Source: an uncultured Eubacteriales bacterium (lineage in GTDB: Bacteria > Bacillota > Clostridia > Lachnospirales > Lachnospiraceae). From it: a DNA stretch of 45,314 nucleotides. The translations under genes and the position numbers were made by a program. The notes beneath the pieces are model-generated. The model searched no databases. It saw nothing but the letters and a program-made list of their open reading frames with translations, and had not been told where the DNA came from. The stretch spans positions 1 to 45,314 of the forward strand of contig OMVU01000018.1 in the NCBI GenBank assembly GCA_900314565.1. The letters run 5' to 3'. Below are positions 1 to 45,314 of the stretch, piece after piece; positions within the stretch are counted from its first letter, which is position 1; every line of letters begins with the position of its first letter.

Positions 1-100
1 CTTCCTCCTTGGTATTATGTTGGATTTGGCGATTAGCATTATACCAAAAGGTTGAGCCGTTGGCTCTATTCAATTTACACCATTATATAAGCACTACCAA

Positions 101-436
101 TTTGTTCTCCGCATGTATGCAGTGGTTTTAGGATGTTAGGTACAGCGATGGATTTCATAAGATTTATTCTCCACATGTATGCAGTGATTTTAAGCTGTTA
201 GGTACAGCGATGGATTTCATAAGATTTATTCTCCACATGTATGCAGTGATTTTAAGCTGTTAGGTACAGCGATGGATTTCATAAGATTTGTTCCCCGTAG
301 GTATGCAGTGATTTCCGGTCGTTTAGGTACAGCGATGGATTTCATAAGATTTGTTCCCCGTAGGTATGCAGTGATTTCCGGCCGTTTAGGTACGTCGGTG
401 GATTTTATAAGATATATTCTCCGTAGGTGCTTTGAT
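101..436. repeat. Tandem repeat, 62-63 bp unit, about 5-6 copies
   Basis: The word TACAGCGATGGATTTCATAA begins at 141, 203, 265 and 328, and a diverged copy follows at 391, so the period is 62-63 bp. Each unit also carries TATGCAGTG and (C/G)TGTTAGG or CGTTTAGG. Copies diverge towards the right. Open reading frames across it only reflect the repeat and are not called as genes. The first 100 bases of the window show nothing I can assign. Confidence 0.9.
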
Positions 437-451
437 TTATGGAGAATAATT

Positions 452-637
452 GCTGGAAAGCTGCTTCCTGTGCCTAAACGGCTCACTGAGGCAGAAATCC
501 ATGGAGTACAAAGGCTGGGAAGCTGCTTCCTATGCCTAAACGGCTTACTAAAGCAGAAATCCATGGAGTACGTTGGTTGGAAACAAGCCTCTTGTGCCTA
601 ACGATCCGTAGATTGCTCCCCCAAGTGGATTTCTTTT
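452..637. repeat. Second tandem repeat, 62 bp unit, 3 copies
   Basis: GCTGGAAAGCTGCTTCCTGTGCC at 452 recurs with changes at 514 and 576, giving a period of exactly 62 bp, the same as the array just upstream. The words CCTAAACGGC and GAAATCCAT here are reverse complements of GCCGTTTAGG and ATGGATTTC in the first array, but their relative spacing differs. A common origin in opposite orientation is possible but not shown. Confidence 0.8.
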
Positions 638-896
638 TAAAAACTGTTCGTGACGACATCATCAATTCTAAGCGCTGCTCTGAGTGACGACAGCATTATT
701 TTCGAAGCGTCGTTTGGTCTCACTGTTAATCCATGAATGGCAGTCACAGTTTTTCGCCAGTAATCGGACCCATAGTTTTTCGTGTGGCAAAACAAATATG
801 TCTATGCTATCCTTACATATGAGAAAACACAGGATGAAGCTGAAAAATCTGTGTATTCTTAATGAAGTTAAAGATACAGAAGGGGTGATATTATCA

Positions 897-2789
897 ATGA
901 GTGAGAAAAAGGAACAAACAAGCTTCAAACCTTACGTTTCACACAAAGAAAATCCCAAGGAGCTGACAGTAGCCTCCGTAGTGATCGGTATTCTTCTGGC
1001 GGTGATTTTCGGTGCGGCTAATGCCTACCTGGGTCTCCGCGTCGGTATGACAGTATCCGCATCCATACCTGCTGCGGTCATTTCCATGGCGGTGATGCGC
1101 GTGATCCTGAAAAGGGATTCCGTGCTTGAGAGCAACATGGTCCAGACGATCGGATCGGCCGGCGAGTCTCTGGCCGCGGGCGTTATCTTTACCATGCCGG
1201 TCCTGTTCCTGTGGTCTGCCGAAGGCCTTGTGGATACGCCGGATCTTGTCAGCATTTCCGTCATCGCGATGTGCGGCGGTCTCCTGGGCGTACTGTTCAT
1301 GATCCCGCTGAGAAATGCCCTGATCGTGAAAGAGCACGGCATTCTTCCTTATCCGGAGGGAACCGCATGCGCGGAGGTCCTTCTGGCAGCGGAAGAGGGC
1401 GGAAAAGGAGCAAAGAGCGTTTTCACCGGAATGGGAATTTCAGCACTCTTCAAGTTCCTTGTAGACGGACTGAAGATGGTTTCCGGCGTTGTCACTGTTC
1501 CGATTGCCGCGCTCAAGACGGAGTTCTCCGTTGAAGCATATCCCGCACTGATCGGTGTAGGATATATCTGCGGAAAGGATATTTCAGCCTATATGTTCGC
1601 AGGCGGCATCATCGGCTGGTTCGTCCTGATCCCTGCGATCATCCTCTTCGGAAGCGGAACGGTCCTCTATCCGGGTACAACGACTATCGCGGAAATGTAC
1701 GCAGACGGTGGCGCAAGCGCGATCTGGAGCAACTATATCCGCTATATCGGTTCCGGAATGGTCGCTGCCGGCGGTATCATCAGTCTTGTAAAATCCCTGC
1801 CGCTTATTGCGACGACATTCCGTGACACACTGAAAGGAATGAAAGGATCCAAGGCGGATTCCGGAAAGAGAACAGAACGGGATCTTGATATGCGGCTGGT
1901 GCTGGCCGGTGTCGCTGCAATTATCCTGCTCATCTGGATGCTGCCGCAGGTTCCGGTAGCCCTTCCGGGAGCTCTTCTGATCGCTGTTTTCGGATTCTTC
2001 TTCGGAGCAGTAGCCTCCCGTATCGTCGGTCTTGTCGGAAGCAGCAACAGCCCGGTCTCGGGTATGACGATTGCGACCCTGCTCTTTGCGACATTTATTC
2101 TGAAAGCAACAGGAGATGTCGGGATGCACGGAATGATCGGCGCCATCACGATCGGCTCCATCATCTGCATCGTTGCTGCTATCTCCGGAGATACATCGCA
2201 GGATCTTAAGACCGGTTTCCTTCTCGGCGCAACGCCGAAGAAACAGCAGATCGGAGAGATTATCGGCTGTGTTGCTTCCGCAATAGCGATCGGAGGCGTG
2301 CTGGTACTCCTTAACAGTGCATGGGGATTCGGTACAAGAGAACTTGCTGCACCGCAGGCAACGCTTATGAAAATGATCGTTGAGGGCGTTATGCAGGGCA
2401 ATCTTCCCTGGCCGCTCATCTTTATCGGTATCTTTATCGCGGTCGCGATCGAGATCATGGGCCTGCCGGTCCTTCCGATTGCTATCGGTCTCTATCTTCC
2501 GCTGGAGCTTTCCTCGACGATCATGATCGGCGGTGTGATCCGGTGGATCACGGACAAGCGTGCGAAGAAGAGCGAGAAAGAAAATGAGACCGGCGGCGGA
2601 ATCCTTTTCAGCTCGGGTATGATCGCGGGCGAAGGAATTGTCGGGATTCTGCTTGCGATCCTTGCCGTTACAGGTATTGCGGATAAGCTGGATATCTCCT
2701 CGTTCCTGAATCTGGGAATGATCGGCGGCGTGGCCGTACTTGTGCTTATGAGCGCCGGCCTTGTCCTGTCTGCGAGACAGAGCAGATAA
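897..2789 (+). CDS. OPT-family oligopeptide transporter
   Basis: The product is a polytopic inner-membrane secondary transporter, 630 residues, that should import small peptides or a related chelate with protons. The start at 897 is chosen because AGAAGGGGTG lies 8-15 bases upstream; the open frame runs back to 684 but that stretch has no hydrophobic or family-like sequence. Around residues 40-110 the family signature is visible: AYLGLRVGMTVSASIPAAV, then NMVQTIGSAGESLAAGVIF. About 14-16 membrane segments follow, and the C-terminal segment contains GLPVLPIAIGLYLPLELSS, also typical of prokaryotic OPT proteins. The extreme C terminus (LSARQSR) is the first unit of a 27-bp tandem array that continues past the stop. 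Nothing nearby suggests the substrate. The family call is firm; the substrate is unknown. Confidence 0.93.
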   Translation: MSEKKEQTSFKPYVSHKENPKELTVASVVIGILLAVIFGAANAYLGLRVGMTVSASIPAAVISMAVMRVILKRDSVLESNMVQTIGSAGESLAAGVIFTMPVLFLWSAEGLVDTPDLVSISVIAMCGGLLGVLFMIPLRNALIVKEHGILPYPEGTACAEVLLAAEEGGKGAKSVFTGMGISALFKFLVDGLKMVSGVVTVPIAALKTEFSVEAYPALIGVGYICGKDISAYMFAGGIIGWFVLIPAIILFGSGTVLYPGTTTIAEMYADGGASAIWSNYIRYIGSGMVAAGGIISLVKSLPLIATTFRDTLKGMKGSKADSGKRTERDLDMRLVLAGVAAIILLIWMLPQVPVALPGALLIAVFGFFFGAVASRIVGLVGSSNSPVSGMTIATLLFATFILKATGDVGMHGMIGAITIGSIICIVAAISGDTSQDLKTGFLLGATPKKQQIGEIIGCVASAIAIGGVLVLLNSAWGFGTRELAAPQATLMKMIVEGVMQGNLPWPLIFIGIFIAVAIEIMGLPVLPIAIGLYLPLELSSTIMIGGVIRWITDKRAKKSEKENETGGGILFSSGMIAGEGIVGILLAILAVTGIADKLDISSFLNLGMIGGVAVLVLMSAGLVLSARQSR

Positions 2790-2978
2790 CTGAAATCTGC
2801 TAGACAGAGCAAATAACTGAAATCTGCGGGACAGAACAAGCAAATGAAATCTGCAGGACAGAACAAGCAAATGAAATCTGCGGGACAGAGCAAGTAACTG
2901 AAATCTGCGGGACAGAGCAAGTAACTGAAATCTGCTAGACAGAGCAAATAACTGAAATCTGCAGGACAGAGCAGGTAA
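2790..2978. repeat. Tandem repeat, 27 bp unit, 7 copies
   Basis: Seven 27-bp units follow the stop codon of the OPT gene without a gap. Each has the form (C/A)TGAAATCTGC..GACAGA.CAA.TAA and would encode LKSARQSK-stop or close variants in the gene's own frame. The final codons of the OPT gene (2766-2789) match the second half of the unit, so the array appears to have grown from the end of the gene. Confidence 0.95.
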
Positions 2979-3047
2979 ATGAAGTGAGATTCAGTTTCAG
3001 TCTTCGGCTTGGTTAAGAACGCCGAGGCAATCCTGATAAAAGAAAAG

Positions 3048-3101
3048 AACTGCCGTATTTCATTCGGTTCAAAGACAGACCGAATAAAATACGGCAGTTT
3101 T
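3048..3101. terminator. Bidirectional intrinsic terminator
   Basis: AACTGCCGTATT at 3048 and AATACGGCAGTT near 3088 form the base of a long stem, extended by ATTCGGT/ACCGAAT around a short loop. It is followed by TTTTC on the plus strand and by GTTCTTTTCTTTT on the minus strand. It can end the OPT transcript and the convergent rpiB-phosphohexomutase transcript. Confidence 0.85.
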
Positions 3102-3142
3102 CATATTTTTATGCTGTCAGGCAGATGAATTGATTGTCAGCT

Positions 3143-3300
3143 GCCTTCTGAGGCATGTTGTGCAGGAAGCCTGTCGTGCCTTCTGAGGCATGTTGTGCAG
3201 GAAGCCTGTCGTGCCTTCTGAGGCATGTTGTGCAGGAAGCCTGTCGTGCCTTCTGAGGAATACCGTGCAGGAGGCCTGCCGTGCCGTCAGAGCTGTGCAG
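3143..3300. repeat. Tandem repeat, 35 bp unit, 4 copies plus a degenerate fifth
   Basis: GCCTTCTGAGGCATGTTGTG begins at 3143, 3178 and 3213; a diverged unit starts at 3248 and a degenerate one at 3283. The array ends a few bases short of the stop codon of the convergent phosphohexomutase gene. Confidence 0.92.
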
Positions 3301-3308
3301 GACAGGAG

Positions 3309-4814
3309 TTATCGGTAAAGACGGTCATGCTCCGCAAAGAAAGATTCCAACCGTCCCTCGATGATCTTTGTTCCGCCGGCAGCCTGCGCCTCCAGATTGA
3401 TCGGGATGACCGGATCATGCAGGGACATGCGGATCAGCATCCAGCCCTGAACTTCGTCATCGTCAAAGCTGATACGGACCCCCTCGTAGTTGGGAGAGAC
3501 AATGTGGAATCGCGGGTCCTTCTCTGCAAATGCCTCGAAGTCCGTAAGGACCTGCTTTCCATACTCTGCGAAATTATCGCCTTTTATGGTGTAACGGATC
3601 TCTGCGGATTCGGCAGGTGCGCCGAGCGTGCTGATGAGATCCTTGATACTGCGCCCTTCCGCACGGAGCCGGGCAGCCTTGCAGATGATTTTTACGCAGA
3701 GGTATGCGCCGTCGTCGGAGAAATAGTTCTCCTTCAGAGCGCCGTGCCCGCTTGTCTCGATCGCCAGCGGGCAGTTGATGCCGGCCGCGTTCAGCTCGAT
3801 CCCCTTATTGATCACATTCTTGTAGCCTCTCTTGAATCGGAGATGCTTCATCCCGAGATCCTTCTCGAGGAAGACGGCAAGCTCGTCGCTGGTGACAGAG
3901 TCGGTGACGATCGTTGCTCCGGGATTCTTCTCCTGTAAAATGGCAGCCATGAGGGCAATCAGCGTATTGCGGTTGACTTCGGATCCGTCGGAGAAAACCG
4001 CTGCGCCGCGGTCTCCGTCACAGTCGAAAATCACGCCGAGGTCAGCCCCGGAGGAGATGACTGCGCTCGATATAGCGGCCATGGCGACCGGATTTTCCGG
4101 GTTCGGAACATGGTTCGGGAAATTTCCGTCCGGATCCAGATAGACGCTCCCGCTGATATCAGCCCCCAGCGGTTCGAGTATGCGGGAGGCGAAGAAGCCG
4201 GACGCGCCGTTCCCTGCGTCGACGACGATATGCAGTCCCAGGAGAGGATGGTCGTAATCGTCCGCGTTGACCTCCTCTTTGATGATGTCCATCATGCGGC
4301 TGCTGTAAGCGGAGACCAGATCGAAGCTTTCAGCGGAAACTGACTCACTTACAGAGATATTTTTTTCGGATGCAGTCTTAAGGATCTCCGTGATATCCGC
4401 CTTCTCGAGACCACCGTCTTTCGTAAAGAATTTCAGTCCGTTGCGGTTAAAGGGAAGGTGGCTTGCCGTGATCATGACGGCCCCGTCGAACGCGCTCTCA
4501 GGAAGGATCGTCGAGATGAAGAGGGAAGGAGTGGACGCGAGTCCACAGTCGTATGCATGGGCTCCGGAAAGCCCGGACAGGACGCCGTTCTTCAGGATAT
4601 CCGCGGTGAGACGGCTGTCATGTCCCACACCGACCTTCAGCTCAGACGCGGGTTTTCCGGTCTTTTTTTCAAGCCATGCAAGAAATCCTGCCGCAATGTC
4701 CGCGGCGATTTCGGGCGTCAGGTTTTTGGGTTCCTTTTCGGTGGCGATAGCGCTTCCGCGTACATCGCTGCCGTTCTGGAGCGGTTTAAAGATCTTTTCG
4801 TAACGTTCGTTCAT
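3309..4814 (-). CDS. Phosphomannomutase/phosphoglucomutase (alpha-D-phosphohexomutase)
   Basis: The product is a cytoplasmic enzyme of 501 residues that interconverts hexose 6-phosphate and hexose 1-phosphate, feeding nucleotide-sugar synthesis. Domain 1 has VGHDSR (about residues 63-68) and the phospho-serine loop TASHLPFNRNG with Ser118. The metal loop DCDGDRG (Asp264, 266, 268) is intact, and a sugar-binding ETSGHGALKE motif is near 355-365. The phospho-serine loop reads SHLP rather than the commoner SHNP, as in a known subgroup of these enzymes. The start at 4814 has AGGGAGG just upstream. It lies 24 bases behind rpiB and is probably cotranscribed with it. Whether mannose or glucose phosphate is preferred cannot be told from sequence. 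Confidence 0.93.
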   Translation of the reverse strand: MNERYEKIFKPLQNGSDVRGSAIATEKEPKNLTPEIAADIAAGFLAWLEKKTGKPASELKVGVGHDSRLTADILKNGVLSGLSGAHAYDCGLASTPSLFISTILPESAFDGAVMITASHLPFNRNGLKFFTKDGGLEKADITEILKTASEKNISVSESVSAESFDLVSAYSSRMMDIIKEEVNADDYDHPLLGLHIVVDAGNGASGFFASRILEPLGADISGSVYLDPDGNFPNHVPNPENPVAMAAISSAVISSGADLGVIFDCDGDRGAAVFSDGSEVNRNTLIALMAAILQEKNPGATIVTDSVTSDELAVFLEKDLGMKHLRFKRGYKNVINKGIELNAAGINCPLAIETSGHGALKENYFSDDGAYLCVKIICKAARLRAEGRSIKDLISTLGAPAESAEIRYTIKGDNFAEYGKQVLTDFEAFAEKDPRFHIVSPNYEGVRISFDDDEVQGWMLIRMSLHDPVIPINLEAQAAGGTKIIEGRLESFFAEHDRLYR

Positions 4815-4838
4815 AACGACCTCCCTAAAAAGGTGGAA

Positions 4839-5267
4839 TCAGCCCTCAATCTTGTCGATTCTTCTCTGATGCTTCTCCATCTGGGAAAATTCAGTATTGA
4901 GCCAGGTATCTACGATATCCAGTGCAAGGAATTCTCCGGTGATGCCGGCGCCGAGCGCGAGGATATTGGAGTCATTGTGTTCCCTGGTAAGTCTCGCCAT
5001 TGTCACGCTTGTGCAGAGAGCGCAGCGTATTCCGGAGATTTTGTTGCAGACGATCGAAACGCCTATACCGGTCGTGCAGATGACGATGCCGCGCTCCGCC
5101 TCGCCGGAAGCGACTGCCTGCGCTGCGGGGCGGACCATGTCCGGATAATCGCAGGAATCTGTGCTGTAGCATCCGAAATCTTTGACTTCAAGTCCCTTTT
5201 CCGTAAGGTGCTCGATAATTTTTGTCTTCAGGTTGAATCCGCCATGATCAGAAGCAATTGCTATCAT
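4839..5267 (-). CDS. rpiB: Ribose 5-phosphate isomerase B (RpiB/LacAB family)
   Basis: The product (142 residues) should isomerise ribose 5-phosphate and ribulose 5-phosphate in the non-oxidative pentose phosphate pathway. The start ATG at 5267 is fixed by AAGGAGGTTTC just upstream; the longer frame to 5342 would run through the promoter. Visible motifs are ASDHGG (Asp7, His8), DFGCYSTDSCDYPD, the catalytic-cysteine loop VICTTGIGVSI with Cys64 (most relatives have GTGIG), and HNDSNILALG. Members of this family also act on galactose, allose or tetrulose phosphates, so another sugar phosphate is possible. It is the first gene of an operon with the phosphohexomutase. Confidence 0.92.
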   Translation of the reverse strand: MIAIASDHGGFNLKTKIIEHLTEKGLEVKDFGCYSTDSCDYPDMVRPAAQAVASGEAERGIVICTTGIGVSIVCNKISGIRCALCTSVTMARLTREHNDSNILALGAGITGEFLALDIVDTWLNTEFSQMEKHQRRIDKIEG

Positions 5268-5304
5268 AAGAAACCTCCTTGGTAAAGAGTGGTTATGTGA
5301 TTGA

Positions 5305-5319
5305 TTATGAAAATCATAA
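5305..5319. promoter_or_regulatory. Inverted repeat over the rpiB -10, possible operator
   Basis: TTATGA-AAA-TCATAA is a perfect inverted repeat that overlaps the -10 hexamer of the rpiB promoter, a position suited to repression. The binding protein is not known. The call is inference from symmetry and position. Confidence 0.45.
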
Positions 5320-5342
5320 CTGTTATCCGTTCGTCCTGTCAA
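5313..5342 (-). promoter_or_regulatory. Sigma-A promoter of the rpiB operon
   Basis: On the minus strand TTGACA (5342-5337) is followed after 18 bases by TATGAT (5318-5313), 46 bases ahead of the rpiB start codon. Confidence 0.75.
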
Positions 5343-5512
5343 TAAGTGCGGATGCGATGTGCTTCGATATTCTCTGAGCAGGAGCCCGACATACTGAGAA
5401 ATAATGCGGCCGCTTTGGAGTGTCTGACTTCATCGTTTGAAAAACAACCGGCGCATTCTCGTGTTTTCAAACATGAGCTTCACTGTGCGGCGGGCTGTAT
5501 TATTCAGACCGA

Positions 5513-5530
5513 TATGATATATTTATCATA
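5513..5530. promoter_or_regulatory. Inverted repeat ahead of the saccharopine-dehydrogenase-like gene
   Basis: TATGATATATTTATCATA is a perfect inverted repeat (TATGATA, 4-base centre, TATCATA) 71 bases ahead of the start at 5602. It shares the half-site letters TATGA/TCATA with the repeat in the divergent rpiB promoter, though the spacing differs. It is a possible operator. Apart from this, 5343-5601 holds no clear gene. Confidence 0.4.
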
Positions 5531-5601
5531 GCAGCTTGAACGTATGGATATTGTGTTCGCAACTGCCCGGTTGTGTTCATAAGGAAAGGAAGTGTACCCG
5601 G

Positions 5602-6780
5602 ATGAAAGCCGGGGTCATTGGATACGGTGTGCAGGGGAGTGCGGTGGTCTCTATCCTGGAAAAGACATCTGATATTACGGAAATCATTGTGATCGACAGC
5701 AGCAGTGACAAAATCAGACGTTGTGAGAAAGTCTCCGATCCGGGGAAAGTCAGAGCCTTTTGCGCTGACGTGGCAGATATTCTCAGAATGAATCATTATC
5801 TTGAGGGCTGCGGAGTAATTTTTGACATGCTCACGCCGGAGCTTTCGGAAAGTATATTGAAGATCGCCCTGCAGAATGATGCAAATTATATCAGCACAGC
5901 CTTCGATGAGCCCTTCTGGAGCGCAATCATTAATGGTCAGGAACTGCCTTATCAAAAAGAGTTTCAGGAAAAAGGCCTGGTCGCCCTGCTGGGATGCGGG
6001 GACAGTCCGGGGCTGGTCAATGTTTTTGTAAAAAAGTACTGTGACTGTTTTGACAAAGTGACTGATATAGAGATGTACGGGGCGTACAAAAAGGGCGCTT
6101 CGGGGCTCCTTCTGGGATGGGATCCGGGGTGGTCGCAAAAGCAGGCATATAAAGATTACATTTCAAACCCTGCAGTATTTCGTGACGGACAGTTTATGTT
6201 CCTTTCTCCCTTTGCGGAGATCGAGACGAAAGAAATCTATCAATACGGGCAGAGGACATTGGCCGCGCATTCCCATGAAGAGTGCTATTCGCTTCCGCTG
6301 AATATCAAAAAGGGTCTGAAGAACTGCATTTTTAAGTATGAGGTGGATCCTGCAGCTGCGCTTCTCTATTCTCTCGGATTCAGGCTTTCGAAAAAAGTGC
6401 AGGTCGGGGATACAGAGGTTTCTGTCGTCGAGTGCCTGAACAAACTGTTTGAAGAACAGGGAAGCGTCCCGGCATTGAGCGATGAAAATGAATACACTAC
6501 AACGATAAATATCCATGGAATTTCCGGAGGAAAAGAAGGCGATATTACTGTTGCCCTGCCTCCGATCTATGCAGACAAAAAGCGGACGGTGGAGCAATTC
6601 GGAGTTCTGCATGTCGAGGTCGCGCTGCCGGCGGTCCTTGGAATGAAGTGTATGAAGAGCCTTGATCCGGGGGTCCATTTTGCTGAGGAGCTCATTCCGG
6701 CGGAGTTTACGGACTGCCTCAATGAGCTGCTTCCGTATCAGGAGGTCGTGCTCAGAGATACGGCAGGGATTTTGTCCTGA
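5602..6780 (+). CDS. Saccharopine dehydrogenase family protein
   Basis: The product has 392 residues, the usual length for the family. The N-terminal Rossmann fold is clear: MKAGVIGYGVQGSAVVS (GxGxxG at residues 7-12), then VIDSSSDKI as the second strand that would contact the NAD(P) ribose. A loop GCGDSPGLVNVFVKKYCD in the middle is typical of saccharopine reductases and of carboxynorspermidine or homospermidine synthase relatives. Residues 1-22 of the longer frame back to 5536 are unlike the family; AAGGAAAGGAAG lies 9-20 bases before 5602. It is followed 103 bases later by pdxA in the same direction. The substrate is undetermined; a polyamine or opine-like conjugate is as likely as saccharopine. 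Confidence 0.8.
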   Translation: MKAGVIGYGVQGSAVVSILEKTSDITEIIVIDSSSDKIRRCEKVSDPGKVRAFCADVADILRMNHYLEGCGVIFDMLTPELSESILKIALQNDANYISTAFDEPFWSAIINGQELPYQKEFQEKGLVALLGCGDSPGLVNVFVKKYCDCFDKVTDIEMYGAYKKGASGLLLGWDPGWSQKQAYKDYISNPAVFRDGQFMFLSPFAEIETKEIYQYGQRTLAAHSHEECYSLPLNIKKGLKNCIFKYEVDPAAALLYSLGFRLSKKVQVGDTEVSVVECLNKLFEEQGSVPALSDENEYTTTINIHGISGGKEGDITVALPPIYADKKRTVEQFGVLHVEVALPAVLGMKCMKSLDPGVHFAEELIPAEFTDCLNELLPYQEVVLRDTAGILS

Positions 6781-6883
6781 GTGTCTTCCGGATGGAAGAC
6801 TGCGGAAATATTCTGCTTCGAATGATATTCATCTGACAGTTTCAGTCTGAAAGAAATACACGTATACAGAGGAGGGAAAATAC

Positions 6884-7912
6884 TTGAAAAAACCAATCAT
6901 TGCAGTACCGATCGGCGATCCGGCGGGTGTCGGCCCCGAGATCGTTTCAATGGCGCTGGCGGACGCCGGCACACAAAGTATTGCGGACTGTATCATTATC
7001 GGGGATAAGCAGGTCATGGAGAAGGCGATCGCCATCACAGGCGTATCGCTTCAGATCAATGTCGTGAAGGAACCCGAAGAGGGAGATTACAGGCCGGGCG
7101 TTATGAATCTGATCGATCTTTCCAATATTGATCAGTCAGTTTTTGAATACGGAAAAGTGCAGGCCATGTGCGGAAAAGCTGCATATGCCTATATTGCAAA
7201 AAGTATTGAGCTTACGATGAACGGAAAGGCGGCAGCAGTCGCGACGACGCCGATCAACAAAGAATCACTGCACGCAGCCGAAGTTCCTTTTATCGGGCAT
7301 ACCGAGATCTTCGGGGCTCTGACAGGTACCGAAGACCCTCTTACTATGTTCGAGACCAATGGCCTGCGCGTCTTTTTCCTGACCCGCCACCTGTCCCTGA
7401 GGGATATGCTTGATCAGATCACAAAGGAAAACATTATCGCCTGCGCAGTGCAGTGTATTGAAGCCCTGGAGCGCCTCGGCGTGAAGGACGGAACGATGGC
7501 GGTCGCCGGTCTGAATCCGCACTGCGGTGAGCATGGCCTGTTCGGCTGGGAGGAAGTCAACGAGATCACGCCTGCAGTGGAAGAACTGCAGAAAATGGGG
7601 TACAACGTGGCCGGCCCGATCGGCGCGGACTCGGTGTTCCATCAGGCGGCTCTCGGAAAATACACATGCGTCCTCTCGCTCTATCACGATCAGGGACACA
7701 TTGCAACGAAGACGCTGGACTTTGACAGGACGATTTCCATCACGAACGGGATGCCGATCCTTCGCACGAGCGTGGATCACGGCACGGCGTTTGATATTGC
7801 GGGGAAGGGAATCGTGAGCCCGGTCAGCATGATCGAAGCAATCAGGCTGGCGGCGAAATACGCACCGAATTTCAGAAGCAGAGAAAGAGGGGAAGACTAT
7901 GGCTATCAATGA
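6884..7912 (+). CDS. pdxA: 4-hydroxythreonine-4-phosphate dehydrogenase family (PdxA/PdxA2)
   Basis: The product (342 residues) is a metal-dependent NAD(P) dehydrogenase. PdxA proper acts in the DXP-dependent vitamin B6 pathway; the PdxA2 branch oxidises 4-phospho-D-threonate or -erythronate. The start is TTG at 6884, set by AGAGGAGGG at 6868-6876; no ATG fits. Family motifs are [15 protein letters not shown] at the N terminus, [22 protein letters not shown] and [10 protein letters not shown], which supply the metal-ligand histidines. No other B6 genes lie nearby, so the catabolic branch is a real alternative. The gene overlaps the start of the arsR gene by 14 bases, suggesting coupled translation. 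Confidence 0.88.
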
Positions 7913-8258
7913 TGTGGAACACTGCGAACATACTGAAATACACGCCGAACTGGTCGAGGCAGCCAGAGCGCACATGCCTGCGGAAGATGAGCTCTATGAT
8001 CTTGCGGAGCTCTTTAAGGTCTTCGGGGATTCGACGCGCATCCGTATCCTTTTTGCCCTCTTTGAAAATGAGATCTGCGTCTGCGACCTTGCGGAGCTTC
8101 TCAACATGACGCAGTCAGCGATCTCCCATCAGCTTCGAATCCTGAAGAATGCAAGACTCGTAAAGAGCCGGCGTGAGGGAAAGCAGGTCTTTTATTATCT
8201 GGCGGATGATCATGTTCGAACGATCATCAATCAGGGATTGGATCATATAGAGGAGTAA
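7899..8258 (+). CDS. ArsR/SmtB-family metal-responsive repressor
   Basis: The product (119 residues) is a winged-helix dimer that should release DNA when it binds metal. The recognition helix is [20 protein letters not shown] (about 70-89), followed by the wing [12 protein letters not shown]. Two metal sites can be read. The C-terminal helix has Asp103-x-His105-x10-His116-x2-Glu119, the Zn site of SmtB/CzrA. Near the third helix it has Cys60-Val-Cys62-Asp-Leu, like the thiol site of CadC/ArsR proteins, and the N terminus is rich in His and Cys. The neighbours are a metallochaperone and a P1B ATPase, and a 26-bp operator sits at their promoter, so it most likely controls Zn/Cd efflux. AGAGGGGAAG precedes the ATG. 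Confidence 0.92.
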
Positions 8259-8402
8259 ACGGGGATAAAGTTTCTGAGATTTTTACCGTTCGATGAATGC
8301 GCAAAGTGGAACATCTCTCTTACGCAGCACGCATAATACTGCAGAATGCGCATGAAAGTCTGAATATTGGTACAAATACGCAGGAAAGTTTTGATGTCGG
8401 TA

Positions 8403-8430
8403 TTGACAATTATACAAAGCGTGGTAGAAT
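8403..8430 (+). promoter_or_regulatory. Promoter of the metallochaperone/efflux genes
   Basis: TTGACA (8403-8408) and TAGAAT (8425-8430) are separated by 16 bases. Transcription would start about 8437, inside the palindrome just downstream. Confidence 0.75.
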
Positions 8431-8437
8431 AAAATCA

Positions 8438-8463
8438 AACATATGAATAATTGTTCATATGTT
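8438..8463. promoter_or_regulatory. ArsR/SmtB-type operator
   Basis: A 26-bp palindrome has half-sites AACATATGAATAA and TTGTTCATATGTT, with 12 of 13 pairs matching. The core ATATGAA..TTCATAT is the known pattern for SmtB/CzrA-type repressors. It covers the expected start of transcription, so binding by the upstream ArsR protein would block the chaperone and pump. Confidence 0.85.
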
Positions 8464-8536
8464 GAGAAAAGCAAGCATCGTAAGATCAAAAAAGCTTCAA
8501 ATACATAAAGTCATCAGAAAACGGGGGATCAAACAC

Positions 8537-8755
8537 ATGAAAAAGACTTATAAGATCGATGTCGACTGCGCAAACTGCGCCAATAAGATGGAAGAGGCAA
8601 CAAAGAAGACCAAGGGTGTCAAGGATGCGACTGTCAATTTCATGGCACTGAAGATGAAGGTCGAATTCGAGGATGGTGCGGACGTCGACGCTGTTATGCA
8701 GGACGTCATCAAGAACTGCAAGGTTGTCGAGGACGATTGCGAGATCTTCCTGTAA
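8537..8755 (+). CDS. Free-standing heavy-metal-associated (HMA) domain protein
   Basis: This small protein of 72 residues consists of a single ferredoxin-like HMA domain. It starts MKKTYKIDVDCANCANKME, with the metal-binding CxxC as Cys11 and Cys14, followed by the usual ATVNFMALKMKVEF strand. The start at 8537 follows GGGGGATC. Pumps of this type often carry such a domain at their own N terminus; the pump downstream lacks it, so this protein probably hands metal to the pump or acts as its detached sensor domain. It is followed by an intrinsic terminator at 8766-8801, so expression of the pump may rely on readthrough. Confidence 0.9.
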   Translation: MKKTYKIDVDCANCANKMEEATKKTKGVKDATVNFMALKMKVEFEDGADVDAVMQDVIKNCKVVEDDCEIFL

Positions 8756-8765
8756 AGAAAAGCAC

Positions 8766-8801
8766 GAGCCGCTGGAGGAGGGATCCGCAGCGGCTTCTTT
8801 T
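8766..8801 (+). terminator. Intrinsic terminator behind the HMA gene
   Basis: GAGCCGCTG and CAGCGGCTTC pair around a short loop and are followed by TTTT. It lies between the HMA gene and the P-type ATPase gene of the same locus, which would lower pump expression relative to the chaperone. Confidence 0.75.
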
Positions 8802-9035
8802 ATGGATAAGGTCGCATACTTAAAGGCTGCCTGCAAAGCAAAAGGAAGCATGCTAAAGCGCTGCAAAGTAAAGAACTGCAAAGCAAAGAGCTGCAAAGTA
8901 AAGAACTGCAAAGTAAAGCGCTGCAACGTAAAGGGCTGCAAAGTAAAGCGCTGCAAAGTAAAGCGCTTCAAAATAAGGCACAGCAAAATAATAAAGTATA
9001 ATAAGGGTTTGCAAAATAAAGGAACAAAATCATGA
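8802..9035 (+). CDS. Possible Cys-Lys repeat peptide, 77 residues (doubtful)
   Basis: An open frame from ATG 8802 reads [20 protein letters not shown] and then a five-residue repeat of the form C-K-V-K-(N/R/G), giving eight cysteines mostly five residues apart. Its stop overlaps the ATG of the ATPase gene (ATGA at 9032-9035), a coupling arrangement. Against it: no good ribosome site at the right distance (GGAGGAGGG is about 19 bases from the ATG and lies in the terminator hairpin), a terminator just upstream, and many non-coding arrays nearby. If made, it would be a small basic thiol-rich metal-binding peptide. The same bases read on the minus strand as an LQRFT repeat, which I do not call. 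Confidence 0.3.
8861..8998. repeat. Tandem repeat, 15 bp unit, about 9 copies
   Basis: The unit is CTGCAAAGTAAAG(A/C)(A/G), beginning at 8861, 8876, 8891 and so on with a strict 15-bp period. Copies towards 8990 decay to TTCAAAATAAGGC. It lies between the HMA gene and the ATPase gene. Confidence 0.93.
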
Positions 9036-10906
9036 CAAAAAAGCAGAAAAATCTCCTCATCCGCGTCATCGCTGCGGGCGTTTTGATGGCGGTATTTTCA
9101 TTTTTACCGCTGGATGATTATCCGATCGTTCGCTTTCTGCTCTTCCTGATCCCGTATCTGACAGTCGGTTACGACATTCTTCGCAAGGCATTCAAGGGTA
9201 TCAGGAACAAGCAGGTGTTCGACGAGCACTTCCTGATGGCGGTGGCGACGATCGGTGCGATGGCGCTCGGCGAATACACCGAGGGCGTCGCTGTTATGTG
9301 GTTCTACCAGATCGGAGAGCTCTTCCAGAGCTATGCGGTCGGCAAGAGCCGCCGGTCGATCTCCGAACTCATGGATATTCGGCCGGATTACGCAAATATT
9401 GAGACAGAAGACGGGAAAATCGAGAAGGTCGATCCCGACGATGTCGAGGTCGGTACGATCATCGTCGTACAGCCCGGTGAGAAAGTGCCGATCGACGGCA
9501 TTGTCCGTGAAGGAAAGACGACGCTCAACACCGCCGCACTCACGGGCGAGAGCATTCCGCAGGATGTCGTCGAGGGCGATGAAGTCATCAGCGGCTGCAT
9601 CAACATGTCCGGCGTGATCCGCGTGGAAACGACGCGGGAGTTCGACGAGTCGACGGCTTCAAAGATCCTCGACCTGGTCGAAAATGCCAGCTCCCGCAAA
9701 TCCCGCTCGGAACAGTTCATTACAAAGTTCGCACGCATTTACACGCCGGCGGTCTGCTACAGTGCTCTTGCGCTGGCCTTGCTTCCTCCGGTCATCCGCC
9801 TCATCATGGGGATGAGCCCGATGTGGGGGAACTGGGTCTACCGGGCTCTGACATTTCTTGTAATCAGCTGCCCGTGCGCGATCGTGGTCTCCATTCCGCT
9901 CAGCTTTTTCGGCGGGATCGGCGGTGCGAGCAGCCAGGGCATTCTGATCAAGGGATCCAACTATATGGAGACGCTCTCGCAGGTGCGGACTGTCGCATTT
10001 GACAAGACCGGGACGATCACAAAGGGGAATTTTAATGTGACCGGCGTGCATCACAGCACAATGATCAATGACACGCTTCTTGAGATCGCAGCCCTCGCGG
10101 AGAGCCATTCCTCTCATCCGATCAGCCGAAGCCTTAAGCTGGCACACGGGAAAGAGCTCGATCTCGGGCGTGTGGAGGACGTACAGGAGATCAGCGGCTC
10201 GGGCGTCATCGCTGTGGTCGACGGACACAACGTCGCTGCCGGTAATCTCAACATGATGCGCCACGTCGGTGTGACCGGCCGCGAGTGCCGGAGCGCCGGT
10301 ACGATCGTGCACGTGGCGGTGGACGGAAAGTATGCGGGGCATATTGTCATTTCCGATGAAATGAAGGACACCTCCGAGGAGGCCATGCGGGCGCTGAAAT
10401 CAGCCGGCGTGAAGAAGACGGTCATGCTGACCGGGGATAAGGAGTCCGTTGCGAAGGCCGTCGCGGAGATGGTCGGAATCGATGAATATCATGCGGGACT
10501 GCTTCCGGCGGACAAGGTGCGGATCGTAGAGGAGATGCTGCAAGAGGAGGGAGAGAAGGAAAAGCTTGCTTTCGTCGGCGACGGAATCAACGATGCTCCG
10601 GTCCTCTCCAGAGCGGATATCGGTATTGCAATGGGTGCGCTCGGTTCGGACGCGGCGATCGAAGCTGCGGACGTTGTCCTTATGGATGACGATCCTAGAA
10701 AAATTGCCAAGGCAATCAAAATTGCGAGAAAATGCATCCGGATCGTCTATGAGAATATTTACTTCGCGATCGGCGTAAAGCTGATCTGCCTTCTGCTCGG
10801 CGCGCTTGGAATCGCGAATATGTGGCTCGCGATTTTTGCAGATGTGGGCGTGATGGTCCTCTGTGTGCTGAACGCAATTCGGTGCCTGGCAGTGAAAAGG
10901 GTCTGA
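9032..10906 (+). CDS. P1B-type heavy-metal ATPase, Zn/Cd exporter type
   Basis: The product (624 residues) is an ATP-driven efflux pump in the cytoplasmic membrane. In order it has two to four N-terminal membrane segments, the actuator loop with TGES near 170, the membrane metal site Cys280-Pro-Cys282, the phosphorylation motif DKTGTIT at Asp324, the SSHPIS nucleotide-binding motif near 365, MLTGD near 467 and GDGINDAP from 516. The last membrane pair has Lys in GVKLICLLLG and Asp in LAIFADVGV, the residues that mark the ZntA/CadA Zn-Cd-Pb class rather than copper pumps. It lacks an N-terminal HMA domain; the separate protein encoded at 8537 may supply it. An AAAGGAAC site precedes the ATG. 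Confidence 0.93.
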   Translation: MTKKQKNLLIRVIAAGVLMAVFSFLPLDDYPIVRFLLFLIPYLTVGYDILRKAFKGIRNKQVFDEHFLMAVATIGAMALGEYTEGVAVMWFYQIGELFQSYAVGKSRRSISELMDIRPDYANIETEDGKIEKVDPDDVEVGTIIVVQPGEKVPIDGIVREGKTTLNTAALTGESIPQDVVEGDEVISGCINMSGVIRVETTREFDESTASKILDLVENASSRKSRSEQFITKFARIYTPAVCYSALALALLPPVIRLIMGMSPMWGNWVYRALTFLVISCPCAIVVSIPLSFFGGIGGASSQGILIKGSNYMETLSQVRTVAFDKTGTITKGNFNVTGVHHSTMINDTLLEIAALAESHSSHPISRSLKLAHGKELDLGRVEDVQEISGSGVIAVVDGHNVAAGNLNMMRHVGVTGRECRSAGTIVHVAVDGKYAGHIVISDEMKDTSEEAMRALKSAGVKKTVMLTGDKESVAKAVAEMVGIDEYHAGLLPADKVRIVEEMLQEEGEKEKLAFVGDGINDAPVLSRADIGIAMGALGSDAAIEAADVVLMDDDPRKIAKAIKIARKCIRIVYENIYFAIGVKLICLLLGALGIANMWLAIFADVGVMVLCVLNAIRCLAVKRV

Positions 10907-10928
10907 GAAAAGCAGTGCATAAGAATGA

Positions 10929-10962
10929 GGCCTCGGAGGGATTGTCCTTCCGGGGCTTTTTT
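10929..10962 (+). terminator. Intrinsic terminator behind the ATPase gene
   Basis: GGCCTCGGAGGGA and TCCTTCCGGGGC form the stem around TTG, followed by TTTTTT. Confidence 0.85.
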
Positions 10963-11057
10963 ATTCTTCATCGCGCAATACTCGTGATTTTAATCATGAG
11001 ATACGCGTGCAAAGTGAAACTCTCCTTCATCGTGAGTACAATCTTGCGATGAAGAAT
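10963..11057. repeat. Palindromic element of about 95 bp
   Basis: ATTCTTCATCGC at 10963 and its exact complement GCGATGAAGAAT at 11046 bound a stretch that contains a second hairpin (CTCGTGATT/AATCATGAG). No gene is visible inside. Function is unknown; it may be a dispersed palindromic repeat. Confidence 0.55.
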
Positions 11058-11132
11058 AAAAGCCTCAGCTACACAATGCCCACAGGAGCATTGTTACGCA
11101 TGCTTAGGCACGGCGGATCGCAGCCGCTCAAG

Positions 11133-11188
11133 GAGGAAGGTGCTTCGCACCCTGCGCGGCGCGGCAAGAACGCCGAGGCGTTCTTGAA
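11133..11188 (+). repeat. 56-bp double-hairpin element, left copy
   Basis: The element contains GGTGCTTCGCACC (stem of 5) and AAGAACGCCGAGGCGTTCTT (stem of 9), joined by a GCGCGGCGCGG-rich spacer. An inverted copy lies at 11978-12033 with 52 of 56 bases matching, and the start of the second hairpin, AAGAACGCCGAGGC, recurs at 3015-3028. The pair encloses hisB. It resembles bacterial REP/BIME-type repeats in layout. The rest of 11058-11351 shows nothing else. Confidence 0.85.
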
Positions 11189-11351
11189 GTGCAGGAAAGA
11201 AGCAGCGGCTCTCGCGTTGACGGAAAACAAGTTGTTGACAGGTCAGGGCATAAAAGGTACTCTGAGGGCACGAGCAGATTTCTGAAAGAAAAGTGTAAGA
11301 GCATAAATTTCAGAGATAAAAATGGTAATGACCATGTATGAGGAGGTTCCC

Positions 11352-11942
11352 ATGAGCAGAACGGCAGCCGTAACACGCACCACAAAAGAGACGGATATAA
11401 AGGTGACAATCAATCTCGATGGCAGCGGGCAGTGCAGGATTGATTCCGGAATCGAGTTTTTTGATCATATGCTGAACGGGTTCGCGCGCCATGGACTCTT
11501 TGATCTTGAGCTCACATGCAAAGGCGATCTGGAGGTCGATTCGCACCACACGGTCGAGGACTGCGGTATCGTGCTCGGAGAAGCCATCCGGCAGGCGGTG
11601 GGAGATAAGAAGGCAATCAGACGGTTCGGGTCGTTCATTTTACCGATGGATGAGACGCTCGTACTCTGCGCAGTAGACCTTTCCGGAAGGCCGTACCTGA
11701 ATTATGATGTGAAGTTTTCTGTTCCGAGGCTCGGTGAGATGGATACGGAGATGGTCCGGGAGTTTTTCTATGCCGTCTCTTACTCTGCAGCGATGAATCT
11801 GCACATGAAGGAGCTCGACGGGCTGAACAACCACCATATCGCGGAGGCGTGCTTTAAGGCGTTCGGGAAGGCGCTTGATGAAGCGACCTCCTATGATCCG
11901 CGGCTCGGAGATGCGGTGTGGTCGACGAAGGGAAGCCTGTGA
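11352..11942 (+). CDS. hisB: Imidazoleglycerol-phosphate dehydratase
   Basis: The enzyme performs step six of histidine synthesis, converting imidazole glycerol phosphate to imidazole acetol phosphate, and is cytoplasmic. The 196-residue length matches the stand-alone dehydratase (no phosphatase domain). Metal-binding histidine motifs are complete: FFDHMLNGFARHG, DSHHTVEDCGIVLGEA and DGLNNHHIAEACFKA. The start at 11352 is chosen because GAGGAGG sits 7 bases before it; the frame to 11322 lacks a site. No other his genes lie nearby. The gene is bounded on both sides by inverted copies of a 56-bp repeat and ends before a long bidirectional terminator, so it is a monocistronic his gene in this genome. 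Confidence 0.96.
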   Translation: MSRTAAVTRTTKETDIKVTINLDGSGQCRIDSGIEFFDHMLNGFARHGLFDLELTCKGDLEVDSHHTVEDCGIVLGEAIRQAVGDKKAIRRFGSFILPMDETLVLCAVDLSGRPYLNYDVKFSVPRLGEMDTEMVREFFYAVSYSAAMNLHMKELDGLNNHHIAEACFKAFGKALDEATSYDPRLGDAVWSTKGSL

Positions 11943-11977
11943 TGAAGCTGGCCTTGCTGTGAGAGGTGAGCATTTTG

Positions 11978-12033
11978 TTCAGGAACGCCTCAGCGTTCTT
12001 GCCGCGCCGCGCATGGTGCGAAGTACCTTCCTC
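11978..12033 (-). repeat. 56-bp double-hairpin element, right copy
   Basis: This is the reverse complement of 11133-11188 with four mismatches, two of them inside the hairpin parts. See the left copy for structure. It starts 35 bases after the hisB stop codon. Confidence 0.85.
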
Positions 12034-12097
12034 TTTGCACGGCGGCATGGTTATTTAGAAAACCGGATAAACACAGAGAATAATATGGAAGATCAAT

Positions 12098-12209
12098 AAA
12101 GCCCCATTCGGCTTCATATATCGTAGTTTCCCTCTCAGGCAGCAGGTATCTGAGATGCCGCGTGTCTGCCTGAAAGAGAAAGTACGGTAAGGGCCGGATA
12201 GGGCTTTTT
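12098..12209. terminator. Long two-part stem, probable bidirectional terminator
   Basis: The outer stem is AAAGCCCCATTCGGC with GCCGGATAGGGCTTT; inside it TAGTTTCCCTCTCAGGCAG pairs with CTGCCTGAAAGAGAAAGTA with three mismatches, leaving a loop of about 23 bases. The plus strand continues with TTTTTGTGTTTATTTT. It lies between the convergent hisB and the minus-strand membrane-anchored protein. It is unusually long for a plain terminator. Confidence 0.7.
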
Positions 12210-12213
12210 GTGT

Positions 12214-14295
12214 TTATTTTGAGCTTGATTTTGATTTCTGTTTCTTTTTACCGGTTTCCTGTTTTTTGGTATTCGGCTTCTTAGCATCCGGTTTCTGCCA
12301 GGTCGGCGGAGGCACCGGAATCGAGTCGAGATCGATCGCCTCAATCTCTGCCTCGAGCTGCCTGCGAACCCGTTCGCGTTTGCGCTTTGACTCCTCTGCC
12401 TTCTTTTTGCGCACCTGCTGTACATGTACGAACGAGATACCGAGCGCGATGAGGAGCACGCCAAGGATGGCAAGAAGGACCTTGATGAAGACGTTTCCGA
12501 CAGTTTTTCCGCTCTTTGTGGCCGGCTTCGAGAAGAATTTCGGAATTCCAGCGAAGAAGGATCCTATTACGCGGAGTCCTCTCACGATCAGGCTGCCGAT
12601 CCCCTTGAAAAAGCCGCCGACGGCCGAGAGCGCACCTTTGATCAGTCCTCCGATTGCGGAAAACATACTTCCCAGACCTGCGAGGAACCCGCCTGAAGAC
12701 GCACCGTCTGATTCTCCCTTTTTCGAATCCTTCCCGGAAGCATCTGCATTCTCACCGGACTTGCCATCAACGCTTTCGTCTGTCCCGATACTCTCAGCCT
12801 GGCTGGGTTTCGTGATTTCCTGCGGTTTCTCCGTGGGTGTCGGGATCGGTGTCGGTTTGACTGCGAACGTGACATCTACGGTGTGATTTTCCTGAATATT
12901 TTCGATTACATAGCGATCCGGATATTCTTCGAGGTCGATCTCCTCTCCGTCGACGAAGACAGAGGAGGTCTCGTATCCTTCCTTCGGAGTGTAGTTGACT
13001 GCGTAGCCGGTGCCGCGCAGGACTTGGGCGGAGCCTTCGGTGACGGAGCCGCCGGTGTCTTCCATGATGGCCGCGAGTGCACTGACATTGTATTTGTCAT
13101 CGGATGCGGTCAGACCGTTCCTGTTCAGGCGGTCGTTTCCGATGCTGCCTTTCGCTGCAGTGTTCCCGTTTGTCGAGGCACCTGCTGCGGCAGATTTTAC
13201 TTTTCCGTCAGCAGCTGCTGTGGCGGCAGTCTTTACATTTCCGCCGGATCTGACTGCACCGCTCAGTTCAGTCTTCATGGTGTCTGCATTGTAGGGGAGT
13301 TTTTCATTTCCCGAATCGGAGAGAGTGGCAGTATCGACCGTCTGCGACGTCACCTCGACGGTAAAATAGTAGGGCAGGACCGTCTGGTAGAAATACACGT
13401 ACATGCTTCCGTCGTAGCCTGTTGCGGTGACCGGCATGAGAAATACACCCGGTTCCGGCTCACAGATGCTCTCCGGCTCGTAGTGCTGCGCGCCCTGATC
13501 GCCCGGATTGAAATAAGCGCTCTGAATCATCCCGCGGCGGGAAATCGAGAAGATGTTGACGTATTCTCCGATCCCCATGCCGAAAGTCAGGGGTGAGATC
13601 AGCAGATAATCGCCGTCCACACAGAAATCCTGATAATTCACACCGGGTGAGGTGCTCGTCGGTCCGAAATCGTCGATGATCTGGAAATTCGCGTCGAGAC
13701 GCTTTATGCTGTAGCCTCCGGAATCGTTGGTGATGATCATGTACTCGTCAGAGTCTTCGAGATACTCGATGCCGAGAATATTATATCCGTCAGCTATCTT
13801 GATGGAGTTTTTAAAGGAAAGGGTATCGGGATCCATGACGAAAATGCAGCCGGCATTTTCGGGTCTCAGGGCTGTATAAAGCGCGACATAGATCTCATTG
13901 GTGCGGGGGTTATAGGTCATCCCGTTGCCGTGCTCCCAGTCGAAATCATTGACGCGTTTGGCGAGGGAGTACTGCTCGACGTCATTTCCATTCTCGTCGT
14001 AAGCCAGCTTGTAATAGGCGGAAACGGTGTCCGGCTGATTGGGATCCTCAGATGTGTTCTCAATAGTGATAATATAGTAGTCGGTACAGCAGATCGACTG
14101 GATCACGCCGTGGGCGGATTGGATATTGTCCTCGAAGACGATATCCCACTGCATGTTGTTGAAGGCGTCGTCTCCGGTGATCTCTGCGCTGACGTCTGCC
14201 GCGGAAATGCACACAAAAAGAACGACTGCCAAAAGTAAGGCAGTCGCGCGGTAAAATCCTTTTAAAAATGAAAGAAATCCGCCCCTCAAATTCAA
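12214..14295 (-). CDS. Secreted, membrane-anchored protein with a propeller-like N-terminal half
   Basis: The product has about 693 residues with TTG 14295 as start (GGGGAG lies 7 bases before). ATG 14328 and GTG 14517 are in frame but have no ribosome site. A signal peptide (KGFYRATALLLAVVLFVCIS) is followed by about 280 residues of short beta blades such as GNGMTYNPRTNEIYVAL and LLISPLTFGMGIGEYVNIFS, which I read as a propeller. Then come a Ser/Ala/Gly-rich linker, a small domain with GYAVNYTPKEGYETSSVFVDG, a Pro/Thr linker, a Gly-rich stretch (GGFLAGLGSMFSAIGGLIKG), one membrane segment (VFIKVLLAILGVLLIALGIS) and a basic, partly coiled C-terminal tail facing the cytoplasm. I do not recognise a named family. 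It could be a surface sensor or wall-binding protein. Confidence 0.75.
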   Translation of the reverse strand: MNLRGGFLSFLKGFYRATALLLAVVLFVCISAADVSAEITGDDAFNNMQWDIVFEDNIQSAHGVIQSICCTDYYIITIENTSEDPNQPDTVSAYYKLAYDENGNDVEQYSLAKRVNDFDWEHGNGMTYNPRTNEIYVALYTALRPENAGCIFVMDPDTLSFKNSIKIADGYNILGIEYLEDSDEYMIITNDSGGYSIKRLDANFQIIDDFGPTSTSPGVNYQDFCVDGDYLLISPLTFGMGIGEYVNIFSISRRGMIQSAYFNPGDQGAQHYEPESICEPEPGVFLMPVTATGYDGSMYVYFYQTVLPYYFTVEVTSQTVDTATLSDSGNEKLPYNADTMKTELSGAVRSGGNVKTAATAAADGKVKSAAAGASTNGNTAAKGSIGNDRLNRNGLTASDDKYNVSALAAIMEDTGGSVTEGSAQVLRGTGYAVNYTPKEGYETSSVFVDGEEIDLEEYPDRYVIENIQENHTVDVTFAVKPTPIPTPTEKPQEITKPSQAESIGTDESVDGKSGENADASGKDSKKGESDGASSGGFLAGLGSMFSAIGGLIKGALSAVGGFFKGIGSLIVRGLRVIGSFFAGIPKFFSKPATKSGKTVGNVFIKVLLAILGVLLIALGISFVHVQQVRKKKAEESKRKRERVRRQLEAEIEAIDLDSIPVPPPTWQKPDAKKPNTKKQETGKKKQKSKSSSK

Positions 14296-14304
14296 GGCCG
14301 TGCT

Positions 14305-14382
14305 CCCCTTATGTGCGAGCCTGCCCATTTGCCAGACAAGAAAGGCAAATAACAAGCATCCGGTTCCCCTTATATGCGGGCC
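14305..14382. repeat. Imperfect direct repeat, about 61 bp apart, at the start of the membrane-anchored gene
   Basis: CCCCTTATGTGCGAGCC at 14305 and CCCCTTATATGCGGGCC at 14366 are near copies. On the minus strand each offers AAGGGGA, and the downstream one acts as the ribosome site for the TTG start. A duplication may have created an alternative start region. Confidence 0.5.
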
Positions 14383-14552
14383 TCCCTGCAGGTCCGTTGA
14401 TCTGATTTCGCAGTGCTCAAAGCTCCCCAGCTCATGCAAAAATACCGGCAGAAGCCGGTTCCTGAAATATTGTACACTAAAGTGAGAAAAAATGCGACAG
14501 GATTTTATGGTAAACACGATATTTTAATCTCTGACGCAGCTTCCGATAAGAT

Positions 14553-14636
14553 ATATCTCAGTGTGAGATGCCCCCGCCTCTATAGGCGGCCAACAAATCA
14601 GTCTCAGTGGCGGGTGTCAATCCCCCACTGAGATAT
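14553..14636. other. 84-bp element with competing hairpins, unknown function
   Basis: The ends ATATCTCAGTG and CACTGAGATAT are perfect inverted repeats. Inside are ATCTCA-GTG-TGAGAT, CCGCC-TCTATA-GGCGG and a strong stem CTCAGTGGCGGG/CCCCCACTGAG with one bulge. The left end and the third stem compete for the same right-end bases, so two folds exclude one another. It lies 228 bases ahead of cbiD on one strand and 258 bases ahead of the minus-strand TTG start on the other. It could be an RNA switch or a miniature mobile element; no poly-U tract follows on either side. Confidence 0.5.
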
Positions 14637-14684
14637 ACGCTCCGTGTACACGATGATCATAATTCGTCCGGTAAATCGGAGCGG

Positions 14685-14713
14685 TTGTCAGAGTTCGGGA
14701 TTTTTGGTATTCT
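14685..14713 (+). promoter_or_regulatory. Probable promoter of the cbi genes
   Basis: TTGTCA (14685-14690) and TATTCT (14708-14713) are 17 bases apart, about 150 bases ahead of cbiD. I found no cobalamin riboswitch box in the leader. Confidence 0.5.
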
Positions 14714-14754
14714 GAATCGGGATATCTGACATGCGAATCCCGCACTTTCGTCTC

Positions 14755-14843
14755 GCGGCCGAGATTGGAAGAAGTCATCTCGTTCTTATTCCGGGCTTTG
14801 AGGAAGGCCTTTCATCCCGCGAGCGAAATTGGAAGAAGTCTGG
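14755..14843. repeat. Imperfect tandem duplication ahead of cbiD, 64 bp period
   Basis: ATTGGAAGAAGTC occurs at 14764 and 14828, each preceded by a similar CTTTCRTCYCGCG stretch. The second copy ends 21 bases before the cbiD start. Confidence 0.55.
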
Positions 14844-14864
14844 GAATACATCAGCAGGTGAAAA

Positions 14865-16385
14865 ATGGCTCTTGATTATTATATTCATTCCGGCGGAAAA
14901 CGTCTCCGCTGCGGGTTTACCACCGGTACCTGCGCCGCACTCGCCGCAGCCGGTGCAGTAGCGGGGCTCCTGACAGGAGAACTCCCGGATCATATGTCAC
15001 TCGTGACGCCTGCCGGGGTTTCCGTCGAAGTTCCTCTCGTCCGGGTGAAGAGCGGCGTCTCTTCCGTATGCGGCGTGCGCAAGGATGCGGGGGATGACCG
15101 TGATGCTACAGACGGGATCCTCATCGTTGCGGAAGCGTCCCGTGGGAAAGACGAAAGATCAGAAAATACAATAGCATCCTGTGGGAATGACGGCGGATCA
15201 GATGATGCAGAGGGATCATTCGGGAATGACGGCGGATCAGATGATGCAGAGGGATCATTCGGGAAAGACGGCGGATCAGATGATACAGAGGGATCCTGTG
15301 GGAAAGACGGCGGATCAGACGATACAGAGGGATTATTTGGGAAAGACGGCGAATCAGCCGATACAGAGGATTTCGGCGGGATCAGAGTTCAGATCGAAGG
15401 CGGTCCGGGTGTCGGACGCGTCACAAAGCCGGGTCTTGACCAGCCCGTCGGTGCTGCGGCAATCAACAGCACTCCCCGCAGAATGATCGAAGACGCAGTC
15501 CGAAAGGTCTGCGAATCGACAGGATATGAGGGGACGGTCTGTATCTGTATTTCCGTACCGGATGGGGAGAAGATCGCTGAAAAGACATTCAACGGACATC
15601 TCGGGATCGAGGGCGGAATTTCGATCCTCGGTACGTCCGGGATCGTGAAGCCGATGAGCATGCAGGCGTATATCGACGCGGTCAATATTGAGATCCGCCA
15701 GCATGCGGCGATGGGAAAGAGAAGGCTGATCCTCGTACCCGGCAATTACGGGAAGAATTTTCTGCATGAGTTGCGAGAAGGATCATTCCCTGTACCGGGC
15801 ATGCAGGATGCGGGGGTGCAGGGCGGGGAGGAGAATTTATTCGGACCGGTCTCTTACGCCTCCCGTGCTGCGGATTCCGAGAGCATTGGTGAGATTCTTC
15901 AGGACAGGTCTGTTCCCGTGGTCATGTGCTCCAATTTTATCGGCGATGCGCTGGACTCCGCGGGGATGTATGGCTTCGATGAGGTGCTCCTTGTGGGCCA
16001 TATAGGCAAAATGGTAAAGCTGGCCGGCGGGATCATGAACACACACAGCATGTATGCGGACTGCCGGACAGAACTTTTCTGTGCCCATGCCGCGGTCTGC
16101 GGGGCCCGGACGGAAGTCTGCAGGGAAATCATGTCCGCCGCAACGACGGATGCCTGCCTCGGGATCCTTGAGAGGGAAGGAATCAGGGAAACGGTCATGG
16201 ACTCTCTTATGACGGCAGTCTGCGGTCATATTTCCCGGCGTGTCTGTGGTTCCGGTTCCCGGAAAGTCTCCCGGAAATGCCGGATCCATGTGCTCGTGTT
16301 TTCCAATATTTACGGAATCCTTGGGATACGAACGGTTTTTCCGGACACGCTTGACACGGAAAAATCCTGCGATACAATGAATTGA
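14865..16385 (+). CDS. cbiD: Cobalt-precorrin-5B (C1)-methyltransferase with an in-frame repeat insert
   Basis: CbiD adds the C1 methyl group to cobalt-precorrin-5B in the anaerobic (early cobalt insertion) route to cobalamin. The N terminus LRCGFTTGTCAALAAAGAVAG is the family signature, and GRVTKPGLDQPVGAAAINSTPR and GTSGIVKPMS also match. At 506 residues it is well above the usual 360-380. The excess includes a repeat insert at residues about 107-171 made of five 13-residue units (GNDGGSDDAEGSF and variants), from a 39-bp tandem array. The insert is acidic and Gly-rich, so probably a disordered loop. It lies between the substrate-domain strands SVEVPLVRVKSG and GIRVQIEGG, where relatives have a short loop. 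AGGTGAAAA precedes the ATG. First gene of cbiD-F-G-H. Confidence 0.93.
   Translation: MALDYYIHSGGKRLRCGFTTGTCAALAAAGAVAGLLTGELPDHMSLVTPAGVSVEVPLVRVKSGVSSVCGVRKDAGDDRDATDGILIVAEASRGKDERSENTIASCGNDGGSDDAEGSFGNDGGSDDAEGSFGKDGGSDDTEGSCGKDGGSDDTEGLFGKDGESADTEDFGGIRVQIEGGPGVGRVTKPGLDQPVGAAAINSTPRRMIEDAVRKVCESTGYEGTVCICISVPDGEKIAEKTFNGHLGIEGGISILGTSGIVKPMSMQAYIDAVNIEIRQHAAMGKRRLILVPGNYGKNFLHELREGSFPVPGMQDAGVQGGEENLFGPVSYASRAADSESIGEILQDRSVPVVMCSNFIGDALDSAGMYGFDEVLLVGHIGKMVKLAGGIMNTHSMYADCRTELFCAHAAVCGARTEVCREIMSAATTDACLGILEREGIRETVMDSLMTAVCGHISRRVCGSGSRKVSRKCRIHVLVFSNIYGILGIRTVFPDTLDTEKSCDTMN
15183..15377 (+). repeat. In-frame tandem repeat inside cbiD, 39 bp unit, 5 copies
   Basis: Units begin at 15183, 15222, 15261, 15300 and 15339 with GGGAA(T/A)GACGGCGGATCAGA. 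Each encodes 13 residues, so gain or loss of a unit keeps the frame. Confidence 0.95.
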
Positions 16386-16415
16386 GCATGAAGAAGAATA
16401 ACCACGGAGGCATCT

Positions 16416-17192
16416 ATGATCTCAATCGTCGGAGCAGGTCCCGGAGCACCTGACCTCATCACAGTCCGCGGTGCCGGGCGGCTTCGAACCGCCGACACGG
16501 TCATTTACGCAGGAAGCCTCGTAAATCCTGCGATTCTCGGCCTCTGCGGAGATAATTCTTCTATATATAATAGCGCGGAGCTGACGCTCGAGGAGGTCAT
16601 GGAAATCATGCGGCGCGATCACGGAGCCGGCCGGGAGATTGTCCGGCTGCATACCGGAGATCCGAGCATTTTCGGGGCGATCCGTGAGCAGATCGATATT
16701 CTGAAAAAGGAGAACATCCCGTTTGAGATCATTCCCGGGGTCTCCAGCTTCTGCGGGGCAGCGGCCTCGCTGGAGGCGGAGTACACGCTCCCCGGCGTGA
16801 GTCAGACCGTAATTATCACGCGGATGGCCGGACACACACCGGTGCCGGAAAGGGAGAATCTTGCATCGCTGGCGGCGCATGGCGCGACGATGGCCATTTT
16901 TCTGTCGGCGGGCATGCTTTCTGAAGTCTCCGCGGCACTTCTTGCCGGCGCGTACACGGAGGAGACTCCGGCGGCAATTGTGTACAAAGCGACGTGGCCG
17001 GAAGAAAAGATCGTTCACTGCACCGTGGGAACGCTTTCTCTTGCAGGAAAGGCCGGAGGGATTTCAAGAACAGCGCTGATCCTCGTCGGGGATTTTCTGG
17101 GAGGTTCCTATGAGAGGAGCCGTCTGTATGATCCGGGATTTGAAACGGGCTACAGGAAGGCTTTGATCTGCCGGAGAAGAGAATCTGAATAA
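16416..17192 (+). CDS. cbiF: Cobalt-precorrin-4 (C11)-methyltransferase
   Basis: CbiF uses S-adenosylmethionine to methylate C11 of cobalt-precorrin-4. The 258-residue length and motifs fit: the N-terminal VGAGPGAPDLITVRG, then VIYAGSLVNPAIL, LHTGDPSIFGAIREQ and IIPGVSSFCGAAASLEAEYTLPG of the tetrapyrrole methyltransferase fold, with the SAM pocket at the TRMAGHTPVPERENL stretch. A CACGGAGG ribosome site precedes the ATG. It lies 30 bases behind cbiD and 58 ahead of cbiG. Confidence 0.95.
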   Translation: MISIVGAGPGAPDLITVRGAGRLRTADTVIYAGSLVNPAILGLCGDNSSIYNSAELTLEEVMEIMRRDHGAGREIVRLHTGDPSIFGAIREQIDILKKENIPFEIIPGVSSFCGAAASLEAEYTLPGVSQTVIITRMAGHTPVPERENLASLAAHGATMAIFLSAGMLSEVSAALLAGAYTEETPAAIVYKATWPEEKIVHCTVGTLSLAGKAGGISRTALILVGDFLGGSYERSRLYDPGFETGYRKALICRRRESE

Positions 17193-17250
17193 CGCTGGTT
17201 TCCCGACGGAAAACCAGGAGCTATATGTCAGGAGACAGACCTTAAAAGAT

Positions 17251-18474
17251 ATGATCCATATCATTTCATTTACTGATAAAGGACAGCGCCTTGCGGAGAA
17301 AATCGCAGACATTCTGGAAGGGCAGGCCGTTCGATGCGGCGCGGAGCATCCGCTCTCGGAGTGGACCCGGAATTCATTTTCAAAGGGAAATGCCCTCATC
17401 TATGTCGGCGCCGCCGGCATCGCCGTGCGGGCCATCGCGCCTTTTGTGCGGGATAAGGCCGTGGATCCGGCAGTCATCGTGGTCGACGAGACCGGAAAAT
17501 TTGTCATCCCGATCCTGAGCGGTCATCTCGGAGGGGCGAATGTGCTTGCATCGCGGATCGCTGACGAGATCGGTGCGGAGGCCGTGATCACCACAGCGAC
17601 CGACCGGAACAATGTGTTTTCTGTGGATGACTGGGCGAGAGCGCAGCGCATGCGTGTGGAAAACGTTCCCCTGATCAAGAAGATCTCTGCATGCATTCTG
17701 TCCGGCGGGACGATTCGGGTGGAGAGTAAATTTTCAATCGCCGGGGATGTGCCGGAGCATGTCAGCTATGTGAAGCTGCCGAGGACCGGAAGGACTACAG
17801 GACAGCCTGCGGAAAAAATCTCCGCAGATCATGAAAAAATTTCTCCGGATCGTGAAGAAATTTCCACGGATCGTAAATGTATCTCTCCGGATCGTGAAGA
17901 AATCTCCACAGATCGTAAATGTATCTCTCCGGATCGTGAAGATATTTCTCCGGATCGTAAATTAATTTCCCGGGATTGTGAAGAGATCAATCCGGGAGGA
18001 GAAAATGCGCTTCCCAATGTTTTCATCAGTGTCCGCACAGATATCTGCAGTCCGGCCCGCACGCTGCATCTGATTCCCCGCGTTGTCTATGCGGGGATCG
18101 GCTGCCGCCGCGGGACGACATCGGATCAGATTGCCAATGCGGTATACGCAGCCCTTGGCAGGCTGGACATTCACCCGTCTGCACTCGCCGGTGTTTCGAC
18201 GATCGACCTTAAGAAGGATGAGAAGGGGCTCCTTGAATTCTGCAGAGAACAGGAGATTCCCCTGATGACTTTCCCGGCGGAGGAGCTCGCTGCGGTACAG
18301 GGGGATTTTTCCTCGTCGGAATTCGTGTCGGAAGTCACAGGCGTTGGCTGCGTCTGCGAGCGAAGCGCGGTCCTTGCGAGCGGAGGGGTCCTCATTTTGC
18401 GGAAAATGGTGCGGGACGGTGTGACCTGCGCGCTTGCGTTCCGGGAGCCGGAGCTCAGCTGGAGCCGAGGATGA
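17251..18474 (+). CDS. cbiG: Cobalt-precorrin-5A hydrolase with an in-frame heptad repeat
   Basis: CbiG opens the delta-lactone of cobalt-precorrin-5A and releases the two-carbon fragment as acetaldehyde. The N-terminal part has LIYVGAAGIAVRAIAPFVRDKAVDP and VIPILSGHLGGANVLASRIA, typical of CbiG; the C-terminal part has YAGIGCRRGTTSDQI and GVSTIDLKKDEKGLLEF. Between them, residues 189-251 are nine seven-residue units of the form (E/K/C)ISPDRE or EISTDRK, from a 21-bp tandem array. The repeat sits in the linker between domains, where extra length should be tolerated. The ribosome site is weak (GGAGACAG about 13 bases away), so the start at 17251 rests on homology of MIHIISFTDKGQRLA. Confidence 0.92.
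   Translation: MIHIISFTDKGQRLAEKIADILEGQAVRCGAEHPLSEWTRNSFSKGNALIYVGAAGIAVRAIAPFVRDKAVDPAVIVVDETGKFVIPILSGHLGGANVLASRIADEIGAEAVITTATDRNNVFSVDDWARAQRMRVENVPLIKKISACILSGGTIRVESKFSIAGDVPEHVSYVKLPRTGRTTGQPAEKISADHEKISPDREEISTDRKCISPDREEISTDRKCISPDREDISPDRKLISRDCEEINPGGENALPNVFISVRTDICSPARTLHLIPRVVYAGIGCRRGTTSDQIANAVYAALGRLDIHPSALAGVSTIDLKKDEKGLLEFCREQEIPLMTFPAEELAAVQGDFSSSEFVSEVTGVGCVCERSAVLASGGVLILRKMVRDGVTCALAFREPELSWSRG
17815..18003 (+). repeat. In-frame tandem repeat inside cbiG, 21 bp unit, 9 copies
   Basis: Units such as TGTATCTCTCCGGATCGTGAA repeat every 21 bases, some in alternating pairs (ISPDRE then ISTDRK). The ends are diverged and the middle nearly exact, as expected of an active array. 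Confidence 0.95.
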
Positions 18475-18514
18475 GGCAGGACCCTTTCGGACAGTATCTC
18501 AGAGAGGAAGTACT

Positions 18515-19249
18515 ATGAGCACACTTTATGTTACAGGCATCGGACCGGGTTCCGATGCCTTTCTTACAAATGAAGCCCGGACAGTTATCGAGCAGGCGGA
18601 CGTCATCTGCGGCTACACGCTGTACGTTGATCTGCTTCGGAGCCGGTATCCCGATAAGGAGTTCATCACGACTCCGATGCGGCAGGAAATCGAGCGCTGC
18701 CGTATGGCGATGGAAGCCGCTTCGTCCGGCAGGACTGTCGCCATGGTCTGCAGCGGGGATGCGGGGATCTACGGGATGGCCGGTCCCCTCCTTGAAATGA
18801 ACGGCCGTTACCCGGACGTCGATATTCAGATCGTTCCGGGAATTACGGCAGCCGTTTCCGGCGCAGCAGTCCTCGGAGCTCCGCTCATGAATGATTTCTG
18901 TGTGATCTCGCTCTCTGACCTGCTCACACCGTGGCCGGTCATTGAGAAGAGACTCAGGGCAGCGGCGGCGGGGGACTTCTGTGTCTGCATTTACAATCCG
19001 ATGTCGAAAAAACGGCCGAACCATCTGGCAAAAGCCTGTGCGATCCTCATGGAGACGAAGCCCGCCGACACTGTCTGCGGATGGGTCCGCAATATCGGCA
19101 GGGAAGGGCAGGAATCTGAGATCCTGACGCTCGGCGAGCTCGCCGATGCGCAGCTTGATATGTTCACTACAGTGTTTGTCGGCTGCAGTGAGACACGTGT
19201 CCTGAACGGAAGGATGGTGACGGAGAGAGGCTATGAAGTCCGGAAGTAA
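18515..19249 (+). CDS. cbiH: Precorrin-3B/cobalt-precorrin-3 (C17)-methyltransferase
   Basis: CbiH methylates C17 and drives ring contraction in cobalamin synthesis. The start at 18515 follows GAGAGGAAG; the upstream frame to 18434 overlaps cbiG and has no family sequence. The 244 residues show LYVTGIGPGSDAFLTNEAR, VICGYTLYVDLL, AMVCSGDAGIYGMAG, QIVPGITAAVSGAAVLGAPL and FCVCIYNPMSKKRPNHL, all diagnostic. It is the last of the four cbi genes here. Other enzymes of the pathway (CbiC, CbiE/T, CbiJ, CbiK/X, CbiL) are not in this window. Its last codons are duplicated after the stop. Confidence 0.95.
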   Translation: MSTLYVTGIGPGSDAFLTNEARTVIEQADVICGYTLYVDLLRSRYPDKEFITTPMRQEIERCRMAMEAASSGRTVAMVCSGDAGIYGMAGPLLEMNGRYPDVDIQIVPGITAAVSGAAVLGAPLMNDFCVISLSDLLTPWPVIEKRLRAAAAGDFCVCIYNPMSKKRPNHLAKACAILMETKPADTVCGWVRNIGREGQESEILTLGELADAQLDMFTTVFVGCSETRVLNGRMVTERGYEVRK

Positions 19250-19283
19250 GGTGACGGAAAGAGGATATGGAGTTCGGAAGTAA
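19216..19283 (+). repeat. Tandem duplication of the cbiH 3' end, 34 bp unit, 2 copies
   Basis: GGTGACGGAGAGAGG...CGGAAGTAA (19216-19249) ends with the cbiH stop codon and is followed directly by a copy (19250-19283) with four changes. It is the same arrangement as the 27-bp array at the end of the OPT gene. Confidence 0.9.
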
Positions 19284-19406
19284 GGTGCCGGGCTGATGTC
19301 AGCTTCTCAGAGATGGAATCATTGAGAACCTGTTTCTGAAAATCCAGGAAATCGAAAGATAGAAAAGCAGATTTCCGTTAAAAATTTTGAAAATTACAGA
19401 AAGAAA

Positions 19407-19487
19407 AAACAAATCTCCTTTGAAAGCGAGGTCCGCAGCTCATTTTTTGCGGCGGAATACAGCTCTCAAAGGAGATTTTTGTTTTGA
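19407..19487 (+). terminator. Intrinsic terminator of the cbi operon
   Basis: AAAACAAATCTCCTTTGA pairs with TCAAAGGAGATTTTTGTTTT; the loop (about 40 bases) contains CCGCAG/TGCGGC pairing. A-rich on the left and T-rich on the right, so it could work both ways. Confidence 0.8.
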
Positions 19488-19630
19488 GATTTTGCAGAAA
19501 AATTTGCTGCATGCTCCGGATCATGGACTTGACGTAAAGGTATTGGCTTGTTCAGAGGTACATAACAACAAATAAAACACACAAAATAATTAAGTTATGG
19601 AAATTTTACATAAAAATAAGAGTTATTTTT

Positions 19631-20041
19631 ATGAATGGCAACATAGTCGACGAGTGGACATCGGGAACGGAAGCGCATGAGATCGAAGGTCTGAAGACCA
19701 ACGAAGAGTACACGCTGAAAGAGACAACAGCTCCGAGCGGATACAAGGTGGCTGCACCGATTGCCTTCACACTGGAGGCGGACGGCACTGTCAAGGTCAA
19801 TGGAAAAGCCGTCGAGAAGATCACGATGATCGACGAGAAGGTGACGACGACAACGACCAGGTCCGGCGGTCAGGGCAGTGGCTCGAGCAAGGCTTCGACG
19901 ACCAAGAAGTCTTCCGCAAAGACCGGAGATACGAACAACGTACTTCCGCTCGCAGTGATGGCGGCTATTTCCGCAGGTGCGATCGCAGGTGTCGCTGTGA
20001 AAAAGAAAAAAGAAGATGAGGACGCTTCTGAAGAAAAGTAA
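19631..20041 (+). pseudogene. 3' stump of an SpaA-type surface protein gene
   Basis: The 136-residue frame begins in the middle of a Cna-B/SpaA-like domain: DEWTSGTEAHEIEGL, then YTLKETTAPSGYKVA, which normally follow 30-60 further residues. After a Thr/Ser/Gly linker comes a sorting-signal-like end: SAKTGD, a hydrophobic segment (VLPLAVMAAISAGAIAGVAV) and a charged tail KKKKEDEDASEEK. The canonical LPxTG is replaced by SAKTGD. There is no signal peptide and no real ribosome site, and the sequence before 19625 turns AT-rich. I take it as a remnant left by deletion or recombination at a surface-protein locus, not a working gene. Confidence 0.75.
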
Positions 20042-20065
20042 AATAAAGTCCTAAGTACAGCGAGA

Positions 20066-20099
20066 GGGCTGCCGCATGAAAATGCGGCAGCCCTTTTTT
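20066..20099 (+). terminator. Intrinsic terminator
   Basis: GGGCTGCCGCAT, loop GAAA, ATGCGGCAGCCC, then TTTTTTG. It ends transcription of the surface-protein stump. Confidence 0.92.
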
Positions 20100-20667
20100 G
20101 GGTAAACTTCGTGTATTATATGCTCCGTGCTTTTCAAATTGCTCTTCTCCTGACAAAAGAGTGTATGCAATATCGAAAGATATATACGTAAAGTCGGAGA
20201 ATGTCTTTGATCGAGATATCCTCCAAAAAACCATCATTATGGAAAGTGCAAAATATCAGTAGTGCAAAATTCAATAAATGTGACAGAAAATTATCTGAAT
20301 GTTAAATAAATATTACGTTTATGTGGAGATAAAACCTGAAAACAGCATGATCAAAGCCGAGGATGTTCCCCTGGAGTTTGCATATTTCTTTTTCAGGAAA
20401 CATTTCTTTCATCCATCTCTATCCTGTTTCATGGACCTGTTCCGATTTTCAAAGAGAATAGTGCATAAAATTGGCTGTATATCCAGCTTATTAAACGTCA
20501 TATATAACAAAATATGACTGATTTCACTGAACCGGAGAAAAATTAATGAAATTTAAGAAAAAACTTTTTACCGAATATATTCGTTATTATAACGATTACT
20601 ATAGTTCGCGATATGCATATATTAATATTTTAAAAAAGTTACGAAAATTGTTACGTAATTTATGCAG

Positions 20668-20696
20668 TTGAAAAATATAAATTTCAGGGTTATAGT
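20668..20696 (+). promoter_or_regulatory. Probable promoter of the surface-protein genes
   Basis: TTGAAA (20668-20673) and TATAGT (20691-20696) with a 17-base spacer. The next gene starts at 21220, so the leader would be about 515 bases. Between 20100 and 20667 I see only AT-rich sequence without a credible gene. Confidence 0.6.
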
Positions 20697-20744
20697 TAAA
20701 ACACGGGAATTTTACACTTAACATTCACAGAAAGGGGATTGTCG

Positions 20745-20960
20745 CGTAAAAGTGAGTGGTATATGGCGTTTGGCCGTTCCCGGGCAGGGGCTTAATGAAC
20801 CCGGCAGGGATAAAAGGCCAGCGGCATTTCCGACGGTCGACAACCAAATATGAATAAGATTTTGTAAGGCTGGGGGGACTTAGAAATCTCGAGAAGAAAT
20901 GTTCCGGAGGCCGCTGGTTTCTGGATTTTTTTGTTTTCCGAACAAGGAAAATGGATTCCG
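20745..20960 (+). ncRNA. Possible structured leader region
   Basis: GC-rich islands stand out from AT-rich flanks. CCAGCGGC at 20818 pairs perfectly with GCCGCTGG at 20910, with TCCG/CGGA inside, and a run of seven T follows about 10 bases later. A further hairpin TTTTCC-GAACAA-GGAAAA follows. It could be an attenuator in the long leader. I recognise no known riboswitch class. Confidence 0.35.
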
Positions 20961-21219
20961 GACTGTGCGTGTCAGACATTTCTGTATTTCATTCTTGAAC
21001 AGGAAATGTTCTTCTGAGAATTCTTCAACTGCTTTGGAATGCGAATTCACCGGGCAGATGTAACAGTGCAGTAACAGACCCGTATTCCAGATCTGACATA
21101 TCTTTATTCTTTTCTTTTAAATCTACACTGTTTTAATTACAGCCGCTGGAAGCAGGACTGCCGAAGGCAGGCGTTTTGTCCATCGGCAGCACTCACTTCG
21201 CAAATCACGGATATATCAC

Positions 21220-21735
21220 ATGACAGATAAAGAACTTCAGCGTCTTCGGCGCTCTGAGCTTCTCGAGATCCTTCTGTCCCAGCAGAAGCAGATCGAATCG
21301 TTGAAGAAGGAGCTCGCTGAGGCGAAAGAACAATTAGAGGATCGCAAGCTTGTTATGGCGCGATCGGGATCGATTGCCGAAGCTGCACTTAAGCTGAACG
21401 GAATTTTTGAGGCTGCCCAACGTGCAGCAGATCAGTATCTTTTCAGCATAGGAGCGACGGGCCTGTCGAAAAAAAACGGATCCCTCACCGGATTTGACGC
21501 GACAGGTATAACGGATGCGGATCAGTCCTGTTACACCCCCAATGTACCAGCACAGGCTGATCCGCTGTCCGATGTCAATGAGAGCCTGCAGGATGATGAA
21601 GGTGAAAGCAACGAGCCTGTAACCGATGACAGCACTGTTGATCGTGAATCAGGCAGTCCTTCACTCCAATCACGTACGGGCAGTAAAAAAAGAAAAAAAC
21701 AGGGAGGGCATTCGTCTTATGACCGAAAGAGTTAA
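21220..21735 (+). CDS. Small coiled-coil protein next to signal peptidase, unknown function
   Basis: The 171-residue protein begins with a predicted coiled coil (ELLEILLSQQKQIESLKKEL, residues about 14-45), then RKLVMARSGSIAEAALKLNG and FEAAQRAADQYL, and ends in a long acidic/polar tail with a basic patch KKRKKQGG. Similar short proteins with this SIAEA...LNGIFEAAQ core are, to my knowledge, common beside signal peptidase and surface-protein genes in Clostridia; no function is assigned. There is no signal peptide or membrane segment, so it should be cytoplasmic. The ribosome site is poor. Its 3' end overlaps the signal peptidase gene by 17 bases, indicating one transcript. Confidence 0.7.
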   Translation: MTDKELQRLRRSELLEILLSQQKQIESLKKELAEAKEQLEDRKLVMARSGSIAEAALKLNGIFEAAQRAADQYLFSIGATGLSKKNGSLTGFDATGITDADQSCYTPNVPAQADPLSDVNESLQDDEGESNEPVTDDSTVDRESGSPSLQSRTGSKKRKKQGGHSSYDRKS

Positions 21736-22306
21736 GAAAGCCGACATGCCTACCCTTGAACAGCTTCAGAAAGAAGTCGATCGCGTTCATTACCGACGGG
21801 ACTTCTCCAGAGTAATGATCAACACGATCTACTCGCTGGTCGTCGTCGCGGCTATTGCAGTCCTCGTCGCAGTGCTCTTGCTTCCGATCCTCAGGATTTA
21901 CGGGCACTCGATGAACGACACGCTGGACGAGGGAGATATTGTAGTATCCCTCAAAGGAAGTGACTTCAAGACGGGCGATATTATCGCATTTTATTACAAC
22001 AACAAGATTCTGATAAAGCGCGTCATCGGGAAAGCCGGTGACTGGGTGGATATCGATCAGGACGGCAATGTCTATGTCAACGGAAATCTGATTGATGAGC
22101 CGTATCTGGACGATAAGGCATTTGGAGAGTGCAACATAGAGCTGCCATATCAGGTGCCGGAATCAAAAGTCTTTGTTATGGGAGATAACCGGAGCGTCTC
22201 TGTCGACTCGCGGAATACTGCGGTCGGATGTGTAGCGGAGGAGCAGATCGTCGGAAAGGTCGTGTACCGGCTCTGGCCCCTCAAAGACTTCGGGAAATTA
22301 AAATAG
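21719..22306 (+). CDS. lepB: Signal peptidase I
   Basis: A membrane-bound serine protease of 195 residues that removes Sec signal peptides. The start at 21719 follows GGGAGGG; the longer frame to 21626 is out of character. After a cytoplasmic stretch comes one membrane segment (IYSLVVVAAIAVLVAVLLL), then the catalytic serine loop YGHSMNDTL (Ser64), the general base in ILIKRVIGKAGD (Lys100) and box E MGDNRSVSVDSR. The Ser-Lys dyad is intact. Its place ahead of two LPxTG proteins suggests a pilus-dedicated peptidase, as in other sortase-pilus loci. Confidence 0.92.
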   Translation: MTERVKKADMPTLEQLQKEVDRVHYRRDFSRVMINTIYSLVVVAAIAVLVAVLLLPILRIYGHSMNDTLDEGDIVVSLKGSDFKTGDIIAFYYNNKILIKRVIGKAGDWVDIDQDGNVYVNGNLIDEPYLDDKAFGECNIELPYQVPESKVFVMGDNRSVSVDSRNTAVGCVAEEQIVGKVVYRLWPLKDFGKLK

Positions 22307-22461
22307 TTAGCAAGGGAGCCGGAGACTTCGAAGAAGTGAAGAGCTCTCTTAAAGCATATAAGGAACAGGATCGCCTGCAGGGCACGCTGGGGAGCTGAAC
22401 GGAAAGCTCCGGATAAGGCAGTTTTGGAGACGAACCAATTTTTTAAACATAGGGGTGGCAT

Positions 22462-25400
22462 ATGGACAAACTGGTGAAATGGCTCGAAAACCTTCTTCGG
22501 GCACAGAAGAAATCGAGAGCGTGGAGGACATTTGTTTCCTGCCTTGCGGCGATCGTCGTCTTTACAACGACGTATTCACTGATCCTGCCTGCAATTACCG
22601 TCGAGCACAGTGCGACGGAGGATGTGGGCGGTCTTGTTCTGGATGAGGCGGATCCGGGAAGCACGGGAGCCGAGGCGGAAGCGCCCGGAGAAGTCGTGAC
22701 CGTGGATGCGGACAATGAAACTGAGAATAAGACGACTCAGTCTGCTGCATCACAGACAGAGACGGCGCAGACTTCCGAAAGTAAAGCGGCTGTCGCTGAA
22801 GAGGTGAGAGAGCCTGTCAACGGCGAAGTCCAGACCATCGGTGACAAGAGAGTCATGACCCTCACGGGAGAGGATTTTGACGTTGTGGTGAGCGGCGACC
22901 TCTCTGTGGGCGTATCTGACAGAACGGTCCTCTCGGTTCGCGGAATTCCGGATGCCGAGGTCGTAAAGAGTTTCAGTGACCGGATTTCGGATGAGCTCCT
23001 CAAAATCTTTGTAGACAAGAAGACTACGGAGATCCTGTACCAGCTTGTCTTCACGGATGAGAATCTGGTCGAGTATACACCGGCGGGCTACTTTGATGTG
23101 CAGTTCATTTTCCACAACAATACAGTCAGCCATACAGGTGAGAAAATCTATGCAGCCATCTACGATTATCTTACCGATGAAATGGTCCTGGCGGAGAAGA
23201 ACGGCGACGCATATGAGACACCTGTCATTGCACTGGATGAGTACGGCATCATTAAGGGCATCACTCTGAAGGGGATGCACTTCGACGAGTATTCCGATAT
23301 CATCACACTCGTCGCAGGTCAGGTAAATGAAGAACTAAAGCTTGCCGCTGAAAAGGCAGCGAACGGCACGGCAACAGAAAGTAAAGCAGGAAATGGATCA
23401 AAGCCTGCGGAAAGCAAAGCTGAGAGCGGTAAAGAGTCTGCGGAAAGCAAAACAGAGAAGACTGAGAGCACTGGTACAAAAACTGATTCTGCAGACAGCA
23501 AGTCTGAAGGACCGAGTGCAAAGGCTGAAACATCCAAGGAAAGTGAAACAGGCAAAGGCGGTACTCTTACTGCAAGGGGCAGCGATTATACTGTCACGCT
23601 CGCCTATGGTGCAGAAGCAAAGATTCCGGCTAACGCGGCTCTTGAAGTTACAGAAATAGAGAATGGCACAAAAGCATATAAGAAGTATCTTAAACAGGCA
23701 AAGGCAGCGATGGGCCTCGATGAGGATCAGGAACTTCCAAAGGAGCAGGCAAGATTCTTCGATATAAAGATCATGGCTGATGGAAAGGAAGTTCAGCCGT
23801 CGGCGAATGTGAATGTAAATATCACTTACGATCAGCCGGTAGTTGAAGCGGAACCTTATGTGGAAACTAAGGTCGATGCGAGTGCAGTGCATTTCGGAAA
23901 AGAGAGCACTGAGGTTGTCGAAGTCAGTGATGTGGACGCCAGACACGTGGAATTCGAGGCGGAGGCATTCTCGGTTTACGGTGTCATTTATACGGTGGAC
24001 TTTGAGTACTCCGTGAACGGCAAAATGTACCAGTTCAGCCTGCCCGGAGGCGGATTTGTGAGCTTTACAGACCTCGTAGAAATGCTGGGTATAACTGGTG
24101 ATACGAACTCTGATAAAAACGGGGACGAAAATGGGGCTGAAATCGCAGATAATGCCAAGGAAAATGATGCCAACGAAGAGATAGAAGAGAATGGTCTAAA
24201 TTCTGATACGAATACGCCGCTCACACTGGGTGATGGTGAAGTCAGTGAGGCCACAAGGAAGTTCGTGACGAATGTTGCTTCTGTAGAATTCAGCAGCCCG
24301 AGTCTTGTGGATATCAGCAAGGTTGAGAACGAAATCACAGTCGGTCAGATTAAAGAGGGCCGCAGGCTTGAGTGCCAGTACAGTGCTGAACTGACAGAAG
24401 AACAGATTGTAGAGATCAATGCACAGACGGTCGAGGCCGGAGACTGGGCTCTTATCAGCGTACAGCCGTTTACTAGCGAAGAAGAGATAACTGTCACCAT
24501 GAAGGATGGTGAGGTGTTCACGATCCGGGTGACGGATGCACAGATTAAGAAGACGGTGATCGATGCAAAGGGTGATACCTGGGAAATCACCGTGACTTAT
24601 GGTGAGGATGCAAAGATTCCTGATGGAGCGGAACTGAAAGTCGAGGAAATTCTGCCAGAAGATGAAAGATACGAAGAGTATTACCGGAAGTCTGTAAAGG
24701 AAAACAGTGAAGAGGTATATGCAGATGCTCCGGATTATGAGTTTGGATATGCTCATATTTTTGATATAGAAATCTGGACTGCCGGAAAGAAGATTGAACC
24801 GAAGGCAGATGTGTCTGTAAGCATCCGGCTCTTGGACACACCACAGGATGAAAACGCAACGCTTCGGGTTGTTCATTTTAGTGTGGAAGGTCCGGAGGTC
24901 ATAGATGTTGAGGAAAACAAAGAAAAGGTCGGAGAAACCGAACTTACCTTTGTAACGGATGAATTCTCGGTTTATGCCGTGATAGAAGATGTTGATCATG
25001 GAGAGCCGGACCTTGCCAATCGCACAGTCAAAATCAGTGTTGGGGGCAATTATTTAACGAATCAAACCTACTATAATCAAACCCCATGGAGAATCGGAAA
25101 GACCAATAACTTCAATCAGGCAGCGGAGTATCAATTCGAAGCGACAGGTACGCCTGGTGTTTACAGAGTCTATACGATGATCAACGGGCAAAAGAATTAT
25201 ATGCATATTAATAGGCAAAGTAATGACAGCGGTAATGTCAATCTAACCGCTCCCGCTACAATGGATCTTCATGTTGTTCAGAACACCGATGGCACATATG
25301 GTATTTATCGAAACGAGAATGGGACTAATTATTACCTGAATCAATATGGCGGCGCAGGCGGCACAGGATTCGCCGCATATGCGGACGCTGATGGTGGAGG

Positions 25401-27759
25401 CAACTCTAAGTTGACGTTTACATCAGTACCTGAGGATCCGGATGCCCTTAAGTCAGGCATTTATATCGTGCTTGCGAAGATTGATGAGTATTACTATATT
25501 GTCAACAACGACGGTACTTTGACAAGTGTAGAATACAACGAGACTACGAAGCAGGTCAAGGTTGAGAATCCAATGATGTGGACCTACACGGGGACAAATC
25601 TGTACCATAATTCCGATGCGGTTGATCTTGATGGAAACAGGGTTGCATCTGATTTCTATTACAAGTATATTGATCCCAGTGAAGGAACCGGCATATCTGA
25701 GGACAATGAAGGAAATACACAACGAGAGGTTGCCGGATATAAAGAGGTGGATGGTAGTCGGGTACCCTATTACAGAATTGTAAACGGCAGTCGTCAGATG
25801 CAGTCTCACAGCGCATTGACATATGAGAATAAGCATCTGGTCAGCAATAATGGAGAGTATTACATTGGTGTAACGGAAGAGAATGGCGTGCTGAAACTTG
25901 CAGGAACGCAGGACAGCTCGCATGCTGTGGAGATTCTGTTCGCAAGTCCAACGGAAGTACTTCCTGTCGATAGTGGAAACCATACTGTTTCGCATATAGA
26001 TATTTCAATTGAAGGTACTTCGGAAGTTGACGTGCCTCTTGCATACGGTAAATACTATGATGCTGATGGAAAAGAGATATTGGAAGTTTCTTCCAACAAA
26101 TCCATTACGCTGACTAAAGAGGGCATCGGTATATCTACGGATGATATGAAGAAAGCGACAATCGTCGCTTATACGAAAAATGCAAGTGGGCAGGCCGTGC
26201 CGCTCGATAACGCATTCTATATTACTGGTTATTCGGCAAATGCTGCTACCGAATACAGTACGCCGCAGGTTCGAATTGAAGGATCTTTTAAGGTTGCAAA
26301 TTTGCCTGTTACTGATCAGGATTGGGGACACAGACTAAACAATAAAATCTATTACAGCGTGACTGCAGTCAAGACTGTGACATTCGATGTGATAGATCCT
26401 GAACTGGGACAATTATATGATGCAGACGGGAAGAAATTGACTATAACTATAGATGTTGCTTTCTCGGCCAGTTTTGATTACTGGGATAATAGAAACGAGT
26501 GTCCTCCTGTAAAATGGGATCCTGTTTTCTGGCCTCTGGGCAATATTCCCGGAGGTAGCGGTATGGACTTTGTGCTGGGGGGTGATGCGGAGCAGGCGGG
26601 ATCAAATATTGTAGCCATTGAAATTACAAAGCTTGTGGTAGATGAAAATGGGAACCGCATTAATCCATCAACCTCCACGCCGGTGAATAACTCCTTTGAG
26701 ATCTGGCAGGATGCAGATGGAAACCCCAACAGTGTTATTGGGATGGGGATTGATGGTGCGCCCATCAATGTCAATTATGCGGATTATACCAATTTGCATT
26801 CCAAGAATATTAAGGTAGGTGTAGATGGAATTGGCCTGGTTTATGATTATGATGTGACACCGGGCATGTATTATATCCGCGAGGATCCAAATAGCGTTCG
26901 TGACGACATTGTTGATACAGATGGGAATTATTGGGAATATGCCGGTACCAGGATCGAAACGGAATCTCCATGGCGCGATGATTCAGTCAATGATGGAAAG
27001 TATCATGTCAGTGGTATTTATACGAAGGACGGAGGAACCTACAATGCTGTCCCAGAAGTATTAGGTAATTATTCAGATATTAATGGCAATACTACATGGA
27101 TAGATCATGATGATGGCGATAAAGTAAAACCGGTGAGAAATGGTTTTTTGGAGTTCTATGTCTATAATATTTATAAGCCGGTTCAGACAGACATCACTTT
27201 GAAGAAGGTTGACAAGGCTAATCTGAATGATTCAGATCCGGATCTGCTGAAAGGCGCATCTTTCACTGTCACGAAGTATTCTGATCAAAACTTCCAGGGA
27301 ATAGATTCAACCTGGGAGACCTCGGGATCGCAGACAGTAAGCGATGATAAGAAACCGGACGGTACTTATACGCTAAATGGGGAGTTTGTTTTCAGGGGCC
27401 TTCCTGCCGGGTATTATCAGATCGAGGAAACGCGTTTTCCGGATGGATATATAAAATTATCAGGCAATCCAAGGTTCAAGGTTGAAGAAAATGCAAGTCA
27501 CGAACTCGTTGTTACGCTGATTAATAATCCGGATAATTTGCTGCGTCTTGAAGATGATAAACTTACCATTATCGTCGGCAACACCCCCGGCGCTGTCCTC
27601 CCGAACACCGGCGGCAGCGGTACCGCCCCCTACACCGTTGGCGGCAGCCTCATGCTTGCCTTCGCCGCCCTCGCCTACATCTTCAGGAAGAGACGGTTCG
27701 TGTTGGAGGCATTTCCGAATGAGGAACACCAGTGGAAAGGAGGTGGTCCCCGGCTATGA
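22462..27759 (+). CDS. Very large LPNTG cell-wall surface protein (possible pilus tip/adhesin)
   Basis: The 1765-residue protein has a signal/anchor segment near residues 25-45 (TFVSCLAAIVVFTTTYSLIL, then PAIT), an acidic Ser/Thr/Glu linker, and at least two copies of a domain beginning DYTVTLAYGAEAKIP (about 370) and WEITVTYGEDAKIP (about 705). A long central part of beta-rich repeats follows (about 860-1570). Near 1575-1680 is one SpaA/Cna-B domain (DITLKKVDKANL...GYYQIEETRFPDGY, with the isopeptide-type Lys and Glu). LPNTG is at 1713-1717, then a membrane segment and RKRR. After RKRR the frame runs on for about 20 further residues, longer than usual. The ribosome site is GGGGTGG. The last 60 codons are much richer in G+C than the rest. 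Sortase would link it to the wall or pilus; the ligand is unknown. Confidence 0.88.
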   Translation: MDKLVKWLENLLRAQKKSRAWRTFVSCLAAIVVFTTTYSLILPAITVEHSATEDVGGLVLDEADPGSTGAEAEAPGEVVTVDADNETENKTTQSAASQTETAQTSESKAAVAEEVREPVNGEVQTIGDKRVMTLTGEDFDVVVSGDLSVGVSDRTVLSVRGIPDAEVVKSFSDRISDELLKIFVDKKTTEILYQLVFTDENLVEYTPAGYFDVQFIFHNNTVSHTGEKIYAAIYDYLTDEMVLAEKNGDAYETPVIALDEYGIIKGITLKGMHFDEYSDIITLVAGQVNEELKLAAEKAANGTATESKAGNGSKPAESKAESGKESAESKTEKTESTGTKTDSADSKSEGPSAKAETSKESETGKGGTLTARGSDYTVTLAYGAEAKIPANAALEVTEIENGTKAYKKYLKQAKAAMGLDEDQELPKEQARFFDIKIMADGKEVQPSANVNVNITYDQPVVEAEPYVETKVDASAVHFGKESTEVVEVSDVDARHVEFEAEAFSVYGVIYTVDFEYSVNGKMYQFSLPGGGFVSFTDLVEMLGITGDTNSDKNGDENGAEIADNAKENDANEEIEENGLNSDTNTPLTLGDGEVSEATRKFVTNVASVEFSSPSLVDISKVENEITVGQIKEGRRLECQYSAELTEEQIVEINAQTVEAGDWALISVQPFTSEEEITVTMKDGEVFTIRVTDAQIKKTVIDAKGDTWEITVTYGEDAKIPDGAELKVEEILPEDERYEEYYRKSVKENSEEVYADAPDYEFGYAHIFDIEIWTAGKKIEPKADVSVSIRLLDTPQDENATLRVVHFSVEGPEVIDVEENKEKVGETELTFVTDEFSVYAVIEDVDHGEPDLANRTVKISVGGNYLTNQTYYNQTPWRIGKTNNFNQAAEYQFEATGTPGVYRVYTMINGQKNYMHINRQSNDSGNVNLTAPATMDLHVVQNTDGTYGIYRNENGTNYYLNQYGGAGGTGFAAYADADGGGNSKLTFTSVPEDPDALKSGIYIVLAKIDEYYYIVNNDGTLTSVEYNETTKQVKVENPMMWTYTGTNLYHNSDAVDLDGNRVASDFYYKYIDPSEGTGISEDNEGNTQREVAGYKEVDGSRVPYYRIVNGSRQMQSHSALTYENKHLVSNNGEYYIGVTEENGVLKLAGTQDSSHAVEILFASPTEVLPVDSGNHTVSHIDISIEGTSEVDVPLAYGKYYDADGKEILEVSSNKSITLTKEGIGISTDDMKKATIVAYTKNASGQAVPLDNAFYITGYSANAATEYSTPQVRIEGSFKVANLPVTDQDWGHRLNNKIYYSVTAVKTVTFDVIDPELGQLYDADGKKLTITIDVAFSASFDYWDNRNECPPVKWDPVFWPLGNIPGGSGMDFVLGGDAEQAGSNIVAIEITKLVVDENGNRINPSTSTPVNNSFEIWQDADGNPNSVIGMGIDGAPINVNYADYTNLHSKNIKVGVDGIGLVYDYDVTPGMYYIREDPNSVRDDIVDTDGNYWEYAGTRIETESPWRDDSVNDGKYHVSGIYTKDGGTYNAVPEVLGNYSDINGNTTWIDHDDGDKVKPVRNGFLEFYVYNIYKPVQTDITLKKVDKANLNDSDPDLLKGASFTVTKYSDQNFQGIDSTWETSGSQTVSDDKKPDGTYTLNGEFVFRGLPAGYYQIEETRFPDGYIKLSGNPRFKVEENASHELVVTLINNPDNLLRLEDDKLTIIVGNTPGAVLPNTGGSGTAPYTVGGSLMLAFAALAYIFRKRRFVLEAFPNEEHQWKGGGPRL

Positions 27760-27915
27760 TGGCACCTGAACACAGACGGTCAGTACCCATCAGGGGAACA
27801 CCAACCTCCAGAGATCGCCTCGCCCGGGCCCGCAGCCCGGCAGCGGCGGCCAGAGCCAAGCCCCGCGGCGCACGAGATGCACCTGCGGGGGCCCCGTCGG
27901 GATAGGGCGATGGGG
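27585..27915. other. GC-rich patch over the sorting signal and downstream spacer
   Basis: From about 27585 codons switch abruptly to C/G-ending (GCC, CTC, GGC), and the spacer after the stop is dominated by CCCGGGCCCGCAGCCCGG-like sequence. Before and after, the DNA is mid- to low-GC. The break coincides with the sorting signal, suggesting that this 3' cassette came from elsewhere by recombination. No gene is seen in 27760-27915. Confidence 0.6.
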
Positions 27916-27919
27916 CATT

Positions 27920-27951
27920 TGTGGAAATATTTGTGGATAACCTGTGGAAAA
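27920..27951 (-). other. Cluster of three DnaA-box-like sites
   Basis: TGTGGAAAT (27920), TGTGGATAA (27932) and TGTGGAAAA (27943) lie 11-12 bases apart. The middle one is the exact complement of the consensus TTATCCACA. An AT-rich stretch follows to about 28030. There is no dnaA, rpmH or dnaN gene nearby, so a replication origin is unlikely; a regulatory site or relic is possible. Confidence 0.4.
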
Positions 27952-28204
27952 AGATTTTTTTCGTAGAAAATACTTAAATATCTCGACAAACTCTTTAAAA
28001 ATTCTGCCGTTTTTCTTTTACTATAGTATGTAACCATTTGCGTAACCGTTGCCAATTATACTAGGGGTCATAGAAGTTCATCAAGTCTGGTGAGATTCCT
28101 TCGTGGCTCTACCAGAGATTCACGCAGAAAAATGCTTGAAAGGATGGAAAATACGCATGGCAATGAGAAAGGGGTAGAAAGAGAGGAGAATAGGGCATAA
28201 TCCA

Positions 28205-28331
28205 CGGGGGACGGATGGCCGAGAGGCGAGTCCGAGAATGCGCCCTGAGCCGATGTATCGGCGGCGATGCCGGAGATGTAACGGCACCTGTCTTGAGGGC
28301 TTGAGCATGGCGAAAGTTGTGCAGATTTTTG
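28205..28331 (+). ncRNA. Structured leader of the pilin gene, possible attenuator
   Basis: Several local stems can be read. GGAC...GTCC (28209-28233) encloses GCC-GAGA-GGC. GCCCT (28242) with AGGGC (28296) closes a three-way junction holding GCCGAT/ATCGGC and GCCG/CGGC arms. GCATGGC-GAAA-GTTGTGC (28305-28322, with G-U pairs) is followed by AGATTTTTGTT, a terminator-like end. Two loops are GNRA tetraloops. It lies 127 bases ahead of the pilin start in a leader that may begin near 28070 (TATACT at 28057). It matches no riboswitch class I know, including both c-di-GMP classes. The remaining spacer shows no gene. Confidence 0.5.
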
Positions 28332-28457
28332 TTACTAATGTAGCCGGAGGAACACGGACGTGAGAGCGGCGTGGGACAAAGGTCACTGATGTAAGAAGTT
28401 TAAGACACAGTAGATTTTTACTAGCATGGAGATTAAGGACTCCAGGAAAGGAAAAGT

Positions 28458-30077
28458 ATGAAGACATTAAAGAAGATGATGGCTTTGGCGCTTGCCATGG
28501 TAATGGTACTCGCTATGAGCGCAACGGTATTTGCGGCACCAGCTGCGACGGCACCTAAGGGAACGATTGAAATTACAAGCCCGAAGACAGATCCGAATGC
28601 AGATAATACATATTATGATGCATACAGGATTTTTGACATGACCACAAATGGCACGAAAGGTGCTGATGGTAACTATACTGCAGTTGCTTATACTATCAAC
28701 TCCGCATGGGCAGACTTCTTTAAAGCAGGAGCTCCGGGTGCTGCTTATCTTGTAGATACTAATTCTGGAGACCTGAATTCTATTACTGTGAATGATGCTA
28801 CAAAATACATCAACATCACAGACTCCAATGTAGCTACTTTTGCGAAAGAAGCATTCGACTATGCGCAGAAGAATAATATCGCTGCAACAAAGACAGAGAC
28901 TGTTGCTAAAGACGCAACAACTGTAAAGTTTACAGACCTTGATCTTGGTTACTACATGGTATATCCGAGAGGCGCAAGTGTTCAGTCTGGAGATTATACA
29001 AGCATTGTTTCTATCACTAACACCGCTCCGGATGGAAAGGTTGCACAGAAAGCTGAGTGGCCGGGACTGACCAAGGTAGCTGATGATATCTCTACTGAAG
29101 TTGGCCAGAAGGTTACTTATACACTGGGAAGCAAGGTTCCGGATACAACTGGTTACACCAAATATGAGTTCACCTTCAAAGATAAGACAACTGCAGGTCT
29201 GACTTATGATGGAAATGACAGTGTAACAGTTAAGATCGGCGGAACTGAGTTGACAGCTGAAACTGATTATACATTTGCTGCATCTCCGTCAGATGGTAAC
29301 GATTTTGAACTGACAATCAACCTTCTGAAGAACAACGGTACAACAGCTGCTCCTGAATGGGTCGCAAAATATACTTACGACGCTGCAATTGAGATTACGT
29401 ACACTGCTACAGTTAATGAAGCAGCCGTAACGAAGATTGACGAAAACCATGCAACTCTGACATATCACAACAACCCGAAGGATGAAGATAGCAAGGATAC
29501 TACTCCTCCTGTCGAAGTTCCTACATATTCTTCCAAGCTGATCATCAACAAGGTTGATGGTGCAAGCACAACGACTCCTCTGGAAGGCGCTAAGTTTGTT
29601 CTGAAAGCTAAGACTATCGGTACTGTAACTGGTGACAGCCACGAGACAGATCTTGCAGTTGGCAAGTATTACTTCTATGACAGCACAGCAAAGGATGTTA
29701 AGTGGGTTGAGATTACTGGAACTCCTACCCTTGCAGAACTTGCTGCACGTACAGATATTACAGTAGTTACAACTGATGCACAGGGCAAGGCAAACTTTGA
29801 TGGACTTGAAGATGGTACATATGAACTGGTCGAGGTTGAGGCTCCTAAGGGATATAACCTTCTGACATCTCCAGTTGAGGTTGTTATTGATGGAGCTGAT
29901 GCGACTGAAGCAGATCTTTCTCCGCTGACAGTTACTACTCCGGTAGAGAATAACTCCGGTACACAGCTTCCGAGCACTGGTGGTATCGGTACTACGATCT
30001 TCTACATCATCGGTGCAATCCTTGTTCTCGGTGCTGGCATCCTTCTGGTAACTCGCAGAAGAATGAATGCTAACTAA
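28458..30077 (+). CDS. Isopeptide-type major pilin (backbone fimbrial protein), LPSTG anchored
   Basis: The 539-residue protein has a signal peptide (MKTLKKMMALALAMVMVLAM...ATVFA), an N-terminal domain ending with DLDLGYYMVYPRGAS (a pilin-motif-like VYPR), a middle domain starting AEWPGLTKVADD, and a C-terminal Cna-B domain from KLIINKVDGAS to TYELVEVEAPKGYN, which holds the E-box glutamate for the isopeptide bond. LPSTG is at 504-508, followed by a membrane segment and RRRMNAN. This is the layout of polymerising BcpA/FctA/SpaA backbone pilins. It should be joined into pili by a class C sortase, which is absent from this window. AGGAAAGGAAAAG gives a strong ribosome site, and a structured leader precedes it. 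Confidence 0.93.
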   Translation: MKTLKKMMALALAMVMVLAMSATVFAAPAATAPKGTIEITSPKTDPNADNTYYDAYRIFDMTTNGTKGADGNYTAVAYTINSAWADFFKAGAPGAAYLVDTNSGDLNSITVNDATKYINITDSNVATFAKEAFDYAQKNNIAATKTETVAKDATTVKFTDLDLGYYMVYPRGASVQSGDYTSIVSITNTAPDGKVAQKAEWPGLTKVADDISTEVGQKVTYTLGSKVPDTTGYTKYEFTFKDKTTAGLTYDGNDSVTVKIGGTELTAETDYTFAASPSDGNDFELTINLLKNNGTTAAPEWVAKYTYDAAIEITYTATVNEAAVTKIDENHATLTYHNNPKDEDSKDTTPPVEVPTYSSKLIINKVDGASTTTPLEGAKFVLKAKTIGTVTGDSHETDLAVGKYYFYDSTAKDVKWVEITGTPTLAELAARTDITVVTTDAQGKANFDGLEDGTYELVEVEAPKGYNLLTSPVEVVIDGADATEADLSPLTVTTPVENNSGTQLPSTGGIGTTIFYIIGAILVLGAGILLVTRRRMNAN

Positions 30078-30136
30078 TACAAAATACCAAAAGAGGACGA
30101 TAGTCCTGTAAGGTTAAAACTGATCATTGATCAACT

Positions 30137-30171
30137 GGGCTTCCCTGGGGTGTTTCCCGGGGAAGCCTTTT
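30137..30171 (+). terminator. Intrinsic terminator behind the pilin gene
   Basis: GGGCTTCCCTGGGG and CCCGGGGAAGCC around TGTTT, followed by TTTT. Only 18 bases separate it from the next gene, so the glycosyltransferase genes may depend on readthrough. Confidence 0.88.
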
Positions 30172-30188
30172 AACTGTGAGGAAACTAT

Positions 30189-31946
30189 GTGAAAACACAA
30201 AATCATTTCGTCAAGTATAGATATGCTCTGACTTCTTTTGTGATATCGAGCATTTTATATTTTTTCTTTTCCATTTCAGGAAGCCTCTATACCTATTCTG
30301 ACAATATGACAGTGTCAATTGTTGCCAGTGGAATGTATGGCACCCACTTTATGTGTCAATATATTCATCCATTGTTTAGTGTGCTCGTGCGAATCCTGAC
30401 ACCTATCATTCCGACTGCAGATGCGTTTGCGCTTATTGTTCATGCAGTTCTTTTCGCTGGAGTTTATTTGATGCTGCAGGCTGGCACTGAAACATTTTTG
30501 ACTCCGAGTGACAGAAAATGGGAGATAGAGGATTTTATCAAGTTTGTTCTTTTGATACTTAGCGCAATCTTCTATTGCATTGGAATGAATCTCTGGGGAT
30601 TAAATTATACAGTTCAGACGGCAGCAATATTGTTTTCAGGAATTGTGGTGTTGTCCTATGCTATGGAAAAAGGCAAGGGTCGGGCATGGATTGTTTTTGG
30701 AACTATTCTAATAATTGCAGGTTTCCTGCTCAGATCAGAGACTGTTTTACTATTTATACCGTTTATTTGCTTAGAGGTATTATCAGATTTCTTATACATA
30801 AGAGATCGCAACAATCAGAGAAAGCGTATTCGCAGGTATCTCGTTCCTTCCATCATCGCTGGGGTATTGATTCTTGCTTCTGGTTATCTGTTTTGGTCTT
30901 TTGAACCTTATGCTTCGGATAGCAAATATAATGAGTATAGAACAATTGTAGAAGATTATCCGATGTCTGCGTACTCTTCTGAAAAAGGGAAACAGGAGGG
31001 TATTGATGAGATTACCTATGAGTTTGTACAAAACTGGGGCCTAACCGATACGGAAAGGATCAACACAGAGACTCTGGAAAAAATAGCAAAGATAGGGAGC
31101 AAAAACCAGTTCTCTTATACTTTTGGAGGGTTGCGTTCTGCTTTAAAAGAGATGAAAAAACGTGTACTTCACACGGATATTCATTTCCTTGTGCTGGTTA
31201 TAGTATCTCTCCTGCTTACAGTATGGAATCTGGCCACAATAAAATCTGGCTGGCTGAAGTTAGAGACTGCACTTGCTTTTTTCGGAAGCTTTCTCATTTT
31301 GTTATATTTTACCTTTAGAGGAAGAGCATTGCTCCGTGTTTGGCAGTGTGTATTTCTTGCATTTGATAGTGTACTTATATCGGTGTTGATCAAGGATAAT
31401 AACTATCAGAATGAGAAAAGCACTGCAGATTCCGGTGTCAAAAAAGTTCGTAGAACTCCAATTGGCTCACCTGTCTTTATGCTTCTCTTGTGCGTTGCGC
31501 TTTATTTTAGCGTAGGACAGTCTATTGCCCATACGGAGTTTCATTTGCCAATGGGCCCGCTCACAAGTAGAGTGAATGTCGATGACAGTGATTACGAGAA
31601 AACGTTTGAAGATGATGCATTATATATTTGGCCTAACTGGTATTTGGCAATTCCTCGATATTTTTCCCAACAGAACAAGCTACCAACACAACGAGTTATC
31701 GATCATAATATTGCAATTGGTGACTGGGTGTATGGTCAGGTTTACTTCCGGGATTTTCTTCAGAAGATCAATGCTGAGAATCCTGCAAAGGCGCTCTTGG
31801 ATCGGCCAAATACATACATCGCCACTGGGGCAGGCGAGCCTTTTATGAATTATATGAAATATTATTATGGAGAAAACCTTGTACTAAAAGTTGTGGATAA
31901 AGTAGCGGATAAGGAAATCTGTGAGCTCGTAGGAAACAATTACTAA
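30189..31946 (+). CDS. Polytopic membrane protein, probable GT-C-type glycosyltransferase
   Basis: The 585-residue protein has about 11 hydrophobic segments over residues 10-400, then a soluble C-terminal part facing outside. The start is GTG at 30189 (GAGG ahead; the ATG at 30187 is followed at once by a stop). An acidic loop after the first segment (LYTYSDNMTVS), a His-containing loop (QYIHPLFS), and a final part such as FHLPMGPLTSRVN fit a lipid-linked-sugar transferase, but I see no definitive motif. The neighbours, a GtrB-like transferase and another GT-C protein, support the call. The gene is AT-rich compared with the first 20 kb. Confidence 0.65.
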   Translation: MKTQNHFVKYRYALTSFVISSILYFFFSISGSLYTYSDNMTVSIVASGMYGTHFMCQYIHPLFSVLVRILTPIIPTADAFALIVHAVLFAGVYLMLQAGTETFLTPSDRKWEIEDFIKFVLLILSAIFYCIGMNLWGLNYTVQTAAILFSGIVVLSYAMEKGKGRAWIVFGTILIIAGFLLRSETVLLFIPFICLEVLSDFLYIRDRNNQRKRIRRYLVPSIIAGVLILASGYLFWSFEPYASDSKYNEYRTIVEDYPMSAYSSEKGKQEGIDEITYEFVQNWGLTDTERINTETLEKIAKIGSKNQFSYTFGGLRSALKEMKKRVLHTDIHFLVLVIVSLLLTVWNLATIKSGWLKLETALAFFGSFLILLYFTFRGRALLRVWQCVFLAFDSVLISVLIKDNNYQNEKSTADSGVKKVRRTPIGSPVFMLLLCVALYFSVGQSIAHTEFHLPMGPLTSRVNVDDSDYEKTFEDDALYIWPNWYLAIPRYFSQQNKLPTQRVIDHNIAIGDWVYGQVYFRDFLQKINAENPAKALLDRPNTYIATGAGEPFMNYMKYYYGENLVLKVVDKVADKEICELVGNNY

Positions 31947-31963
31947 GTGAAAGGGCATTACAA

Positions 31964-32983
31964 GTGTTAAGACAAACAGAGAAGCCAATTTTATATATTG
32001 TAGTTCCCTGTTTTAATGAGGAAGAAGTACTACCGGTGACAGCGCCGATGTTCAAGGCTAAAATAGAGACTTTGAAAGATGCAGATTTGATTTCTGAAGA
32101 AAGTCGGATATTGTTTGTCAACGACGGTAGTAAAGATCGGACGTGGGAAGAAATTAAAGATCTTTGTGAATTAGATTCGGTGTTCTGTTCAATCAAGCTT
32201 TCCCATAATCGTGGTCACCAGAATGCTCTTCTGGCAGGTCTCATGGAGGCGAAAGACCTCGCAGATATCACAATCTCCATCGACTGCGACGGGCAGGATG
32301 ACATTGATGCTATGGATGAGATGGTGCGTCAGTATAACGATGGCTGTGAAATCGTCTATGGTGTGCGGAATGACCGTTCGTCGGATACCTTTTTCAAGCG
32401 GACAACAGCGCAGGGGTACTACAAGATCCTGAATGCGCTTGGCGGTGAGGTGGTTTATAACCATGCGGATTATCGGCTTGTTTCTTCCCGGGTCTTGAAG
32501 GAGCTGTCAAATTACAAAGAGGTAAATCTGTTCCTGAGGGGCATGTTCCCTATGATCGGTTTCAAATCTACATGCGTAGAGTACTGTAGGCACGAACGTC
32601 TTGCTGGTTCCAGTAAATATCCTCTCTCAAAGATGTTCACACTGGCTTTTGATGGGATCACGTCTTTTTCTGTTAAACCGATTCGTATTATCACAGTTCT
32701 TGGTGGCGTAACTGTTTTGTTATCTATTGTTCTGATTATTTATGCTTTAATTTCCTGGATTACCGGTCATGTGGTCGCGGGCTGGGCCAGCAGCTTTATC
32801 GGTACAACTTTGATCGGGGGCATCCAGTTGATATCACTTGGCGTAATCGGGGAGTATGTCGGCAAGATTTACATGGAGACAAAAGGAAGGCCGAGATACA
32901 TTATTGAAGAAAAAATAGGTCGGCCTGTATCAACCGAGGCGTATAATATCGAGGAGGAAAATGATCTGCGGGAGTCTGTATAA
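31964..32983 (+). CDS. GtrB/DPM1-like polyprenyl-phosphate glycosyltransferase (GT2)
   Basis: The 339-residue enzyme should move a sugar from a nucleotide donor to undecaprenyl phosphate at the cytoplasmic face. It starts at GTG 31964 (AAAGGG 8 bases before). The GT2 motifs are ILYIVVPCFNEEEVLP, FVNDGSKDRTWEEI, SHNRGHQNALLAGL and SIDCDGQDD, followed by FLRGMFPMIGF. Two C-terminal membrane segments (ITVLGGVTVLLSIVLIIYAL and FIGTTLIGGIQLISLGVIGE) and a GKIYMETKGRPRYI tail are typical of the GtrB family. It lies between two polytopic proteins that could use the lipid-linked sugar outside. No GtrA-type flippase is visible. Its stop overlaps the next start (TAATG). Confidence 0.92.
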   Translation: MLRQTEKPILYIVVPCFNEEEVLPVTAPMFKAKIETLKDADLISEESRILFVNDGSKDRTWEEIKDLCELDSVFCSIKLSHNRGHQNALLAGLMEAKDLADITISIDCDGQDDIDAMDEMVRQYNDGCEIVYGVRNDRSSDTFFKRTTAQGYYKILNALGGEVVYNHADYRLVSSRVLKELSNYKEVNLFLRGMFPMIGFKSTCVEYCRHERLAGSSKYPLSKMFTLAFDGITSFSVKPIRIITVLGGVTVLLSIVLIIYALISWITGHVVAGWASSFIGTTLIGGIQLISLGVIGEYVGKIYMETKGRPRYIIEEKIGRPVSTEAYNIEEENDLRESV

Positions 32984-34584
32984 TGAAGGCAATCATTAAG
33001 AAAAATGGGATTCTAATTCTTTTCATATTTCTTTTTTTATTCGGCTTGTCCAATATCGGAGGATATGGACGACCGATCGACGAACCGCCGGAACAGGAAA
33101 TATTACTGATGAATATTAAGGAATACTCATCAATTGCAGGCATTGATTCGGACAGTTCATTGTTTAATGGGATTGATCGTATTAGCGAATCTATTGAACA
33201 AGATCATGGGATAGCTGCATATTACTTGTTCATGCCATTGTATGTATTGACCGGTCGCGAGACCCTTTCGTCTATGGCTGCATGGCACATATATACCTAT
33301 CTAATTTGGTTTTTGGGAGTTATTTCACTTTATTATATTCTGAAAGAATTACACCGGAGTCGCTGGACACCGCTGGCAGGAGTATTGATGTACTACTTCA
33401 CTCCCAGAATGTATGCTGAGAGCCATTATAATAATAAAGACATTATACTTCTTTCTCTTGTATTTCTTATGCTATCGTATGCAGTCAAAACTTTGAAGCG
33501 ATGGCATACTAAGGATATCATCGGTTTTGGAATAGCCTCTGGATTCCTGATGAACTGTAAGATAATCGGTATAGCGATCTGGGGTCTTACTGGTATTTTT
33601 GCTATAGCATACATGCTAAAATTTGTTGATGCGAAGAAACGGAAAAGTGCGCTTTATGACTTAATACTTGCAGCGATTTTGTCATTGATCGTTTTCTTCT
33701 TATTAACTCCAGCGATGTGGCGCTTTCCAGTAAGCTATATACAGTACTGTTTGACGAATGCTACAGGTTTTTCTCGGTGGGGAAAATCCTTTTTGTTCCA
33801 TGGACGGACGGTGACACCGATTGCAACAGGAGTACCAAGAACATATGTTCTTCAATGGATGCTGTTGACGACGCCTGTATATGTTACTGTGCTATTCATA
33901 TCAAGCATCATCCTATTTGGCTGGAAGGGGTGCGACTGCAAAGATCTCCAGATAGACAGCAACGGCATTAATCGCAAATGGTTATTTCTTCTTTTTATTA
34001 CAACTTTCTTATTCCCAGTAATTGTTTCGATCATTAAGGCCCCGTCACTGGTCTTATATAATGGATGGAGACATAATTATTACCTATATGCTTATGTTGT
34101 ACTCTGCGCCAGCTACAGTATAGACTGGATATTCGAAAAGATAAAGGCGAGAAAAGCCAGGGTCTTAAGTGTGCCTACAGTACTTTTGGGGATCATGGCG
34201 CTTGGGTTTATGTTGACCTTTTCTGACATGATGCTTCATCGTTCATATGAATATATGTACTTTAATCCATTGGCAAGAACTGTTGAAGATGTTGAAGGAT
34301 TTGAGGGAGATTATTGGAATGTCGCTGAGTTACCGGCGATGAAAGCATTTTCAAAAGAATTTGAAGAGGAAATACGAATTGCACCTATTGGGTATGCCGC
34401 TGACGGACAGTTCAAAGATGCAAAGATCGGTAATTTGCATATCGTTACCGAAACAGACAATCCGGACTATTATTTATTTAATACATGTATGATGATAGAT
34501 AAGGACGTTTTGGAAGGATATGAAAAAGTTTACTCTTTCGAGAAATATGAGAGAGAATTGTGTGCTATATTCGAGAAGAAGTAG
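32983..34584 (+). CDS. GT-C membrane glycosyltransferase (GT39/PMT-like)
   Basis: The 533-residue protein has about 11 membrane segments. After the first segment, the outer loop reads GRPIDEPPEQEILLMN; an Asp-Glu pair there is the catalytic hallmark of GT39 protein mannosyltransferase relatives. A second outer loop has MYAESHYNNKDI, also typical. The C terminus is a short soluble tail. It would transfer a sugar from polyprenyl phosphate to protein or wall polymer on the outer face. It is translationally coupled (TAATG) to the GtrB-like gene. The acceptor is unknown; the pilin encoded just upstream is the obvious candidate by position only. Confidence 0.8.
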   Translation: MKAIIKKNGILILFIFLFLFGLSNIGGYGRPIDEPPEQEILLMNIKEYSSIAGIDSDSSLFNGIDRISESIEQDHGIAAYYLFMPLYVLTGRETLSSMAAWHIYTYLIWFLGVISLYYILKELHRSRWTPLAGVLMYYFTPRMYAESHYNNKDIILLSLVFLMLSYAVKTLKRWHTKDIIGFGIASGFLMNCKIIGIAIWGLTGIFAIAYMLKFVDAKKRKSALYDLILAAILSLIVFFLLTPAMWRFPVSYIQYCLTNATGFSRWGKSFLFHGRTVTPIATGVPRTYVLQWMLLTTPVYVTVLFISSIILFGWKGCDCKDLQIDSNGINRKWLFLLFITTFLFPVIVSIIKAPSLVLYNGWRHNYYLYAYVVLCASYSIDWIFEKIKARKARVLSVPTVLLGIMALGFMLTFSDMMLHRSYEYMYFNPLARTVEDVEGFEGDYWNVAELPAMKAFSKEFEEEIRIAPIGYAADGQFKDAKIGNLHIVTETDNPDYYLFNTCMMIDKDVLEGYEKVYSFEKYERELCAIFEKK

Positions 34585-34723
34585 CGAAGGGGCTCATTAT
34601 GAGAGAAGCAATTTGAGCCTATGTACCAATGTAGGTCTTCGAATGAATGATATTTGAAGTCATTCTACGTATGGCTCTGTATATTGACTGCATTATTTCT
34701 AAAAGGTATCACAGGAGACCGGT

Positions 34724-35497
34724 ATGTCAGTTTTTATCCTTAAACTTATCGCGATGAGCTCTATGATCGTAGATCATATAGCAATAGGATTTGTAAGTGA
34801 TACACAATTCTTGATGCGTAATATCGGAAGACTTGCATTTATTATTTATGCATTTCTAATTGCAGAAAGCTATTATCACATAAGGAAAGAAAAACATAAG
34901 GTTATATATCATGTGTTAAAATTAATTATCCTCGCAATTGCAACAGAAATTCCATATAATTTGTTCGAGTATAATAGATGGAAAGCGCTTAGTACCCAAA
35001 ATGTTATATTTACTCTCTTGCTTGGACTTTGTGTGCTTATTGCTTCTGACTATGTTCTCAAAAGGATTAATTGTAGAGCTGTTTCTTATCCGATTTGCAT
35101 TGCAATTTTAGTTGCAGCTTCATCAGCAGCATTTAAAATCAGATGTGACTATGATTTTGGCGGAGTGTTTTTAATAGTTGTATTCTATCTATACTTGAAA
35201 AATGCAGATAGATTTAACCTATATCAGAGAGTATTGATACTATTATTAATAGAATCGCTGTTTAGTTTTTTATATATTTGGTCATGTGCTCATTTTGGAT
35301 CTTGGCCGATCATCGTAAGTTGGTGGAGATCCTTAAAAATGTATGTTTCTGGCGTAACAGCTGCTTTTCTTCTGCTAGCTTTCTACAACCGGAAACTTGG
35401 CTACCATAGCAAGTGGTTCAGTTGGCTATACAGCATTTTCTATCCGCTGCAGTTCGTGGTGCTTCTGGTTGCACGGTATTTCATACGAGGATTTTGA
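34724..35497 (+). CDS. TraX-family membrane protein
   Basis: The 257-residue protein has about eight membrane segments and begins with the TraX hallmark LKLIAMSSMIVDHIAIGF (Asp17-His18), followed by NIGRLAFIIYAFLIAESYYH and LIILAIATEIPYNL. The F-plasmid TraX acetylates the N terminus of its pilin; chromosomal relatives in Firmicutes are widespread and mostly untested. An ACAGGAGACC site precedes the ATG. The 139-base gap from the previous gene holds a weak promoter-like TTGACT...TATCAC (34685-34712). It is AT-rich like the glycosyltransferase genes. Acyl modification of a surface polymer or pilin is a fair guess, not shown. Confidence 0.85.
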   Translation: MSVFILKLIAMSSMIVDHIAIGFVSDTQFLMRNIGRLAFIIYAFLIAESYYHIRKEKHKVIYHVLKLIILAIATEIPYNLFEYNRWKALSTQNVIFTLLLGLCVLIASDYVLKRINCRAVSYPICIAILVAASSAAFKIRCDYDFGGVFLIVVFYLYLKNADRFNLYQRVLILLLIESLFSFLYIWSCAHFGSWPIIVSWWRSLKMYVSGVTAAFLLLAFYNRKLGYHSKWFSWLYSIFYPLQFVVLLVARYFIRGF

Positions 35498-35511
35498 GGT
35501 CAGTGGCAATT

Positions 35512-35530
35512 AAGGCCGCTGGCCTTTTTT
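35512..35530 (+). terminator. Intrinsic terminator
   Basis: AAGGCC-GCT-GGCCTTTTTT, a short stem with a T run, 15 bases behind the TraX-family gene. Confidence 0.7.
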
Positions 35531-35551
35531 CTTTGCAGAAACGAGTTCTTG

Positions 35552-35580
35552 TTGAAAAAGGTAGCTTTTTGATGTATGAT
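35552..35580 (+). promoter_or_regulatory. Promoter of the restriction-modification operon
   Basis: TTGAAA (35552-35557) and TATGAT (35575-35580) with a 17-base spacer, 40 bases ahead of the first gene. Confidence 0.7.
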
Positions 35581-35620
35581 ATTTGAGTAAAAGTTTAGCT
35601 ATCACTATGAGGTGAAATCT

Positions 35621-35848
35621 ATGGCACGCCAAAAGAAAAACGGACAGTATTTGAACGTAAAAATCGATATGAATGTGTACCAGAGATTAGAAGAATTCTG
35701 CGAAGAAACCGGGTACACAAAAACGGCTGCCGTAGAAAGAGCCCTTACAACCTTGATGAATAACCATGAAGCTGATCAGGAGACTCTTCGGAGAATTGCG
35801 GAAGGGTCAGTAAAACTCGTAGAGACCGGGGGTGATGTGCATGCCTAA
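35621..35848 (+). CDS. Small ribbon-helix-helix-like protein heading the RM operon
   Basis: The 75-residue protein reads GQYLNVKIDMNVYQRLEEFC, then EETGYTKTAAVERALTTLMN, the beta strand-helix-turn-helix order of ribbon-helix-helix DNA-binding proteins. The start at 35621 follows GAGGTGA; the GTG at 35612 lies inside that site. It overlaps hsdR by 8 bases, so it is part of the operon. It may repress the operon so that modification precedes restriction; an antitoxin origin is another possibility. No partner toxin is present. Confidence 0.75.
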   Translation: MARQKKNGQYLNVKIDMNVYQRLEEFCEETGYTKTAAVERALTTLMNNHEADQETLRRIAEGSVKLVETGGDVHA

Positions 35849-38597
35849 GACGCCGGAGCAGATTGCCCGGGAGGCGATCGACCGGAGGCTAATTGATGCC
35901 GGATGGGTCATTCAGGATATGAACAAAATCAATCTCTCGGCAGCTCTTGGAGTCGCAATCCGCGAATTTCCGACGAGTACCGGGCCGGTCGACTATGCCC
36001 TTTTTGTGGCAGGAAAGCCTGTGGGGGTCGTCGAAGCAAAGAAAGATACGGAAGCACAGAATATCACCGTGGTTGAAGGTCAGTCCTTCAGATACGCCAA
36101 CAGTACCTTCAAGTACCTCGATGAAGGTTATGAGATTCGATTTGCTTATGAGGCAACCGGTACCCTAACGCGCTTTACAGATTTCCATGATATCAAATAC
36201 CGGTCTCGCTCTGTCTTTTCCTTTCATCAGCCGGAAACGCTCCGTGACTGGATTGCTGCCCCAGACACAGTGCGGAATAACCTGAAGCATCTGCCGGAAC
36301 TGGATACCACCGGTTTCCGTAAATGTCAGGAGATCGCCATTAAGAATCTGGATACATCCTTTGCCGAGAACAGACCGAAGGCACTTGTTCAGATGGCTAC
36401 AGGTGCTGGAAAAACCTTTACTGCGATTACTGAATCCTACCGACTGCTTACTTACGGGAAGATGAACAGGATTCTTTTTCTCGTGGATACGAAATCTCTC
36501 GGAGTACAGGCAGAGCAGGAATTTCGTGCATATGTGCCAAATGGGGAGCAGCGGGTCTTCTCAGATATCTTCGGCGTTCGGCTTCTGAAGAAATCTGTCA
36601 TGTCTCCCTCCAATCAGGTCTATATCAGCACGATCCAGAGAATGTATTCTATCCTGAGGGGCGAGGAACTGTCCGAAGAAGACGAAGATATAGAAGATGA
36701 GATTGACCGCGATCAGGAGAACAGGCCGCCGGTTACTGTCGTCTATAATAAAAAGTATCCGCCGGAATTCTTCGACTGCATTATCGTCGATGAGTGCCAC
36801 CGGTCGATCTACAACGTGTGGTCACAGGTTTTGGAATATTTTGATGCCTTTATCATTGGCCTGACCGCAACGCCGGAGAAGAGGACATTTGCGTTCTTTA
36901 ATCAGAATGTGGTCAGCGAATACTCTCGGGAGAAGGCTATTATTGACCGGGTGAATGTCGGCGAGGACATCTATCTGATCAATACTGAAATTACTCAGAA
37001 TGGTGCTATGATCATGAAGCGTCTTGCGGAATATCGGGATCGTCTGACCCGGGCAAAACGCTGGCGTCAGATGGATGAGGATATGGCCTATAATCCGGGA
37101 ATGCTGGATGTGGATGTTGTGAATCCGAGTCAGATCCGTGCTGTTATCCAGACTTACCGAGATAAAGTATTTACAGAGCTGTTTCCGCGTAGAAAGAACG
37201 TACCGAAGACACTGATCTTTGCTAAGAACGACAGTCATGCCGATGATATTGTCCAGATTGTCAGAGAGGTATTCGGTGAGGGGAATGAATTCTGCCAGAA
37301 GATTACCTGCAAGGCAAAAAAAGCGGACGAGGCTCTGAGCAATTTCCGTAACCAGTTCTATCCCCGCATTGCAGTGACGGTCGAAATGATCGCCACTGGA
37401 ACGGACGTGAAACCGCTGGAATGCCTGATCTTCATGCGTGATGTCCGGAGCAAGGGCCACTACGAGCAGATGCTCGGTCGTGGAACCAGGGTGTTGAAAC
37501 TGGAAGACCTGAAGATGGTTTCCGGTGATGACGCCACAGAAAAGGATCACTTTGTCGTGATCGATGCCGTCGGCGTAACAAAATCCAAGAAGACGGAAAC
37601 AAGGCCGCTGGAGTATAAGCCCCATGTGAGTCTGACAGAGCTTATGAAACGGGCATCGCTCGGAACGAAAGATCCGGAGATCCTTACATCACTGGCAAAT
37701 CGTCTTATACGGCTGAGCAACAAACTCACGCCGGAAGAACTGGACGAGTTTGAAACAAAAGTCGGTAAGCCGATCAGTACAGTGGCGGAAGACCTGCTCA
37801 ATGCTTTTGATGAGGATGTTGTCGCTGCAAGAGCCGGGGTAACGCTTGATCCGGACAGAGATCCAAGCCCGGAAGAACAGGCGAAGCTGGATGCTGCTCA
37901 GGAGGAACTGATCAAAGAAGCGGAGCATCCTTTCAATGATCCGGATAACCGGGATTATATTGAGGATGTCCGGAAGAAACACGAGCAGATCATCGACAAT
38001 GTGAATATAGACTCGGTCACATATGCGGGCTGGGACAAAGACCGTGAGAGCAATGCCGATCAGGTAATCAGGAGCTTTCATGAGTTTATCGAAGCGAACA
38101 GGGACGAGATTCTTGCGCTGCGAATCATCTATGACCAGAGATACGCAGACCGCCCGATGGCGATCAAGAAACTGAAGGAGCTTTACGAAAAGCTGCAGCA
38201 GGAGCATATCACCATTGAACGGCTTTGGGAATGCTATGCGATCAAAAAGCCGGACAAAGTGAAACGCGGCACGATCGGGCAGTTGTCGGATCTGATTTCC
38301 ATCATCCGTTTTGAGATGGGCTATGCAGATAACCTGCAGCCATTTGCTGACAAGGTGAACTATAATTTCATGCAGTGGACACTGAAGCGGAACGCCGGTG
38401 CTGTACATTTTACAGATGAGCAGATGGAGTGGCTGCGGCTGGTGAAGGATCATATTGCTGCGAGCCTAAGCATCAGCGCGGATGATCTGGACTATACGCC
38501 GTTCGACCGGAAAGGTGGGCTCGGCAGGTTTTATGAAGTGTTCGGTGATCAGTATCTGGAGATACTCGACGAAATGAATATAGAATTGGTGGCGTAA
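35841..38597 (+). CDS. hsdR: Type I restriction enzyme R subunit
   Basis: The 918-residue DNA translocase and nuclease of a type I system. Nuclease motifs are at the N terminus: Asp51 in GPVDYALF and Glu65-Ala-Lys67 in GVVEAKKD. The superfamily 2 motor has Walker A MATGAGKTF (Gly188 on), DECHRS (Asp317 on), LTATP near 340 and the motif VI stretch QMLGRGTRVLK near 550. The C-terminal third matches the EcoEI-type R subunit, which binds the methylase complex. GGGGGTGATG precedes the chosen ATG 35841; GTG 35832 and ATG 35835 are in frame but crowd the site. It acts with the HsdS and HsdM encoded downstream. Confidence 0.93.
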   Translation: MPKTPEQIAREAIDRRLIDAGWVIQDMNKINLSAALGVAIREFPTSTGPVDYALFVAGKPVGVVEAKKDTEAQNITVVEGQSFRYANSTFKYLDEGYEIRFAYEATGTLTRFTDFHDIKYRSRSVFSFHQPETLRDWIAAPDTVRNNLKHLPELDTTGFRKCQEIAIKNLDTSFAENRPKALVQMATGAGKTFTAITESYRLLTYGKMNRILFLVDTKSLGVQAEQEFRAYVPNGEQRVFSDIFGVRLLKKSVMSPSNQVYISTIQRMYSILRGEELSEEDEDIEDEIDRDQENRPPVTVVYNKKYPPEFFDCIIVDECHRSIYNVWSQVLEYFDAFIIGLTATPEKRTFAFFNQNVVSEYSREKAIIDRVNVGEDIYLINTEITQNGAMIMKRLAEYRDRLTRAKRWRQMDEDMAYNPGMLDVDVVNPSQIRAVIQTYRDKVFTELFPRRKNVPKTLIFAKNDSHADDIVQIVREVFGEGNEFCQKITCKAKKADEALSNFRNQFYPRIAVTVEMIATGTDVKPLECLIFMRDVRSKGHYEQMLGRGTRVLKLEDLKMVSGDDATEKDHFVVIDAVGVTKSKKTETRPLEYKPHVSLTELMKRASLGTKDPEILTSLANRLIRLSNKLTPEELDEFETKVGKPISTVAEDLLNAFDEDVVAARAGVTLDPDRDPSPEEQAKLDAAQEELIKEAEHPFNDPDNRDYIEDVRKKHEQIIDNVNIDSVTYAGWDKDRESNADQVIRSFHEFIEANRDEILALRIIYDQRYADRPMAIKKLKELYEKLQQEHITIERLWECYAIKKPDKVKRGTIGQLSDLISIIRFEMGYADNLQPFADKVNYNFMQWTLKRNAGAVHFTDEQMEWLRLVKDHIAASLSISADDLDYTPFDRKGGLGRFYEVFGDQYLEILDEMNIELVA

Positions 38598-38601
38598 GGG
38601 T

Positions 38602-39801
38602 ATGGATTATTTCAGGATAGATCAGATATGTGATGTCAACCCGCCGAAAGACATTTCACGTTTTAAAGGAATGGAAATCTCGTTCATTCCGATGGATGCT
38701 GTTTCCACAACAGGAGAAGTAGACATAAGTCGATCAATATCCGGAGATGGAGTTAAGAATTATTCTGTGTTTCAAAACAGAGATGTGCTTTTTGCTAAGA
38801 TTACTCCGTGCATGGAAAACGGCAAAGGTGGGATAGTCGATGACTTAAAGAACGGCTTTGGAGCCGGGTCTACAGAGTTTATAGTGATACGCCCGGATGA
38901 AAAGAAAGTGATTTCTGAATGGATTCAGCTTTTCTTATCTCAATCATCTTACAGGATAGAATGCAAGAATCACATGACTGGGAGCGCCGGACAGAAAAGA
39001 GTCCCGCCTAAATTTATTGCTGGAACTGCCATTCCTGTTCCATCAGTCGATGAACAGCGTCGTATCATCTTCAGAATCGAGGAAATGTTTTCTGAACTGG
39101 ACAATAGTGTAAGCACATTGCAGAAGACGAAGGCGCAGCTGGCTGTTTATCGGCAGGCGGTGCTTAGGGAGGCGTTTTCGGCTTGTAATGTCTACATTAA
39201 TATTGAAGACATATGCGAGTCAGTTTCTGACGGCGATCATATGCCACCTCCGAAAGAAGAAAACGGGATACCGTTTATCATGATATCAAACATAAATGGA
39301 AATACTATAGATTGGACGGATACAGCATTTGTTGGAAAAGACTACTTCTATAAAATTGATAATAAAAGAAAGCCCCGTAAGGGAGATATTCTGTATACTG
39401 TAACGGGCTCCTTTGGTATCCCAGTGTTAATTGATTTCGAGAAGGATTTCTGCTTTCAGCGTCACATTGCATTGTTAAGGCCAAAGAAGATAGTAGATCA
39501 AAAATATTTGTACTATGCATTGATGGAACCTGGGGTTTATTTGCAAGCTGTAAAAAAAGCAACCGGAACGGCTCAAAAAACTGTTGGTTTAACAGTTTTA
39601 AGAAAAATATCTGTGCCGTATGCTGAAAATATTGAACAACAACAGCAGATAGTATTCGAAATCGAATCCCGCCTCTCCGTCTGCGATTCCATCGAACACA
39701 CCGTGGACACCGCACTCCAGCAGGCGGAAGCGATGCGTCAGTCCATTCTGAAACAGTCTGGAGCAGCTGACCTATCTCATTTTCCTGAAGATGGCGGATG
39801 A
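38602..39801 (+). CDS. hsdS: Type I restriction-modification specificity subunit
   Basis: The 399-residue protein sets the DNA target of both HsdM and HsdR. It has two target-recognition domains (about 1-145 and 195-340), each followed by a helical spacer: DEQRRIIFRIEEMFSELDN and EQQQQIVFEIESRLSVCDS. The spacers carry the duplicated conserved regions. The codons of the recognition domains are AT-rich while the spacers and the rest of the operon are GC-richer, as expected if the recognition domains are exchanged between strains. It starts 4 bases after hsdR and overlaps hsdM by 11 bases. Confidence 0.92.
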   Translation: MDYFRIDQICDVNPPKDISRFKGMEISFIPMDAVSTTGEVDISRSISGDGVKNYSVFQNRDVLFAKITPCMENGKGGIVDDLKNGFGAGSTEFIVIRPDEKKVISEWIQLFLSQSSYRIECKNHMTGSAGQKRVPPKFIAGTAIPVPSVDEQRRIIFRIEEMFSELDNSVSTLQKTKAQLAVYRQAVLREAFSACNVYINIEDICESVSDGDHMPPPKEENGIPFIMISNINGNTIDWTDTAFVGKDYFYKIDNKRKPRKGDILYTVTGSFGIPVLIDFEKDFCFQRHIALLRPKKIVDQKYLYYALMEPGVYLQAVKKATGTAQKTVGLTVLRKISVPYAENIEQQQQIVFEIESRLSVCDSIEHTVDTALQQAEAMRQSILKQSGAADLSHFPEDGG

Positions 39802-41167
39802 GTATTCTAAACCGCCCTACAACCGTGATAGCGGGATTCCTGCTGGATGCACTTGGCAGGATATGCGGACGCTCAAGGGCACAGAGTTGGAAGACAAATA
39901 CAAAGCCATACTGGAGACCCTCGGAAAGCAGAGTGGGCTTCTCGGCAGCATCTTTTTTCAGTCATCTAATAAGATCAGCAAGGCCGCTATCCTGAAGCGA
40001 GTGGTCGACATGATTGACGGTGAGAAATGGGTGTCCATGTCCTCTGATGTAAAGGGTGACATCTATGAGGGCCTTCTTCAGAAAAACGCGGAAGATACCA
40101 AGAGCGGTGCCGGACAATATTTTACGCCTCGATCGCTGATCCGGACGATGGTGCGGTGCATGCGCCCGGAACCGGGAAAGACGATCGCAGATCCCTGCTG
40201 CGGCAGCGGCGGTTTTTTTCTTGCTTCACAGGATTTCATCGCAAATGAATACAGGGAAACACTTGACCGGGAGCAGAAGGAGTTCCTGAAGAATAAGACT
40301 TTCTACGGAACGGAGCTGGTTCCGACTACCTTTAAGCTCTGCCTGATGAATTTATATCTGCACAATATCGGTGATATCTACGGAGATGTACCGGTCAAGC
40401 AGGCGGATGCGTTATTGACAGATCCCGGGTATCGTGTGGACTATGTGCTCACGAATCCGCCCTTCGGGAAAAAATCCTCCATTACTTTTACGAATGAGGA
40501 AGGGGAGACCGAGGACGAGGATCTTGTTTATAACCGGTCTGAGTTCTGGACGACCAGCTCCAACAAGCAGCTGAACTTTGTGCAGCATATTTATACGATC
40601 CTGAATTCTACCGGAAAGGCAGCAGTCGTCGTGCCTGACAACGTGCTCTTTGAAGGTGGGGCCGGGGAAACGGTGCGGGAGCAGCTTCTGCAGAACACCG
40701 ATCTGCATACGATACTGCGTCTGCCGACCGGCATCTTCTACAAGCAGGGCGTTAAGGCGAATGTGATCTTCTTTGACAAGCGGCCTGCCAGCCCGGAGCG
40801 TCAGACAAGGGAGGTCTGGATTTATGACTTCCGGACAAACATACATTTCACATTGAAGCAGAATCCGATGAAGGAGAGCGATCTCGATGATTTTGTCGCT
40901 TGCTTCAATCCTGAGAACCGACATCAGAGGAAGGAAACCTGGTCGCAAGAGAATCCTGACGGCAGATGGAGAAGGTTCACTGTTGATGAGATCTGGAAGC
41001 GGGATAAAAAGAGTCTGGACATATTCTGGGTGAAGGATAAGAGCCTCGCCGATCTTGATAACCTTCCGGAGCCGGATGTGCTGGCGGAGGATATCATTGA
41101 AAATCTGCAGAGTGCGCTGGAAGGATTTCAGGCGCTGCAGGCGAAGCTGAGCAAGAAAAGCCAATAA
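39791..41167 (+). CDS. hsdM: Type I N6-adenine DNA methyltransferase
   Basis: The 458-residue subunit methylates the host target site and with HsdS forms the core of the restriction complex. After an N-terminal helical domain (residues 1-110, with DVKGDIYEGLLQKNAED) comes SGAGQYFTPRSLIRTMV, the SAM motif DPCCGSGGFFLASQ (from about 133) and the catalytic motif IV NPPFG (Asn222). KQGVKANVIFFDK near 320 is also typical. The gene stands after hsdS rather than before it, an R-S-M order less common than R-M-S. Confidence 0.95.
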   Translation: MADEYSKPPYNRDSGIPAGCTWQDMRTLKGTELEDKYKAILETLGKQSGLLGSIFFQSSNKISKAAILKRVVDMIDGEKWVSMSSDVKGDIYEGLLQKNAEDTKSGAGQYFTPRSLIRTMVRCMRPEPGKTIADPCCGSGGFFLASQDFIANEYRETLDREQKEFLKNKTFYGTELVPTTFKLCLMNLYLHNIGDIYGDVPVKQADALLTDPGYRVDYVLTNPPFGKKSSITFTNEEGETEDEDLVYNRSEFWTTSSNKQLNFVQHIYTILNSTGKAAVVVPDNVLFEGGAGETVREQLLQNTDLHTILRLPTGIFYKQGVKANVIFFDKRPASPERQTREVWIYDFRTNIHFTLKQNPMKESDLDDFVACFNPENRHQRKETWSQENPDGRWRRFTVDEIWKRDKKSLDIFWVKDKSLADLDNLPEPDVLAEDIIENLQSALEGFQALQAKLSKKSQ

Positions 41168-41178
41168 AGGAAATAAGC

Positions 41179-42183
41179 ATGAGTAATCAAGTACCAGAGA
41201 CTGAAGAAAAAAGAGTCTGGGGCATCCATACGAAAGACGACAATCTATTTTTGAAGGGAAATGTCATCGCACTGGGCTGGCAGCAGATTGGAGATCTGAG
41301 CCTTATAGCTCCCGACAGAGAATCGTTCAAAGAAAAATACATAGCTGCTTATCCAGATGCAAAGAAGGGATCTATTCCAACTGGCGTCGGCATGCTGTTC
41401 CGGTTTTGCCATGAGGTGCAGGTCGGGGATTATATTATCTATCCTTCAAAGATTGACCGCATGATCAATATCGGCGAGGTCACCGGCGACTACAAGTATG
41501 TTCCGGATGCGAGTGAATATGTTCAGCAGCGGAGCGTCAAATGGCTGAAGCATGTGCCGCGTATGTCTTTCTCTCAGGGTGCTTTGTACGAGATCGGGTC
41601 GGCGATGTCATTCTTCATGGTGAAGAATTATGCTGATGAATTTTTGGCGGCGCTGGACAAGGGATTTGCGAAGAGTATATCTGATGGCGAAGAGGATGAC
41701 ACGGTTGGTGCCACCGCAGACGATATTATTGAAAGCACCAAGGATTTCATCCTGAAGGAGCTGAGCCGTCAATTAAAGGGATATGATCTGGAACAATTCG
41801 TCGCTGATCTGTTACAGGCGATGGGTTACCGGACAACTGTGTCTCCGCATGGTGGTGATAGCGGGATCGATATCACCGCTTATAAGGATGAGCTGCCGCC
41901 GCGAATTCTGGTGCAGGTAAAAAGCCAGGACAGCGATATCAAGGAGACAACAATCCAATCTTTGAAGGGTGCCATGCGCGAAGGAGATTAGGGTTTGTTC
42001 GTCACATTGTCAAACTATACGAAGAAAGCGCAGAAATATCTGGAGAACACACCGATTATCCGAGGTATCAACGTAACAGAGCTGGTGGATCTGATCCTGA
42101 AATACTATGATGATCTGAGCGAAAAGTACCGGAAGATGATCCCTCTGAAGATGGTCTATATTCCGGTTCCGAAAGAGGAATAG
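41179..42183 (+). pseudogene. mrr: Mrr-family restriction endonuclease, split by an in-frame TAG
   Basis: The frame opens at 41179, 11 bases behind hsdM, and reads 270 residues to a TAG at 41989-41991. The same frame then continues without a break to 42183. The joined product would be 334 codons, reading SLKGAMREGD-stop-GLFVTLSNYTKKA, where Mrr relatives have an unbroken GA...GVFVT stretch, so one base change explains it. The N-terminal domain (GIHTKDDNLFLKGNVIALGW...VGDYIIYPSKID) looks EVE/PUA-like, a fold used to read modified bases. The Mrr catalytic part has Asp227 and Asp231 in GGDSGIDI and Gln246-Val-Lys248. An intact gene would cut modified DNA. Strain mutation, sequencing error and readthrough are all possible. 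Confidence 0.82.
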
Positions 42184-42201
42184 TCACACATAAGAGCAGC
42201 C

Positions 42202-42226
42202 CGTCTATGAAAAAACCTGACGGGCC
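42202..42226. terminator. Hairpin between convergent genes
   Basis: GCCCGTC and GACGGGC pair around a 12-base A-rich loop. There is no clear T run, so the call is weak. Confidence 0.4.
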
Positions 42227-42278
42227 AGTGTAATAACTGACCTGTCAGGCATAATATTCATATTCAGTTGTTTGCGGG

Positions 42279-42545
42279 TTACTGGATGATTTCTTCGTCT
42301 CTGAAACATACGCCCTGAGCAAATGCCGTCCGGTAAGCTTTCACGACGGTCTCGGTATGGTCGGCGCTGATCATATCGATCAGCTCATTCAATTCTGCCC
42401 TGTGGGCTTCAGAGATGGCGGCGCGGAATTTGGAAAGCCTGCGGTTAATCGCTTCCTGCCGGTTAATATATTCTTCGGTCTGATAATAAGACTGCATGGT
42501 CTCGTCCATGGAGTCCACAATATAAGTTGCAACAATAGATGACAT
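42279..42545 (-). CDS. Small hypothetical protein
   Basis: The 88-residue protein starts at 42545 behind AGAGGAGGAAT. It is hydrophilic and mainly helical by sequence (MSSIVATYIVDSMDETMQSY, EAINRRLSKFRAAISEAHRAEL) with no membrane segment and no motif I recognise. The last part has FAQGVCFRDEEII. The strong ribosome site argues that it is expressed. It lies in the region before the IS21 element together with another unknown gene on the same strand, and may belong to an integrated mobile element. Confidence 0.65.
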   Translation of the reverse strand: MSSIVATYIVDSMDETMQSYYQTEEYINRQEAINRRLSKFRAAISEAHRAELNELIDMISADHTETVVKAYRTAFAQGVCFRDEEIIQ

Positions 42546-42603
42546 TTGGGATTCCTCCTCTAATGATAATTTTGGGGTTTCAGCCACGGTAGCCGTGCCG
42601 TTA

Positions 42604-42690
42604 AGTACAATGCTCTGTACTGATTTCTTTTTTGTCTGTACTGTTCTGAGCTTTTCTATGTTTTACTGTGCTTTGCTGTTCTGTACTTTT
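42604..42690. promoter_or_regulatory. Repeated CTGTAC motifs in the spacer of the two small genes
   Basis: CTGTAC occurs at 42615, 42636 and 42681 with a further GTAC at 42605, in a T-rich stretch. The same hexamer forms the arms of the palindrome CTGTACTAAGGTACAG at 43229. They may be binding sites for one regulator. No binding protein can be named. Confidence 0.35.
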
Positions 42691-42714
42691 TTGGCTTGCT
42701 TTGTCGTCGCTTAA

Positions 42715-43185
42715 TTAGGATATAGCTAATATATAATTATCATTGTCGGAGACAGATTCAGTGCTGCCTCTGTCCTGGCGGCGGAGTAGATGGCACCGTC
42801 TGGAAACGGAAACATGCTCCAGATATACCAGGGTGAGAGATTTGACTGTGACGCAGATGATGGATGCATAGTAGATCGCGGATTTGGGATCGTAGGTAAT
42901 CACAACGATGACCCAGTCGCGAACGTTGTAGATGCACTGCATCAATATGCGCAGGAAATGACGGATGAATCTATAGGAAGCCCGTTCAATGCTTTCCATC
43001 AGTGGCCGTGTGTATTCCTCCATAGTTTCGGCAAAGGCCGTAAGTGCACTGCTTATATTTTGGACAGCTTCTTCCATGACGGGCTGAATGCTCTCGAACG
43101 CTTTTGCAATTGCCGCAGCGATTTTGCTGCAGTCGAATGTTAATACCTCCTCCCCAGCGTTTTTTGTATTTATAACGATTTCCAT
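42715..43185 (-). CDS. Hypothetical protein with a hydrophobic C-terminal half
   Basis: The 156-residue frame starts at 43185 (MEIVINTKNAGEEVLTFDCS) behind GGAGGTGAG. The N-terminal half is amphipathic and helical (IAAAIAKAFESIQPVMEEAV), and two moderately hydrophobic stretches follow (WVIVVITYDPKSAIYYASII and nearby). The C terminus is basic, then acidic. I recognise no family. A good sigma-A promoter lies upstream. Confidence 0.6.
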   Translation of the reverse strand: MEIVINTKNAGEEVLTFDCSKIAAAIAKAFESIQPVMEEAVQNISSALTAFAETMEEYTRPLMESIERASYRFIRHFLRILMQCIYNVRDWVIVVITYDPKSAIYYASIICVTVKSLTLVYLEHVSVSRRCHLLRRQDRGSTESVSDNDNYILAIS

Positions 43186-43228
43186 GTCTTTTCTCACCTC
43201 CTCCCTCTTCAGGATTTATATGTGTAAT

Positions 43229-43244
43229 CTGTACTAAGGTACAG
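43229..43244. promoter_or_regulatory. 16-bp palindrome, possible operator
   Basis: CTGTACTAAGGTACAG has 6-base arms around TAAG and lies just downstream of the promoter at 43267-43295, between it and the gene starting at 43185. Its form CTGT-N8-ACAG recalls an enterobacterial LexA box, but Clostridia use a different SOS box, so a local repressor is more likely. Confidence 0.45.
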
Positions 43245-43266
43245 AAATACTGACGTTTGCATCGGT

Positions 43267-43295
43267 AGTATAGCACGCAATCATGTACTTTTCAA
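43267..43295 (-). promoter_or_regulatory. Promoter of the small minus-strand genes
   Basis: On the minus strand TTGAAA (43295-43290) and TATACT (43272-43267) with a 17-base spacer. Confidence 0.75.
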
Positions 43296-43365
43296 TAGCA
43301 GAAAACACAATATATAGTGCTTTTGCGAGACTATACCACAATATATGGTATAATCAGATGAAACG

Positions 43366-43409
43366 GGACTTACGCGGCTTCCTGATAAGAGGCCCGAACG
43401 CAAGTCCCT
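43366..43409 (-). terminator. Long hairpin, terminator-like
   Basis: GGGACTTACGCGG and the complementary part ending CGCAAGTCCC bound a 44-base hairpin with AGGCC/GGCTT pairing inside. It lies behind the fragment ending at 43414 and may end transcription from the IS element. There is no strong T run. Confidence 0.45.
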
Positions 43410-43413
43410 TATT

Positions 43414-43575
43414 TCATGCTGCAATCTTGAAAAGACGCAGCAGGTATATTTCAAAATCCGTATATTCCATCGGCCCGTACTGTACCCATTTGCGATAATA
43501 GCAGTAGGAGTTGTAGGCCGCATCATCCGTTGTCACGAAAATTTTGGCAACATCGTCGGTGATTATTCCGGGCGA
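43414..43575 (-). pseudogene. C-terminal fragment of an unrecognised protein
   Basis: On the minus strand a frame without a credible start reads DDAAYNSYCYYRKWVQYGPM, then EYTDFEIYLLRLFKIAA and stop at 43414. It has the aromatic-rich look of a real protein end. It lies between istB and the hairpin at 43366. It may be the remains of a passenger or host gene cut by the insertion. Confidence 0.4.
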
Positions 43576-43617
43576 TCAGCCCATGCGCTGAAGCGCGTTC
43601 AGCGCATGGAAATCGCC
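43571..43617. repeat. Strong perfect hairpin behind istB
   Basis: CCATGCGCTGAA and TTCAGCGCATGG form a 12-bp perfect stem around five bases, with an outer GGCGAT/ATCGCC pairing. It may be part of the insertion sequence end or a palindromic repeat. I could not define the exact end of the element. Confidence 0.6.
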
Positions 43618-43653
43618 GCTTAGCAAAGTCTGACCGCAGTTCAGCCCAGGCCG

Positions 43654-44394
43654 TCAGGCATGGGATAAGTACTGCCGCATGTTTACATCGCCGGTTTCTA
43701 CCCAGGTGGTGTTGTGCGCGAAGCGCTCTACGATAGATTCGGCGTAGGTTCCGCTGCGAAGGCGCTTCACCCAGTCCTCACGCTTGTAAAGCGTGCAGAA
43801 GATCGTGGATGTGCTGTCAAAACGGCGTTCTGTCAGTTCAAGAAGGAACTCGACATCTGCCTTGGACAGTTCCGGCATCAGCCATTCGTCCAGAACCAGT
43901 ACCTTGAAAGCTGCATACTTGTTCAGTACCTTGTTCTTTCCGCCGGGAAGCAGCGACTTCTCAGCGTATTCTTCCAGTAGATCCGGGAGACGGATATATC
44001 TGGTCTTGTGCTGGTTTCGGCAGGCTTCTTTTGCCATTGCACAGCCAAGGAAGGTTTTTCCTGAGCTGGGGTATCCCTGGAATACGATGCTGCGGCAGTC
44101 ATCAACGAACCGGCAGCTGGCCAGATCGGCGATAATGCCCCGGTTCAGCGGACGTTTATCGATGTACAGGATGTCATGGATATCCGCCTTTGGAAGACGA
44201 AACTTCGCGTTCTTGATCAGTCTCCGCACTTTTTCGTTGTATTTCCGCTGGTAGACACTGTCCGTCAGAAGTTGGAAGCGGTCATCAAAGGGAAGCGCCA
44301 GTGTCTGCGGATCCTGCTGTTGTATTTCGAGTTCCTCTATGAATTCGCCGACATTCAGAATGCGGAGCTTTCTCCTGGTCTCATCATTCAGCAT
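43654..44394 (-). CDS. istB: IS21-family helper ATPase
   Basis: IstB is the AAA+ ATPase that guides IstA to target DNA. The 246 residues have Walker A QGYPSSGKTF (about 105-114), Walker B VLVLDEWLM (about 165) and the C-terminal RLRSGTYAESIVERFAHNTTW, where relatives have RLGDGALADAILDRL. The start overlaps the end of istA by 11 bases, the usual IS21 arrangement. The gene appears intact. Confidence 0.92.
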   Translation of the reverse strand: MLNDETRRKLRILNVGEFIEELEIQQQDPQTLALPFDDRFQLLTDSVYQRKYNEKVRRLIKNAKFRLPKADIHDILYIDKRPLNRGIIADLASCRFVDDCRSIVFQGYPSSGKTFLGCAMAKEACRNQHKTRYIRLPDLLEEYAEKSLLPGGKNKVLNKYAAFKVLVLDEWLMPELSKADVEFLLELTERRFDSTSTIFCTLYKREDWVKRLRSGTYAESIVERFAHNTTWVETGDVNMRQYLSHA

Positions 44395-45314
44395 CAGGAT
44401 CGCCCCCCTTCCGGTAGTAATCGCTGCCGCGCAGATAACCCATGGAGGAGTCGTCGGTGGAGGAAGCGGATTCCTGTTGCTCTTTGTAAGTGATGTCTTG
44501 ATTCGCCGTCAGGATTGCTTTAAGGTGATGGTAACGGGGCACCTTAATCCCTCTGCTGATGGCAAGTTCACAGGCGGTTTCCAGACGGGCATCTGTATAC
44601 GTCCTGCTGAGGCGGAGAACGGCGAGACAGGGATTATAGCCCTGTTCTTTTATGCTGACACTGCCGTTCTTGATCCGCTCGTCATCCCACTGGACGATGT
44701 TGCGGAAGGCCGGAGGCATGTCTTCCGGATGCGTGGAATACTTGTTCTTCATGTAATCCGGAAAGCGGTTGTGCGTTGTCAGACGCTCGCCTTTGTAATA
44801 GATCTCCACAAAACGGTCTGTGACCTTCAAATCCACTTTCTTTTTCGCGTACTGATACGGGCAGGAATACCGGTTCTTCTTATACACGACATGAAAGTCG
44901 AGGTTGACGGCCCGGCCATAGACCCACTCGGCGATTTCGTAAGGGACATCCGGGAGCGGGCGGAGGAATTCCTTTTCTTCCTGAAGCACCTCATAACGGC
45001 TGCCGTCACGCTTCTGGAAAGCTTCATGGTTGAATTTATTAAGCTTATCCGCGACGCCCTTCTTGAGTTCCGCAAAGGAGTAGTACACGTCGTTCCTGCA
45101 TCGGGCGATGATGGCGGTTGCGATCTTTCCGATTGTTCCTTCTACTGAAGGTTTCTGCTTCGGCTTCCTGACGCCAGCGGGCATGATCGCTGTCATGTAA
45201 TGCGAGCCCAGGGCCGCATAATCATCAGTCAGTATGATCTCGCCTTCCTTTGGATGAGATACAACACCGGTCTTAAGGTTGTCGCACACGGTCCGTACCG
45301 GAGCGCCGCCAAAG
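44384..45314 (-). CDS. istA: IS21-family transposase, 3' part (runs off the window)
   Basis: This is the C-terminal part of the DDE transposase; the 5' end lies beyond the right edge. The first residues in the window read FGGAPVRTVCDNLKTGVVSH, containing the second catalytic Asp in DNLK, and KPSVEGTIGKIA supplies the catalytic Glu. After these come the C-terminal beta-barrel region (AVNLDFHVVYKKNRYSCPYQ) and a helical tail. The frame is open to the window edge, so the apparent start at 45289 is an internal GTG and not real. Confidence 0.93.
   Translation of the reverse strand, partial: FGGAPVRTVCDNLKTGVVSHPKEGEIILTDDYAALGSHYMTAIMPAGVRKPKQKPSVEGTIGKIATAIIARCRNDVYYSFAELKKGVADKLNKFNHEAFQKRDGSRYEVLQEEKEFLRPLPDVPYEIAEWVYGRAVNLDFHVVYKKNRYSCPYQYAKKKVDLKVTDRFVEIYYKGERLTTHNRFPDYMKNKYSTHPEDMPPAFRNIVQWDDERIKNGSVSIKEQGYNPCLAVLRLSRTYTDARLETACELAISRGIKVPRYHHLKAILTANQDITYKEQQESASSTDDSSMGYLRGSDYYRKGGDPDAE
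44384..45314 (-). mobile_element. IS21-family insertion sequence (partial)
   Basis: istA and istB in the canonical order and overlap, on the minus strand. The left boundary should lie somewhere between about 43360 and 43653, but I could not identify its terminal repeats; the right boundary is outside the window. The coordinates given cover only the istA portion that is certain; istB at 43654-44394 belongs to it. Confidence 0.85.

What the first reader, a model, noticed from the sequence alone, without database searches (positions are those of the whole stretch)
2790..19283. A backbone full of tandem arrays that grow from gene ends and inside genes
Nine arrays or duplications lie in the first 20 kb: 62 bp (twice), 27, 35, 15, 39, 21, 34 and about 64 bp. 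Two begin exactly with the last codons of a gene (OPT, cbiH), and the two inside genes have periods divisible by three. I see none after 20 kb, where the accessory region begins. Units differ completely in sequence, so this is not one repeat family but a repeated process. Slippage-prone replication, loss of mismatch repair or an unknown duplication mechanism are possible.
Basis: partly seen in the sequence, partly recalled or inferred. Interest (0 to 1): 0.7.

Follow-up and report, generated by a model that had tools for sequence, protein, structure and literature searches.

The report
Repeat-prone genome with mirrored 62-bp arrays
The repeated DNA stretches are real and reflect a repeat-rich genome rather than one odd spot, and two of them turn out to be a single copy of a mirror-image repeat element that is scattered through this genome.

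Summary
The nine arrays or duplications are real; arrays of this strength are absent from 20 shuffles. They are two different things. (1) A genome-wide minisatellite load (units mostly 15-100 bp): 8.9 arrays per 100 kb here, 9.0 and 9.4 in congeners G005 and G001, 1.0-3.8 in five other congeners sampled. Most units are unrelated; inside genes 42 of 46 periods are divisible by three; three arrays are at most one copy in sister species G047. MutS and MutL are present; homopolymers are only mildly raised, dinucleotide runs not. Gene ends are not significantly favoured (11 stops, 7 starts). (2) The two 62-bp arrays are one dispersed element: 16 two-armed copies here, 8 in G047, seen in 2 of 42 genomes of the genus. 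Arms of 62-63-bp units face a 91-92-bp centre in 24 of 24. Closest published kind: constant-length, variable-sequence tandem repeats of Bacillus (52 or 20-21 nt). I found no description of the mirrored plan. Function is inferred only.

The parts
100..423 (+). X arm of the mirrored element: 62-63-bp units, five box1 (TTAGGYACAG) starts at 136, 198, 260, 323, 386
386..477 (.). Centre of the mirrored element: innermost box1 of each arm, 91 bp apart; 91-92 bp in 24 of 24 two-armed copies
452..601 (-). Y arm of the mirrored element: three units in the opposite orientation, box1 starts at 477, 539, 601
1..99 (.). 99-mer identical to the end of contig C118, where it also adjoins an X arm: end of a repeat shared by two places (probably an insertion element, inferred) at which the assembly breaks
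2769..2983 (+). 27-bp array, 8 copies, starting inside the last codons of the OPT transporter gene; no room for it in G005
3142..3307 (.). 35-bp array, 4.3 copies, abutting the 3' end of the phosphoglucomutase-type gene on the minus strand; no room for it in G005
8854..8991 (+). 15-bp array in the stretch before a P-type ATPase gene; not seen in L003
15138..15369 (+). 39-bp in-frame array inside cbiD; insert of similar place in L003 and L004, absent from the seven most distant CbiD proteins aligned
17812..17988 (+). 21-bp in-frame array inside cbiG; low-complexity insert at the same place in L003 and L004
19207..19291 (+). 34-bp array, 2.5 copies, starting inside the last codons of cbiH; L003 and L004 show about one partial copy

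Best explanation
Two things are laid over each other. First, this lineage forms and keeps minisatellites at a raised rate in its genome: stretches of about 15-100 bp of local sequence are tandemly duplicated, then grow, shrink and are homogenised by slippage or unequal recombination; purifying selection leaves them between genes, across gene ends and, when in frame, in variable loops of enzymes. Shown: density, mostly unrelated units, frame filter, one-copy states in the sister species for three arrays, presence of MutS and MutL. Inferred: the cause of the raised rate, and slippage against recombination. Second, the two 62-bp arrays are one copy of a dispersed, apparently non-coding, directional satellite element: an X arm and a Y arm of 62-63-bp units (about six helical turns), each unit with two inverted boxes, facing a conserved centre. 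Shown: the anatomy, the fixed geometry, shared sites with G047 at six loci, changing unit number. Inferred: that the boxes are sites for a double-stranded-DNA-binding protein that works on a regular lattice, and that the element spread by an old mobilisation that I could not identify.
For: Density: 55 arrays in 619 kb of the own genome outside the window (3 of them the 62-bp element), 20 in 223 kb of G005, 4 in 43 kb of G001, against 8 in 400 kb of five other congeners; rate ratio 4.5, p=2e-6. In-gene periods divisible by three 42 of 46. L216:10487, L225:6150 and L147:963 have about four copies here and one copy or a remnant in G047. MutS and MutL present. Element: one profile finds + units then - units at 16 loci here and 8 in G047, centre 91-92 bp in 24 of 24; unit spacing in G000 62 (49), 63 (25), 61 (2), 124 (2), and one of 1848 that holds an IS110-type transposase gene. 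Six G000 loci have the same neighbours in G047. Own left and right halves of the centre pair no better than swapped halves (16 loci, p=0.83), which favours recognition of the boxes as sequence over a maintained folded strand.
Against: The sample is uneven: 40-kb samples gave 2 arrays in G047, 1 in G044, 1 in G031, and order-level genomes range from 0 to 7.5 per 100 kb. Of 13 non-element arrays with flanks anchored in G047, five are unchanged, three are clear expansions and five unresolved. Homopolymers of 7 or more are at 1.18 times composition expectation here, 0.94 in G005, 0.72 in G001 and 0.23-0.79 in five low-density congeners, so a general slippage component is not excluded. L224 carries one arm only, inside a contig, without centre. 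Slower change of boxes than spacers between species is only suggestive (14 of 240 against 32 of 315, p=0.087). The centre does fold more stably than mononucleotide shuffles in 16 of 16 (z -1.8 to -6.7), and 3 of 17 predicted pairs have sequences with both sides changed (5, 1 and 1 sequences). No binding protein was identified. The genomes that carry the arrays are drafts, so copy numbers are uncertain.
Confidence: 0.7

Rival explanations
1. The arrays come from loss of mismatch repair or a generally slippage-prone replication.
For: Arrays are many and some change copy number between sister species. Homopolymers of 7 or more are mildly over-represented here against five low-density congeners (1.18 against 0.23-0.79 of expectation). 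I raised this rival from 0.10 to 0.15 because of that.
Against: A MutS-type protein (897-codon open frame) and MutL (719-codon open frame) are present. Dinucleotide runs are not raised (83 against 99 expected), nor tri- and tetranucleotide runs, while minisatellites are 4.5-fold up. Mismatch repair is not expected to correct loops of 15-60 nt (general knowledge). Polymerases and nucleases such as SbcCD were not searched.
Confidence: 0.15
2. The 62-bp element is an RNA gene or a mobile hairpin: the mirrored arms fold back in single-stranded RNA or DNA, as proposed for BOX or REP elements.
For: The 92-nt centre folds more stably than shuffles in 16 of 16 copies; the boxes of the two arms are complementary and 3 of 17 predicted pairs show changes on both sides in 5, 1 and 1 sequences.
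Against: Own halves do not pair better than swapped halves (mean -31.4 against -32.3 kcal/mol, p=0.83); covariation term only -0.71. In the six sources scanned no Rfam family matched the arms or centre, except a group II intron match that overlaps the outer end of one Y arm (L147:530-707).
Confidence: 0.25
3. The arrays are assembly artefacts.
For: Draft genomes; several 62-bp copies lie near contig ends and the window starts with a 99-mer shared with the end of contig C118.
Against: A separate assembly, G047, has the element at six shared sites with diverged units; units within arrays differ from one another; in-gene arrays keep the frame in 42 of 46 cases.
Confidence: 0.03
4. The mirrored element has no function now and is a relic of a miniature transposon whose arms were duplicated by the same process that makes the other minisatellites.
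For: Dispersed, between unrelated genes; used as insertion site by other elements; boxes not significantly more conserved than spacers between the two species; a one-armed copy exists (L224).
Against: A centre of 91-92 bp in 24 of 24 and units of 62-63 bp, although copies at different loci are only 67-75% identical for most matches, is hard to keep without selection or continuing mobilisation.
Confidence: 0.3

Closest known systems
Constant-length, variable-sequence tandem repeats of Bacillus and other Firmicutes (Subirana and Messeguer 2021, PMC8161180; parts 1-4 of 5 read)
   Same: Repeat size constant and not divisible by three, sequence differs between loci while short motifs, often with their reverse, are kept, species-specific, mostly short arrays, lengths differ between strains, function unknown; the authors suggest a polymerising DNA-binding protein or small RNA.
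   Different: Their sizes are 52 or 20-21 nt, here 62-63. The parts read describe no mirrored arms around a fixed centre.
Satellites of prokaryotes (PMC6749651; part 1 of 5 and passages read)
   Same: Dispersed non-coding satellite families with long repeats, reported there only for Leptospira interrogans and Methanocella conradii; in-gene satellites with periods of three. Arrays of at least four copies: 27 in 664 kb here, 41 per Mb by TRF, window included.
   Different: Group medians there are 0-3 per Mb and the densest bacterial replicon in their Table 1 has 23 per Mb; finder and thresholds differ, so the figures are not strictly comparable.
BOX elements of Streptococcus pneumoniae (PMC3049150; passages read)
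   Same: Modular intergenic repeat with variable number of tandem units, mostly confined to one species and close kin.
   Different: BOX has boxA and boxC ends around boxB units; here the repeated units are the two arms and the single part is the centre. No target-site duplication could be shown here.
REP-type palindromic repeats and insertion sequences that target them (PMC1525189 and PMC3733652; search listings only)
   Same: Intergenic inverted motifs into which IS110-type elements insert.
   Different: Units are 62-63 bp with two inverted boxes in mirrored arms; of nine Y1-transposase matches in the genome only one lies on a contig with a copy of the element, more than 30 kb away.

Membership tests
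Constant-length variable-sequence tandem repeats (Subirana and Messeguer) | Constant repeat length that is not a multiple of three | tested here: met
   62-bp spacing dominates: 62 (49), 63 (25), 61 (2), 124 (2), 1848 (1) of 79; 63 is itself divisible by three
Constant-length variable-sequence tandem repeats (Subirana and Messeguer) | Repeat length 52 or 20-21 nt | tested here: not met
   62-63 bp
Constant-length variable-sequence tandem repeats (Subirana and Messeguer) | Short motifs kept while the rest varies; species-restricted | tested here: met
   boxes kept; 2 of 42 genomes of the genus, only G000 in a 392-genome sample of the order
CRISPR array | Near-identical repeats with unique spacers | tested here: not met
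   whole units alike within an arm, 67-75% identity for most matches between loci, orientation flips at the centre; cas genes not searched
BOX element | boxA and boxC ends around tandem boxB | tested here: not met
   repeated arms around a single centre
BOX element / MITE | Terminal inverted repeats with target-site duplication | tested here: inconclusive
   sites without the element were too diverged or different in content
REP/RAYT system | RAYT-type Y1 transposase linked to the repeats | tested here: inconclusive
   nine Y1_Tnp matches on C150, C107, C172, C2, C176, C100 and C189; of these only C100 holds a copy (108.7-109.1 kb against 142.4 kb); RAYT subtype not tested
Mismatch-repair-deficient mutator | mutS or mutL missing | tested here: not met
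Mismatch-repair-deficient mutator | Raised short simple repeats | tested here: inconclusive
   homopolymers mildly raised against five congeners, dinucleotide runs not
Coding minisatellite (in-frame VNTR) | Period divisible by three, protein stays open | tested here: met
   42 of 46 in-gene arrays; CbiD and CbiG open and otherwise conserved

The most novel reading that the evidence does not exclude
The mirrored 62-bp arrays are an undescribed class of chromosomal DNA element: two directional arms of regularly spaced binding sites converging on a fixed centre, at about 18 places, read by an unknown lattice-forming protein that organises the chromosome or local expression; the Bacillus 52-nt arrays may share this plan.
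Probability: 0.22. Interest if true: 0.75.

Novelty: new variant of a known kind. Interest (0 to 1): 0.5.

Why it matters
The constant-size tandem repeats of Firmicutes have no accepted explanation (PMC8161180). A relative of that kind with a strict mirror plan, two distinguishable arms and shared copies in a sister species gives a concrete hypothesis (a regular double-stranded binding lattice) and a clear bait for finding the protein. The genome-wide minisatellite load, with mismatch-repair genes present, makes the control of medium-length repeats in bacteria a testable comparison between close congeners.

Tried and rejected
Mismatch-repair loss: genes present; a mild homopolymer excess stays unexplained. 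Preference for gene ends as a mechanism: 11 arrays touch a stop codon and 7 a start codon in the clade sample, p=0.48; start codons were called as the longest frame, so this is rough. Contrast between backbone and accessory region: not significant. Folded RNA or DNA under compensatory selection: not supported by the swap test. Common neighbour genes: 28 flanking proteins scanned, mixed functions, several without a Pfam match. Phage or plasmid origin: no match of window 90-610 in the phage or plasmid records. Four viral contigs matched the centre pattern, but they carry the same 92-nt stretch and no 62-bp unit at E up to 1, so chance. A clean site without the element: G005 has another sequence upstream of OPT; in G018 the neighbours of L219 stand close together without it but are too diverged. 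Mirrored arrays of other sequence: a scan of the fetched loci listed 15 rows, ten of them known copies; of the other five I inspected L103 (G021) and L158 (G005), which do not show the plan, and left L087, L220:3193 and L216:12280 uninspected. (OPT protein in viral contigs) confirmed no relative. The first paper search gave nothing useful.

Mistakes: the pattern had too long a gap (75-80 instead of about 72), so its zero result says nothing; the corrected pattern was run on viral contigs and on the window, where the window copy misses it because its innermost X box1 reads TTAGGTACGT. Two of the copy-number differences printed (L140:10954 and L140:13897) were alignment artefacts and proved unchanged on inspection; two of the eight element rows (L214, L219) were anchored on copies that are not orthologous. 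The array densities for G000 and G047 include stretches fetched because they hold the element and are not used as rates. My notebook entry speaks of a 31-bp lattice; the boxes in fact alternate at about 27 and 35 bp.
Full report
What was checked. The window is a whole contig (C89, 45,314 bp) of a 4.2-Mb draft genome in 191 contigs. Eight arrays reach score 80 in the first 19.3 kb, none in the rest, none in 20 shuffles.

Is it more than the genome's own background? In 619 kb of the same genome outside the window there are 55 such arrays, 8.9 per 100 kb, three of them the 62-bp element; G005 has 20 in 223 kb, G001 4 in 43 kb; G011, G013, G015, G016 and G018 together 8 in 400 kb. The rate ratio between the first three and the last five is 4.5, p=2e-6; stretches are clustered on few contigs, so p is optimistic. 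Later 40-kb samples gave 2 in G047, 1 in G044 and 1 in G031. Six genomes of the same order gave 0 to 7.5 per 100 kb in samples of 20-100 kb. Eight in 20 kb has P=5e-4 under the genome's rate, without correction for the choice of window, and another stretch, L140, also holds eight. The window is thus at the rich end of a rich genome. The empty second half is not significant (P=0.11).

What the ordinary arrays are. Among 87 unit consensus sequences from G000, G005, G001 and the window, 13 pairs share an 11-mer; three pairs are of the 62-bp kind, including the two with most shared 11-mers. Inside open frames of at least 150 codons 32 of 36 arrays in G000 (window included), 8 of 8 in G005 and 2 of 2 in G001 have a period divisible by three. 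Arrays touch stop codons 11 times and start codons 7 times, so 'growing from gene ends' is no shown rule; a duplication across a stop codon simply leaves the protein unchanged (inference). Between OPT and the PGM-type gene there are 519 bp here, but only about 120 bp between the aligned ends in G005, too little for either array. The 15-bp array is not seen in L003, and L003 and L004 show about one partial copy of the 34-bp unit at the cbiH end. In CbiD the array fills a site that is closed in the seven most distant of the eleven CbiD proteins aligned and falls between the two stretches aligned to the solved CbiD 1sr8; L003 and L004 keep an insert there with a faint 13-residue rhythm (my reading), so this array may predate these species and be refreshed in one and decayed in others. 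CbiG looks alike, although L051 and L009 also carry inserts there.

Is the process live? G047, a sister species with 81-98% DNA identity over shared stretches, allows comparison. Of 21 G000 arrays whose flanks could be anchored in its fetched contigs, 8 belong to the 62-bp element and 13 do not. Of the 13, five are unchanged, three show about four copies here against one copy or a remnant there (L216:10487, L147:963, L225:6150), and five are tangled with other changes. A MutS-type protein is present with an 897-codon frame and MutL with a 719-codon frame; 13 of 13 genomes tested have MutL. Homopolymers of 7 or more stand at 1.18 times the composition expectation in G000, 0.94 in G005, 0.72 in G001 and 0.23-0.79 in the five low-density congeners; dinucleotide runs are below expectation in all eight. 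So a mild general slippage effect is possible, but the strong effect is on medium-length units. Replication slippage and unequal recombination could not be separated.

The 62-bp element. A DNA search with the first array returned 17 matches in the own genome, three of them above E 0.3; the second array gave 29 matches in the own genome and only weak ones (E 0.038 or worse) in 10 of 20 relatives. An iterated profile finds both arrays with one model, first on the + and then on the - strand. With the final profile at a lax threshold there are 16 two-armed copies here and 8 in G047; L224 has one arm only inside a contig, and L227 and L268 are cut near contig ends; three weak single hits (E above 0.001) were dropped. 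Arms of two-armed copies hold 1 to 7 units. Spacing is 62 or 63 bp in 74 of 79 neighbours. The distance between innermost boxes is 91 or 92 bp in 24 of 24. Each unit carries box1 TTAGGYACAG and, about 27 bp on, box2 TTTGTTCYCC or TTTGTACTCC, an inverted relative of box1; the next box1 follows about 35 bp later (read by eye). The two arms differ: one has the X form (TTAGGTACAGCGGTGG), the other the Y form (TTAGGCACAGGAAGCAG), so copies have a direction; a consensus typed from the oriented alignment scores one orientation higher in 24 of 24, with L226 close (32 against 28), a test that is partly circular.

Distribution. A covariance model of the centre (16 copies) matched 2 of 42 genomes of the genus, G000 and G047, and in a 392-genome sample of the order only G000 (stricter filters, nine candidates scored per genome, so weak relatives could be missed). 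Six G000 copies have counterparts in G047 with matching flanks (L140/L260, window/L261, L147/L262, L225/L263, L215/L264, L216/L265). By the lax profile, unit counts differ in at least one arm in five of the six; the firm cases are L216 (flank distance differs by 187 bp, 3.0 units) and the window (five against six units over the shared span). No frame of 200 codons overlaps any of 18 copies, although frames of 97-188 codons overlap 11 of 18. The 28 neighbouring proteins scanned are of mixed kinds.

What it may do. The two halves of a centre do not pair better with each other than with halves from other loci (mean -31.4 against -32.3 kcal/mol, p=0.83), against a maintained folded strand, although the centre folds better than shuffles and 3 of 17 predicted pairs show changes on both sides. 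Between the two species boxes changed at 14 of 240 positions and spacers at 32 of 315 (p=0.087). Units of about six helical turns, inverted boxes and a fixed centre suggest double-stranded DNA recognised by a protein; this is inference and no protein is known.

Other elements land in it. In L148 an IS110-type transposase gene splits an X arm inside box1; what looks like the same element end stands at the same box1 position at another copy in G047 (L268; read by eye). The first 99 bases of the window are identical to the end of contig C118, where they also adjoin an X arm. REP sequences as targets of insertion sequences are a published parallel (PMC1525189, search listing only).

Comparison with what is known. 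Subirana and Messeguer (PMC8161180; parts 1-4 of 5 read) describe tandem repeats of constant size, 52 or 20-21 nt, with variable sequence, conserved short motifs often with their reverse, and strain-variable length, without known function. The 62-bp element agrees in kind but not in size, and the parts read describe no mirrored arms. The same authors (PMC6749651; part 1 and passages) found dispersed non-coding long-repeat families only in Leptospira interrogans and Methanocella conradii. My searches found no description of this element in the open library; their 2020 bacterial survey was not held.

Verdict. Observation confirmed; interpretation partly supported. The minisatellite load is an unusual but known kind of genome property. 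The mirrored 62-bp element is the more novel part, a new variant of a known but unexplained kind.

Noticed in passing
window 10956-11199: Another dispersed short repeat, 44 blastn pieces in the fetched own-genome stretches, the listed ones 80-97% identical, with inverted ends of the form TATTCTTCATCGC...GCGATGAAGAATA; looks like a MITE or structured intergenic repeat. No Rfam match in the window.
   Followed up: partly
window 11968-12047 and 14544-14644: Two further short dispersed repeats (21 and 5 blastn pieces); some hits of the first lie beside hits of the 10956-11199 repeat.
   Followed up: no
L148 4440-6230: IS110-type transposase element inserted inside box1 of a 62-bp array; what looks like the same element end sits at box1 of another array in G047 (L268 end). 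The array may be its programmed target.
   Followed up: partly
window 1-99 and L220 9894-9992: Identical 99-mer at two contig ends, each next to an X arm: end of a shared repeat at which the assembler stopped.
   Followed up: partly
L147 530-707: Rfam group-II-D1D4-3 match overlapping the outer end of a Y arm.
   Followed up: no
L274 18125-18256 (G044): A 62-bp duplication that starts with the last codons of a reading frame that looks like RNase H, unlike the element in sequence: a gene-end array in another congener.
   Followed up: no
window 22462-38597: Accessory region with LPXTG-anchored and pilin-like proteins and a type I restriction R subunit; no arrays of score 80 there.
   Followed up: no
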